Positions 1 through 64,000 of a stretch of DNA of 64,000 nucleotides are shown in pieces (within the stretch, counting starts at the first letter, position 1; every line of letters starts with the position of its first letter). The DNA is taken from positions 6,639,001 to 6,703,000 of the forward strand of contig OZ014415.1 in assembly GCA_963965975.1 (NCBI GenBank). The letters are read 5' to 3'. The notes beneath the pieces are model-generated. The model worked only from the letters and a program-made list of their open reading frames with translations, was not told the DNA's origin and ran no database searches. A program made the position numbers and the translations under genes. This DNA comes from Xestospongia bergquistia (lineage: Eukaryota; Porifera; Demospongiae; Haplosclerida; Petrosiidae).

Positions 1-105
1 CCTCTTGTTTACGCTGATGCTCAATTTTTCTCTCTTCTTTCTGCTTCAAGGCTTCTGCTTTTTTCCTTTCTTTCTCATTTATTTCCTTTCTACATTCTTC
101 ACTGG

Positions 106-613
106 TCAACACACGTGCACTTGACTTTGCTGTAAATTTGGAATTACTCTTTCAGGAGGCATTGCAGCAATTAGCTTAGACACTACTGAATGAGATGAAG
201 GTTGTAGAACTGGTGTAGGAGATGAAGGTGCAGGTGCTGTTGCTCCATTCTGAAGTGACAACCAATAATTGTATCTGGGATCAGTTTTGATGTTATATCC
301 TTCTGCCTTACGTCGAGAGAATCTCACTATCTCATCATGAGTAAAGGGTTGGTGTACAGTGTCAGAAGACTGTTGATGACAACTAGAGTTGTGGTATAGT
401 AATGACTCTTCAAGCACTGTATAATCATTTTCTGACTCAACAGACATTGACTCATCACTTTGAACATTATCATAAGGAGTTGAGACTGGAGTAATACCAG
501 TAGCTGCTGATTACACTGAATGGCGAAGAGGAGTGAACAGTGGAATAAACTTCAGACCAGTTCGTTCACACATGGTGGGGTGCTTGGGTGGACTCTTGGT
601 TAATACTTTGAAC
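106..613 (-). pseudogene. pogo transposase C-terminal tail (broken)
   Basis: Continuation of the transposase after a 41-base intron. It starts with FKVLTKSPPKHPTMCERTGL and ends with a motif found in many pogo/Tigger tails, FSRRKAEGYNIKTDPRYNYW, ending at 106. An in-frame TAA at 511-513 interrupts it. The downstream part (106-447) is open again from an internal methionine. The stop plus the frameshift at 1,549 mark the gene as decayed. Function of the tail is not known to me. Confidence 0.6.
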
Positions 614-654
614 CTAATGAAAAGAAAATAATGATAAAAGTTTAATTTGCACAC

Positions 655-1550
655 CTGTCAATTGGGTAAATACCAGTAACCCTAAAACCAGATATGATAT
701 TGTGTGGAGTCATTGCTTTCATCCAAACACAGTTAAACAACAGAGAGAATTGATATCGAGTCACAACTTTGCCAGGATTATTAACCATGTATGAATGACA
801 CTCCTCTCTCCATGCTTTCTTCAGCGGACCGAATACACCTTTATCTAAAGGTTGAGTCTTGTGTGTACTATGTGGAGGAAGACAAAAGACAATAACTTGC
901 TCTTCTGCTGCTTTGTTGACAAATACTGGTGAAAAGTGACTAGAGTGTCCATCCATGTGAAGAAGCAGTGGTCGAGCAGGAGGAGCATAAACCAAAAAGT
1001 GGCTAGTAAACCACCACTCAAAAATTTCTGCATCCATCCACCCACTGTCACTAAGACCATACATGGTGCCGGGGACCTCTCCATGTGTCAAGTCAAGTTT
1101 CAACGTCTTTCTATCAAAAATGACAAGTGGTGGTAAAGCGTATCCACCTGCATTACAGCAGGATAATACAGTTATTTGACTTCTCTCAGAACAAGTGACA
1201 GATGATGGGTGCTTGTACCCTTTTTTTGCTATAACTTTTGGTGGTTTTGGATTTAAGGGAAACCCTGATTCATCTAGATTAAAAATTTGGCATGGTCTTT
1301 CATTTATTTCGGCTTCATATATAGTTTTTTCTAGAAGATCAAAATAGTTTTCAATATTTGCATCTGATGCTCCTGTTATACGACAATGAGTAAGCATTTC
1401 TGGATTACGAAGGACAACGTCTTTGTGCCTTGACTTAAAAGATTTCCACCAGCTTGGGGTTACAGTTACATTAATACCCTTCTTATTAACTACTGCTTGA
1501 ACAATCTCAAGTGTTTGCTTCACACTACGCGAGTATCCAACTGAACTCAT
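655..1550 (-). pseudogene. pogo/Tigger transposase DDE core
   Basis: This frame holds the second DNA-binding helix-turn-helix (WWKSFKSRH) followed by a DDE_1 catalytic core. The three acidic residues are visible in family context: FNLDESG, LLHMDGHSSH and QPLDKGVFGPLK. The end of the core, ISGFRVTGIYPIDR, also matches pogo transposases. Just after it a 41-base intron (614-654, GT...AG on the minus strand) joins in frame to the tail at 106-613; reading through it gives a stop at once. The core itself has no internal stop, but it is separated from its DNA-binding half by a frameshift near 1,549. It acted on DNA as a cut-and-paste transposase; this copy is likely inactive. Confidence 0.8.
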
Positions 1551-1855
1551 GCCAGATAAAAGGTTACGAGCTCTTCTTCTTCACTTGGAGTTAAATAAGC
1601 CTTTGGGCCACTCTTTGCACCAAATACCACCCTACCAGTGACATAATCATGTAAGGTTGAACGTGGGATACCATACTCTTCAGCTGCTCGCCTAACAGAC
1701 ATACCATCATGTATAGCATCACATGCTCTTCTTAAGTTGTCACTAGTCCAGTTTCTATAGGTCTGAGGTCGGCCAATGTCATTCTTAGTAAAAACAGTAT
1801 GTGATGGTACACATGTAGATCGGAATATACGTTCGTTCAAAGAAGCAGATAACAT
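1547..1855 (-). pseudogene. pogo transposase N-terminal part (psq-type HTH)
   Basis: 102-codon frame with a Pipsqueak-like helix-turn-helix: the segment with residues NLRRACDAIHDG, then SVRRAAEEYGIPRSTLHDYV, is the typical pogo/Tigger DNA-binding helix set. After it comes the LTPSEEEELVTFY segment that in intact relatives runs straight into the second helix-turn-helix. Here the frame stops at 1,547, and the continuing sequence is found in another frame that overlaps by four bases (642-1,550). I read this as a frameshift in a decayed copy. The first methionine at 1,855 is a plausible start, because relatives begin only a few residues before the helix-turn-helix. Confidence 0.75.
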
Positions 1856-2715
1856 GCTGCAAAATAGATCTAATAAGTTTATTAAAATTACACATTATCA
1901 TATGGTTGATATTTTAAACACTTAAAAGCAAATAAAGAGACAAAATAATAATACAGGCTGTAGGACTACTGTTAGGATATTGAGCTTTCAAAGAAACTTG
2001 GCTTCATACGTTACATGTCATTCTATTAGTGTAACTTTACACATGCATGTAAAACTAGTTATAACTTACTAGAAATCGTTTGAAAGTTATAAACGCCAAA
2101 TTTTAACACTTGACTCTCCCAGCATAAGGTAAAAAGATGTACTGAGCATGCTCAGTAGGAAGGTGGAGTGAAGAAAAGTTAAAAATTAGACTATACTTGG
2201 TATTTGAGTGTTTGTTTACACTTTATATAATACCTACCACTATAGTTGTAACGTCTTTGTGTTGAAATTCCTAGTGGTATTGACAGCAAAAAAAGAAAAG
2301 CGTTTTCCGTCCGTACATCGGGTGTCTGAATATTGGTCACGGTAGATGCCTCCAAATTAGTGCTATATTTGCAGAAACAGAGTGAAAGGGAGTTATTATT
2401 GTTTGCTGTTATTATAGTGCAATGACATTCCTACCTGCTGATGGTAGCAACCGTGCAGTTGTTTCTTTCCTTGCGAGAGGAAAGTCCATGTCCGTCATTT
2501 GGAGTTTTTGTCCGAACAAGGGGCAGTCCGAAAATTAGGGTTTGAAAGCGTTTATCTCTGGCACCCAGAGGTATTTCATTTCAATATTGTGGATACTATA
2601 TTGCTTCTTTAAGTTGTACCTGGAAATAGTAAAAGAATGTCTGAATGATTTACTATGTTAGTGCTAGCGAGTCCGATTGATGGGCGTGTCCGATAATTGG
2701 CCGTTTACTCTATGT

Positions 2716-3337
2716 ACTATAGCAGTTTCTACACGGGTACAACACAAGAGAGTCACTCCATACAACATCTACTAGCTAAAGGTAGCAGGCACTACCTTTT
2801 TGGCAGTACTACTACAAGATAGAAGTAAAATATGTATATACTGCAGTATATAATCACTTACTATAGGAAAGGGACATGTACAGAATGTAAGTTTTATCAG
2901 ACAGTAACAATAATATTGAACCAAGCACTCAAGTATGTCACATGATCACTTGTTTTATAATTGTCTCTCTTTCTTCTACCGCTGTTGTCATAATAATCCT
3001 CATGTTGAAATACAACATCAAGAACTGTTAACTATATATCAATGGTTTTGTCTTAATATACTATATACATAACTTTTAGTGGTCAGTAATTATATTAGTA
3101 GTTATTGTATCTATAGAATGTCAAGACTAGTAATCCAAAGCCTCAACTATTTTTGACAAAGACTATACACAGAAAGATGGAAGAGGAGGATGAAGGTGGG
3201 GCTAGTATAATGTATGGCCAAAACCACTCCAGCTGCTCTTGACTATATGAACATATAATGTCCATACTAGTACATGACATGTGTTAATAGTAACTATAAT
3301 ATGTGATAATATATATTGGTTGGTATGTTAACACTTA
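2716..3337. repeat. Dispersed duplication, copy 1 (about 620 bp)
   Basis: Direct repeat of 56,852-57,491, with scattered substitutions and small indels. It has no convincing reading frame on either strand. Both copies lie downstream of the 3' end of a kelch-family gene or relic (copy 0 here, gene E there), so they probably travelled as part of a larger segmental duplication. The left edge abuts the pogo element and the right edge abuts the 159-bp direct repeat at 3,338. Confidence 0.7.
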
Positions 3338-4099
3338 ACACTCGTTTTGTTGTTTAACTTAACTGGACATCAGCTGGAAGAAAGGAGTGATGAAGGGACA
3401 CATATGGAGATGTTCTTAACTTGTTCTTCTTAAATTTTAAGTATTTCTTGACATTAAATAGTATAATTATGAAAAAGATATATATTAATAAATTAAAGGG
3501 TAACTGAAATGCGTATTGTGAAATTTTTGAAACTTGGTTATTCGTTAAATAATAATATGATAACATGTAAACCTTGGAATAGCAGATACTGTCACTAGAC
3601 AAGAAGGAAATTGGGGAGGAGTACATGCTCCAAACTTGTCAACAACTTCTTGAATTATCTATAAATACAGTGATTATTAAGTGTACTTTGCCAATGTTTG
3701 ATAGGATGTAAATGAGGACAGACATTCCATCCTTGAAGTAAATGTTCTTGTTCTTCTCCAATACATAACTCTATGTAACCATTTTCTTCTTGAAATTTGA
3801 AGGATATATTGATGTCTTTCTCAACAATTGGTAGTGAAGCATCAATGTACTTTCAAAAGACATTTAAAAGCTCTATCATTCTGTATGTAATATATAATAC
3901 TAACCTATAGGAGGACATCAACTAACATAAATCTCATAAGACACTCGTTTTGTTGTTTAACTTAACTGGACATCAGCTGGAAGAAAGGAGTGATGAAGGG
4001 ACACATATGGAGATGTTCTTAACTTGTTCTTCTTAAATCTTAAGTATTCCTTGACATTAAATAGTATAATTATGAAAAAGATATATATTAATAAATTAA
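3338..4099 (-). pseudogene. Relic of type-2 UPA-like exons between 159-bp direct repeats
   Basis: Two nearly identical direct repeats (3,338-3,496 and 3,941-4,099) flank degraded minus-strand exons that match gene B. 3,560-3,660 matches the 22,294-22,480 exon (PPQFPSC region). 3,690-3,860 matches the 22,529-22,681 exon (FKFQEENGYIEL region). 3,900-3,940 is a scrap of the 22,740-22,858 exon. Each repeat begins with the remains of that last exon (KQQNE region). Stops and missing splice sites show it is not functional. It implies a type-2 gene once stood here, next to the type-1 relic at 4,234. Confidence 0.6.
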
Positions 4100-4233
4100 T
4101 GAAATCAAAAGTGTGTGTTTGTGTACATTTTAAAGAAACAGTTTAAGTAATTAAAAATATATATATTGTTAATATAACAGTAATTAAGCAAATACTGTTT
4201 AACTAATATTGACAAAATAGCAAACTAAAAAAT

Positions 4234-6530
4234 CTACAAACACAACTTTCCTTTAATGTTGTTAGCAATATCTCTTAATCTTGGATCATCTTGTTTCAAT
4301 AGTACCTCACAAAGTGTAATTAGATATTGCTTGGGATCTCTGTGAGCTTGTAGTAAATTGAACAATTCATGAACTACTTTTCTTGCTTTCTGATAATTAG
4401 AGACACCTTCTGTAGTAGTAGACTGCAGTACATCTTCTCCTATCAATCTCTCTGAGAAGAATCTGTCAGTAATTTCATCAAGATTAGAAGTAATGGCTTT
4501 TATAAGATCAGCCATATTAGTACGAAATATTTCTATTGGATGTTGATATTCGAGTGCTGTGCAGTAACAGAAATAGTTATTAACAAAGCAATCTTATTAT
4601 CTTGTACTACAAAAAATAATCTGACATTAGTACAAACCTGTAGTTGACTCTAGTCCTCTACTTATATCTTCATTGTCAGTAGTGAGTGAACCTGAATTAA
4701 ATGTTTATATATGTGAAATCATTTCATGGTACTTACAATAATCATCCAGTGATACATCAAGGACAACTTTAGGTTGATTGTTGTTAGCTGATGTTTGACT
4801 TTTAGTATCAGTAACTTCAATACCTTCAATAGTTAGAGGATACTGTAGTTGTTCTTCAAAGTCACTTGTGTTAGGATGAGCACGTATTAGTATAGGAATA
4901 TATGGAGGACTAGCACTCTTTGATTGATTATAATCATCAACATCTCTTCTGTTGATCTATAAATAAAATAGATATCATAACTAATTTGATTATAACATTA
5001 CATTGTTCACTTACTAAAGGAGGTATACGTAGAGGTTGTACTCTCCAACCTGTAGATATTACATCATCATCAGGGAATCCTGAAAGCTTTAACATCATTT
5101 CTGTATCACTCTCCCTCTCAGCTCTTTCCTCTATTTGTCTTGATGGAAGTGTGTTAGTGGAAAAACAAAATCGAAAATGAGAATGTTTTTCTCCAAAATC
5201 ATCATTAGATGACATATCTTGAAGGCACTATAAATATAGTATGTGTAGCTAGACATTAATTTAAATAAGGTTATTACTTTTGAATATTGGGTATCTTGTG
5301 TAACAGCTAAATTCATATGCCATTTCTTAGGGCCCATACGTTTATAGAAGATATAAGCTTGATAGTAACAATTAGGATATTTGATATCATCACCTAATAT
5401 TATCAGAATAATTAATTAATATAATATAATTGATCATTTCTTAACAAGACCTCCTACAAGATGTGCTACTAAAGCAGCACCACCTACCACAGCAGCTGCA
5501 CCACCTCCAACCACAGCTCCACCAACAGCACCACCAACTGCAGCAGCTGTACTGCCAGCAATAATGAGTACTATAGCCAACAATGAGAACTGCTTGAGAG
5601 ATATAGTGCCACATTGAGACTCAGAGGAGAATGATCCTCCAGGTAGGTAGTCAAACTTAAAGGGTGGACCAGATTTAGCAGCAACAAAATGTAGATATTG
5701 TGTCTGTCTCTCATCAGTTATATGAGCACAATGCAATTAACTCAACAGTAACTGGTTTGTTGAGTTCAGAGGAACTGGATACTGATATATAACACACCCC
5801 ACTGATAAGTGTGCTACCTTCAGGGAACACAAATTTGCCTGAACCCCACAAACCTTGAGCAGCTACTTCATATACAGACTCTATTGGTATGATGACCTCT
5901 CCAGGGATGACAAGTCTTAACCCACATTGTTCCAATATTAACTCATGCTCAGTGTGAGCATTGTAGAGACAGAGCTTCTTTCCTACTGTCACCATTCCTT
6001 CAAATGAGTCTATACAACATTAACAGTACATTAGTACAGTACTACATATTATAGGTATAGGTTACCTGATATGTTAGTGTAATTCCAATAGTCACATTGT
6101 ATAGACTTATCACTGAATTCAGTTGAGAGTTGTATCTTGTCTTGCAGATCAAGTAAACCTAATGATAAGTCATATTTATGTTCAAACAATATATATTCAG
6201 TCATTCTGTTTTATTTAGTATATCTCTTTGGTATTACTAAGGAGATATAACGAGCCACTCATATCCATCCATCCCTTTATCCTTCCACTCATCTATTAAT
6301 CTGTCCATCCATCTCTCTGCCCTCCATTGATCTATTCATTTATCCATCCATCCATGTAATGTATATACATTCAATATAGCTCTTACTAGGAATGATATGT
6401 TTCATGTCAAGATGAAGTAGAGCCTCTTCAAGTTGTGTCAATGTACCTCCTTTTAGAGACCATTCCTCTAACAAGTACTTCATTTGTTCTGTAGAATCTC
6501 CTTTACTTCTAATATCAGTCAGTACAGATT
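4234..6530 (-). pseudogene. Broken kelch-family copy 0 (Death remnant-ZU5-UPA-CARD)
   Basis: The 3' half of a type-1 family gene. Exons in transcript order: Death domain, cut short (6,387-6,530); linker (6,066-6,158, one 33-bp unit only); ZU5 (5,444-6,009); UPA-like (5,278-5,393; 5,015-5,227; 4,737-4,956); linker (4,638-4,691); CARD-like (4,234-4,556). Kelch and coiled-coil exons are absent. The Death exon is broken at about 6,530, where plus-strand PTP sequence begins. An extra A at 5,735/5,736, absent from A, C and E, shifts the ZU5 frame. The splice donor after ZU5 is also changed (GGTAAG to GTTAAG). UPA-like and CARD exons are still open, so decay is recent or a short transcript may persist. 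Closest to gene A. Confidence 0.8.
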
Positions 6531-7600
6531 CATAGAGAATTTACATACTTCTTTCATCTCTCAGTTATGAAGACTTTTGCTAAATAACATGTTATTGGTA
6601 GTGAAGAAAAAAATCACTCCACATATTTGTGTCTATAGTTGATGGAGGAATGGATACATTATTTATTGGATGTACTAAAATGATGGATGTCTGGATTGGT
6701 GGATAAATGAATTGATGGATGTATTAACAATTATCACTCTCTATTTTTCATTCTTTAGAGTAAAGACAAGTACAAGTTAACTATTCATTATTTGCATTAT
6801 CAATATGCACTATCAAACTTTGTTGAGTTTGTTATGGAGTTTCTGAGAGTATCAGATATACCAGATTGTAATGGTAGACCAATAAAATACATGATAAGTT
6901 AGTAAACACACATGTTCTACACAATGTGTTTGTCTAATGATCTCCATCTATTCATCATTCCATTTCTCTCTCTCTCTCTCTCTCTCTCTCTTAATGTTAA
7001 TAAATGGATGAATTGATTGGCCTTACTCCATCCATTCATTAATTTATCATTCATCTATTAGTACATCTATCTGTTCATTTATTATCCACTAATTCTTCCA
7101 TCTCTTGTGATAATTGGATAAATACAATTAATTGATAGATAGTAGAATGATTTATAATTTAATCTATGGATAGATGAATGTATTGATGGAAAGATAATGG
7201 ATGGATAGATTATAGATAGATGAATGGACAACTTACATCATCAACATTAATATATTTATCATTATATTTACCTATTCATTGATGTATCCATTTATTCCAT
7301 CTATCCATTCATTTATCTATCTATTCATTTTATATAGTGGTTCAATGAGACCAGTTGGAGTATTTGCTGCTCTCAGTTACTGTTTTCAAAGAGCTAGAAA
7401 GGAGCGTTTAGTTGATCTCCTTCAAACTGTCAATCATCATCATTTGCAATGTCCTGGACTAATCAGGAATCTACAACTGTATGCTTACTGCTATAGCTGT
7501 TTACTGGAGTACACAACAAAGCTATTGAAAGAGACACCAGAGCCTCCAATCTATGAGAACATTGCCTCAAATTACAGGATCTTGTAATTAGATATTAACT
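6531..7600 (+). pseudogene. PTP gene fragment (second-domain exons)
   Basis: Plus-strand pieces of the PTP gene at 16,674-20,126. 6,541-6,620 resembles the start of its first-domain exon at 16,674 with the intron before it. 6,760-6,898 matches the exon at 19,211-19,365 (residues LSIH...NGRP). 7,339-7,585 matches the last exon at 19,778 up to the [10 protein letters not shown] segment, then diverges to a stop. Everything between is missing. The intron carries a CT run (6,965-6,990) and degenerate ATCC/GGAT repeats. The pseudo-active loop reads GSMRPVG here. No full domain can be encoded. Confidence 0.75.
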
Positions 7601-7908
7601 ATTGATATTAGAATATTCTTAGTTCAATGTTCAGAAAATTAAACATTTTCGTAAAAAGTATTATAGTTACTCAACAGTCATTGTAAAGGTGAGATTCAAA
7701 AAATGTGTTAATAAAGGAAAGAACACATGTATACTTATAAAAAGTATATATAATATTTAAAATAATCACACTCGATAATATTATGTAAGAAGTTAATAAA
7801 TTCTGTTAGTGTCTCTTAAAGGAAAATAGTATATGAAAATATAATTATTAATAAGATAATAATGTGGTTTGAGTGAATATTATAACAAACTATAAAATAA
7901 ACAACACA
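7601..7908. other. AT-rich gap, nothing recognisable
   Basis: Convergent intergenic space between the plus-strand PTP fragment and the 3' end of minus-strand gene A. AT-rich; I see no coding signal or repeat. Confidence 0.5.
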
Positions 7909-10900
7909 TTATAACTTCTCTTTAATACTGTTAGCAATATCTTTTAGTAGTCTTTGATCATCTTGTTTTAACAGTACATCACAAACCTTAGTGAGATATT
8001 GCTCTGGATCTCTTTGAGCTTGTAATTGACTGTATAGCTCATGGACTACTTTGCTAGCTTTCTGATAATTAGATTGACCTTCTGTAGTCATTAATTGCAG
8101 TACACTTTGTCCTATTAGCCTCTTAGAGAAAAGACTATCAGTGATTTCATTCAGACACGAGGCAAAAGCTTTGCTGAGATCAGAAATGTGAGTGCGAAAT
8201 ATTTCTGATGGGTCAAACTCTTCTTCAATTGCTGTGGAAAAGCGGAAAAATCAATGCCTTCAAATGTTATTAACAAACCTGTAGTTGACTCTAGTCCTCT
8301 ACTTGTATCTTCATTGTCAGTAGGGGGTAAACCTGAATTAAATCTTTATATATGTGAAATCATTTCATGGTACTTACAATAATCATCCAGTGATACATCA
8401 AGGACAACTTTAGGTTGATTGTTGTTAGCTGATGTTTGACTTTTAGTATCAGTAACTTCAATACCTTCAATAGTTAGAGGATACTGTAGTTGTTCTTCAA
8501 AGTCACTTGTGTTAGGATGAGCACGTATTAGTACAGGAATATATGGAGGACTAGCACTCTTTGATTGATTATAATCATCAACATCTCTTTTGTTGATCTA
8601 TAAATAAAATAGATATCATAACTAATTTGATTATAACATTACATTGTTTACTTACTAAAGGAGGTATACGTAAAGGTTGTACTCTCCAACCTGTAGACAT
8701 TACATCATCAGCAGGGAATCCAGAAAGCTTTAACATCATTTCTGTATCACTCTCCCTTTCAGACATTTCCTTTTGTTCTCTTGATGGAAGTGTGTTAGTA
8801 GAAAAATGAAATCGAAAATGAGAATGCTTTTCTCCAAATTCAGCACTAGATGACAAATCTTGAAGACACTATAAATGGAGTGTATGTAGTTATACATAAA
8901 TCTTATATAATTTTATTACTTTGGAATACTGGATATCTTGTGTAATAGCTAAATTCATATGCCATTTCTTAGGACCAATACGTTTATAAAAGATATAAGC
9001 TTGATAGTAACAGTTAGGATATTTGATATCATCACCTAATATTATCAGAATAATTAATTAGTACAATATAAATGATAATTTCTTACCAAGTCCTCCTACA
9101 AGATGTGCTACTAAGGCAGCACCACCTATCACAGCAGCTGCACCACCTCCAACCACAGCTCCACCAACAGCACCACCAACTGCAGCAGCTGTACCACCAG
9201 CAATAATGAGCACTATAGCCAACAATGAAAACTGTTTGAGAGATATAGTGCCACATTGAGATTCAGAGGAGAATGATCCTCCTGGTAGGTAGTCAAACTT
9301 AAATGGTGGACCTGATTTAGCAGCAACAAAAGACAAATATTGTGTCTGTCTCTCATCAGTTATATTAGCACAATGTATTAACTCAACAGTAACTGGTTTG
9401 TTGAGCTCAGAGGAACTGGATACTGATATATAACACACTCCACTGATAAGTGTGCTACCTTCTGGGAACACAAATTTGCCTGCACCCCACAAACTTTGAG
9501 CAGCTACTTCATATATAGAATCTAATGGTATGATGACCTCTCCAGGGATGACAAGTCTTAACCCACATTGTTCCAATATTAACTCATGTTCAGTGTGAGC
9601 ATTGAACAGACAAAGTTTCTTTCCTACTGTCACCATTCCTTCAAATGAGTCTATATAACATTAACAGTGCATTAGTAAAGTAGTACATATGATAGATATA
9701 GGTTACCTGATATGTTAGTGTAATTCCAATAGTCACATTGTATAGACTTATCACTGAAGTCAGTAGAGACTTGTATAGACTTATCACTGAAGTTAGTAAA
9801 GTCTTGTATCTTGTTTTGTAGATCAAGTAAACCTGATGATAAGTCATATTATGTTCAAATTATACATAGACAGTTATTGTGTTTAATTTAGTGTATCTCT
9901 TTACTAATACTAGTGAGATACAATGAGCTACACATACCATCCCTTTGTCCTTCTACTCATCCATTAATCTGTCCATCCATCTCTCTACCTTCCATTGATC
10001 GATTCATTTATCCATCCATTCATGTAATGTATGTATGTTCGATATAGCTCTTACCAGGAATGACATGTTTCATATCAAGATGAAGTAAAGCCTCTTCAAG
10101 TTGTGTCAACGTACCTCCTTTTAGAGACCATTCCTCTAACAAGTACTTCATTTGTTCTGTAGAATCTCCTTTACTTCTAATATCAGTCAGTACAGATTGA
10201 TCTATATTAAGTTGATGACCCAGTCGTTCCCAATACTCTTGTACTGGTTGTAGAACAACAGCCAGTTTGGGAAGATAACTGACAACATCTGATGTGATAT
10301 GTAAAATAAAGTAATTAACTGTTACTTACAATAATAACTAATACCTGTAGTCTTTTGAGAACTCCTGAGTGAGAGTAGTTGATGACTGGTTACCTTGAGT
10401 TGTTGTAGTGCATCTTCCTTCTCTTTTGAGACAGTAAGTAGTCTACGATTTAGTTGAGCTATATAGCTATCCTTTTGTTGTACTAGATCATGTAGTTGTT
10501 GTAAGTTATGATGATCACTGGTAGTTGAGACTATAATATAATGAAATGATTGAATTAATACAATAACAACATTCATTAATTAATCTCTCAATACACTATT
10601 CATCTATCTATACTTTGACCCTATATAAATACATGTATTGTACACTCACTCTGTTGATTAGATTGTTCTAGTTGTTTTTGTAGTGTTGTTATGATCTCAT
10701 TCTTCCTTTGAAGTTCAGCTATGTTGTTGTTTTTCTCTTGTACTATAGTGAAGTAAGTAACAACACTTAATGAAATATAGTTTGTTTGTTCAATATATGA
10801 ACAGGTACATTAATTAACTATCCTTTGTATTGTTCATTTATTTATTTAATCATTCATCCATTACTTCATTCATTTATCCATTCTTTCATTCCATTCTATC

Positions 10901-13900
10901 CTTATAACAAATTGTCCATCCATCCTTTCATTAATTCACACATAGAATTCATCCTACCTTGTTGAGATTCTAGTTCTAGCAGTCTCTCTTGAAGACTCTT
11001 CATGTTTTGCTGAGCAACTAAGAGATCATTATTGTAACTAGGAACTCTCTTTTTTAATGAGTTAGCTTGAATTTGTTCTATCCATTCTCTTCTTACTTTT
11101 GTCAGTCTTTTTAATACTCTTTGTTGGTAGTCATCAGTTGAGGTCAAATCATTAGAGTCTAGTACAAACCCTACTGACCATTGACCATCATTAAGGACTA
11201 TATGAGAGAACACAACAGTACTAATACCAGTATACAATGTAGTACTACTAGTATAACATATATGATAGTAATAAGACTATACTATGTAGTACATAACAAG
11301 GTCACCTGTTATACAACAGTACATGTGTTTAACTTCTACCACACCCCTTTAATAACCTATACAATATCCATTGTGTGTTATGTTACATGTAGTCAATGTA
11401 CTATTTATATTGTTTGTGTAATGACTTACTTACTTATTTCAATTAACATTGTTATATTGGGGTCTCTGATAGCTGCACCTTGAAACTGAACTTTACCCCC
11501 AACAACTACTAACCACACACAATGTGGTCCAATGATAAATGATGATAGAGATTGTGTATATCTCTCAGTAACAGAGTCAGGTAGATTAATCTGTAGTATA
11601 TAGAGACATCAATAATATTACATCATTTATATGTGTATACAGATTGGAGAGCTATATTACAGTAATAGTTATTGGTATGATATTAAAATAGACAATTATT
11701 TAGTAACTTATTACAAAGAGATATAAATCATCATAAATACTAACTTACAAAGTAATATAATTTTAATATTATTGTCATTTATATCACCTTTTATATGGTA
11801 TCTTACTATAGTATGTTATACTCAGTCTGTTAGCTTTGTTTAAGAAATTTTTCATGGCCCATGGGAATAATAGTACAATGATAAGCTAAATTGTATCAAA
11901 ACACTTTAGATAAATACTCTATAATAAAAGTGCACTCCTAGTGAGCACTGATACACACTAAAAAACAGGTCATAACTGGTTCAAGTGAGCCCACCTACAT
12001 AAGTCCACAATGTTCTAAGGTCACCTAATTAATTTTATTATCTCTAATGTAATAAGTTTACTGTAATTTCGTACAAAGGTAATAATTATGATAACAATAA
12101 TGATAACAACATATTATAACATATTAGTAGTAAATGAATATGATTTATTATACTTCTAAATATATGGACAGTTACATGTACTAACTTAGTAACTATCACT
12201 GTATAATAAATTAGAGGTAATATGGTATATTATTAATGACATACCTTTGTCCATGACTTCTTATTAATATCCAGTATCCAACAGTCCTTTATTGTTTTGT
12301 TTACTTTATCCAGTCCACCTATCATTACTAGTATAGGTGATATTGGTCCAGTGATTATACTGGCAGCATGACTCCACCTTTCCTTTGGCCACTGTACTAC
12401 TAGGTCAGGTTTAGCTATAGTCTGCCAGTGCTAGATAGACAAATGAACTCAACTAACACTAATTATATAACATGTTATCAGTCAGTATATGAATGATTAT
12501 ATAACTTACCACTGTATGGTTGATAATATCCAGTATATAGAGTGTATTAGAGTCAACAATACCACCAAAGATGATTGCTCTTGTACTGTTTACTGCTTCC
12601 ATAACAAAGCTATTATTAGGTGGCATATACTGTCCAATAGTCTCAGGTATGATCCATTGACCTAAAAGGAGAACACACTCATCATTGTATTTATATCATA
12701 ATAATAGTTAGATAATTCATCATGACACAATGATCAATAAAATGTATTATCTAGTAGTACATGTCAAGTAGTCCTATAAGATTTTTGGACAACATGAATC
12801 TATAAATATAATTGGATTTTGTAAATGTCCACTTAGCAAGGTTAAAATATTGTGCTGTATGTAACTATCAAGAACAACAAATGAAATTAAACCTTATTTT
12901 ATAATCATTAACATATATTGCAACCAATAAACTTCATTAACTGGTGCTACAACAACAAGTGTGACTGATAACTCTCACTAGCTTGATTCTTTATCTAATA
13001 TTCTATAGCTATAGTTGTCCATAGCTATTGCTGTTAAATATATATTTTTTATAGGTCTAGTCAGTGTTTCATTGTGAAGTCAGTATCTTATAAAACAATT
13101 ATAAGATGATTTTTTAAATTAAAATACTGTTTTAATTATAACAACAATCACATTTCTCTTTACATGTATTCTAATATTTTAATAAACTTGAATTACAGAG
13201 CAAATCTATCAAACTTAGTAATGACCGTTAATAATAATTACTGTATTATTAACTACAAAATAATGTTATGATAATAGAATATACTAATATATTATTATTT
13301 TAATATATATGTACTACAGTTATATAATGTTAATACTTAATATAACTAGTACAGAAAACATATAATAATTACATGTAGTAACACTGACTATAGTAAGTGA
13401 TATTTGATAGTATAATATGATAACTTTATATTATTACCTGTTGTCAGATCATATATATTTTGTTCATTAGTAGATATTAGATCATCAGGATACCGAGAAT
13501 ATTGAGCTTGTGGTAATTGTGTAGAGGGTGGGGATCCATAACCTCCAATAACTAAAAGTCTTGCTTGTTCACTTGACATAATACCACCACTGGCTCTCTT
13601 CATCACTGTTATATTGTCATCAGTAGGTTGTAGTTGTGTCCAGGTGAGGGTAGAAATATTTAATTCATTGAGACAATTATGGAAACAATGATTGTGATGA
13701 CACCAACCACCGAAATAATAAATTTTGTCATTTGATGAAGTACATAAGTACTCCCTCACGCCTAGAGAGGGACTGCCATTGGTTGGTCTAAAGTCCCATA
13801 TGCCAGAGGTAATGTTGAATATTGCAATTTGTGATGTTAGTCTTCTCTTCTCGTCATTATTATGTACCGAAGGTATGTCATTTCCACTCCACAAGTACAG

Positions 13901-14285
13901 GTTATCTCCTATTACTTGAGTACTATGTTCAGATCTCCTATCAAGTTTGTATTGTTCTGTAGAGAATGATATGTACCATATCTTGAGATCAGGTTACAGT
14001 ATAAGGTAATATACCTACAGTTTGTCATCACATCTACTGCAAGACTTATACAAAGACTATACAAATTATATACTTGACATATACTTCACAAACCTAATCC
14101 TCATCTTCTACTATATATTATGATACATGTAGTCCATACATTATACTAGTCTCACTAGTTAGACACTCACTGTAGAGAAAGATGGTCTAGTTAGTGATAC
14201 TACATAATATCTACAAGTATAGATATTGTACTATTACTAATTAAGATAGTACATGACATCTAGTAACATTACCTAATGTAGCCAT
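7909..14285 (-). CDS. Gene A: kelch-coiled coil-Death-ZU5-UPA-CARD protein
   Basis: Sixteen exons give an open frame of about 1131 residues: 14,273-14,285; 13,438-13,956; 12,510-12,661; 12,245-12,430; 11,434-11,590; 10,958-11,197; 10,650-10,742; 10,345-10,530; 10,055-10,288; 9,707-9,832; 9,087-9,650; 8,920-9,035; 8,656-8,868; 8,378-8,597; 8,279-8,332; 7,909-8,231. All introns have GT/AG ends and matching phases. Residues 5-345 form six kelch blades (YYFGG, LLVIGG, AIIFGG, LVMIGG, WLVVVGG). About 360-515 is coiled coil and 515-593 a Death domain (YWERLG, LLEEWS). A linker repeats FSDKSIQ. ZU5 spans 636-785, followed by a Gly/Ala-rich hydrophobic stretch. A UPA-like region fills 824-1006, and a CARD-like bundle 1024-1131. 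No signal peptide or BTB domain is seen. It is probably a cytoplasmic signalling scaffold (inference). The start ATG lies in a 13-nt exon conserved in B and C. Confidence 0.85.
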
Positions 14286-15008
14286 TTAACAATAAAAAGG
14301 TCAGTGAAAGAGCACATATAAAGTTAGCAGCATATTCCTGCACCAACACATATTTGTAGGCGGGTCTCGGTATGTGTTGTTGCACTTAATTGTACATTCC
14401 TTATTTGAATGTGCTGTTACAGAAGCCTAATCAATCTCCATCACGACATGACATTGCTACAAGGAATCTGAACGTCAGGGTTGCACTGGATGCCTGTATT
14501 TTTTATTTGTTCGCTCATGCCAACTGTAGCCATCTTTTAGGACTCACCTCTAGTAAAAATATCTGCAGAATATGAAATCAGCAGTTTCAAGGTAAGGTGT
14601 TACAGTGGTTCTGTTTTTAGAGACAATATTAGCAGTCCTTACATTGTCTAACTGCGAGTGACTGATCAAAGCATTATGTTTTCTCTGACTTGAAAAAAAT
14701 TAATGCCTTCAAACAACTTCATACAGAGCTTCTATATTATTTTAAAAGTATTGAAAACCTTAGCTACTCATCACTTTGGTCTCTTTTTTAGGTGCAGGCA
14801 TGTGGTAATTAAGTATGTAAACTACAACGTGATATTAAAATAGTGCACCAAGCAAGTGCAAGTAATATTGTCACTTGTTTTGATGTGGATGTGCTGTGTC
14901 TACCCTAATAAGGCTATTTGTTCATTTTTTAATACACACTAAATTGACTTACAAATTGAACAATGAATAAAATTACACCCTTACACATACTCTCGACAAC
15001 TCTTTGTA
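14286..15008. promoter_or_regulatory. Divergent intergenic region, gene A / plus-strand genes
   Basis: Head-to-head space between gene A (minus) and the plus-strand genes. 14,300-14,800 is closely matched at 38,585-39,035, next to gene C, including a possible untranslated exon ending at a donor (CAAG/GTAAGG near 14,593) and an acceptor TTTTTTAG/GTGCAGG near 14,792. Short inverted pieces built on CAGCACATAT and TGTGTTGCTG are present. Conservation of non-coding sequence between duplicates and the divergent layout suggest a shared promoter; no TATA box or initiator could be assigned. Small open frames here (14,390-14,575) have no family match. Confidence 0.35.
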
Positions 15009-16136
15009 ATGAGTCGTAAAGTAGTTCTCTTTGATCTCTCTCCAAAAAGAGAAATTCACAAAAGTAAAACCGAGTGCATTGGTGTGGGGATACTCCCAAT
15101 ATCAACTTTAGAAGCACAGGAGATCACAGCAACTCAAGGTAACATAGATAGTTGGGCAGAGATTAACAAACATTAAAGAGAGCAATATTACCCTTGAAGT
15201 AAACAGCAATTAGACATCATATGCTAATGGTTTCTTTTCTTATTTCTCCCCATCTCCCTCTTTTTCTCCTTCCTTGTCTCATGTTTACACACCATTGTAG
15301 GTCTTAAACCTCAAGTTCCAGTGTCCTGTTCAGGATCAGTGACTATTAAAAGTTTGTCTGGTGTAGATTGTTTTAGAGAAGAAGAACCATGTTGGACATG
15401 TTGTACAGTGGATATAGACTCTGAAAACTTTGTAAGTGTGTAATATCTCTTAAATATATTGTAATATTAATTATTTACAACTATGGGGATTTAAGTCAGT
15501 GTGTACACATGTTAATGTAGTTATAAACCTTAGCTATAATAATAACTGTTAGTATGATAATAGCTGTTAGTAGTGTTGTTAAATGAACAGACTTTACAGA
15601 TTATCAACAAAGTATACATGGACTTATTATCATACAGCCATACAAATATCATCTGTAAGACATATAGTTATAAATAACTCAAACATCTATAGAACATTGG
15701 TTTAGTGAAGTCTATATTCCATTAGCTATGATCTCAAAACAAATTGTCCATCAAAACGAAGTGAATGGTCCTCTCTCTCTTTTGTGAAGTTTTGAAAGAG
15801 AAATAACTATGCCTGTTGAACCCAAGGTAGGAGGAAGACAGTGTACTACTATTAATATATAATAAAACTATGATAGTTAAATTAAGGTAGTTAGTCTTCA
15901 TATTGTAGTAATATATATGTACATTGTTAAGATTGTTTTAAGGAGTATTTGTTAATTTTTATTATATTATCTTCTATTAGGGAACTATTCCAATTGTCTT
16001 TATTATCTCTCCACTTCATGTTGTATATTTAGAAGCACTAGAAGACTCTGGATTATTTAAACCTGAGGCTATAGCTCAATTGAGAAGTGAAGTTTTATTC
16101 TCTCCTGTCTCTCATAGAATTACCTTCAAAGTTTAA
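15009..16136 (+). CDS. Possible small three-exon gene, unknown product
   Basis: Three plus-strand exons with good splice sites and matching phases join into 138 codons plus stop: 15,009-15,138 (starts MSRKVVLFDLSP), 15,301-15,431 (cysteine-rich: VSCSG, CFREEEPCWTCC) and 15,981-16,136 (GTIPIVFIISPLHVVYLEAL, ending FKV). I do not recognise the product. A further open piece at 15,785-15,825 (MPVEPK before a GTAGG donor) could be an extra exon. A Pro/Ser-rich frame after the stop (16,139-16,230) hints at an alternative 3' exon. It could equally be the 5' part of the PTP gene downstream. It is absent from the duplicated block next to gene C. Confidence 0.35.
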
Positions 16137-16673
16137 AACTATTCCTGAGGACAATGAAGAGAGAGGACCGACTCCATCAAGCTCTCTAACTCCACAACCA
16201 TCAATTGCCATAGCTGCTTCAGGAGTTTAGGATCATCTCTCTAAAGAGCAAGAAAATGACACCAAGCTTATACTGGGTACTTAAAGTTGAACTAAAAGAT
16301 ATCAAGACAAAGTTAGCTTCCAGTGAGTTCTACAGAGCAAAGCTGAACTTCAAATAAAGTAAGCTATCACATCAGACAAGTCATGTATTTTGTTTATTGA
16401 ACTTACCATAGTAAGCATGATAAGATGAGTACATTGTCCTTAATATAGAAGTTACCATTGTCAATATAGAGGTTATATAATATATCAATTAAAGTATATA
16501 TATAGTGTTGGTCATTACATGTCATAGTTTTAGCTTTAATTTGTATAAGTATTGTGTCTTTTAAGTAGGTGTGTCCTAATAGTAGTTTGTATAATGTATG
16601 GTTTATACCCTCTAAATGGATGGGTTGCCGGATTGATTGTAGATAGCTTACATACTTCTTTCATCTTTACTAG

Positions 16674-17417
16674 TTAATTTTGAAGAATTGAACAACTTGC
16701 TACAGGTAGTGAAGAGACATACATGTCTGGGAAGAATCGCTACAAGAACATCACTGCATGTATGTGTATTAACTAGTTATTAAGTAATATTAATATTTTG
16801 TTCTCTAGTTGATACTACTCGAGTACATTTGTCAGAAATAGATGGAGTACTTAATTCAGACTACATCAATGCTAATCACATTAAAGTAGATATAATACAT
16901 GTTATTATAATATATGTAATCTCTTTATATTAGGGTTATGATGATAGTAAGAGATATATAGCTACTCAAGGTAAATGTCTTATATATAATATCTCTTAAT
17001 ATTGATATTATATATATATTATGTGTATGTTGTTTAGGTCCTAAGATGAAGACACATTGTGACTTCTGGAGAATGATATGGGAACAAAAGACAGCCACAA
17101 TTGTTATGTTAACTAACTTAGAGGAGAATGAAAAGGTATACATTATATACATGTACATGTACATATATAATATATCATATAGTATTATTTACTGTATATC
17201 ACTTTCTTTTCTTACTCTACCTTCCACTCACACTCTTTCTCATCTTCCCACTCTCTATCCTTTCTTTAGCCCAAATGTTATCAGTACTGGCCTAGTGAAG
17301 GAGAGAAAGCATATGGTAATATTGTGGTCAGAGTAGATAGAAATATTGTCCTACCTCACTATACAATCAGAAGTTTTAAAGTTTTTTTAGTAAGTTCTAT
17401 TGTTTTCGATTTAGTTT

Positions 17418-17453
<36 letters not shown>

Positions 17454-20126
17454 CAGGCAACATCTGATGATGAAGAACGTACTGTTTTGCAGTTTCATTA
17501 TACAGCTTGGCCGGATAAGAATGTTCCTGCTCAAGCTTCACCAGTTCTTGACTTCCTCAGAGCTGTAAACTCTGCTAATAACTTGTCATCTTATGGACCA
17601 ATGGTGGTTCACTGCAGGTATGTGAAAAATAATTATTTGACTGATAGTTAGATAGATAGATTGACGAATGGACTAATATTAAAAAGGATATATGAATGAA
17701 TGGATATATGGTTAGATACTTCAATTTAATGGACACTTACAAGATTTATAGAGACAAGTAGTTACTCTATCTTTCTATATTTTTAGTGCTGGTATAGGAA
17801 GGACTGGTACTATTATTGCTCTTGATATTTCACTTGACCAGTTAAAAAGAGAAGATGAAGTTGATGTAAAAACAGTTGTTAATTTCTTAAGGCAACAAAG
17901 AACTCAAATGGTTCAAGTCTTGGTAAGGAATGAGGAGATCAGTGACAAATGAAGGGAGAGTGACTGTAATATTAATAATGACATACACAATAGATAATTT
18001 ATCAGAGGTCAAAGGTCAAGTAAGATGTCAACAATGAACAGTCAGTACTTGTGTTTAGACTACATGTTTGTGTAAATATTGTGTTTTGGTTGGCAAAAGA
18101 GTAAAAGATGATTCTCTGTGGACATTAGTGTGATTTAAATATATGCATGCCAAGAGCTGTAATCTAAGGGTCACATTGACCTTTGACCTTTGGTGTTTTA
18201 ATAGTATTCAGATACTTCTTTCTAAGAGTTCAATTAGACTATCATTTGTCATTATTTTTTAAATTATATTTTTAGCCTCAGTACATTTTTATTCATCATG
18301 CTATCCTTGAGGACATTGTCTATGGTGACAGCTCTGTATTAGTAAATGACTTCTCAGAACATTACAATTTGTTGCAGACATCAGAATGTACACTTATTAG
18401 TGATGAATTCAATAAGATAGGAAGTGTAAGACCACTTGCTCAGGCCAGTGCAGGACCTGCTGTTGTTCCTCTAATAACAGAAAGTGAGTAAAGAGAGAGA
18501 GAGAGAGAGACTAAGTAATCAGAGCCACAAACTGTTGTATTGACATACACTGATTGTAGGAGTTAGCTAATAAACATAATTTTGATCTTATAATTACTAC
18601 ATGTACTTCTAATCTTTGTCTTGTCATTAGATAAAGTAGATGTTGATAACTACACTGCTCACTATCTTGATGTAAGTTTTAATATTATTATTTAACACTG
18701 CTTTAAATAATATTGTTTATTATTTAGAGTTACTGGGTACCAAAACTCTTTATTGCTAGTTCCTGTCCTACTAGTGCTAACTTGGAACATTTCTGGAGAT
18801 TGATATGGGAAGAAAAGTGTACTCATGTCATCAACATGTCTCCCAAAGACATTAATGTAAGTGACCTACCTACCCTCTGGTGTGTAGATATTTTTATTAC
18901 AAATGTATTGAGATTAGTACATGTATTACTGTGTATGTTTTTCCTTAGATATTTAATTATTTCCCTGACTCTGGTTCTGAGATGATCATAAGTGACCTTA
19001 GAGTAAAAGTACAGAGGAAAGTCTTTATGGCTGGATATACCTTAAGAACTATTATTGTTTCATCTGAACAGGTTTGAACAAATGAATAAATGAATGAATT
19101 GAATGGATGGACTAGAGGACTAGAATGATAAGTGGATTAATGTTTGGATTAGTATACAAATAGATTAATGGGTGTATTAATAATTATTATTCTCTGTTAT
19201 TCATTTTTAGAGTAAAAACAAGTTAAGTATTCATCATATGCACTATCAAGACTGGCAAACTAAACATCTTCCTCGTGTTGATAAATTTGTTAAGTTTGTT
19301 TTGGAGTGTCTGAGAGAAGCAGATCAGCCAGATCGTAATGGTAGACCAATGTTGATACATGATGAGTTAGTTAACACACATGAACATAATATGTCTCTCT
19401 TTTTGTCTATTTATATGTCTGTTCATCTTTCCAATTCTCTCTCTCTCTCCCTCCCTCCCTCCCTCTACATCCCATCCATGTATCCATTATTCCATTCATC
19501 TATTAATTCTTCCATCCATTTTTCCATTAATGTTGATGGATTGATGAATAGATAATTTGATAATATCCCTTGCTCCACCCATTCATTTATTTATTCTTCC
19601 ATCCATTTTGATTGTTGGATAAATACAATGAAGAGAAAGATGGAAGATAATAGAGGGATGGAACAGGATTGATGAATGGATGTCTTGATCCACCCATTCA
19701 TCACTGTAAATTTATTCATTTATATATTATCACTAAACTCCACCCATTGACTTTTTATTGTTTATTATTTTATATAGTGGTTCAATGGGACCAGTTGGAG
19801 TATTTGCTGCTCTCAGTTACTGTTTTCAAAGAGCTAGAAAGGAGCGTTTAGTTGATCTCCTTCAAACTGTCAATCATCATCATCTGCAATGTCCTGGACT
19901 AATCTGTAATCTACAACATTATGCTTACTGCTATGACTGTTTAGAGGACTACACAACAAAGTTATTGAAAGAGACATCAGAGCCTCCAATCTATGAAAAC
20001 ATCGCCTCATTTCGTGGCAAATTACAACCTTCACCAGAACCCACTTTACCCGAACCCATTGATGAGGCCTGTCAAGAAGTTGAAGAACTAGGATATGATA
20101 TAGTTGACTGGAATGCATTACAGTGA
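16674..20126 (+). CDS. Tandem protein tyrosine phosphatase, active D1 and dead D2
   Basis: Thirteen exons: 16,674-16,759; 16,809-16,885; 16,934-16,970; 17,038-17,135; 17,270-17,389; 17,457-17,617; 17,787-17,922; 18,276-18,483; 18,631-18,671; 18,728-18,856; 18,949-19,071; 19,211-19,365; 19,778-20,126. D1 has every hallmark of a classical [39 protein letters not shown], the WPD loop (AWPDKNVP), the catalytic loop [10 protein letters not shown] and a Q loop. It should remove phosphate from tyrosine in the cytoplasm. D2 (from about 18,631) has lost catalysis: WPD is WQT, and the loop reads HDDGSMGPVG, without Cys or Arg. The tail has a possible phosphotyrosine site (YENI). The first exon reads FEELNNLL in one frame and KNRYKNI in another, so a base is lost or gained near 16,705 or the splice differs. 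The 5' exons and any membrane segment are unresolved. Confidence 0.8.
17421..17449. repeat. CT dinucleotide microsatellite in PTP intron
   Basis: About 14 CT units just before the acceptor of the WPD-loop exon, acting as an extended pyrimidine tract. Similar CT runs occur at 6,965-6,990, and a GA run at 18,491-18,510. Confidence 0.9.
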
Positions 20127-20848
20127 TAGCAATGTTCATAGTGTATTAATTATATTGACCATTGTGTATTATCAATGATAGGGACTTTGATGTGTATTGT
20201 TGTAATTGACATTGACTCTTCATTATGTTCTGTATATAGTTCATTTAAATGAGATAACATATTATTTTTAATATGTTTCTCACTTTTTTGTATTTTGTTA
20301 ATTTTTGTATTGTTTTGTTTTTGTTGTTTAGTACTTTATTATATCCACACAATAACACTAAATACAAACTTGTTTATTTGTTTTGTGTCTTGTTCTATGT
20401 CTGGACTTTATAGATATATACTGTGTTCTACTTTGTATACACAATTAAAACATAATCATTATTATAACTATTAATATTATTAATATTAATAAACATCAAA
20501 TTAACAATATTAATGTAACTTAACTAACAATACATTGACATTATAAGAACTACAGCTAAGAGTGGCTGAATAAATGAAGGGATATTTGGAGTTACTGTAT
20601 AAGGGTGTGAACACTCATAGTTAATTGAATCATTCTCATATACCATTCTATATAAATGTAAACTCATGAAGTTTAAGAAAACTAAAATTCAACAAACTAT
20701 TAAACAACATAGTTGAAAAATCATATATACTTACAAGTCATTATAATATCTCATGTTACAAGTAATAACAATATATTGTTTAAATATGTCACTATAAATA
20801 ATTTATATATAACACCTAAGAAATTCTAAAGGGATGAAAATCATGTCT
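20127..20848 (+). other. PTP 3' flank / likely 3' UTR
   Basis: Sequence after the PTP stop codon. 20,160-20,480 is nearly identical to 31,488-31,810, which marks it as part of the duplicated PTP block. AT-rich; no coding signal. Confidence 0.5.
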
Positions 20849-21010
20849 ACAACTTAATTTTAATGCTGTTAGCAATATTGTTTACTCTATGGTTATCTTA
20901 AAGTGTAGTTAGATGTTACTTTGTATCTCTGTTGTGAGTTTGTAGCAAATTGAACAGTTCATATCTACTTTTCTTGCCTTCCAATAATTAGAGACATCTT
21001 TTGTAGAATA
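20849..21010 (-). pseudogene. CARD-exon relic of the kelch family
   Basis: Minus-strand remains of the C-terminal CARD-like exon seen at 21,663-21,982 and 4,234-4,556: the ANSI.KL end, then the QDD region and the NYxKAR.VVHELFNLLQ region, can be recognised but with indels and stops. It lies 650 bases beyond the 3' end of gene B, so a second last exon was once present here. 21,011-21,662 shows no coding sequence, only AT-rich DNA with weak GGAT repeats. Confidence 0.55.
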
Positions 21011-21662
21011 ATAGGTAAGTAGAGAGATGCCTTGCTCAGCATTTTATCTAAATATCTAATCCCCTTTATATCTATTTTTCTATTGATCTTGATGAATGGT
21101 TTGAATAATAATTAATCTTGTTTTATTATTTAGTTATTATTTATTCATTTCTTCTTTGACCTATTCTGATAGATGGATGAATCCAATGGATGGATAGATG
21201 GAGGATTGAATAATAAGTAGATAGTATAAAATATATACTGGTACAATAAATATTAATTTATATATTTTGTCTCTTATTATATAATTAACAGAACAATTTT
21301 CTCTTTTTAATCAAACAAGGTATATAGTCAATTATTACATAATGTCAGTGTCATAGACTCTGTATCCACTGCAATGAAGATATTTGGACTATTATATGGA
21401 AAACTCTTGAGAAGTAGAGTGACTGAAACAATATGTAAAATGTCTTGTACTTGTTGAAATTAAAGATATTCTTTGGAGAAGGAAATTATATTGAATACAA
21501 AAATTATTATAGTAACTCACTAAGAAAAACAGACAATACCAATAACTTTTAATAATTAATGTGACGTGTGTATTTTAAAACAATAGTACATGTACTTTAA
21601 AACATTAAATGTCATAATAAGTAAAGTCCTGTAGTAAAATGTAGAACAAATTACAATAACAT

Positions 21663-24600
21663 TTATAACTTAGCAATGATACTGTTTGCAATATCTCTTA
21701 ATCTCAGATCATCTTGTTTTAAAAGTACATTGCAAATCTGAGTTAGATACTGCTTTGGGTTTCCATGTGCTTGTAACAGATTGAACAGTTCATGAACTAC
21801 TTTTCTAGCTTTACGATAATTAGAGACACCTTCTGTAGTAGTAAACTGTACTATAGATTGTCCTATTATTCTTTCAGCAAACAGTCTGTCAGTTACTCGA
21901 TCAAGATCAGTGGCAATAGCTTCACTAAGATCAGCACTGTGAGTACGGAATATCTCAGATGGATTGGACTCTTCTACTTGTACTGAAAATAATAGGGAGA
22001 ACATTTATAATTACCAATACTAAAAGATATAAAGAAAACATATAATTACATCTTGTTAGTTTGTTTAGTGTGTTCATTCTAATCTCAATATAGATGACAA
22101 TTTATGATGAACATCAAATTGTGCTTAAAATTCAGAGAAAATATGTAATTAAAATTACTTTAAATCTTATTAGTACAATATACATTTTACTTACTTTCAA
22201 TATTATGTAATACTCTATGTGGTTGTTGTACATTTGTAGCTATATAATAAAGACATTATGAGTTAACTGCTTTGCTTTATTGTTAGCACTCACCAAGTGA
22301 TCGTACAATATAGATTTTTGGAATGAGTGGTTCTTCAGTTAAATTGATACCTTTCAAAGTAATACTGTAATGAATTTCTGGGACAGTAGTGTCACTTGGA
22401 ATAGCAGATACTGTCACTAAACAAGAAGGAAATTGGGGAGGAGTATATTCTCCAAACTTGTCAACAACTCCTTGAGTTATCTATAAATAGGAATAATATT
22501 TTGTTGTTAATTTGTCAATGTTTTGTACCCTAGTAGGATATAAATGAGAACGAATATTCCATCCTTGAAGTGAATATTCTTGCTCTTCTCCAATACATAA
22601 CTCTATATAACCATTTTCTTCTTGAAATTTGAATGATATACTGACATCTTTCTCAACAGTTGGTAGTGAAGCATCAATGTACTATTAGACACAATATAAC
22701 AACATCCATCATTTTGTATGTAATATCTATAGTACTTACCTGTAGGAGGGCATCAAGATGTTGAGCTACCATAAACCTCATAAGCCATTCATTTTGTTGT
22801 TTAATTTCATACAATACTTGACCTACATACAAATTGACTGGAGACTGTCCTGTCTCATCTACAGTAACATAATAATTATATTAAGTCATAAAGTCTTTTT
22901 GTACTTTGTAAGGTTAGTGGAGCTTCTAAAGGTGAATCAGAAATGTTGTCTTGGTGTTCAGAAACTTCCTCATAATCATTACGAAACTGTCGCCTTATTG
23001 GTCTTAGCAGAGCTCTAACAATCGACTTTATAGAGAACTTTGTGACATGGATGGTGCCATATTGGTCTCCAGGGTAGAACTGTCCTCCTTTCTCTAGTCT
23101 GAACTGGTAAGGAAGTACAGGTTGATAGAGATCAGCTGTAACAAAACTGAGGTAATTAGTGTGTTCTTGTGTCTCTAAAGATACACAATGTTGAATGGAT
23201 AACTGGACAGGTTTAAGAAGGGCTCTGGAAACAGAAATGGCATAAACAGCACTGACCATTGATGTACCAGAGGGAAACTCAAACTTTCCCCCTACAATTG
23301 CTGCAATAGATACTTCACATATTTCTCCAGCAGGTATTGTTCCATGAGGTACATTAATCCTCAAACCATACTCCTCCCAATTTAATAACTGAGTACGTTC
23401 TCCTTGTACAAAGAATAGTATTTTATCAGCTATATGAACACCAGTACCATTAAGATACTCTAGTTGATCTTATATATAAGATATATAAATATGACAATAT
23501 AATAGATAAAATTATTGACATACCAAGAGAAGGAACAAGATAGTTGAACTGACATTCTACATCTTTGGTAGTCACTGTACCACATATATCAGTGGATATA
23601 ACAGATACTTGTGTACTGTATTCTCCTTTGTCTTGAGTTGATAAATCAGTTTGTTTTAGTTCTTGTAAACCTAAAAATGATATAGACAGTAACATATACT
23701 GATGTTCTGTAATAGTTTTATAAATTGTATAAGCAATACAGTAAATATGAAAATTTTAATTGTAACAATATGTCCTCTAACTATCAATATTTTGTTTGAA
23801 ATTACTTTTACAATGAACAGTATTCAAAATTGATACCAAAACAAAATGGCTCACTAAAGTACATGTAAAAATTATATTAATATAAGCTAAAAGCTTACCA
23901 AGAACGATATGTTTCATGTCAAGATGAAGTAGAGCCTCTTCAAGTTGTGTCAATGTACCTCCTTTTAGAGACCATTTCTCTAACAAGTACTTCATTTGTT
24001 CTGTAAAATCTCCTTTACTTCTAATATCACTCAGTACAGATTGATCTATATTAAGTTGCAGACCCAGTTGTTCCCAATACTCTTGTACTGGTTGTAAAAC
24101 AACAGCCAGTTTGGGAAGATAACTGACAACATCTGATGTGATATGTAAAATAAAGTAATTAACTATTAATTACAATAATAACTAGTACCTGTAGTCTTTT
24201 GAGAACTCCTGAGTGAGAGTTGTTGATGACTGGTTGCCTTGAGTTGTTGTAGTGCATCTTCCTTTTCTTTTAAGACAGTAAGTAGTCTACGATTTAGTTG
24301 AGCTATATAGCTATCCTTTTGTTGTACTAGATCATGTAGTTGTAGTAAGTTATGATGATCACTGGTAGTTGAGACTATAATATAATGAAATAATTGAATT
24401 AATACAATAACAACATTCATCTATCAGTCTGTCAATACATTTGTCCATTCATCCATAAACTATCCATGTATCTATCCATTGACCCTATATACATACATGT
24501 ACATAATGTACACATGTATACTTACTCTGTTGATTAGATTGTAGTTTTGTTATGATCTCATCCTTTTTTTGAAGTTCAGTTATATAGTTGTCCTTCTCTT

Positions 24601-27600
24601 GTACTATAGTAAAGTAAGTAACAACACTTAATGAAATATAGTTTGTTTGTTCAATACATGAACAGGTACATTAATTAACTATCCTTTGTATTGTTCATTT
24701 ATTTATTTAATCATTCATCCATTACTTCATTCATTTATCCATTCTTTCATTCCATTGTATCCTTCTGTCAAACTGTCCATCCATCCTTTCATTAATTCAC
24801 ACATGGAATTCATCCTACCTTGTTGAGATTCTAGTTCTAGCAGTCTCTCTTGAAAACTCTTCATGTTTTGCTGAACAACTAAGAGATCATTATTATAACT
24901 AGGAATATTCTTTTTTAATGAGTTACCTTGAATTTGTTCTATCCATTCTCTTCTTACTTTTGTCAGTCTTTTTAATACTCTTTGTTTGTAGTCATCAGTT
25001 GAGGTCAAATCATTAGAGTCTAGTACAAACCCTACTGACCATTGACCATCATTAAGGACTATATGAGAGAACATAACAGTACTAATGTCAGTATACAATG
25101 TAGTACTACTAGTATAACATATATAATAGTAATAAGACTATACTATGTAGTACATAACAAGGTCACCTGTTATATAACAGTACATGTATTATACACTACA
25201 TGTAACATTACCTATACTTACATGATGTACATGTAATAATAACTAAAACATATAAACAATACTACACATGTAGTTAATAATGTATACATATAATGTTAGT
25301 AATACTACCAGTTTAATGTAGACTGGAATGAATGTACATATAATAAAGGAAATATTAGTAGTTATTATTATTCTTATAATATATAATATCAAGTCAACAT
25401 TGATCACACCTACTAACAGTACTACAGAGGTATAATTCAAAGGAGAAGGTCATAATTTGTAATATATGACCACATGAATATAACTTCTACCACACCCCCT
25501 TAATAACCTATACAATATCCATTGTGTCTATATGTAGTTATTGTAATATCTATATTGTGTATGTAATGACTTACTTACCTAGTTCAGTCAACATTGTTAT
25601 ATTGGGGCCTGTGACATCTGCACCTTGATACTGTAGTTTACCTCCTACAACTATTAGCCACACACAATATGGTCCCATGATAAATGTTGATAGAGAGCAG
25701 CTATATCTCTCAGTGACAGAGTCAGGTAAATTAATCTGTATTATATAGAGACATCAATATTATTACATCATGTATATGTGTATACATACAGATTGGAGAG
25801 CTATATTACAGTAATAGTTATTGGTATGATATTAAAATTGATAATTACTTGGTAACTTGGTAATCATCATAAATACTAACTCACAAATTAATATAATTTT
25901 AATATTATTTTCATTTATATTACCTTTTATATAGTATCTTACTATAGTATGTTCTACTTAGTCTGTTTGCTCTGTTTAAGAGATTTTCATGGTCCATGGG
26001 AATAACAATACAATGATGAGCTAAGTTGTACCAAAACACTTTAGATATATACTCTATAACATTTAAATAAAGGTAGCATTCCTACTGACCACTAATACAC
26101 ACTAAAAACAGGTCATAACCAGACTTGGGGTCAAATAAACTAGTATTTGTATTCAGTCATATTTAAATACATTTTAAAAGTATTTGTATTTGTATTTTGA
26201 AGTTTGACAACTAAGTACAGTTTTTCGCCCAGAAAGGTGCTGTTTAAGTGATAAAACTTTTGAAATGCTAATGTTTGTTAGATGTAACCAATAATACTAA
26301 TCTGAGATTGAGTTCAATTTAACTTATGAAACCTTTGGGACACATCAATGGAAGTATCTGTATTTATATTTGAAATACAATTGTAATATTTGTAATTATA
26401 TTTCAAATACAATGTTGTAAACAGTATTTGTATTTGTATTTGGCCTTTTTCAAAGTATTTATATTTGTAATTAAATACTTTGCAATGTATTTGACCTGAT
26501 GTGTGGTCATAACTGTGGTTCAAGTGAACCTACTTACATAAGACCACAATGTCCTAAGGTCACCTAGTAAATTTTATAATCTTTAGTTTAAGTAAACTGT
26601 CATTTTGTACAAAGGTGATAATTATGATAACAATAATGATAACAACATATTGTAATATATCAGTAGTAAATGAATATGATTTATTATACTTCTAAATATA
26701 TGGACAGTTACATGTACTAACTTAGTAACTATCATTGTATAATAAATTAGAGGTAATATGGTATATTATCAATGACATACCTTTGTCCATGACTTCTCAT
26801 TAATATCCAGTATCCAACAATCCTTTATTGTTTTGTTTGTCTCATCTAGTCCACCTATCATTACTAGTATAGGTGATATTGATCCAGTGATAATACTGAT
26901 AGCATGATTGTCTCTTTCTTCTGGCCATTGTACTACTAGGTCAGGTTTAGCTATAGTCTGCCAGTGCTAGATAGACAAATGAACTCAACTAACACTCATT
27001 GTAACATGTTATCAGTCAGTATAGGGGTAGGAAAGGGGGGCAGGGGGGGCTGAAGCTGCACATCTTCAAATCAGGGGGGCTAAGCCCTCTGATTTGCACT
27101 CAGCACTATGTACACAATAACCTCTTGACTGAAGTGGTTATTGTGTTAATTTAGTACATTAACAATCAATCACCACATTATTGTGTGGTCATGTTACCTT
27201 CTGTAAAATTAATTGCTATAACAAAAGTATTAATAGAACAGAATGCACTTTTTCAACCTTAAGCCGACTAAAAAATTACCTGCGAAGTACTATGACCCAA
27301 GAACGACTAAACTATGTCTTGCTGTTACATACACATAAGGACTGTACTGATAACATAGAAATAGCTAAAGAGTTTGTTTCCTTTAATGACAGACGAATTA
27401 ATTTATTTGGTCATTTTTGATGTTTAATAAAATAATGCAACTAAATATAAGGTCAGCCCCTCCAACTTAAACTTCATTCCTATCCCCCTGTCAGTCAGTG
27501 TATGAATGATAATATAACTTACCACTGTATGGTTGATGATATCCAATATATAGAGTGTATTAGATACTGTGCCTCCAACTAAACCACCAAAGATTATTGC

Positions 27601-29152
27601 TCTTGTATTGTTTACTGCTTCCATAACAAAGCCACTATTAGGTGGCATACATTGTCCGATGATCTCAGGTATGATCCATTGACCTAAAAGGAGAACACAC
27701 TCATCATTATACTTGTATCATAATAATAGTTAGATAATCCATCATGACATAATGATCAGTAAATTGTATTAATACTTATAATATGTCAATTAGTCCTATA
27801 ATTTTTATGGATCATGTGGAATCTCTTTATATAATTGTATATTGTGTAATTTAGTAAATTTAACAAATTTAATATATTGTTGTATGTCACTTTCAAGAAT
27901 AACAAATTAAATTAATTACATTCTATAACAACTGATACACATAGCAACCAATGAATTTTATTAACCAGTGCTACAAAAATATTCTATTAATTATAACAAC
28001 TATCATATTTCTCTTTAAATGTATTCTAATATTTTAATGAACTTGAATTACAGAGTCAATCTATCAAACTTACTAATAACCTTTTATAATTACTGTATTA
28101 TAAGCTATAATATAATGTTATGATAATAGAATATATTAATATATTGTTATTTTAATTTATATGTATTACAGTTATATAATGTTAATACTTAATATAACTA
28201 GTACAGAGAACATATAATAATACATCATATAATAATTACATGTAGTAACATTGACTGTAATAAGTGATATCTGATAGTATAATATGCTATATTAATGTTA
28301 TTACCTGTTGTCAGGTCATATATATTATGTTCATTAGTAGATACTTTGCCACTAAGTAATTGATAATATTGAGCTTGTGGTAATTGTGTAGAGGGTGGGG
28401 GTCCTTTACCTCCAATAACTAAAAGACAATGATGTCCTGCTTGTTCACTTGACATAATACCACCATAGCCTCTCTTCATCACTGTTATATTGTCATCAGT
28501 AGGTTGTAGTTGGGTCCAGGTGAGGGTAGAAATATCTAATTCATTGAGACTGTTATGGTAGCAGATGTCATGTTGACACCAACCACCAAAAAAAAGAATT
28601 TTGTCATTTGATGAAGTACACAAGTACCCTTTCACCCCTAGAGGGGGACTTCCATTGGTTGATCTAGAGTTCCATATGCCAGAGGTAATTTTGAATATTG
28701 CAATCTGTGATGTTAGTCTTCTCTTCTCATCATTATTGTGTACAAAAGGTACTTCATACCCACCCCACAGGTACAGGTTATCTCCTATCACTTGAGTGCT
28801 ATGGTCAACTCTTACATCAAGTTTGTATTGTCCTGTAGAGAATGATATGTACCATATCTTGAGATCAGGTTACAGTATAAGGTAATATACCTACAGTATG
28901 TCATCACATCTACTACAAGACTTGTACAAAGACTAAATACTTGACATATACTTCACAAATCTAACCCTCATCTTCTACTATATATTATAATACATGTAGT
29001 CCATACATTATACTAGTCTCACTAGTTAGACACTCACTGTAGAGAAAGATGGTCTAGTTAGTAAGACTATATAATATCTACAAGTATAGATATTGTACTA
29101 CTACAAATTAAGATAGTACATAACATCTAGTAACATTACCTGAAGTAGCCAT
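21663..29152 (-). CDS. Gene B: kelch-coiled coil-Death-ZU5 (type 2)-CARD protein
   Basis: Sixteen exons sum to about 1105 codons: 29,140-29,152; 28,305-28,832; 27,523-27,683; 26,781-26,966; 25,579-25,735; 24,819-25,058; 24,526-24,603; 24,189-24,374; 23,899-24,132; 23,524-23,670; 22,905-23,468; 22,740-22,858; 22,529-22,681; 22,294-22,480; 22,195-22,239; 21,663-21,982. The kelch, coiled-coil and Death parts match gene A closely. The middle is a different type: the linker has no 33-bp repeat, and ZU5 is the clearest of the family (WEEYGLRINVPHGTIPAGEI, then VQLSIQHCV). Basic residues (LLRPIRRQFR) replace the Gly/Ala-rich stretch. The UPA-like exons are unrelated in sequence to A. The last exon is again the type-I CARD of gene A. 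Exon 7 is 78 nt, with 15 in-frame bases missing. Two hAT-type insertions sit in its kelch introns without touching exons. Confidence 0.85.
26120..26505. mobile_element. hAT-like MITE in an intron of gene B
   Basis: A 386-bp insertion absent from the same intron of gene A. It is flanked by an 8-bp direct repeat GTCATAAC (26,112-26,119 and 26,506-26,513). Its ends are short imperfect inverted repeats, starting CA and sharing GGTCAAATA. The inside is made of TATTTGTATTTG-like repeats and has no open frame of note. An 8-bp duplication with CA...TG ends fits a non-autonomous hAT element. Confidence 0.75.
27021..27491 (+). mobile_element. Small hAT element in an intron of gene B
   Basis: A 471-bp insertion between kelch exons 3 and 4 of gene B. 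The empty site is visible in genes A, C and D. It is flanked by the 8-bp direct repeat CAGTCAGT (27,013-27,020 and 27,492-27,499). Its ends are inverted: ATAGGGGTAGGAA on the left, and ACAGGGGGATAGGAA read inward from the right. The G-runs near the left end recall the relic at 55,343. It retains only the 3' end of a transposase gene, so it needs another element to move. Confidence 0.85.
27181..27420 (+). pseudogene. hAT transposase C-terminal dimerisation fragment
   Basis: An open frame ending at the TGA at 27,418-27,420. Its middle (FSTLSRLKNYLRSTMTQERL) matches the hAT family dimerisation region, which in full proteins ends with LLHIHRD-like residues; here LLHTHKD. The whole catalytic part is missing, so it is a remnant trapped within the 471-bp element rather than a gene of the host. 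Confidence 0.75.
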
Positions 29153-29199
29153 TTACTAATAAAAAGGTCAGTGAAAGAATATCTGTAGGATTCAGTTAC

Positions 29200-31020
29200 T
29201 AACACCCTACTTAGTTGGGTTAACTTGGGTGGGGCTAAAATATCACACGATCATCATACGAGCCACTCTTCTAATTTTCCAGTTTACTATAAGTGAGTAT
29301 GTAATATTGTAAAAGTATTGTATTAATGTCATTATGTATCTGTATTACTCATCACCTCCAAGACATGTTATACAAAGTATTCAGAAAAAAGATCTTGGGA
29401 TGATGTGATTTCAGATTTTATCACCAAGAAGAAGAAGAGTCCATTACATGTTTCTGTTAAGAAGACAGGTACTCTTTCAAGGAGTTGTAGTTGGGATACA
29501 TTACATAAAATTAAAGATGAAGAAGAGACAGCAGATGGACAAATTGAAACGTTTGTTTATAAACCTCAAATGAGAAAACAAAATTGATTGAAGAAGACAC
29601 ATTCTCCACAAAGAGACTCATCATCTCCACAAATGGAGGCACCTTCAAATGACCTAAAATCTTCCATATATACACACAGTAGTGAAGAGTTTACACAGTA
29701 GTAAAGAGTTTCAAAATTTTTATGATCATCCTATTGTAAGTCAACTACAGACATCTGTAGCACCAAGACAGTTAGTTGAAGAAGTTGCAGGACTATATGA
29801 AGTACCTGTATCAATTCATAAACAACAAGAAAAGCTTCCAAAGCCTCCTTGTACAAAAAGAATGAGTGCTCCAGTTGAACCAAAAAAAATCTGATAACAG
29901 ACGATCGAGTCAAGATATTGCTACTCCACAAACAAACAAACTTGAAGAAATGAACAGTAAATATTTATATGGAGAAATAGGTTTACTAAAGATCAAAGTC
30001 TTAGCTGTTCATATCCCTCAAAAACCAGTTGCTAAGAAAGTCAATGATGTTGAATATGATTTAGACAATAACAAGATGTTAATGAGACCTGTGACTAAAG
30101 TGACTCTTAAAGATGAACAAAAACACACAATAAACTCAGACATTGTTGATCCATATAGAGAGGTAAGTGATAATATAATAGATCAATATTAGTACATTAA
30201 GACTGTTCATTGTAAAATATGTTAATAAATATATTAACAATATTACTAAGTATATTAGTACAGTATATTACAATACATGTATGTACTTTGTATGTATATA
30301 GTTTGATAAGATTTGTGGTTTTTTAATATAAAGTCGTAAGAAAGAAGGTGAGGAATTCAAAATTACCTGGTCAATACAGATACAGATCAACCTGTTACCT
30401 CATTACTTTCAAGACATGTTATACAAGGTATCCAGAAAAAAAAATCATGGGATGATGTGAAAAAAAATGAGTGCTCCATGCAGTTGAACCTAAAAAATTT
30501 AATATCTGAAAAATCTGATAACAGATGATTTTCTTTCACAAGTCAAGATATTGCTACTCCACAAACAACCAAACTTGAAGAAATGAACAGTAAATATTTA
30601 GATGGAGAACTAGGTTTACTAAAGATCAAAGTCTTAGCTGTTCATATCCCTCAAAAACTAGTTGCTAGGAAAGTCAGTGATGTTGGATATGATTCTGATG
30701 ATGATGATGAGATGTTAATGAAACCTGTGACTAAAGTGATTCCTATTAGGTATTCTTTCAAGGAGTCGAGGTTGGGATGCATTACATGAAATTGAAGATG
30801 ATGATGAGACAACTGAAGGACAAATTGAAAAATTTGTTTATAAACCTCAAGTTAGAAAACAAAATTGATTCAAGAAGGAACACTCTCCACAAAGAGACTC
30901 ACCATCTCCACAAATGGAGGTACCTTCAGATGATCTTAAGTCTTCTAAATATGTACACAACAGTGAAGAATTTCTAGTTAAAGTGTAATCAAATTGTTTA
31001 TGATGTTATTGAAAGGTTCC
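29200..31020 (+). pseudogene. PTP-related 5' gene relic, duplicated internally
   Basis: Plus-strand open pieces head-to-head with gene B: 29,405-29,587, 29,682-29,894, 29,866-30,192, 30,583-30,789 and 30,777-30,977. They match 39,590-40,390, which leads into PTP exons, so they likely come from the juxtamembrane part of a PTP paralog. They are hydrophilic and Ser/Lys-rich, with blocks such as KKSWDDV, TGTLSRS and PPCTKRMSAPVE. The block occurs twice here, in shuffled order (about 29,380-30,190 and 30,330-30,980), with stops and frame changes. No PTP catalytic exon follows. I call it a relic; a short secreted or cytosolic product cannot be excluded. Confidence 0.5.
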
Positions 31021-31149
31021 CTATCACTGATATAATGGTATGGTGACTTATTGAGACATATCCATCTATCCATTTATCCATCCATCTATTCATTATCTTA
31101 TAATGTAGTTATGTTTACAAACATGGACTGGTTGTTTAATGAAGATAAT

Positions 31150-31465
31150 AGATAATCATATGGCATTTCTTAGGACCCATACATTTATAGAAAATATAAG
31201 CTTGATAGTAACAGTTAGGATATTTGATATCATCACCTAATATTATCAGAATACCTAATTACTAAAATGTAATTGATCATTTCTTACCAAGTCCTCCTAC
31301 AAGATGTGCTACTAAAGCAGTACCACCTACCACAGGAGCTGTCCAACCACAGCTCCACCAACAGTACCACAAACTGCAGCAGTTGCACCACCAGCAATAA
31401 CGAGCATTATAGCCAGTAAAGAAAACGACTTGAGAGATATAGTGTCATATTGAGATCCATCCATC
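31150..31465 (-). pseudogene. Relic of type-1 ZU5/UPA exons
   Basis: Minus-strand remains of the exon pair seen at 8,920-9,035 and 9,087-9,650 in gene A. The KKWHM segment and the end of the ZU5 exon with its Gly/Ala-rich stretch are recognisable, but shortened and out of frame, and the rest of the exon is missing. It sits between the PTP relic and a copy of the PTP 3' flank. Confidence 0.65.
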
Positions 31466-31487
31466 TTATTATGTAGTTATATTTACA

Positions 31488-31810
31488 ATGATACAATATC
31501 AATGATAGGGACTTTGATGTGTATTGTTGTAATTGACATTGACTCTTCATTATGTTCTGTATATAGTTCATTTAAATGAGATAACATGTTATTTTTTAAT
31601 ATGTTTCTCACTTTTTTTGTATTTTGTTAATTTTTTGTATTGTTTTGTTTTTTGTTGTTTAGTACTTTATTATATCCACACAATAACACTAAATACAAAC
31701 TTGTTTATTTGTTTTGTGTCTTGTTCTATGTCTGGACTTTATAGATATATACTGTGTTCTACTTTGTATACACAATTAAAACATGATTATTATTATATAA
31801 CTATTAATAT
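31488..31810 (+). repeat. Copy of the PTP 3' flank
   Basis: Almost identical to 20,160-20,480 downstream of the PTP stop codon. Together with the relic at 29,200-31,020 it shows that a PTP gene once occupied this interval. The open frame at 31,533-31,841 is a by-product of this AT-rich sequence. From 31,811 to 32,536 I see only AT-rich DNA. Confidence 0.75.
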
Positions 31811-32536
31811 TATTAGTATTAATAAAACAATAATAATATAACTACATGTATAGAATAGTTTATTAAAATATAATACTCAATTAATTAATCATATTATATG
31901 ATATTATGTTGATAGCAATAATGTACTGGTATATAATATGATTAGTTTGTTTCACTCTATACAATGATGTTAACATTATAACTTCTTATAACTACATATA
32001 CTGTACACAGAATAATATTATTATCATGAATCTAGTGACAAATCACTAAGTGCTAGTTTTGTATATTAGAAATCCAAAGTAGAGAAAACAAAAGTGGATG
32101 AATTAGGTAATCAAGTTGAGTATAATATTACAGGTGTCTATAATGATCCACTCCCATTATTGTAATATTAATTTGACACAGAAGACACACCATACTAGAG
32201 ATAGGAGAATACAGGAATGGTCTAAAGAGTGAATATACAATTCAGTATTCATTGAGTTAGATTCATTAAAGAATTGTAATTTACCAGAAGAGGAGAAATA
32301 TTGTCATAATTTATGATCAAAATAAATATATTATAATTTCAATTTGAGCATTTTAACATTCCTAACAATTTTATTATACTAACTTGATAATAACAAATTA
32401 AATATTATCATCATAATTGTGTTCATTATGTGTAAAGTGTTTGTTTGTTATTAAAATGAAAATGATCTCATTCTGTTTTCTTTACTTTCATGTAGCCAAT
32501 TCTAAAACAATAAAGAGTAATTACTACAGTAAGTAT

Positions 32537-35500
32537 TTAATATATCATACCTTTATATTTTGACATTATTTTATCAGCTAAGTCTTGTTGATTTAAACTA
32601 TCGTCTCTTAAAATATCTAGGAAAATCATGAAGGTACTAACATTGTGTTTGACATGATCCTTTAGATCATCAAGAATATAGTCAAGACGATCTGTAGTAG
32701 TATCTCCTGTTTTCTTGTCTTTAACATTTTTGTAAACATCTTCAGAAATAATTTCTTTTGAATACAGTTTCCTTGCTAGGGCAATGGGGTCAATATTAGA
32801 CACAACAATAATATCGGTACATTGAACTAATGTCCTTCTACATATTTCATAGTTTAAAGTATCATCTAGAGTAAAGAGACAAAACATAGAGTTGTTAGTA
32901 GTATATCAAAAAGAAAAGGTCATCTATAATGAGATGAATAGTCTGTATCATATGACATGCAGTCATGACATTTATTAATGTGATACATAGATCTCTTGAA
33001 ACATAAACAATCTGAAAGGGTAATACTGTGACTTACCTGCAGCTGAATGCTTCACACCTTCATCATGACTAATAGATGAACCTGAATAGAAAAAAGAAAA
33101 CATTTCATTAAATATCTGTCACAATATTTAGAATTAATAACTTCATCTTTCAAATTACAAATATTTATTCTTTGTTAAAATATTATTTTATTATCACTCA
33201 CTATGTGTGTAGTCAGTGACCAGAGATTCACTATAAATGACAACTTTAGGTGGACTACTGTCAGCAGTAGTAAGTTCAATACCCTCAATAGTTAGAGGAC
33301 ACTCGAGCTCTTCTTTAGCGTTAGGATCACCATGTATTAACACACGAATGTAAGGAAGACTGGCACTCCTTGACTGATTGAAGTCATCAATAGCTCTCTT
33401 ACTAATCTATTAAAAATAACTACTGTTAAAAGACATGTTTATTTGCTTGCATAATGTGAATTTATAAGTCATGTACATAATATAACCAACAGTGAAGTGT
33501 TTACTTACCACAGGAGGTATTAGTAAAGGTTTCACTTTCCAATCTTTAGTTGTATTCTTATCAAATCCTGATAACATTAATATTTCTTCTCTTTCCATTT
33601 GTTTTTCAGCTAATTTATCCTGTTCTTGTGAAGGCTTAGTAGCAAAATGAAATCTAAAGTTAGAATGTTCTATTCCAAACTTATCACTTGATGTCAGTTC
33701 TTGTACAAACTAGAGACAATTATTATATAAGGAACATACACAGTATTATATTACTTTGGAGTAATCAATATCTTGAGTAACAGCAAAGTTCATGTACCAA
33801 GTCTTTGGACCAATACTTTTGTAACAAACATAAGCTTGATAGTCAATATTAGGAAGTGGAACACTGTCAACTAAATATGAATTAATTATTGAAACACATA
33901 AGTTATTTGTTTTTACCTTCTATCTGATGATGACCTACAGCTGCATCAGCTAAACTATGGCCAATCAATCCTCCTGCTACTACTCCAGCAACAACACTTC
34001 CTGCTCCTAGGGCAACACCACTGACCACAGCAGCTGCTCCACCAACTACAGCACCGCTAATAACAAGTACTATAGCTAGTAAAGAGAACTGCTTGAGAGA
34101 TATAGTGCCATATTGAGATTCAGAGGAGAATGACCCTCCTGGTAGGTAGTCAAACTTAAAGGGTGGACCTGTTTTAACAGCAACAAAGTGTAGATATTGT
34201 GTCTGTCTCTCATCAGTTATATGAGCACAATGCATTAACTCAACAGTAACTGGTTTGTTGAGTTCGGAAGAACTGGATACTGATATATAACACACTCCAC
34301 TGATAAGTGTGCTACCTTCAGGGAACACAAATTTGCCCAAACCCCACAAACCTTGAGCAGCTACTTCATATACAGACTCTATTGGTATAATAACCTCTCC
34401 AGGGATGACAAGTCTTAACCCACATTGTTCCAATATTAACTCATGTTCAGTATGAGCATTGTAGAGACAGAGCTTCTTTCCTACTGTCACCATTCCTTCG
34501 AATGAGTCTATACAACATTAACAATACATTAGTAAAGTACTACATATGATAGGTATAGGTTACCTGATATGTTAGTGTAATTCCAATAGTCACATTGTAT
34601 ACACTTATCACTGAAGTCAGTAAAGACTTGTATAGACTTATCACTGAAGTCTTGTATCTTGTCTTGTAGATCAAGTAAACCTAATGATAAGTCATATTAT
34701 GTTCAAATCATACATAGAAAGTTATTGTGTGTAATTTAATGTATCTATTACTAAGGAGACACAATGAGCTACACATATCCATCCATCTCTCTACCCTATA
34801 GTGATCTATTCATCTATCCATCCATCCATGTAATGTATATACATTCCATATAGCTCTTACCAGGAATGACATGTTTCATGTCAAGATGAAGTAGAGCATC
34901 TTCAAGTTGCGTCAATGTACCTCCTTTTAGAGACCATTCCTCTAACAAGTACTTCATTTGTTCTGTAGAATCTCCTTTACTTCTAATATCAGTCAGTACA
35001 GATTGATCTATATTAAGTTGTAGACCCAGTTGTTCCCAATACTCTTGTACTGGTTGTAGAACAACAGCCAGTTTAGGAAGATAACTGACAACATCTGATG
35101 TGATATGTAAAATAAAGTAATTAACTGTTAATTAAAATAATAACTACATGTAGTACCTGTAGTCTTTTGAGAACTCCTGAGTGAGAGTAGTTGATGACTG
35201 GTTACCTTGAGTTGTTGCAGTGCATCCTCCTTCTCTTTTGAGACAGTGAGTAATCTATGATTTAGTCGAGCTATATAGCTATCCTTTTGTTGTACTAGAT
35301 CATGTAGTTGTTGTAAGTTATGATAATCACTGGTAGTTGAGACTATAATATAATGAAATGATTGAATTAATTAATCAATCAATCTATCAATTCATCTGTC
35401 CATTCATCCATACACTATCCATGTGTTTATCCATTGACCCTATATATATACATGTACATAATATACACATGTACGCTCACTCTGTTGATTAGATTGTAGT

Positions 35501-38500
35501 GTTGTTATGATCTCATCCTTCTTTTGAAGTCCAGCTATATAGTTGTCCTTCTCTTGTACTATAGTGAAGTAAGTAACAACACTTAATGAAATATAGTTTG
35601 TTTGTTCAATACATTAACAGGTACATTAATTAACTATCCTTTGTATTGTCCATTTATTTATTTAATTATTCATCCATTTCTACATTCAATTATCCATCCT
35701 TTCATTTATCTGGCCATTCATCAATTAGTCCATCTATCCTACCTTGTTGAGAATCTAGTTCTAGTAGTCTCTCTTGAAGACTCTTTATGTTTTGTTGAGC
35801 AACTAAGAGATCATGAAGAAGAGTTTGACTATTAGCTTGAGCACCTCTTTCTTCATTTTTTGTTGGTTGGAAAGTTTCTGGAACAAACTCAATGCCCTCC
35901 TTCCTACATTGCTTTCCATTATTAAATCTCTCTATATCCTTGATGACTCCAGAAGGATCTGTCAGCATATTAGAGTCTAGTACAAACCCTACTGACCATT
36001 GACCATCATTGAGAACTATATGAGAGAACACAACAATACTAATGTCAGTATACAATGTAGTACTACTAGTATAACATATATGATAGTAATAAGACTATAC
36101 TATGTAGTACATAACAAGGTCACCTGTTATATAATAGTACATGTATTATACACTACATGTAACATTACCTATACTTACATGATGTATATGTAATAATAAC
36201 TAAAACATATAAACAATACTACACATGTAGTCAATAATGTATACATACAATGTTAGTAATACTACCAGTTTAATATAGACTGGACTGAATGTATATATAA
36301 TAAAGGAAATATTAATAGGTTATTATTAAATGAATACTAAGAACTACATACTTGTATATACATGTATGTAGTTCTTATGATACATTATATCAAGTCAACA
36401 TTGAACACACCTACTAACAGTACCATGGAGGGATACTTTGTAATATATTACCATATGATAATAACCTCTACCACACCCCCTTAATAACCTACACAATATC
36501 CATTGTATCTTATGTATATATGTTATATGTAGTCAATGTAATATCTATATTGTGTGTGCAATGACTTACTTACCTAGTTCTATCAACATTGTTTTATTGG
36601 GGTCTCTGATAGTTGCTGTCTGGAACTTTAAAAGACCTCCTACAACTATTAACCACACACAGTGTGGTCCCATGATAAATTTTGATAGAGAGTGGGCTTC
36701 TCTCTCAGTGACAGAGTCAGGTAGATTGATCTGTAGTATATAGAGACATAAATATTATTACATCATTTATGACCAAATTTATGTGTATTCAGATTGGAGA
36801 ACTATATTAGAGTAATAATTTAGTTTAAGTAAACTGTCATTTTGTACAAAGGTGATAATTATGATAACAATAAAGATAACAACATATTAAAATATATCAG
36901 TAGTAAATGAATATGATTTATTATACTTCTTAATATATGGACAGTTACATGTACTAACTTAGTAACTATCATTGTATAATAAATTAGAGGTATATTATCA
37001 ATGACATACCTTTGTCCATGACTTCTCATTAATATCTAATATCCAACAGTCCTTTATTGTTTTGTTATTATTATCCAGTCCACCTATCATTACTAGTATA
37101 GGTGGTATAGATCCAGTGATAATACTGGCAGCATGAGTCCACCTTTCCTCTGGCCATTGTACTACTTGGTCAGGTTTAGCTATAGTCTGCCAGTGCTAGA
37201 TAGACAAATGAACTCAACTAACACTCATTATATAGCATGTTATCAGTCAGTGTATGAATGATAATATAACTTACCACAGTATGGTTGATGATATCCAGTA
37301 TATAGAGTGTATTAGATGCTCTGCCTTCAACTACACCACCAAAGATGATTGCTCTTGTATTGTTTACTGCTTCCATAACAAAGCTACTATTAGGTGGCAT
37401 ACATTGTCCAATAATCTCAGGTATGATCCATTGACCTAAAGGAGAACACTCATCATTATACTTGTATCATAATAATAGTTAGATAATTCATCATGACACA
37501 ATGATCAGTAAAATGTATTATTGCTACCTAGCAATATATTTCATGTAGTCTTATAATTGTTTTGGAATCTATATATTAATTGTATATTATAATGTCCACT
37601 TTAGCAAATTTAATAAATTGCGAGTTTATTATATTATGTAAATTATGTGACTTTTGAGAGAAACAAATGAAATTAAACTAATGAAATTAAAATGATATAT
37701 TAATGTTATTACCTGTTGTCAGGTCATATATATTATGTTCATTAGTAGATTTTAGACCATCATCTAACTGATGATATTTAGCTTTTGGTAATTGGTTAGA
37801 GGGTGGGGATCCATAACCTCCAATAACTAAAAGAAAATGATGTCCCATTTGTTCACTTGACATCATACCACCGCTAGCTCTCTTCATCACTGTTATATTG
37901 TCATCAGTAGGTTGTAGTTGGGTCCAGGTAAGGGTAGAAATATCAAATTCATTGAGACTGTTATGGTAACAATGGTTGTGCTGACACCAGCCGCCGAAAT
38001 AATAAATTTTGTCATTTGATGAAATACATAGGTACTCTTTCACCCCTAGAGGGGGACTGCTATTGGTTGGTCTAGAGCTCCATATGCCAGACGTAATGTT
38101 GAATATTGCAATCTGTGATGTTAGTCTTCTCTTCTCATCATTATTGTGTACAAAAGGTATTTCATTCCCACCCCACAGGTACAGGTTATCTCCTATTACT
38201 TGAGTCCTATGTTTAAATCTTTTATCAAGTTTGTATTGTCCTGTAGAGAATGATATGTACCATATCTTGAGATCAGGTTACAGTATAAGGTAATATACCT
38301 ACAGTATGTCATCACATCTACTACAAGACTTGTACAAAGGCTATACTAATTATATACTTGACATATACTTCACAAACCTAACCCTCATCTTCTACTATAT
38401 ATTATGATACATGTAGTCCATACATTATACTAGTCTCACTAGTTAGACACTCACTGTAAAGAAAGATGCTCTAGTTAGTGAGACTACATAATATCTGCAA

Positions 38501-38569
38501 GTGTAGATATTGTACTACTACTAATTAAGGGAGTACATGACATCCAGTAACATTACCTGAAGTAGCCAT
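32537..38569 (-). CDS. Gene C: kelch-coiled coil-Death-ZU5-UPA-CARD (type II)
   Basis: Sixteen exons sum to about 1139 codons: 38,557-38,569; 37,713-38,240; 37,275-37,435; 37,010-37,195; 36,574-36,730; 35,743-36,015; 35,481-35,558; 35,157-35,342; 34,861-35,094; 34,564-34,680; 33,917-34,507; 33,755-33,870; 33,509-33,709; 33,202-33,406; 33,037-33,081; 32,537-32,865. Kelch, Death and ZU5 match gene A. The first coiled-coil exon has a different 5' half (273 nt) but the same end (SLQERLLELDSQQG). The hydrophobic stretch after ZU5 keeps its Gly/Ala/Val make-up but not its sequence. The last exon differs from A and B: a CARD-like bundle with LARKLYSKEIISEDVY and FMIFLDILRDD, shared with gene E. Likely a cytoplasmic adaptor; partner unknown. 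Its divergent neighbour is a PTP relic. Confidence 0.85.
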
Positions 38570-39019
38570 TTAATAACAAAAAAGTCAGTGAAAGAGCTCA
38601 TTTGAAGTTAGCAGCACATTCCTGCAGCAGCACATATTTGTAGGCGGATCTTAAAACCATGTGTTGCTGTACTTACATTTATTTCAATGTGCTGCTGCAT
38701 GAAGCCTAACTAATGTCCATCACCACATTACACTGCTGCAACGAAATCTGAATATCAGGCTGCACAGGAGGCCTGTATTTTATGTTTATAACCATCTTTT
38801 AGGACTCACTTCTAGTAAAAAAATGTCAGCAGTAATGGTAAGGTATTACAGTGGTTCTATTTTTAGAGACAATATTAGCAGTCCTTACATTGTCTAACTG
38901 CGAGTGACTGATCAAAGCATTGTGTTTTCTGTGACTTGAAAAAAATGCTTTCAAACAACTTCATACAGAGCTTCTATATTATCTTTAAAATAACAAATAC
39001 CTTAGCTACTCATTACTTT
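38570..39019. promoter_or_regulatory. Copy of the divergent intergenic region (gene C side)
   Basis: Matches 14,286-14,790 upstream of gene A along nearly its whole length, with small indels, including the TTTGTAGGCGG block and the TAACTGCGAGTGACTGATCAA block. It separates gene C from a plus-strand PTP relic, as the other copy separates gene A from plus-strand genes. A shared promoter is inferred from position and conservation only. Confidence 0.35.
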
Positions 39020-41160
39020 GGTCTTTTTTTAGGTGCAGGCTTATGGTAATAAAGTACTTTTTTCCCTGACTAGGCTGCCATGGCATATAGAGGTTATCGC
39101 TATTTTTATCTGGTCTATTATATTAATTCATCCTCTGAAACTCTTTGATCTTCTAAACAGAAGAAAGAAGCTGATACTAAAAGTAAAGAAGACTCAGTTT
39201 ACTATAAGTGAGTGTGTAATGTTGTAAAAGTATTGTATTAATGTCACTATGTATCTGTATTTCTGGATATAAGTACTATAATAAATTATATATAACTATG
39301 TACTTGTTCAATGTACAATAACTAACTTAATTACCTCCATATTGTGTATAATCTGTATTATTCATTTTACTACACATACAGAAACAGAGAGAGAGAGACA
39401 TACAAATTATGGCAGAGTTAAGTCTCAGCAATACCCTATATATTAGATGGTATAATACTCTCACACACTATCCATCATGAGTAGGAAGATGGTGATAATC
39501 ATGAACCCACTGAACTAGAATATCCAGCTCTGGTCTGTTGTGATCTTTATAAAACATTAAATCAGATGATCCTTTTTAAAGCTCCATATCAAATAAACCC
39601 ACAAAGACTGTCATTGATACAAATCAATCTGTTACCTCATCACCTCCAAGATGTGTTGTACGAGGTATCCAGAAAAAAATCCTGGGCTGATGTGATTACA
39701 GCTCCAAGAAGAAGAGTCCATTACATGTCTCTGTTAAGAAGACAGGTACTCTTTCAACGAGTCATAATGGGATACATTACATAAAATTAAAGATGAAGAA
39801 GAGACAACAAATGGACAAATTGAAACATTTGTTTATAAACCTCAAGTTAGAAAAGAAGGTTAATAAAAAAACCTCTTCACAAAGAGACTTGTCATCTCCA
39901 CAAATGGAGGTACCTTCAGATGATAATAAAGTCTTCCATATATGTACACAATAGTGAAGAATTTCAACATTTTGATGACCATCCTATTTTAAGTCAACTA
40001 CAGATATCTGTACCACAAAGACAGTTAGTTGATGAAGATGCAGGACTATATGAAGTACCTGTATTTAATGAACAACAGGAAAAGCCTTCAAAACCTCCTT
40101 GTACAAAAAGAATGAGTGCTCCAGTTGAACCCCAAAAATCTGACATCAGACGATTTTCTTTCACAAGTCAAGATATTGCTACTCCACAAACAACCAAACT
40201 TGAAGAAATGAACAAAAATATTAGATGAAGAAATAGTTTTACTTAAGATCAAAGTCCTAGCTGTCAGTATCCCTCTAACCAGTTGCTAGGATAATCAGCA
40301 ATGTTGGATATGATTCAGACTGTAATAAGATGTTCATGAGATCTGTGAACAAAATACAATACACTCAGGTATTGTTGATCCATATTGAGAGGTAAATAAT
40401 AATATTGTATATCAATATTTGTACATTGAGATTGTTCATTTTAAAGTAGTTGACAAACATATAGTTATTAAGTAATATTAATATTTTGTTCTCTAGTTGA
40501 TAGTAATCAAGTATATTTGTCAGAAATAAATGGAGTTCTTAATTCAGACTACATCATTGTTAATCACATTAAAGTAGATATAGTACATGTTATTATAATA
40601 TATGTAATCTCTTTATATTAGGGTTATGATGATAGTAAGAGATATATAGCTACTCAAGGTAAATGTCTTATATATAATATCTCTTAATATTGATATTATA
40701 TATATTATGTGTATATTGTTTAGGTCCTAAGATGGAGACACACTGTGACTTTTGGAGAATGATATGGGAACAAAACACAGCCACAATTATGTTAACTAAC
40801 TTAGTGGACAATGAAAAGGTATACATTATGTACATGTACACGTACATATATATTGTTTCTGATAGTATTATTTACTGTATATTGCTTCCTTTTCTCACTC
40901 TACATTTCATTTACATTTACTTTCCAATCTCTCTTTAATGCTATTTGTACTGGTCTAGTGAGGGACAGAAACTATAGTAATATTTTCCTACCTCACCATA
41001 TAATCAGTGGTTTTAAAACTATTCTTGGTAAGTTCTTTTTTGTTTTTGTTAGTTTGATCTTTCTCTGTCTCTTTGTCTCTCTCTCTCTCATCACAGGCAA
41101 TATCAGATTATGAATGTACTGTTTTACAATTTCCCTTACAAGAATGTTCCTTCTTTTGAA
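39020..41160 (+). pseudogene. Receptor-type PTP relic (TM, juxtamembrane, partial D1)
   Basis: In order: an exon-like frame 39,033-39,210 with a hydrophobic segment followed by basic residues (IEVIAIFIWSIILIHPLKLF then RRKK), typical of a single membrane pass; juxtamembrane pieces at 39,566-39,784 and 39,920-40,228 (PPCTKRMSAPVE); then PTP D1 exons equivalent to 16,809, 16,934 and 17,038 (40,500-40,580, 40,622-40,658, 40,725-40,818, with [12 protein letters not shown]). The next exon (about 40,930-41,030) has lost its KCYQYWP start, and the WPD-loop exon is cut after about 50 bases (41,097-41,150). The catalytic loop is absent. It shows that the ancestral PTP was probably a membrane receptor. 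Confidence 0.65.
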
Positions 41161-41584
41161 TGCCTGGATTTTATAAGCACATTGCATATACAGATCATCA
41201 TCATTATTATTGAGAATACTCTTTATTATTATTTCTATTACTGTATTGAAATATTAATATTAGTTTTTGTTATTATTATTAAACGTTAATAATACAACTA
41301 TAGTTTATTAAAGGGATGTAATTTAAACAACAGGAGTAATAATGGTATATATACTGACACTAAATATTAATTTGTATGATATATATATTTACAATGTGAT
41401 ATTTCCATCTGTATTCTGGAAGCTTTGTACATTTCCTTATGCAGCTGGTTATAGTCTGAGATGATGATACTATGAATAGACTTTGCAGCTACACCTGGAC
41501 CTTGGAAAACACTTTATCATATGCCCTATATATTACATATTAAGGTTGCTATGTCATGGTCATCAATTCATCTCTATCCACCAC
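41161..41584. other. Gap with part of a duplicated 3' flank
   Basis: AT-rich. 41,470-41,584 resembles 42,945-43,060, the sequence downstream of gene D, so it belongs to a duplicated 3' end. No gene seen. Confidence 0.5.
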
Positions 41585-42935
41585 CTAATCCTGTTGAGAA
41601 GGATGCTGTTCTAACTGATCAATATCTTTGTTGAACATGCTCTGTTTGTTGAAGATAATTTTGTTGACATTGATCTCTAGCTTGTCTTGTCTCTTGACCT
41701 CATCTTTATCATAGTTATCTTTCTCTTTGTAATAAGCAAAATGTTCATCTTCTTTCAGCCAATTCCTTATCTTCTCTCCAAGATCTAAATTCTTACCAAA
41801 AATGACACTTTCCACAGATTCTATTATAGTATTCCAGGTAACAGGAGAACACTGTGTTTGTATCCATCGTCTTATAATTTTGTCTAAATTTACAATATCA
41901 TCATCACTACTCTTCAATCCTTTCACAAATCCATCATTAACATCAAGTGCAAGGGCTAGCTTTTTAATGCATTTTGAGCTAAGAGCTCCACAACATGTCT
42001 CTTGTCAGGTCTCTTGTTGAGAAGTTTGTTAACGGTAATAGAGAACATAATTAAACATTTCATAGTCAAATCAATTAGAACTACTCTGGACTACATTTTT
42101 ATATCTGTGAAAATTTTAAGGTATGAATAAATTCAAAATTTAATCACGTTGAATACTGATTGCAATGATAATATAGTTAATCACACTTTTTAATAGAGAC
42201 GAAGGTGTGTAATTAAACTATTGATATTATTATACCCATAGCAACAATACAATTACATAATCAACTTACTTTTAGCATTTTCTAATCCTCTTACAGATTG
42301 TCTTGTAACGGTACCTATAAAAAAAAGAAATTAATGACATGTAATTAATTGTCTATTTTAAATTATATGACAATGTTATCACCACATACCTGATGTTGAC
42401 TGTGAAGATATAGCTGATTGTTCTTTGTAAGCAATTGATGGACCTACATAAAAAGAAGTATAAAATTAAATCACACCCTGCTTACTTATATGTGGAAAAA
42501 AATTAGTATTCAATACATTATTATGCCAGATCATTAGACTTACTGTGAGTATATGTTCTATAAAGGACTATTTTAGGTTGACTATTATCAGCAGTAGTGA
42601 CTTCGATCCCTTCAATGCTAAGAGGATATTGCAGCTGTTCCTTAAAATTACTACATTCAACTATTAATATAGGAATATAGGGAGGATTGGCACTCTTAGA
42701 AGCATGAAAGTCATCAAAATCATTCTTGTTAATCTATAGATCAAAATAAATCATTAATACTATAATATTGTGCTGTTTAGTTCATAGCTGCTCTAATTTG
42801 ATGACAAGATGTCTATATAACATTATAATATATCACTTACCACAGGAGGCATGTGTAAAGGCTCAACTCTCCAACCTTTTATGATAACCTCATTACCAGG
42901 GAATCCTGTTAACTTAACTATCCTTTTTTCACCAT
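41585..42935 (-). pseudogene. Broken duplicate of the family 3' end (UPA-like plus Death)
   Basis: Minus-strand exons without a 5' part. 42,841-42,935 is the end of a type-1 UPA exon (GFPGNE, GWRVEPLHMPPV). 42,545-42,733 is the next UPA-like exon. Two short linkers follow at about 42,390-42,445 and 42,280-42,315 (VTRQSVRGLENA). The last exon, 41,585 to about 42,035, is a Death domain nearly identical to gene D's. That exon lacks about seven bases near 41,965 and is shifted out of frame. Upstream of 42,935 the sequence switches to a second copy of gene D's 3' flank. It mixes type-1 UPA exons with the Death terminus, a combination no intact gene here has. Confidence 0.65.
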
Positions 42936-43319
42936 GGAGAGACTTGGCAGCCACACCTAGACCTTGGAAGACACTTTATCATACGATCTATTACATAATT
43001 AAGGTTCCTGTGTCATGGTCACCTCCTCTCTACCCACCACCGAATCCTATTGAGAATGAAACTGTTCTATCTTGTTGAGCATGCTGTTTGTTGAAGTTAC
43101 TAAAAAAGACTAAGATTATTGTGAAGACATTGATCTTTAGCTTTTCCAGTCTCTTCTATCTCATCTTGAGACTGTTATTACTTATAAAGTGGTCAAGGAG
43201 TCAAAAATGTAAAGTTTAAAAATCTTTTTTGGCAACATTAGAAAAAATTTCACTACAGATTATAATAGTGTCTTAAAACATAGTGTAAGATATATAGTGT
43301 TAAGGTTTCAAACAATTAG

Positions 43320-46300
43320 TTAGTTATCTTTCTCTTTGTAATATATAAAATGCTCATCTTCTTTTAGCCAATTCCTTATCTTCTCTCCAAGTTCTAAATT
43401 CTTACCAAAAATGACACTTTCCACAGCCTCAATTATAGTATTCCAGGTGACGGGAGAACACTGTGTTTGTATCCATCGTCTTATAATTTTGTCTAAATTT
43501 ACAATATCATCATCACTACTCTTCAGTCCTCCCACAAATCCATCATCAACATCAAGTGCAAGGGCTAGCTTTTTATATTCATTTGCATTTTCAGCTAAGA
43601 GCTCCACAACATGTCTCTTGTCAGGTTTTTTGTTGAGTATTTTATTAATATCATTTCCTATAATAGAGAACACAATTACACACATCATAATGTAAGAGTA
43701 TAAATTTTCATAGGGGATTTAATTTTGCTGTATTTGTTGCTCATTGCTTTATCATGAAATTTAACTTTTATTCCACCCACGCATAATCACGCAAGGGGAT
43801 CGTGTTGGCTACTTCTTTCTCTTTTACACACTGAGGTACTTCTGCATCAACTACCTCCCAGATTTTCTTGCATATATGGCACCCTCTCACCATGGATTCA
43901 TAGGAATAACTAGCCATACTTTGCAAAAATTACGCTTGTGTTCACAACACGTGTCTGATACCACACCCATTAATTAATGCTTCACACCCACTAAACACGA
44001 AAGTTAATACCCACGAAATTTAAATAAAAAAGCAAAATTTAAAAAACACAAAAATTTAAACCCTCGAAAATTTATACCCTTACGGTAGTCAAATCAATTT
44101 GAAATACTCTGGGCTACATTTCATTGGTGTGAAAATGTTAAGGTATGAATAAATTTAACCATATTGAATACCTTCAGCATTTTCTAATCCTCTTACAGAT
44201 TGTCTTGTAACAGTAGCTATAAAAAATAAAGAAATTAATGACATTTAGTTGATTGTCATCCTTACCAACAGATCGGACAATGCAGATCTCTGGAATCAGG
44301 GTTTCTCTTTCTTTAACAACATTTACTTTGATACCATTTAAAGTGATACGATATTGAAGTACTGGGACAGTAGTATCACTGGGAGTAGCAGACACTGTCA
44401 TAAAACAGGAAGGAAACTGAGGAGGACTTCGATCATATAACATATCTACATCAACTTGACTAATCTATGTTATGAGATAACAATGGTATGTAGTTATTAA
44501 AACATTGTTATATACCCTAGTAGGATAGGAATGTGGATAAATATTCCATCCTTGAGGAAAAGGATGATCTTCTCTAATAACTAATTCAATATATCCATTC
44601 TCCTCTTGAAACTTGAAGTATATATGGACATCTTTTTCAGCACTTGGAAGTGAAGTGTGAATATACTGTATACAATTAGAACAAATCTCATAGTCACTCA
44701 GTACTACAGAACTCTTACCTTTAAAAGAGCATCAAGATGTAGTGAAACAAAAAATCTCATCAACCATTGAGTTTGACGTTTTACTTCATACACTACTTGA
44801 CCAACATACAGATTGACTGGAGAGCATCTTAAAGAAGACTCATCTAATGATATATTAATATGATAACCATCACAATTTGTTATTAAATAAACCTTTGTTC
44901 CTCATAGAAAATGGTTCATCTGAGGCATCCACAAAAAGAGATTCATCATCAGATGACGAAGACTGTGACAGAGGAGGACTAGTACTACCACTATGTACAA
45001 TAACACCTTCAAACTGGGGAGCAGTACCATCTTCATCAGCTTCATAACCTAATAGCCATCTTATTGGTCTCAAGACAGCTTTAACAATTGCTTTTAAAGA
45101 GAACTGAGTAGGAATACTGCCATATTGCTCTCCAGGATAGAACTGTCCTCCTTGTTCCAATTTAAACTTGTATGGTAGTACAGGTTGATATAGATCAGCT
45201 GTAACAAAACTGAGATAACTAGTGTGTTCTTGTGTCTCTAAAGATACACAATGTTGAATGGATAACTGGACAGGTTGAAGGAGGGCTCTGGAAACAGAAA
45301 TGGAGTAAACAGCACTGACCAGTGATGTACCAGAGGGAAACTCGAACTTTCCCCCTACAATTGCTGCAATAGATACTTCACATATTTCACCAGCAGGCAT
45401 CGTTCCATGAGGTATATTAATCCTCAAACCATACTCCTCCCAATTTAATAACTGAGTGTGTTCTCCTTGTATATAAAATAGTATTTTACCAGCTATATGA
45501 CCACCAGTACCATCAATATACTCTAGTTGATCTAGTATATATGATATATCAATATGACAATATAATAGATAATATTATTGACATACCAAGAGAAGGAACA
45601 AGATAGTTGAACTGACATTCTACATCTTTGGTAGTCACTGTACCACCTATATCAGTGGATATAATAGATACTTGTGTGTTGTCTTTTCCTTTTTCTTGAA
45701 TTGATAAACGAGCTTCTTTTAACTCTTGTAAACCTAAAAATGTTATAGACAGCAATATATAGTGATGTTCTGTAATGGTTTTATAAATTGTTTAAGTAAT
45801 ATAGTAATGAAAATTTCATTGTAACAAAATGCCTTCTAAATATAAATATTTTGTACAAAATTACTTTTACAATGAATAAGAAATGAATAATTATAATGAT
45901 GAATATTGTTATAATAGAGATCATTACAATAGTTGAGTAGCTACTTTCTGAGAGAAGTTATTCTCTATATTACATGTAACAATTAAATTATTAAAAGCTA
46001 TAGTATAGCTTATAGCTTTATAAGTATATAGCTTTATTTCTTATCATTGAAGTTAGCCATGTGAAAAGGTTTGATGAAATGAAATCCCATGTTAAATGTT
46101 TTTCATAGGTAGAACAAAATATAAACTTTTTGATGTGAACATTATAATATAACATGGCTTCTATAGACTACAATATCTTCTAGATTTACAGATTTTGTAA
46201 GATACAAATTACATAGTCTTACCAGGAATGACATGTTTCATTTTAGGATGACACAAAGCGTGTTCAAGTTGTGTCAATGTACCTCCTGTTAGAGACCATT

Positions 46301-49300
46301 CCTCTAACAAGTACTTCATTTGTTCTATAGGATCTCCTTTACTTCTGATATCAGTCAGTATAGATTGATCTATATTAAGTTGTAGACCCAGTTGTTCCCA
46401 ATACTCTTGTACTGGTTGTAGAACAACAGCCAGTTTGGGAAGATAACTGACAACATCTGATGTGATATGTAAAATAAAGTAATTAACTGTTAATTACAAT
46501 AATAACTAGTACCTGTAGTCTTTTGAGAACTCCTGAGTGAGAGTAGTTGATGACTGGTTACCTTGAGTTGTTGTAGTGTATCTTCCTTCTCTTTTAAGAC
46601 AGTAAGTAGTCTATGATTTAGTTGAACTATATAGCTATCCTTTTGTTGTACTAGATCATGTAGTTGTTGTAAGTTATGATGATCACTGGTAGTTGAGACT
46701 ATAATATAATGAAATGATTGAATTAACACAATAACATTATTCATCCATCAATACGTCAATACATCTATCCATTCATCCATACACTATCCATGTATCTATC
46801 CATTGACCCTATATACATACATGTACATACATACACATGTACACTCACTCTGTTGATTAGATTGTTCTAGTTGTTTTTGTAGTGTTGTTATGATCTCATC
46901 CTTCTTTTGAAGTTCAGTTATATAGTTGTCCTTCTCTTGTACTATAGTGAAGTAAGTAACAACACTTAATGAAATATAGTTTGTTTGTTCAATACATGAA
47001 CAGATACATTAATTTTATCCTTAGTATTGTTCATTAATTTATTTAATCATTCATCCATTACTTCATTCATTTATCAATTCTTTCATTATATCCATTGACC
47101 CTATATACATACATGTACATACATACACATGTACACTCACTCTGTTGATTAGATTGTTCTAGTTGTTTCTGTAGTGTTGTTATGATCTCGTCCTTCTTTT
47201 GAAGTTCAGTTATATAGTTGTCCTTCTCTTGTACTATAGTAAAGTAAGTAACAACACTTAATGAAATATAGTTTGTTTGTTCAATACATGAACAGATACA
47301 TTAATTAACTATCCTTAGTATTGTCCATTAATTTATTTAATCATCCATCCATTACTTCATCTATTTATCCATCCTTTCATTCCATGTATCTTTCTGTCAG
47401 ACTGTCCATCCATCCTTTCATTTATCTGCACACTTTTCATTAGTCCATATACCCATTGATAAAGTAATTAACTGTTACTTACAATAATAACTAGTACCTG
47501 TAGTCTTTTGAGAACTCCTGAGTGAGAGTAGTTGATGACTGGTTTCCTTGAGTTGTTGTAGTGTATCTTCCTTCTCTTTTAAGACAGTAAGTAGTCTATG
47601 ATTTAGTTGAGCTATATAGCTATCCTTTTGTTGTACTAGATCATGTAGTTGTTGTAAGGTATGATGAAATAATTGAATTAATACAATAACAACATTCATC
47701 CATTAATCTGTCAATACATCAGTCCATTTATTCATACACTATCCATGTATCTATCCATTGACCCTATATACATACATGTACATACATACATATGTATACT
47801 TACTCTGTTGATTAGATTGTTCTAGTTGTTTCTGTAGTGTTGTTATGATCTCGTCCTTCTTTTGAAGTTCAGTTATATAGTTGTCCTTCTCTTGTACTAT
47901 AGTAAAGTAAGTAACAACACTTAATGAAATATAGTTTGTTTGTTCAATACATGAACAGATACATTAATTAACTATCCTTAGTATTGTCCATTAATTTATT
48001 TAATCATCCATCCATTACTTCATCTATTTATCCATCCTTTCATTCCATGTATCTTTCTGTCAGACTGTCCATCCATCCTTTCATTTATCTGCACACTTTT
48101 CATTAGTCCATATACCCATTGATAAAGTAATTAACTGTTACTTACAATAATAACTAGTACCTGTAGTCTTTTGAGAACTCCTGAGTGAGAGTAGTTGATG
48201 ACTGGTTTCCTTGAGTTGTTGTAGTGTATCTTCCTTCTCTTTTAAGACAGTAAGTAGTCTATGATTTAGTTGAGCTATATAGCTATCCTTTTGTTGTACT
48301 AGATCATGTAGTTGTTGTAAGGTATGATGAAATAATTGAATTAATACAATAACAACATTCATCCATTAATCTGTCAATACATCAGTCCATTTATTCATAC
48401 ACTATCCATGTATCTATCCATTGACCCTATATACATACATGTATATACATACATATGTACACTTACTCTGTTGATTAGATTGTTCTAGTTGTTTTTGTAG
48501 TGTTGTTATGATCTCATCCTTCTTTTGAAGTTCAGTTATATAGTTGTCCTTCTCTTGTACTATAGTAAAGTAAGTAACAACACTTAATGAAATATAGTTT
48601 GTTTGTTCAATACATGAACAGATACATTAATTAACTATCCTTAGTATTGTCCATTAATTTATTTAATCATCCATCCATTACTTCATCTATTTATCCATCC
48701 TTTCATTCCATGTATCTTTCTGTCAGACTGTCCATCCATCCTTTCATTTATCTGCACACTTTTCATCATGTATCTATCCATTGACCCTATATACATACAT
48801 GTACATACATACATATGTATACTTACTCTGTTGATTAGATTGTTCTAGTTGTTTTTGTAGTGTTGTTATGATCTCATCCTTCTTTTGAAGTTCAGTTATA
48901 TAGTTGTCCTTCTCTTGTACTATAGTAAAGTAAGTAACAACACTTAATGAAATATAGTTTGTTTGTTCAATACATGAACAGATACATTAATTAACTATCC
49001 TTAGTATTGTCCATTAATTTATTTAATCATCCATCCATTACTTCATCTATTTATCCATCCTTTCATTCCATGTATCTTTCTGTCAGACTGTCCATCCATC
49101 CTTTCATTTATCTGCACACTTTTCATCATGTATCTATCCATTGACCCTATATACATACATGTACATACATACATATGTACACTTACTCTGTTGATTAGAT
49201 TGTTCTAGTTGTTTTTGTAGTATTGTTATGATCTCATCCTTCTTTTGAAGTTCAGTTATATAGTTGTCCTTCTCTTGTACTATAGTGAAGTAAGTAACAA

Positions 49301-52300
49301 CACTTAATGAAATATAGTTTGTTTGTTCAATACATGAACAGATACATTAATTAACTATCCTTTGTATTGTCCATTTATTTATTTAATCATCCATCCATTA
49401 CTTCATCTATTTATCCATCCTTTCATTCCATGTATCTTTCTGTCAGACTGTCCATCCATCCTTTCATTTATCTGCACACTTTTCATCATGTATCTATCCA
49501 TTGACCCTATATACATACATGTACATACATACATATGTACACTTACTCTGTTGATTAGATTGTTCTAGTTGTTTTTGTAGTGTTGTTATGATCTCATCCT
49601 TCTTTTGAAGTTCAGTTATATAGTTGTCCTTCTCTTGTACTATAGTAAAGTAAGTAACAACACTTAATGAAATATAGTTTGTTTGTTCAATACATGAACA
49701 GATACATTAATTAACTATCCTTAGTATTGTCCATTAATTTATTTAATCATCCATCCATTACTTCATCTATTTATCCATCCTTTCATTCCATGTATCTTTC
49801 TGTCAGACTGTCCATCCATCCTTTCATTTATCTGCACACTTTTCATCATGTATCTATCCATTGACCCTATATACATACATGTACATACATACATATGTAT
49901 ACTTACTCTGTTGATTAGATTGTTCTAGTTGTTTTTGTAGTGTTGTTATGATCTCATCCTTCTTTTGAAGTTCAGTTATATAGTTGTCCTTCTCTTGTAC
50001 TATAGTAAAGTAAGTAACAACACTTAATGAAATATAGTTTGTTTGTTCAATACATGAACAGATACATTAATTAACTATCCTTAGTATTGTCCATTAATTT
50101 ATTTAATCATCCATCCATTACTTCATCTATTTATCCATCCTTTCATTCCATGTATCTTTCTGTCAGACTGTCCATCCATCCTTTCATTTATCTGCACACT
50201 TTTCATCATGTATCTATCCATTGACCCTATATACATACATGTACATACATACATATGTATACTTACTCTGTTGATTAGATTGTTCTAGTTGTTTTTGTAG
50301 TGTTGTTATGATCTCATCCTTCTTTTGAAGTTCAGTTATATAGTTGTCCTTCTCTTGTACTATAGTAAAGTAAGTAACAACACTTAATGAAATATAGTTT
50401 GTTTGTTCAATACATGAACAGATACATTAATTAACTATCCTTAGTATTGTCCATTAATTTATTTAATCATCCATCCATTACTTCATCTATTTATCCATCC
50501 TTTCATTCCATGTATCTTTCTGTCAGACTGTCCATCCATCCTTTCATTTATCTGCACACTTTTCATCATGTATCTATCCATTGACCCTATATACATACAT
50601 GTACATACATACATATGTATACTTACTCTGTTGATTAGATTGTTCTAGTTGTTTTTGTAGTGTTGTTATGATCTCATCCTTCTTTTGAAGTTCAGTTATA
50701 TAGTTGTCCTTCTCTTGTACTATAGTAAAGTAAGTAACAACACTTAATGAAATATAGTTTGTTTGTTCAATACATGAACAGATACATTAATTAACTATCC
50801 TTAGTATTGTCCATTAATTTATTTAATCATCCATCCATTACTTCATCTATTTATCCATCCTTTCATTCCATGTATCTTTCTGTCAGACTGTCCATCCATC
50901 CTTTCATTTATCTGCACACTTTTCATCATGTATCTATCCATTGACCCTATATACATACATGTACATACATACATATGTATACTTACTCTGTTGATTAGAT
51001 TGTTCTAGTTGTTTTTGTAGTGTTGTTATGATCTCATCCTTCTTTTGAAGTTCAGTTATATAGTTGTCCTTCTCTTGTACTATAGTAAAGTAAGTAACAA
51101 CACTTAATGAAATATAGTTTGTTTGTTCAATACATGAACAGGTACATTAATTAACTATCCTTTGTATTGTCCATTAATTTATTTAATCATCCATCCATTA
51201 CTTCATCTATTTATCCATCCTTTCATTCCATGTATCTTTCTGTCAGACTGTCCATCCATCCTTTCATTTATCTGCACACTTTTCATCATGTATCTATCCA
51301 TTGACCCTATATACATACATGTACATACATACATATGTATACTTACTCTGTTGATTAGATTGTTCTAGTTGTTTTTGTAGTGTTGTTATGATCTCATCCT
51401 TCTTTTGAAGTTCAGTTATATAGTTGTCCTTCTCTTGTACTATAGTAAAGTAAGTAACAACACTTAATGAAATATAGTTTGTTTGTTCAATACATGAACA
51501 GATACATTAATTAACTATCCTTAGTATTGTCCATTAATTTATTTAATCATCCATCCATTACTTCATCTATTTATCCATCCTTTCATTCCATGTATCTTTC
51601 TGTCAGACTGTCCATCCATCCTTTCATTTATCTGCACACTTTTCATCATGTATCTATCCATTGACCCTATATACATACATGTACATACATACATATGTAT
51701 ACTTACTCTGTTGATTAGATTGTTCTAGTTGTTTTTGTAGTGTTGTTATGATCTCATCCTTCTTTTGAAGTTCAGTTATATAGTTGTCCTTCTCTTGTAC
51801 TATAGTAAAGTAAGTAACAACACTTAATGAAATATAGTTTGTTTGTTCAATACATGAACAGGTACATTAATTAACTATCCTTTGTATTGTCCATTAATTT
51901 ATTTAATCATCCATCCATTACTTCATCTATTTATCCATCCTTTCATTCCATGTATCTTTCTGTCAGACTGTCCATCCATCCTTTTGATTATCTGCCCATC
52001 CTTTTATTAGTCCGTTATATCCATTTATCTATCCACCCTACCTTGTTGAGATTCAATGTCTAATAGTCTCTCTTGAAGACTCTTTATGTCTTCCTGTGCT
52101 ACTAATAGATCCTTACGATAGTTAGATTGAAGTTCTTTCTCTTGTGAGCTTTCTTCCTTCTCATCTTTTTCTGAATTCTTCTGAGGTCTGGTGTTATCAT
52201 AGACTGACTTGATAACACTTAGTGCATTAGAGTCTAATACAAACCCTACTGACCATTGACCATCATTGAGGACTATATGAGAGAACACAACAGTACTAAT

Positions 52301-55249
52301 GTCAGTATACAATGTAGTACTACTAGTATAACATATATGATAGTAATAAGACTATACTATGTAGTACATAACAAGGTCACCTGTTATATAACAGTACATG
52401 TATTATACACTACATGTAACATTACCTATACTTACATGATGTACATGTAATAATAACTACAACATATAAACAATACTACACATGTAGTCAATAATGTATA
52501 CATACAATGTTAGTAATACTACCAGTTTAATGTAGACTGGATAGAATGTACATATAATAAAGGAAATATTAATTGTTTATCATTAAATGAGTACTTACTA
52601 TATCAAATATCTATAACTTATAGAGTTAAATATATGTGATCATTAGATAATACATTTCTATTTGTATACATTCAACAGAACTATTATAACTATATGTGTA
52701 TATACATGTATGTAGTTCTTATGATATATAATATCAAGTCAACATTGACCACACCTACTAACAGTGCTACAGAGGTAAAAAACAAAGGAGATCATAATTT
52801 ATAATATATTATCATATGATAAGAACATCTACCACACCCCCTTAATAATCTCTACCATATCCATTGTGTCTATATGTAGTCAATGTAATATCTATATTGT
52901 GTATGTAATGACTTACTTACCTAGTTCAATTAACATTGTTATATTGGGGTCTGTGACATCTGCACCTTGAAACTGTAGTTTACCTCCTACAACTATTAAC
53001 CACACACAATATGGTCCCATTATAAATGTTGATAGAGAGTGGCCATATCTCTCAGTGACAGAGTAAGGTAGATTAATCTGTAGTATGTAGAGACATCAAT
53101 TGATCAAACATTGAGGATATATAGTAAAAGATTCCAGGTATTATAGGTGGTATGTATATTAACATGATATTTTGATGAGGTCAAAAAAATTAAGGGTTAA
53201 ATAAACAATAAAAGTCTTTTTAATGATTTTTAATTTTTAGTAGAAGCACAAACTTTGTGTATTTAATTTTACTATTTTAACACATATTCTAGTAATAGAG
53301 TATAAGATTTCATGAGTAGCAATTGTTAAAGTGTATTATTAATTATTTGGTAACCAATCAAACTATCACTCTGAAAAAGCATCTAAATAAGATATATCCT
53401 ATATCATAATCTGAATATAATGATAGTATATGATATACCTTTGTCCATGACTTCTCATTAATATCAAGTATCCAACAGTCCTTTATTGTTTTGTTTGTCA
53501 AGTACATTCCACCTATCATTACTAGTATAGGTGATATTGGTCCAGTGATAATACTGGCAGCATGATCTAGTCTTTCCTCTGGCCACTGTACTACTGGGTC
53601 AGGTTTAGCTATAGTCTGCCAGTGCTAGATAGACAAATGAACTCAACTAACACTCATTATATAACATGTTATCAGTCAGTGTATGAATGATAATATAACT
53701 TACCACTGTATGGTTGATGATATCCAGTATATAGAGTGTATTAGATGATGTGCCTTCAACCATACCACCAAAGATGATTGCTCTTGTAATGTTTACTGCT
53801 TCCATGACAAAGTTAGCATTAGGTGGCATACATTGTCCAATGATCTTAGGTATGATCCATTGACCTAAAAGGATAACAAACAAAACACATCTAATCAATA
53901 TCTGGTAATAGTAAACTTTTAAATAAAAAATATGATACATTGTACCTTAATGGATGAAATGACATAATTGTTGTATGTCACTTTCAAGAATAACAAATGA
54001 AATTAACTACATTCTATAACCACTGACACACATAGCAACCAATGAATTTCATTAACCAGTGCTACAAAAATATTGTATTAATTATAACAATAATCATATT
54101 TCTATTTATATGTATTCTAATATTTTAATAAACTTGAATTACAAAGCCAATCTATCGAACTTACTAATAACCTTTAATAATTACTGAATTATAAACTACA
54201 ATATAATGTTATGATAATAGAATATATTAATATATTATTATTTTAATTTATCTGTATTACAGTTATATAATGTTAATACTTAATATAACTAGTACAGAGA
54301 ACATATAATAATTACATGTAGTAACATTGACTGTAATAAGTGATATCTGATAATATAATATGATATATTAATGTTATTACCTGTTGTCAGGTCATATATA
54401 TTTTGTTCATTAGTAGATACTTTGCCATAAGGATACTGATAATATTGAGCTTGTGGTAATTGTATAGAAGGTGGGGATCCAAAACCTCCAATAAGCAGAA
54501 GACAATGTCGTCCTGCTCCTTTACTTGATATCATACCACCATTAGATCTTTTCATCACTGCTATCCTGTCATTAGTAGGTTGTAGTTGGGTCCAGGTGAG
54601 GGTAGAAATATTTAACTCATGGAGACTGTTATGGAAGCATTCATCATGCCCACAATACCCACCGAAATAATAAATTTTGTTGTCGACTGTTGCACAGAAA
54701 TAACCATCTACTCCTAGTGGAGGATTACCCCTAATAGTCTGATTATTCCATCTACCAGTAGTAATATCAAATATTTGGATATGTGAAGTTACTCTCCTTT
54801 TCTTTTCACTATTATGTACATGAGGTAAGTTATCTGAGTCCCCACCCCACAAGTATAGAGAATTATCAATCACTTGAGTGTGATGATAGACTCTTCCATC
54901 AAGTTTGTATTGTCCTGTAGAGAATGATATGTACCATATCTTGAGAACAGGTTACAGTATAAGGTAATATACCTACAGTATGTCATCACATCTACTACAA
55001 GACTTGTACAAAGACTATACTAATTATATACTTGATATATACTTCACAAACCTAATCCTCATCTTCTACTATATATTATGATACATGTAGTCTATACATT
55101 ATACTAGTCTCACTAGTTAGACACTCAATGTAGAGAAAGATGGTCTAGTTAGTGAGACTACATAATACCTACAAGTGTAGATACTACTACTAATAATGAT
55201 ATGATACATGATATCTAGTAACATTACCTGAAGGGTGTTCAGTAGCCAT
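43320..55249 (-). CDS. Gene D: giant coiled-coil kelch-Death-ZU5 (type 2)-Death protein
   Basis: About 1612 codons. Kelch exons: 55,228-55,249; 54,381-54,914; 53,704-53,864; 53,439-53,624; 52,921-53,077. Coiled coil: 52,042-52,272; then ten 93-nt exons at 360-bp steps from 51,707-51,799 down to 48,467-48,559; 48,161-48,298; 47,804-47,896; 47,498-47,635; 47,141-47,233; 46,849-46,941; 46,513-46,698. Death: 46,223-46,456. Then 45,587-45,733; ZU5 44,893-45,531; UPA-like 44,719-44,843, 44,516-44,665, 44,266-44,464; linker 44,172-44,216; terminal Death 43,320-43,657 (ELLAENANEYKKLALAL, IIRRWIQ). All phases match. Each 93-nt exon adds 31 residues in frame, so the coil is some 630 residues long against about 155 in gene A. 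ZU5/UPA is the type of gene B. The last exon is a Death domain, not a CARD. How many repeated exons are spliced into mRNA is unknown. Confidence 0.8.
43692..44083. mobile_element. MITE in the last intron of gene D
   Basis: A 392-bp segment bounded by inverted repeats: GTAAGAGTATAAATTTTCA at the left, and GTAAGGGTATAAATTTTCG read inward from the right. It contains no transposase frame. The empty site is suggested by the related flank at 42,060-42,080 (CATAGTCAAATC). I could not fix the target duplication with certainty. Confidence 0.65.
47098..48425 (-). repeat. Two 663-bp tandem units carrying exons 7 and 8 of gene D
   Basis: Successive copies of the coiled-coil exon pair are exactly 663 bp apart (47,141, 47,804 and then 48,467 for exon 7; 47,498 and 48,161 for exon 8). 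In both exon-8 copies the normal acceptor is deleted. An internal CTAG acceptor restores phase and shortens the exon from 186 to 138 nt. The duplicates are almost identical, so the event is recent. Confidence 0.85.
48407..51990 (-). repeat. 360-bp tandem array, ten copies of a coiled-coil exon
   Basis: About ten units with an exact period of 360 bp. Each contains one 93-nt exon (IQEKDNYITELQKKDEIITT region on the minus strand) plus intron. Units differ at only a few positions, for example GATACATTAATT versus GGTACATTAATT near the middle, and one G-to-A change at 49,222. Splice sites are present in every unit. The array lies wholly inside gene D. Confidence 0.95.
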
Positions 55250-55342
55250 CTCTTTACATTTTAAAATACGCCTCCAAGTATGTGGAAATGCTATGCCCAA
55301 TTTACTAAAGAGTGGAGCTCAATGGTGCATTTATAGATAGTA

Positions 55343-56640
55343 TAGCAAGGGCTGATCCGGGGGGGGGGGGGTTGGTAAGGGTGGATTTCCACCCCCCTTT
55401 TCTCATGAATTACTTAATATAAATAATTTTAATAAAGCCAATAATTAATCAATTGAAAAGAACTGAATCACAAGTCATTTTTCTAGGGTTTCTTAATTTA
55501 AATTGTTCACAACATTTTTCTATACTTATTTCATAATTGAATCCTTGCATCCCTATTACACCTAAATTGCCAAGTCTGTCAGAAGTCATTGTTGTTCGCA
55601 ACCATGTGTGAATCTGTCTTAAACACGAAAATGATCTTTCTGCTTCTGTGCTACATATTGGAAGAACTGCCAGGATACATAAAAGCTCCCTGACATTTGG
55701 ATAAAAAATGGAATCAGCATCTAATTTAAGTAGACTCATTACTGATCTTGGTTCTTTGATACTTTCACAGTGTACTTTCCATCATCTAAGTTCACTTTTA
55801 AAGTTATCTGGTGATGGCATCAGATGGGTCCATTTTGAAGCTAGGAGATCAGCTGTGTCAGTAATATCACTTTCATCCTTTTTAGTGATGATTTCAGGAA
55901 TTAAGGAGCAAAGCTCATAATGTGCCCGTTTTTCTGGTGCAAACCTACACTCTAACTCAGAAACAATTGAGTCAAGGAAGGGAATTGTAACTGTTACTTT
56001 CCAGTAATCTTTTGGAGATGTAACATCAGGATTTGATCTCATTGTTTGTCTTCCCTTCAGTATGCGTGGTATGTCCTCATTACTCCCTATGTCATCTGCC
56101 AGCTTGAGAGCTTTAGAGTAAACAGAATTGGGCTGATCTGAGCCATTTTTCCTTCCAAAATTTGGGTGAGAAGATTACTCTGTTAATCTGGCAGTGTCTT
56201 AATAGACCTTTAGAAAATACCTTATTTACTTCTTAACATAGAAGTATTGCTTTGTGATATACTTTCATAAAATAATATGTATGCTTACTGGTTAATAATA
56301 GTTTCTAATCCCTGCCTTTTACCTGTCAAATGACATACTAACTTATATACATACTAACTTATGTATACCACAAAGTTTGTATGATGGCATTGACAAAATA
56401 TGCAATGCCAATGTTCTTTATTCCGCAACCCACTATTGGTAGCATTCTCTCATTGTCTGTTATTAGTTCCTCCATTTCACACTCCATCTCTGAACTCAAC
56501 AAAAAATTTCTGCACAAGAGAATAGATCACTTATATAAAAGATGCAAAATCGTAATTACAAAGAGTGGACTTGAACTGGATCAGAGCTTGTTCAGGGGCA
56601 TGCATTAATCAAGACCATAGCAGAATTATGCAACATACAA
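55343..56640 (-). mobile_element. Decayed hAT transposon
   Basis: Left end near CAAGGGCTGATCC followed by a run of G. The minus-strand transposase is partly preserved: 55,782 to about 56,163 (RQTMRSNPDVTSPKDYWKVT, then IPFLDSIVSELECRF) and 55,449-55,739 (PICSTEAERSFSCLRQIHTW, LRTTMTSDRLG), the latter being the hAT dimerisation region. The two parts lie in different frames, and the N-terminal zinc finger and DDE parts are not visible. No right-hand inverted repeat was found. It lies about 100 bp upstream of the start of gene D and could affect its promoter. Confidence 0.75.
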
Positions 56641-56851
56641 TAGCACTGTAGGCAAGAACCACTCAGCCTAACAATTTAGTATTGTGTGGTATATACATAA
56701 GTGCCATCACTATATGTTATGTTTAAGTATATATGTACTTTTAGCAAATAACTATTGAATTTTAAGTTCAGTTATACTCCAAATACACAGTATATATAGA
56801 GAAATATATTCAACTCTGTAGTTATGTGGAGTTCAACGAGATGATACATAT

Positions 56852-57491
56852 GTACTATAGCAGTTTCTACACGGGTACAACACAAGAGAGTCACTCCATA
56901 CAACATCTACTAGCTAAAGGTAGCAGGCACTACTTGTGTGGCAGTACTACTACAAGATAGCAGTACAATATGTATATACTGCAGTATGTGATCACTTACT
57001 ATAGGAAAGGGACATGTACAGAATGTAAGTTTTATCAGACAGTAACAATAATATTGAACCAAGCACTCAAATATGTCACATGATCACTTGTTTTATAATT
57101 GTCTCTCTTTCTTCTACCACTGTTGTCATAATAACTCTCATGTTGAAATACAACATCAAGAACTGTTAACTCTATATCAATGCCTTTTGTCTTAATATAC
57201 TATATACATAACTTTTAGTGGTCACTAGTTATATTAGTAGTTATTATATGTATAGAATGTCAAGATAGTGATCCAAAGCCTCAACTATTTCTGACAAAGA
57301 CTTATACACAGAAAGATGGAAGAGGAGGATTAAGGAGGGACTAGTATAATGTATAGCCAAAACCGCTCCAGCTGCTCTTGACTATATGAACATATAATTA
57401 TAACGTCCATGCTATAATTATAGTACATGACATGTGTTAATAGTAACTATAATATGTGATAATATATATTGATTGGTATCTTAACACTTAA
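56852..57491. repeat. Dispersed duplication, copy 2 (about 640 bp)
   Basis: Direct repeat of 2,716-3,337 with an extra short insertion near 57,400. Non-coding as far as I can see. It lies about 600 bases beyond the 3' end of gene E. The stretch 57,492-58,081 that follows is AT-rich and shows no gene. Confidence 0.7.
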
Positions 57492-58081
57492 TATCATTCA
57501 CTAGTTAATACTTATCTATAGGCTACGCTTACATCCTCTTGTAAAACTTTTCTCTGTCCTCAATCCATTCATTCTAGTTCCCTTATTAGAATTTATATGT
57601 GCTTTAATCACATTCTTACACACTCACCATCTCTTAGTGAGTTAGAACAGGCAGAGAGATAACGAAAAGAGAGAAGAACTAGTCCTTTGTAGAAGTGGAC
57701 TTCATTAATCTATATACTGCATGCTTTTCAGTTGTGTTTTTTTTCTACTAATCTTATACCACATCATAGATATTACATTACATCAATACTATGAAGAAAT
57801 GGAGAGGATATTTTAATTACTCCACTTCTGACCATTTACTAATTTTTAGCTTCAATAATACTGCTATAAATTGATTAATTAGTTAATATAAAATATTAGA
57901 TTTGTAAAAATCAACTAAACATGTACCATATTGTGCTATATAATTGTAATACATCTAAAATTGTTATAGAGTGTACATATAGTGTTTATTAAAGACATTC
58001 AGCTTCCATATACCACTGATGAATTTATTCTATTTTTAACAAAAGTGAAGTGATCACTTTTTAAAAAAGACGTGGCTTACC

Positions 58082-61000
58082 TTATTTTAAATTTGACATG
58101 ACTTTATCAACTAAGTCTTGACGTTTTAAGTCAACTCTCAAAATATCCACAAATATCATCACAATGCTAGCATTATTCTCAACACGACTCCTAAGATCAC
58201 GAACAATTGCTTCAAGACGCTCCTCATTTGAATCCCTAGAGGCTGTGTCTCTTATTCTTTTATAAACATTATCAGACATGATTTCTTTTGCATAGAGCTT
58301 CCTTGCAAGAACAACAGGGTCAATACCTGATTCAACAATAATGTCAGTACTTCGAACTAAAACTTTCCTAGCCATGTCACTGCTCAAAAGAGTAGCATTA
58401 CCTAAAGAAAAGTTGATATTGCATTAAAAATGTAATATTTATTTCCCATGATAACTAAGACTTTCTTTTACAAATTAGTAAAAACATTAGAAAAAACTAG
58501 AGCAATGACTAAGTTGCATTCAATGGATATTAAGTACATGCAAATGATTCCATACATGTAAAACACACAAAGGTATGCACTGACTAATATAATATAACAC
58601 AGCCAATATTGACATTTGACAAGAAAAATAAGTTAAGCACTTTTAAACTATATACTGTAACTTTAACTTTGATTTCAGGACATTTAAATTTATTGTATTA
58701 ATGTTTGCTGGGCTTGCCTAGTTTGGTATGTGAAGTTGTCATAGTTTGAATTTTGCCTTTAGATTCTCAATAAATTTAACAGAATTTTCTTAATTTATAT
58801 TAATAGATACATCACATTTTAGCCAAATTTTAACCTGTCAATTACCATTGATTTTGGAAGCAATTTTTAAATTTTATTCTATATCCACTATATGGTATAT
58901 ATAACTCACAAAACATGTTAATCAATAATGAGATGTTAATTGAAAAGTTATTGATTTATAATTGAACTTATTACATTAATGTACATATATATACACTTAA
59001 CATGATAAGCTTCACTGTTAAAATAGTTATTGCATATAACGTATGACAGCTACATGACTAGTGTACTACATTTAGAGTCTTTGGACTCCTCTTAAGTGGT
59101 ACATAATAAGTAGGACAGGCCATCAAAAAGGTAAGCCTTGGAGCAGTTAATAACACATTATCAGGATGCAACAGCTAGGATTCTAGGAATCTATATTTTT
59201 AATGATATGTAACTGTTACCTGTGGCTTCTGGTAGACTTCTTGGATACTCTGTATGAGTAGATACATCAATGACAATTGTAGGTTGAGTGGTGTTAGATG
59301 ATGTTTGATCTGTCACTTTAATACCCTTAATAGTTAAAGGATATTGTAGCTGTTTTTTAAAATCACTTGAGTCTGGATCAGCAAGTACTAACACAGATAT
59401 ATAAGGAGGATAGACACTCTTAGATTCATTAAAGTCATCAACATCTTTCTTGTTTATCTATAGTATTAACATATAGTTATTTTTACATTACATTGTTCAC
59501 TTACCACAGGAGGGGTACGTAAAGGTTGTACTTTCCAACCATTGACCAAAACACCATCATTAGGGAATCCTGACAGTGCTAGTGCTGTTTTATTATTGTC
59601 TTCTTCAGCAAAATGAAATCTAAAGTTGGAATGTTCTTTCCCAAACTTCTTGAACATCCAGTTTTGAAAGTTTAGAATAAACTATATATAAATGATAATA
59701 TTCTGAAATAACATTTTATTGTCTAGTTTATATATTACTTTAGAATAAACTGAATCTTGAATTACAGCAAAATTCATATTCCATTTTTCAGGATACATTC
59801 TATCATAGAAGACATAAGCTTGATAGTGAGAATCAGGACGTTTTACACTATCACCTAATATATAAAACTAATTAAAAAATCCCTCAAAAATGAAATTGTT
59901 ACCTTTTACTAGATAACGTGCACCAACTAAACCTATAACACCACAAGCAATAGCCCCTGCTACTCCAAAGACAGCACCGCCCACCACAGCACTAGCAATT
60001 GCAGTGCTACCAACAACAGCAGCTGCAATGCCACGGACTTCAATAGCTGCAATGATTACTATAGCTATTAAAGAAAACTTCTTGAGACATATAGTGCCAT
60101 GTTGAGAATCAGAGGAGAACAATCCTCCTGGTAAGTAGTCAAACTTAAAGGGTGGACCAGATTTAGCAGCAACAAATGACAAATATTGTGTCTGTCTCTC
60201 ATCAGTTATATGAGCACAATGCATTAACTCAACAGTAACTGGTTTGTTAAGCTCAGAGGAACTGGATACTGATATATAACACACCCCACTGATAAGTGTG
60301 CTACCTTCAGGGAACACAAATTTGCCCGCACCCCATAAACCTTGAGCAGTTACTTTATATACAGACTCTAATGGTTTGATGACATCTCTAGGGATTACAA
60401 GTCTTAACCCACAGTCTTCTAATAATAGCTCATGTTCAATGTGTGCTTCGTATAGACAGAGCCTCTTTCCTACTGTCACCATTCCTTCAAATGAGTCTAT
60501 ACAACATTAACAGTACATTAGTACAGTACTACATATGATAGGTATAGGTTACCTGATATGTTAGTGTAATTCCAATAGTCACATTGTATAGACTTATCAC
60601 TGAAGTTAGTAGAGACTTGTATAGACTTATCACTGAAGTCAGCAGAGACTTGTATAGACTTATCACTGAAGTCAGTAGAGACTTGCATCTTGTCTTGTAG
60701 ATCAAGTAAACCTAATGATATATCATATTATGTTCAAATTATACATAGACAGTTATTGTGTTTAATTTAGTGTATCTTGCACTTGCTACACATCCACTAA
60801 TCCATCCATAAATAGATTCAAAGATTCACCCTAATCAGTCCATCTATCAATCCATTCATGAAGTACATGTATATGTACAAGCTCTTACCAGGAATGACAT
60901 GTTTCATGTCAAGATGAAGTAGAGCCTCTTCAAGTTGTGTCAATGTACCTCCTTTTAGAGACCATTCCTCTAACAAGTACTTCATTTGTTCTATAGAATC

Positions 61001-64000
61001 TCCTTTACTTCTAATATCAGTCAGTACAGATTGATCTATATTAAGTTGATGACCCAGTTGTTCCCAATACTCTTGTACTGGTTGTAGAACAACAGCCAGT
61101 TTGGGAAGATAACTGACAACATCTGATGTGATATGTAAAATAAAGTAATTAACTGTTAATTACAATAATAACTAGTACCTGTAGTCTTTTGAGAACTCCT
61201 GAGTGAGAGTAGTTGATGACTGGTTACCTTGAGTTGTTGTAGTGTATCTTCTTTCTCTTTTAAGACAGTAAGTAGTCTACGATTTAGTTGAGCTATATAG
61301 CTATCCTTTTGTTGTACTATATAATGTAGTTGTTGTAAGTTATGATGATCACTGGTAGTTGAGACTATAATATAATGAAATGATTGAATTAATACAATAA
61401 CAACATTCATCAATCAATATGTCAATACATTTGTCCATTCATCCATACACTATCCATGAATCTATCCATTGACCATATATACAAACATGTACATAATATA
61501 CACACGTACACTTACTCTGTTGATTAGATTGTAGTGTTGCTATGATCTTATCCTTCTTTTGAAGTTCAGCTATATAGTTGTCCTTCTCTTGTACTATAGT
61601 GAAGTAAGTAACAACACTTAATGAAATATAGTTTGTTTGTTCAATACATGAACAGGCACATTAATTAACTATCCTTTGTATTGTCTATTTATTTATTTAA
61701 TCATTCATCCATTACTTCATTCATTTATCCATTCTTTTATACCATTGTATCCTTCTGTCAAACTGTCCATCCATCCTTTCATTAATTCACACATGGAATT
61801 TATCCTACCTTGTTGAGATTCTAGTTCTAGCAATCTCTCTTGAAGACTCTTCATGTTTTGCTGAGCAACTAAGAGATCATTATTATAACTAGGAACTTTC
61901 TCTTTTAATGAATTACCTTGAATTTGTTCTATCCATTCTCTTCTTACTTTTGTCAGTCTTTTTAATACTCTTTGTTGGTAGTCATCAGTTGAGGTCAAAT
62001 CATTAGAGTCTAGTACAAACCCTACTGACCATTGACCATCATTAAGGACTATATGAGAGAACACAACAGTACTAATACCAGTATACAATGTAGTACTACT
62101 AGTATAACATATATGATAGTAATAAGACTATACTATGTAGTACATAACAAGGTCACCTGTTATATAACAGTACATGTATTATACATTACATGTAACATTA
62201 CCTATACTTACATGATGTACATGTAATAATAACTAAAACATATAAACAATACTACACATGTACTCAATAATATATACATACAATGTTAGTAATACTACCA
62301 GTTTAATATAGACTGGACTAAATGTACATATAATAAAGGAAATATTAATTGTTTATCATTAAATGAGTACTTATTATATCAAATATCTATAACTTAAGGA
62401 ATTTAAATATATGTGATCATTAGATAATACATTTTTATTTGTATACATTCAATAGAACTATTATAACTATATGTGTATATATATGTATGTAGTTCTTATG
62501 ATATATAATATCAAGTCAACATTGACCACACCTAGTAACAGTACTACAGAGGAATAATTCAAAGGAGATCATATTATTATATGATAATAATTTCTACCAC
62601 ACCTCCTTAATAACTTCCTTTAATAATCTCTACCATATCCATTGTGTCTATATGTAGTCAATGTAATATCTATATTGTGTATGTAATGACTTACTTACCT
62701 AGTTCAATTAACATTTTTATATTGGGGTCTGTGACACCTGCACCTTCATACTGTAGTACACCTCCTATAACTGTTAACCACACACAATATGGTCCCATGA
62801 TAAATGTTGATAGAGAGTGGACAGATCTCTCAGTGACAGAGCCAGGTAGATTAATCTGTAGTATGTAGAGATATAAATATTATTACATCATTTATGACCG
62901 AATTTATGTGTATTCATTCAGATTGGAGAACTATATTAGAGTAATAATTTAGTTTAAGTAAACTGTAATTTTGTACAAAAGTAATAATTATAATAACAAT
63001 AATGATAACAACATATTATAACATATTAGTAGTAAATGAATATGATTTATTATACTTCTAAATATATGGACAGTTACATGTACTAACTTAGTAACTATCA
63101 TTGTATAATAAATTAGAGGTAATATGATATATTATTAATGACATACCTTTGTCCATGACTTCTCATTAATATCCAATATCCAACAGTCCTTTATTGTTTT
63201 GTTTGCCTTACCCAATCCACCTGTCATTACTAGTATAGGTGATATTGATCCAGTGATAATACTGGCAGCATGACTGTCTCTTTCCTCTGGCCACTGTACT
63301 ACTAGGTCAGGTTTAGCTATAGTCTGCCAGTGCTAGATAGACAAATAAACTCAACTAACACTCATTATCTAACATGTTATCAGTCAATGTAGTAATGATA
63401 ATATAACTTACCACTGTATAGTTGATGATATCCAGTATATAGAGTGTATTAGATGGTGTGCCTTCAACTAAACCACCAAAGATGATTGCTCTTGTATTGT
63501 TTACTGCTTCCATAACAAAGCTACTATTAGGTGGCATACACTGTCCAATAATCTCAGGTATGATCCATTGACCTAAAAGGAGAACACACTCATCATTATA
63601 CTTGTATCATAATAATAGTTAGATAATCCATCATGACACAATGATTAGTCAAAATGTATCATTACTACCTAGTAGTGTATGTAAGGTAGTCCTATAATTG
63701 TTCTGGACCACGTGGAATCTCTATATTGAATGTATTATTGTATGTGATTTTCAAGAGCAACATATGAAATTAAACCTATAATTAAAATTTATATAATGTT
63801 AATACTTAATATAACTAGTACAGAGAACATATAATAATATATCATATAATATATCATATAATAACACTGATTGTAATAAGTGATATCTGATAATATAATA
63901 TGATATATTAATGTTATTACCTGTTGTCAGGTCATATATATTTTGTTCATTAGTAGATACTCTACCACTAGGTAATCGATAATATTTAGCTTGTGGTAAT
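58082..64000 (-). CDS. Gene E (partial): kelch-coiled coil-Death-ZU5-UPA-CARD type II
   Basis: Runs off the right edge inside the large kelch exon. Exons from the edge: 63,921-64,000 (partial); 63,412-63,572; 63,147-63,332; 62,699-62,855; 61,809-62,048; 61,516-61,593; 61,179-61,364; 60,889-61,122; 60,553-60,711; 59,903-60,496; 59,739-59,854; 59,505-59,681; 59,220-59,457; 58,082-58,401. Kelch, coiled coil and Death match gene A. The linker holds three 33-bp units, the most in the family. ZU5 is type 1 with a long Gly/Ala/Val stretch. UPA-like exon 14 has absorbed the separate linker exon 15. The terminus is the CARD-like type of gene C (LARKLYAKEIMSDNVY, VMIFVDILR). A long intron (58,402-59,219) precedes it. 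Confidence 0.85.
60585..60683 (-). repeat. In-frame 33-bp minisatellite in the linker exon
   Basis: Three 33-bp units (60,585, 60,618, 60,651) coding an 11-residue repeat around TDFSDKSIQVS. Copy number differs between paralogs: one in copy 0, two in gene A (about 9,745-9,810), two with a 9-base deletion in gene C, three here. All changes keep the frame. Confidence 0.85.

Follow-up and report, generated by a model that had tools for sequence, protein, structure and literature searches.

A stretch of sponge DNA carries, side by side, several genes that join a kelch propeller to Death, ZU5 and CARD domains; what are such proteins, and what could they do? The window discussed here is the whole stretch analysed, 64,000 nucleotides of a Xestospongia bergquistia contig. 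Judging from the sequence, these genes probably belong to a family of intracellular recognition receptors that has expanded in this lineage and whose heads and outputs can be exchanged.

Gene models and death folds of the array

The preliminary description located four complete genes and one partial gene between position 7909 and the window end. Both coordinates and gene count are right: 7909 is the end of the gene A stop codon, A-D have complete models and E runs past the window edge. All five genes lie on the minus strand, accompanied by two incomplete copies:

14285-7909, minus strand: gene A; kelch, coil, Death, ZU5 with Gly/Ala-rich hydrophobic tail, UPA-like region, CARD type a; 16 exons, 1131 aa
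29152-21663, minus strand: gene B; kelch, coil, Death, ZU5 without hydrophobic tail, UPA-like region, CARD type a; 16 exons, 1105 aa
38569-32537, minus strand: gene C; kelch, coil, Death, ZU5 with hydrophobic tail, UPA-like region, CARD type c; 16 exons, 1139 aa
55249-43320, minus strand: gene D; kelch, coil (13 exon copies), Death, ZU5 without hydrophobic tail, UPA-like region, terminal Death; 28 exons, 1520 aa
>64000-58082, minus strand: gene E, 5' part outside the window; kelch blades, coil, Death, ZU5 with hydrophobic tail, UPA-like region, CARD type c; 13 exons in the window
41585..42942, minus strand: partial copy of a gene 3' end, with UPA exons and Death, lying downstream of gene D
4234..6500, minus strand: 3' gene remnant; half Death exon, ZU5 with hydrophobic tail, UPA-like region, CARD type a, no kelch

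The first kelch exon of gene E and an ATG exon were found in locus L010, which is the gene E locus fetched beyond the window. The frames of A, B, C and D are open, with GT-AG introns and zero internal stops. The 16-exon structure proposed earlier applies to A, B and C but not to D, which has 28 exons because one coiled-coil exon stands in 13 tandem copies. The parts are laid out below for gene C, together with the regions in which gene D departs from it:

36574..38240, minus strand: gene C exons 2-5, kelch head of six blades whose loop positions are hypervariable
35157..36015, minus strand: gene C exons 6-8, coiled coil as recognised from its sequence
34861..35094, minus strand: gene C exon 9, Death domain
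33917..34507, minus strand: gene C exon 11, ZU5, with a Phe-Ser pair at 34088-34083 followed by the Gly/Ala-rich hydrophobic segment
33202..33870, minus strand: gene C exons 12-14, putative UPA-like region, without Pfam match
32537..32865, minus strand: gene C exon 16, CARD type c
46849..51799, minus strand: gene D, tandem array in which coiled-coil exon 7 (93 nt) is present 13 times
43320..43657, minus strand: gene D last exon, Death domain in place of CARD

Kelch, coiled coil, Death, ZU5 and a terminal death fold thus follow one another as had been described, except that the CARD ending is not borne out for D, whose terminal domain (type d) matches Death at 62% and CARD at 0.8% in profile comparison; this exon has no Pfam match at 0.1. 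The claim of two death folds is otherwise upheld, Death by Pfam (exon 9 in full-length A, B and C, 1.7e-6 to 2.5e-7, above the cut-off) and CARD by profile comparison. The latter supports the CARD identity, more weakly in A and B, where it is putative: type c (C, E) matches a CARD profile at 95% with a score of 47.7 (best shuffle 14.8, Death 11.7), and type a (A, B) at 73% with a score of 31.9 (best shuffle 15.1). All Pfam CARD matches fell below the cut-off, PDB sequence profiles of both CARD types gave matches at chance level only, and the AlphaFold model of type a reached a pLDDT of 54.7 and had no Foldseek match. Compared with each other (A3 versus A4), the CARD types gave 9-15%. The bacterial death-like domain bDLD1 was also considered for type c, but its match (6e-4, below the cut-off) is much weaker than that of the CARD profile.

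A variable kelch head on a recurring core

The kelch part is recognised by Pfam at 2e-28 to 1e-34 in full-length A, B and C. Six of its seven GG pairs lie at strand-b ends and therefore, in our own reading of the blades, it has six of them. Variation is concentrated at sites after each blade GG and at blade starts, other positions being conserved. Pooled dN/dS is 0.93 and 1.55 at these two kinds of sites versus 0.37 elsewhere, as Nei-Gojobori counts over pairs that are not independent. The hypervariable positions were defined after the entropy profile was known, and in the only held-out set of kelch sequences (C11) the same positions are variable. Since the loop sites are hypervariable, in the held-out set as well, the earlier suggestion that the propeller may act as a ligand-binding sensor head is well supported by these sites and their dN/dS.

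This exon order recurs in 17 of the 20 kelch-Death loci that were fetched, which are spread over four contigs. Although L010, counted among them, is gene E itself, the recurrence is more than chance. As for the exceptions, L015 is without the terminal exon, L019 has nothing past Death and L025 is without K2/K3. The automatic models shorten the ZU5 exon at four of the 17 loci (L012, L018, L023 and L027), and therefore some copies may be broken. Among 150 listed kelch exons, 34 lie upstream of a Death exon and 99 upstream of a kinase exon, the Death pairing having taken in 68 of 75 Death matches, with the seven weakest left out. Elsewhere in the genome some Death-ZU5-CARD cores carry LRR heads (e.g. 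L032). Neither the more frequent pairing of the kelch head with a kinase nor the occasional LRR head on this core had been noted before. A crude nearest-neighbour test of module shuffling, in which 23 of 23 genes differed, gives a hint at most. Overall, the array appears to be a single branch within a large family of intracellular recognition receptors assembled from interchangeable parts.

Marine animals offer partial parallels. Expansions of TRADD-N/Death proteins in sponges and other marine animals are, according to PMC8195603, lineage-specific and join Death-like domains to propellers or ankyrins, resembling the window family in both respects; FIIND fusions with predicted autoproteolysis are reported there too, and kelch goes unmentioned in its text. 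Full-length A, B and C showed no TRADD-N. Sponge NLRs, as described in PMC12909245, likewise form large clustered families with Death or CARD, and NACHT-Zu5 is noted; they differ in having NACHT, as neither NACHT nor LRR is listed for A, B and C at E 0.01. No homologue appeared at E 0.001 among 7993 scored candidates of a protein database, which we take as a sign of a database poor in animal proteins rather than of true absence. The claim that the architecture is undescribed stands uncontradicted by the literature searched, in which subscription journals were few.

ZU5, a putative cleavage site and a hydrophobic segment

The ZU5 fold proposed earlier is confirmed by a predicted structure and its structural matches, of which the top ones are ankyrins. 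Pfam ZU5 matches the exon of B at 5.6e-6 and that of A at 8.9e-4, below the cut-off; in the scan of full-length A, B and C at E 0.01 it is listed for B only. Exons 12-14 may be UPA-like, given their position and order. The region has no Pfam UPA match in the window genes, a genome-wide Pfam UPA search was empty but uninformative, the controls being equally silent, and a PDB sequence profile of ZU5-UPA gave matches at chance level only.

A feature absent from the preliminary description is a Phe-Ser/Cys site. Phe occupies the NLRP1/CARD8 autocleavage position in 41 of the 43 ZU5 exons of this genome; the residue after it, over all 43, is Ser (32), Cys (9), Thr (1) or Ala (1), and Phe and Ser/Cys/Thr are kept at the scissile position even in ZU5 exons at 20% identity. 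In the structural alignment, model residue 151 pairs with rNLRP1 978 and UNC5b 687, so that residue 141 would, counted without gaps, land on F968 and L677; in the CARD8 row, which pairs 152 with 316, that same count misses F296. The catalytic His (CARD8 H270, rNLRP1 H942) is missing at its position, 107 or 108, in all 43 exons, which hold Thr, Ala, Arg or similar where it is expected by spacing from a conserved His rather than by residue-level structure alignment. Self-cleavage at Phe-Ser/Cys, making the UPA-CARD piece releasable, may nevertheless occur, at a likelihood that we place a little under even.

Immediately past this site, A, C and E have a long Gly/Ala-rich hydrophobic segment, which hydropathy shows to be absent from B and D although all other parts are kept. 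This glycine-zipper-like segment is likewise new. Copies possessing it might be membrane-seated, which, like the cleavage, is less certain than the rest of the receptor reading. Porifera are reported in PMC11508797 to lack gasdermin; our genome search with Pfam gasdermin was empty, but its controls were silent too, making it uninformative.

The strongest competing account, tentative but to be taken seriously, is a non-cleaving scaffold: ZU5-UPA would do no more than pack on the terminal death fold, an arrangement known from UNC5b and ankyrins, the hydrophobic segment would be a plain membrane anchor, and ligand-driven clustering would activate the protein. The missing His is in its favour, as are the completeness of B and D without the segment and the closeness of the model to ankyrins, for which self-cutting is not known. 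Yet Phe and Ser/Cys/Thr are retained exactly at the scissile position across highly diverged copies, and UNC5b has Leu where Phe stands here (PMC3210808).

The known systems nearest in plan all differ in some respects. In NLRP1 and CARD8 the FIIND-CARD follows NACHT-LRR or a disordered stretch instead of kelch and Death; these proteins have the catalytic His and an established UPA, whereas the window genes are without this His, have a putative UPA, and in some copies add the hydrophobic segment past the site. PIDD1 similarly has ZU5 (UPA) and a death fold behind a repeat-type head, and a published account describes its autocleaving HFS/SFS-type motif. However, its head is LRR rather than kelch, and the window genes have one ZU5 and, except for D, a terminal CARD rather than Death, so that the PIDD1 plan is closer to LRR-headed relatives such as L032. 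UNC5b and ankyrins (ZU5-UPA-DD) have no kelch, and UNC5b is a cell-surface receptor. The GAIN domain of adhesion GPCRs differs in being extracellular and in having His-Leu ahead of its cleavage site.

Proposed role and competing explanations

In the receptor reading, the variable propeller face would bind ligand and the coil would make multimers. By analogy with NLRP1, CARD8 and UNC5b, ZU5 and the UPA-like region would restrain the CARD until ligand binding frees or clusters Death and CARD, nucleating the assembly of an adaptor or caspase. A bolder version, which we consider quite unlikely, makes the self-cutting sensor its own executioner. The piece released from A/C/E-type proteins would be the Gly/Ala-rich hairpin with UPA-CARD; ligand at the variable kelch face would shed the N-terminal half, and CARD/UPA assembly would drive the hairpins into the membrane as a pore, with no need for gasdermin. 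Hairpin-less sisters would signal via caspases, and the same head would drive a kinase in about 100 further genes, a single recognition scaffold thereby feeding several outputs.

If the receptor reading is true, an animal builds a large intracellular receptor repertoire by placing a diversifying kelch propeller before an inflammasome-type core, instead of LRRs on NACHT, and swaps both heads and outputs. It would then become testable whether FIIND-type control is older than vertebrate NLRP1/CARD8, whether Ser/Cys cutting can proceed without His, and how cells are executed in an animal lineage reported in PMC11508797 to lack gasdermin.

The same receptors could serve allorecognition or symbiont tolerance rather than pathogen sensing, their diversity tracking neighbours or symbionts. 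A family that is large and clustered, and whose recognition face diversifies, is compatible with either role, but we regard this one as unlikely: the layout is cytoplasmic, and cell-cell recognition is less direct because the models, as we read them, have neither signal peptide nor outside domain.

Kelch heads often serve ubiquitin ligases or actin binding, and the best Pfam kelch model for full-length A, B and C is of the KLHDC2/KLHL20 type. The genes might accordingly encode substrate adaptors for ubiquitin ligases or the cytoskeleton, with the death folds as mere interaction parts. This seems improbable, as BTB, BACK, F-box and RING are all absent from full-length A, B and C at E 0.01, variable loops are unusual with a fixed substrate, and the exchanges with kinase and LRR modules suggest receptors.

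A merger of adjacent kelch and Death-ZU5-CARD genes by the gene models, suggested by certain loci that hold one half alone, is more improbable still, given the compatible intron phases and single open frame in A, B, C and D, the order repeated at 17 of the 20 loci across four contigs, and, at L029, an exon that closes the kelch part and reads on unbroken into the kinase.

A common gene plan with exchangeable modules

Five minus-strand genes in the window share one common plan, in which a kelch head is followed by a coil, Death, ZU5, a UPA-like region and a terminal death-fold exon:
14285–7909, minus, gene A
29152–21663, minus, gene B
38569–32537, minus, gene C
55249–43320, minus, gene D
beyond 64000 to 58082, minus, gene E

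Gene C was modelled by hand from sequence, and its exons served as templates for the remaining genes. The preliminary description had proposed open frames in all four complete genes, and this was borne out: A–D have only GT-AG introns, compatible phases and no internal stops. Its 16-exon model holds for A, B and C but not for D, which has 28 exons and is longer because a 93-nt coiled-coil exon occurs 13 times in a tandem array. Gene E extends past the window end, its remainder being found in a fetched locus (L010).

ZU5 types, with or without a hydrophobic tail, and terminal exons (CARD-like a and c, Death d) occur in various combinations.

Combinations of ZU5 type and terminal exon (L numbers, loci fetched from the same genome)
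With tail, CARD a: A, L013, L016, L023, L028
With tail, CARD c: C, E, L012, L020, L021
Without tail, type a: B, L009, L011, L014 and others
Without tail, type c: L018, L024
Without tail, type d: D

By a crude test, the codon-level nearest neighbour was not the same across modules in any of 23 genes. To judge from these sequences, modules are mixed between genes of the family.

A search of the whole genome (146.5 Mb in 21 contigs, window included) gave at least 150 kelch-exon matches, while 75 Death-exon and 99 caspase-like exon matches were found (for Death, matches listed). Among the 150 kelch matches listed, 34 have a Death exon 1.8–7.9 kb further along their own strand, 99 precede a kinase exon and 17 precede neither. 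The kinase figure combines 28 of 76 in one list with 72 of 75 on contig 11, less a single exon that both lists contain. The contig 11 exons form a very large kelch-kinase cluster at about 0.07–2.3 Mb. Two kelch-linked kinase tails scanned as Pkinase (4e-31 and 2e-31), their nearest PDB kinases being CTR1 and TAK1, with IRAK4 further down. The complete order (kelch 1–4, Death, ZU5, UPA 1–3, terminal exon) is present in 17 of 20 fetched kelch-Death loci. At L030:1026-3831, a kelch head and coil exon lead directly to a type d Death exon with no ZU5. An LRR exon lies within 5 kb upstream of 6 of 34 kelch-less Death exons (one LRR exon being common to two), and one such domain, LRR_6, scored 5e-8 in the scan of locus L032. 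Some pairs of places score alike, e.g. C5 6.78–6.80 and 7.32–7.33 Mb; therefore, these counts may be inflated by recent duplications or unmerged haplotypes.

A variable kelch face and a proposed mechanism

Every module is under constraint (median pairwise dN/dS 0.28–0.76). Within the kelch head, variation is clustered: of 342 positions, the 30 that vary most include 12 among the 36 that follow the Gly-Gly pairs of the blades (hypergeometric p 7e-6) and a further 10 in blade-start pairs. Pooled across 24 genes, including two of the kinase type, dN/dS is 0.93 after Gly-Gly, 1.55 at blade starts and 0.37 in the remainder. These variable positions we take to be the loops by which Keap1 binds Nrf2. 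Since both classes were set after the variability profile had been viewed, a held-out set was the fair test: in six contig 11 kelch exons, mean entropy at the same positions was 0.59 and 1.49, compared with 0.32 (p 0.0026).

Most likely, the variable kelch face would bind, the coil would multimerise, Death and CARD would recruit partners, and the CARD would be restrained by ZU5 together with the UPA-like part. According to one review, Porifera have NLR and caspase-1 and lack gasdermin (PMC11508797).

Searching the literature for kelch, ZU5 and Death with sponge or CARD returned MACC1 papers only; in passages of one of these, kelch was solely an author name and sponge a microRNA term. Further literature searches found no description of a kelch-Death-ZU5-CARD architecture. 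Sponge TRADD-N/Death expansions and FIIND fusions have been described, although kelch, the head of the window genes, does not feature in the text of that account (PMC8195603).

The ZU5 Phe-Ser site and the segment beyond it

CARD8 and NLRP1 are cut between Phe and Ser, that Ser and a His being required, according to excerpts of PMC3210808 and PMC8081665. Phe occupies the site in 41 of the 43 ZU5 exons of this genome covering it, followed by Ser in 32, Cys in 9, Thr in 1 and Ala in 1. In the structural alignment table, it falls on rNLRP1 F968 and UNC5b L677 in those two rows, and the aligned range stops exactly at the Phe-site residue in eight rows, mostly GAIN chains; several of these chain ends are presumably GAIN cleavage sites. 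Against autoproteolysis stand the absence of the catalytic-position His from all 43 exons and the best fold match of ZU5, the ankyrins, which to our knowledge do not cut themselves. Self-cutting by these proteins is a tentative reading, its chances somewhat short of even. ZU5 exons of four fetched loci (L032, L034, L036 and L037) have a His before the Phe and Cys or Thr, not Ser, after it.

In A, C, E and fetched relatives of the same type, the 50 residues past Phe-Ser contain 0–3 charged residues and, short L028 excepted, 20–27 Gly plus Ala (10 rows, E and L010 being one gene). Peak hydropathy is 1.89–2.75 in seven loci with the segment and does not exceed 1.69 in 12 loci of the tailless type. 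The segment may serve as an anchor, may be buried as a hairpin or may form a pore.

Neighbours and relics

Other features adjoin or interleave with the array:
642–1894, minus, adjoining DDE_1 transposase (2e-25)
7216–7587 and 19737–20126, plus, protein-tyrosine phosphatase exons interleaved on the opposite strand
29866–30192 and 39851–40228, plus, intergenic open frames without a Pfam match, with similar stretches in common
55449–56174, minus, hAT transposase remnant directly upstream of putative gene D exon 1 (55249)
about 31258–31476, minus, remnant ZU5 tail and UPA exon lying between B and C
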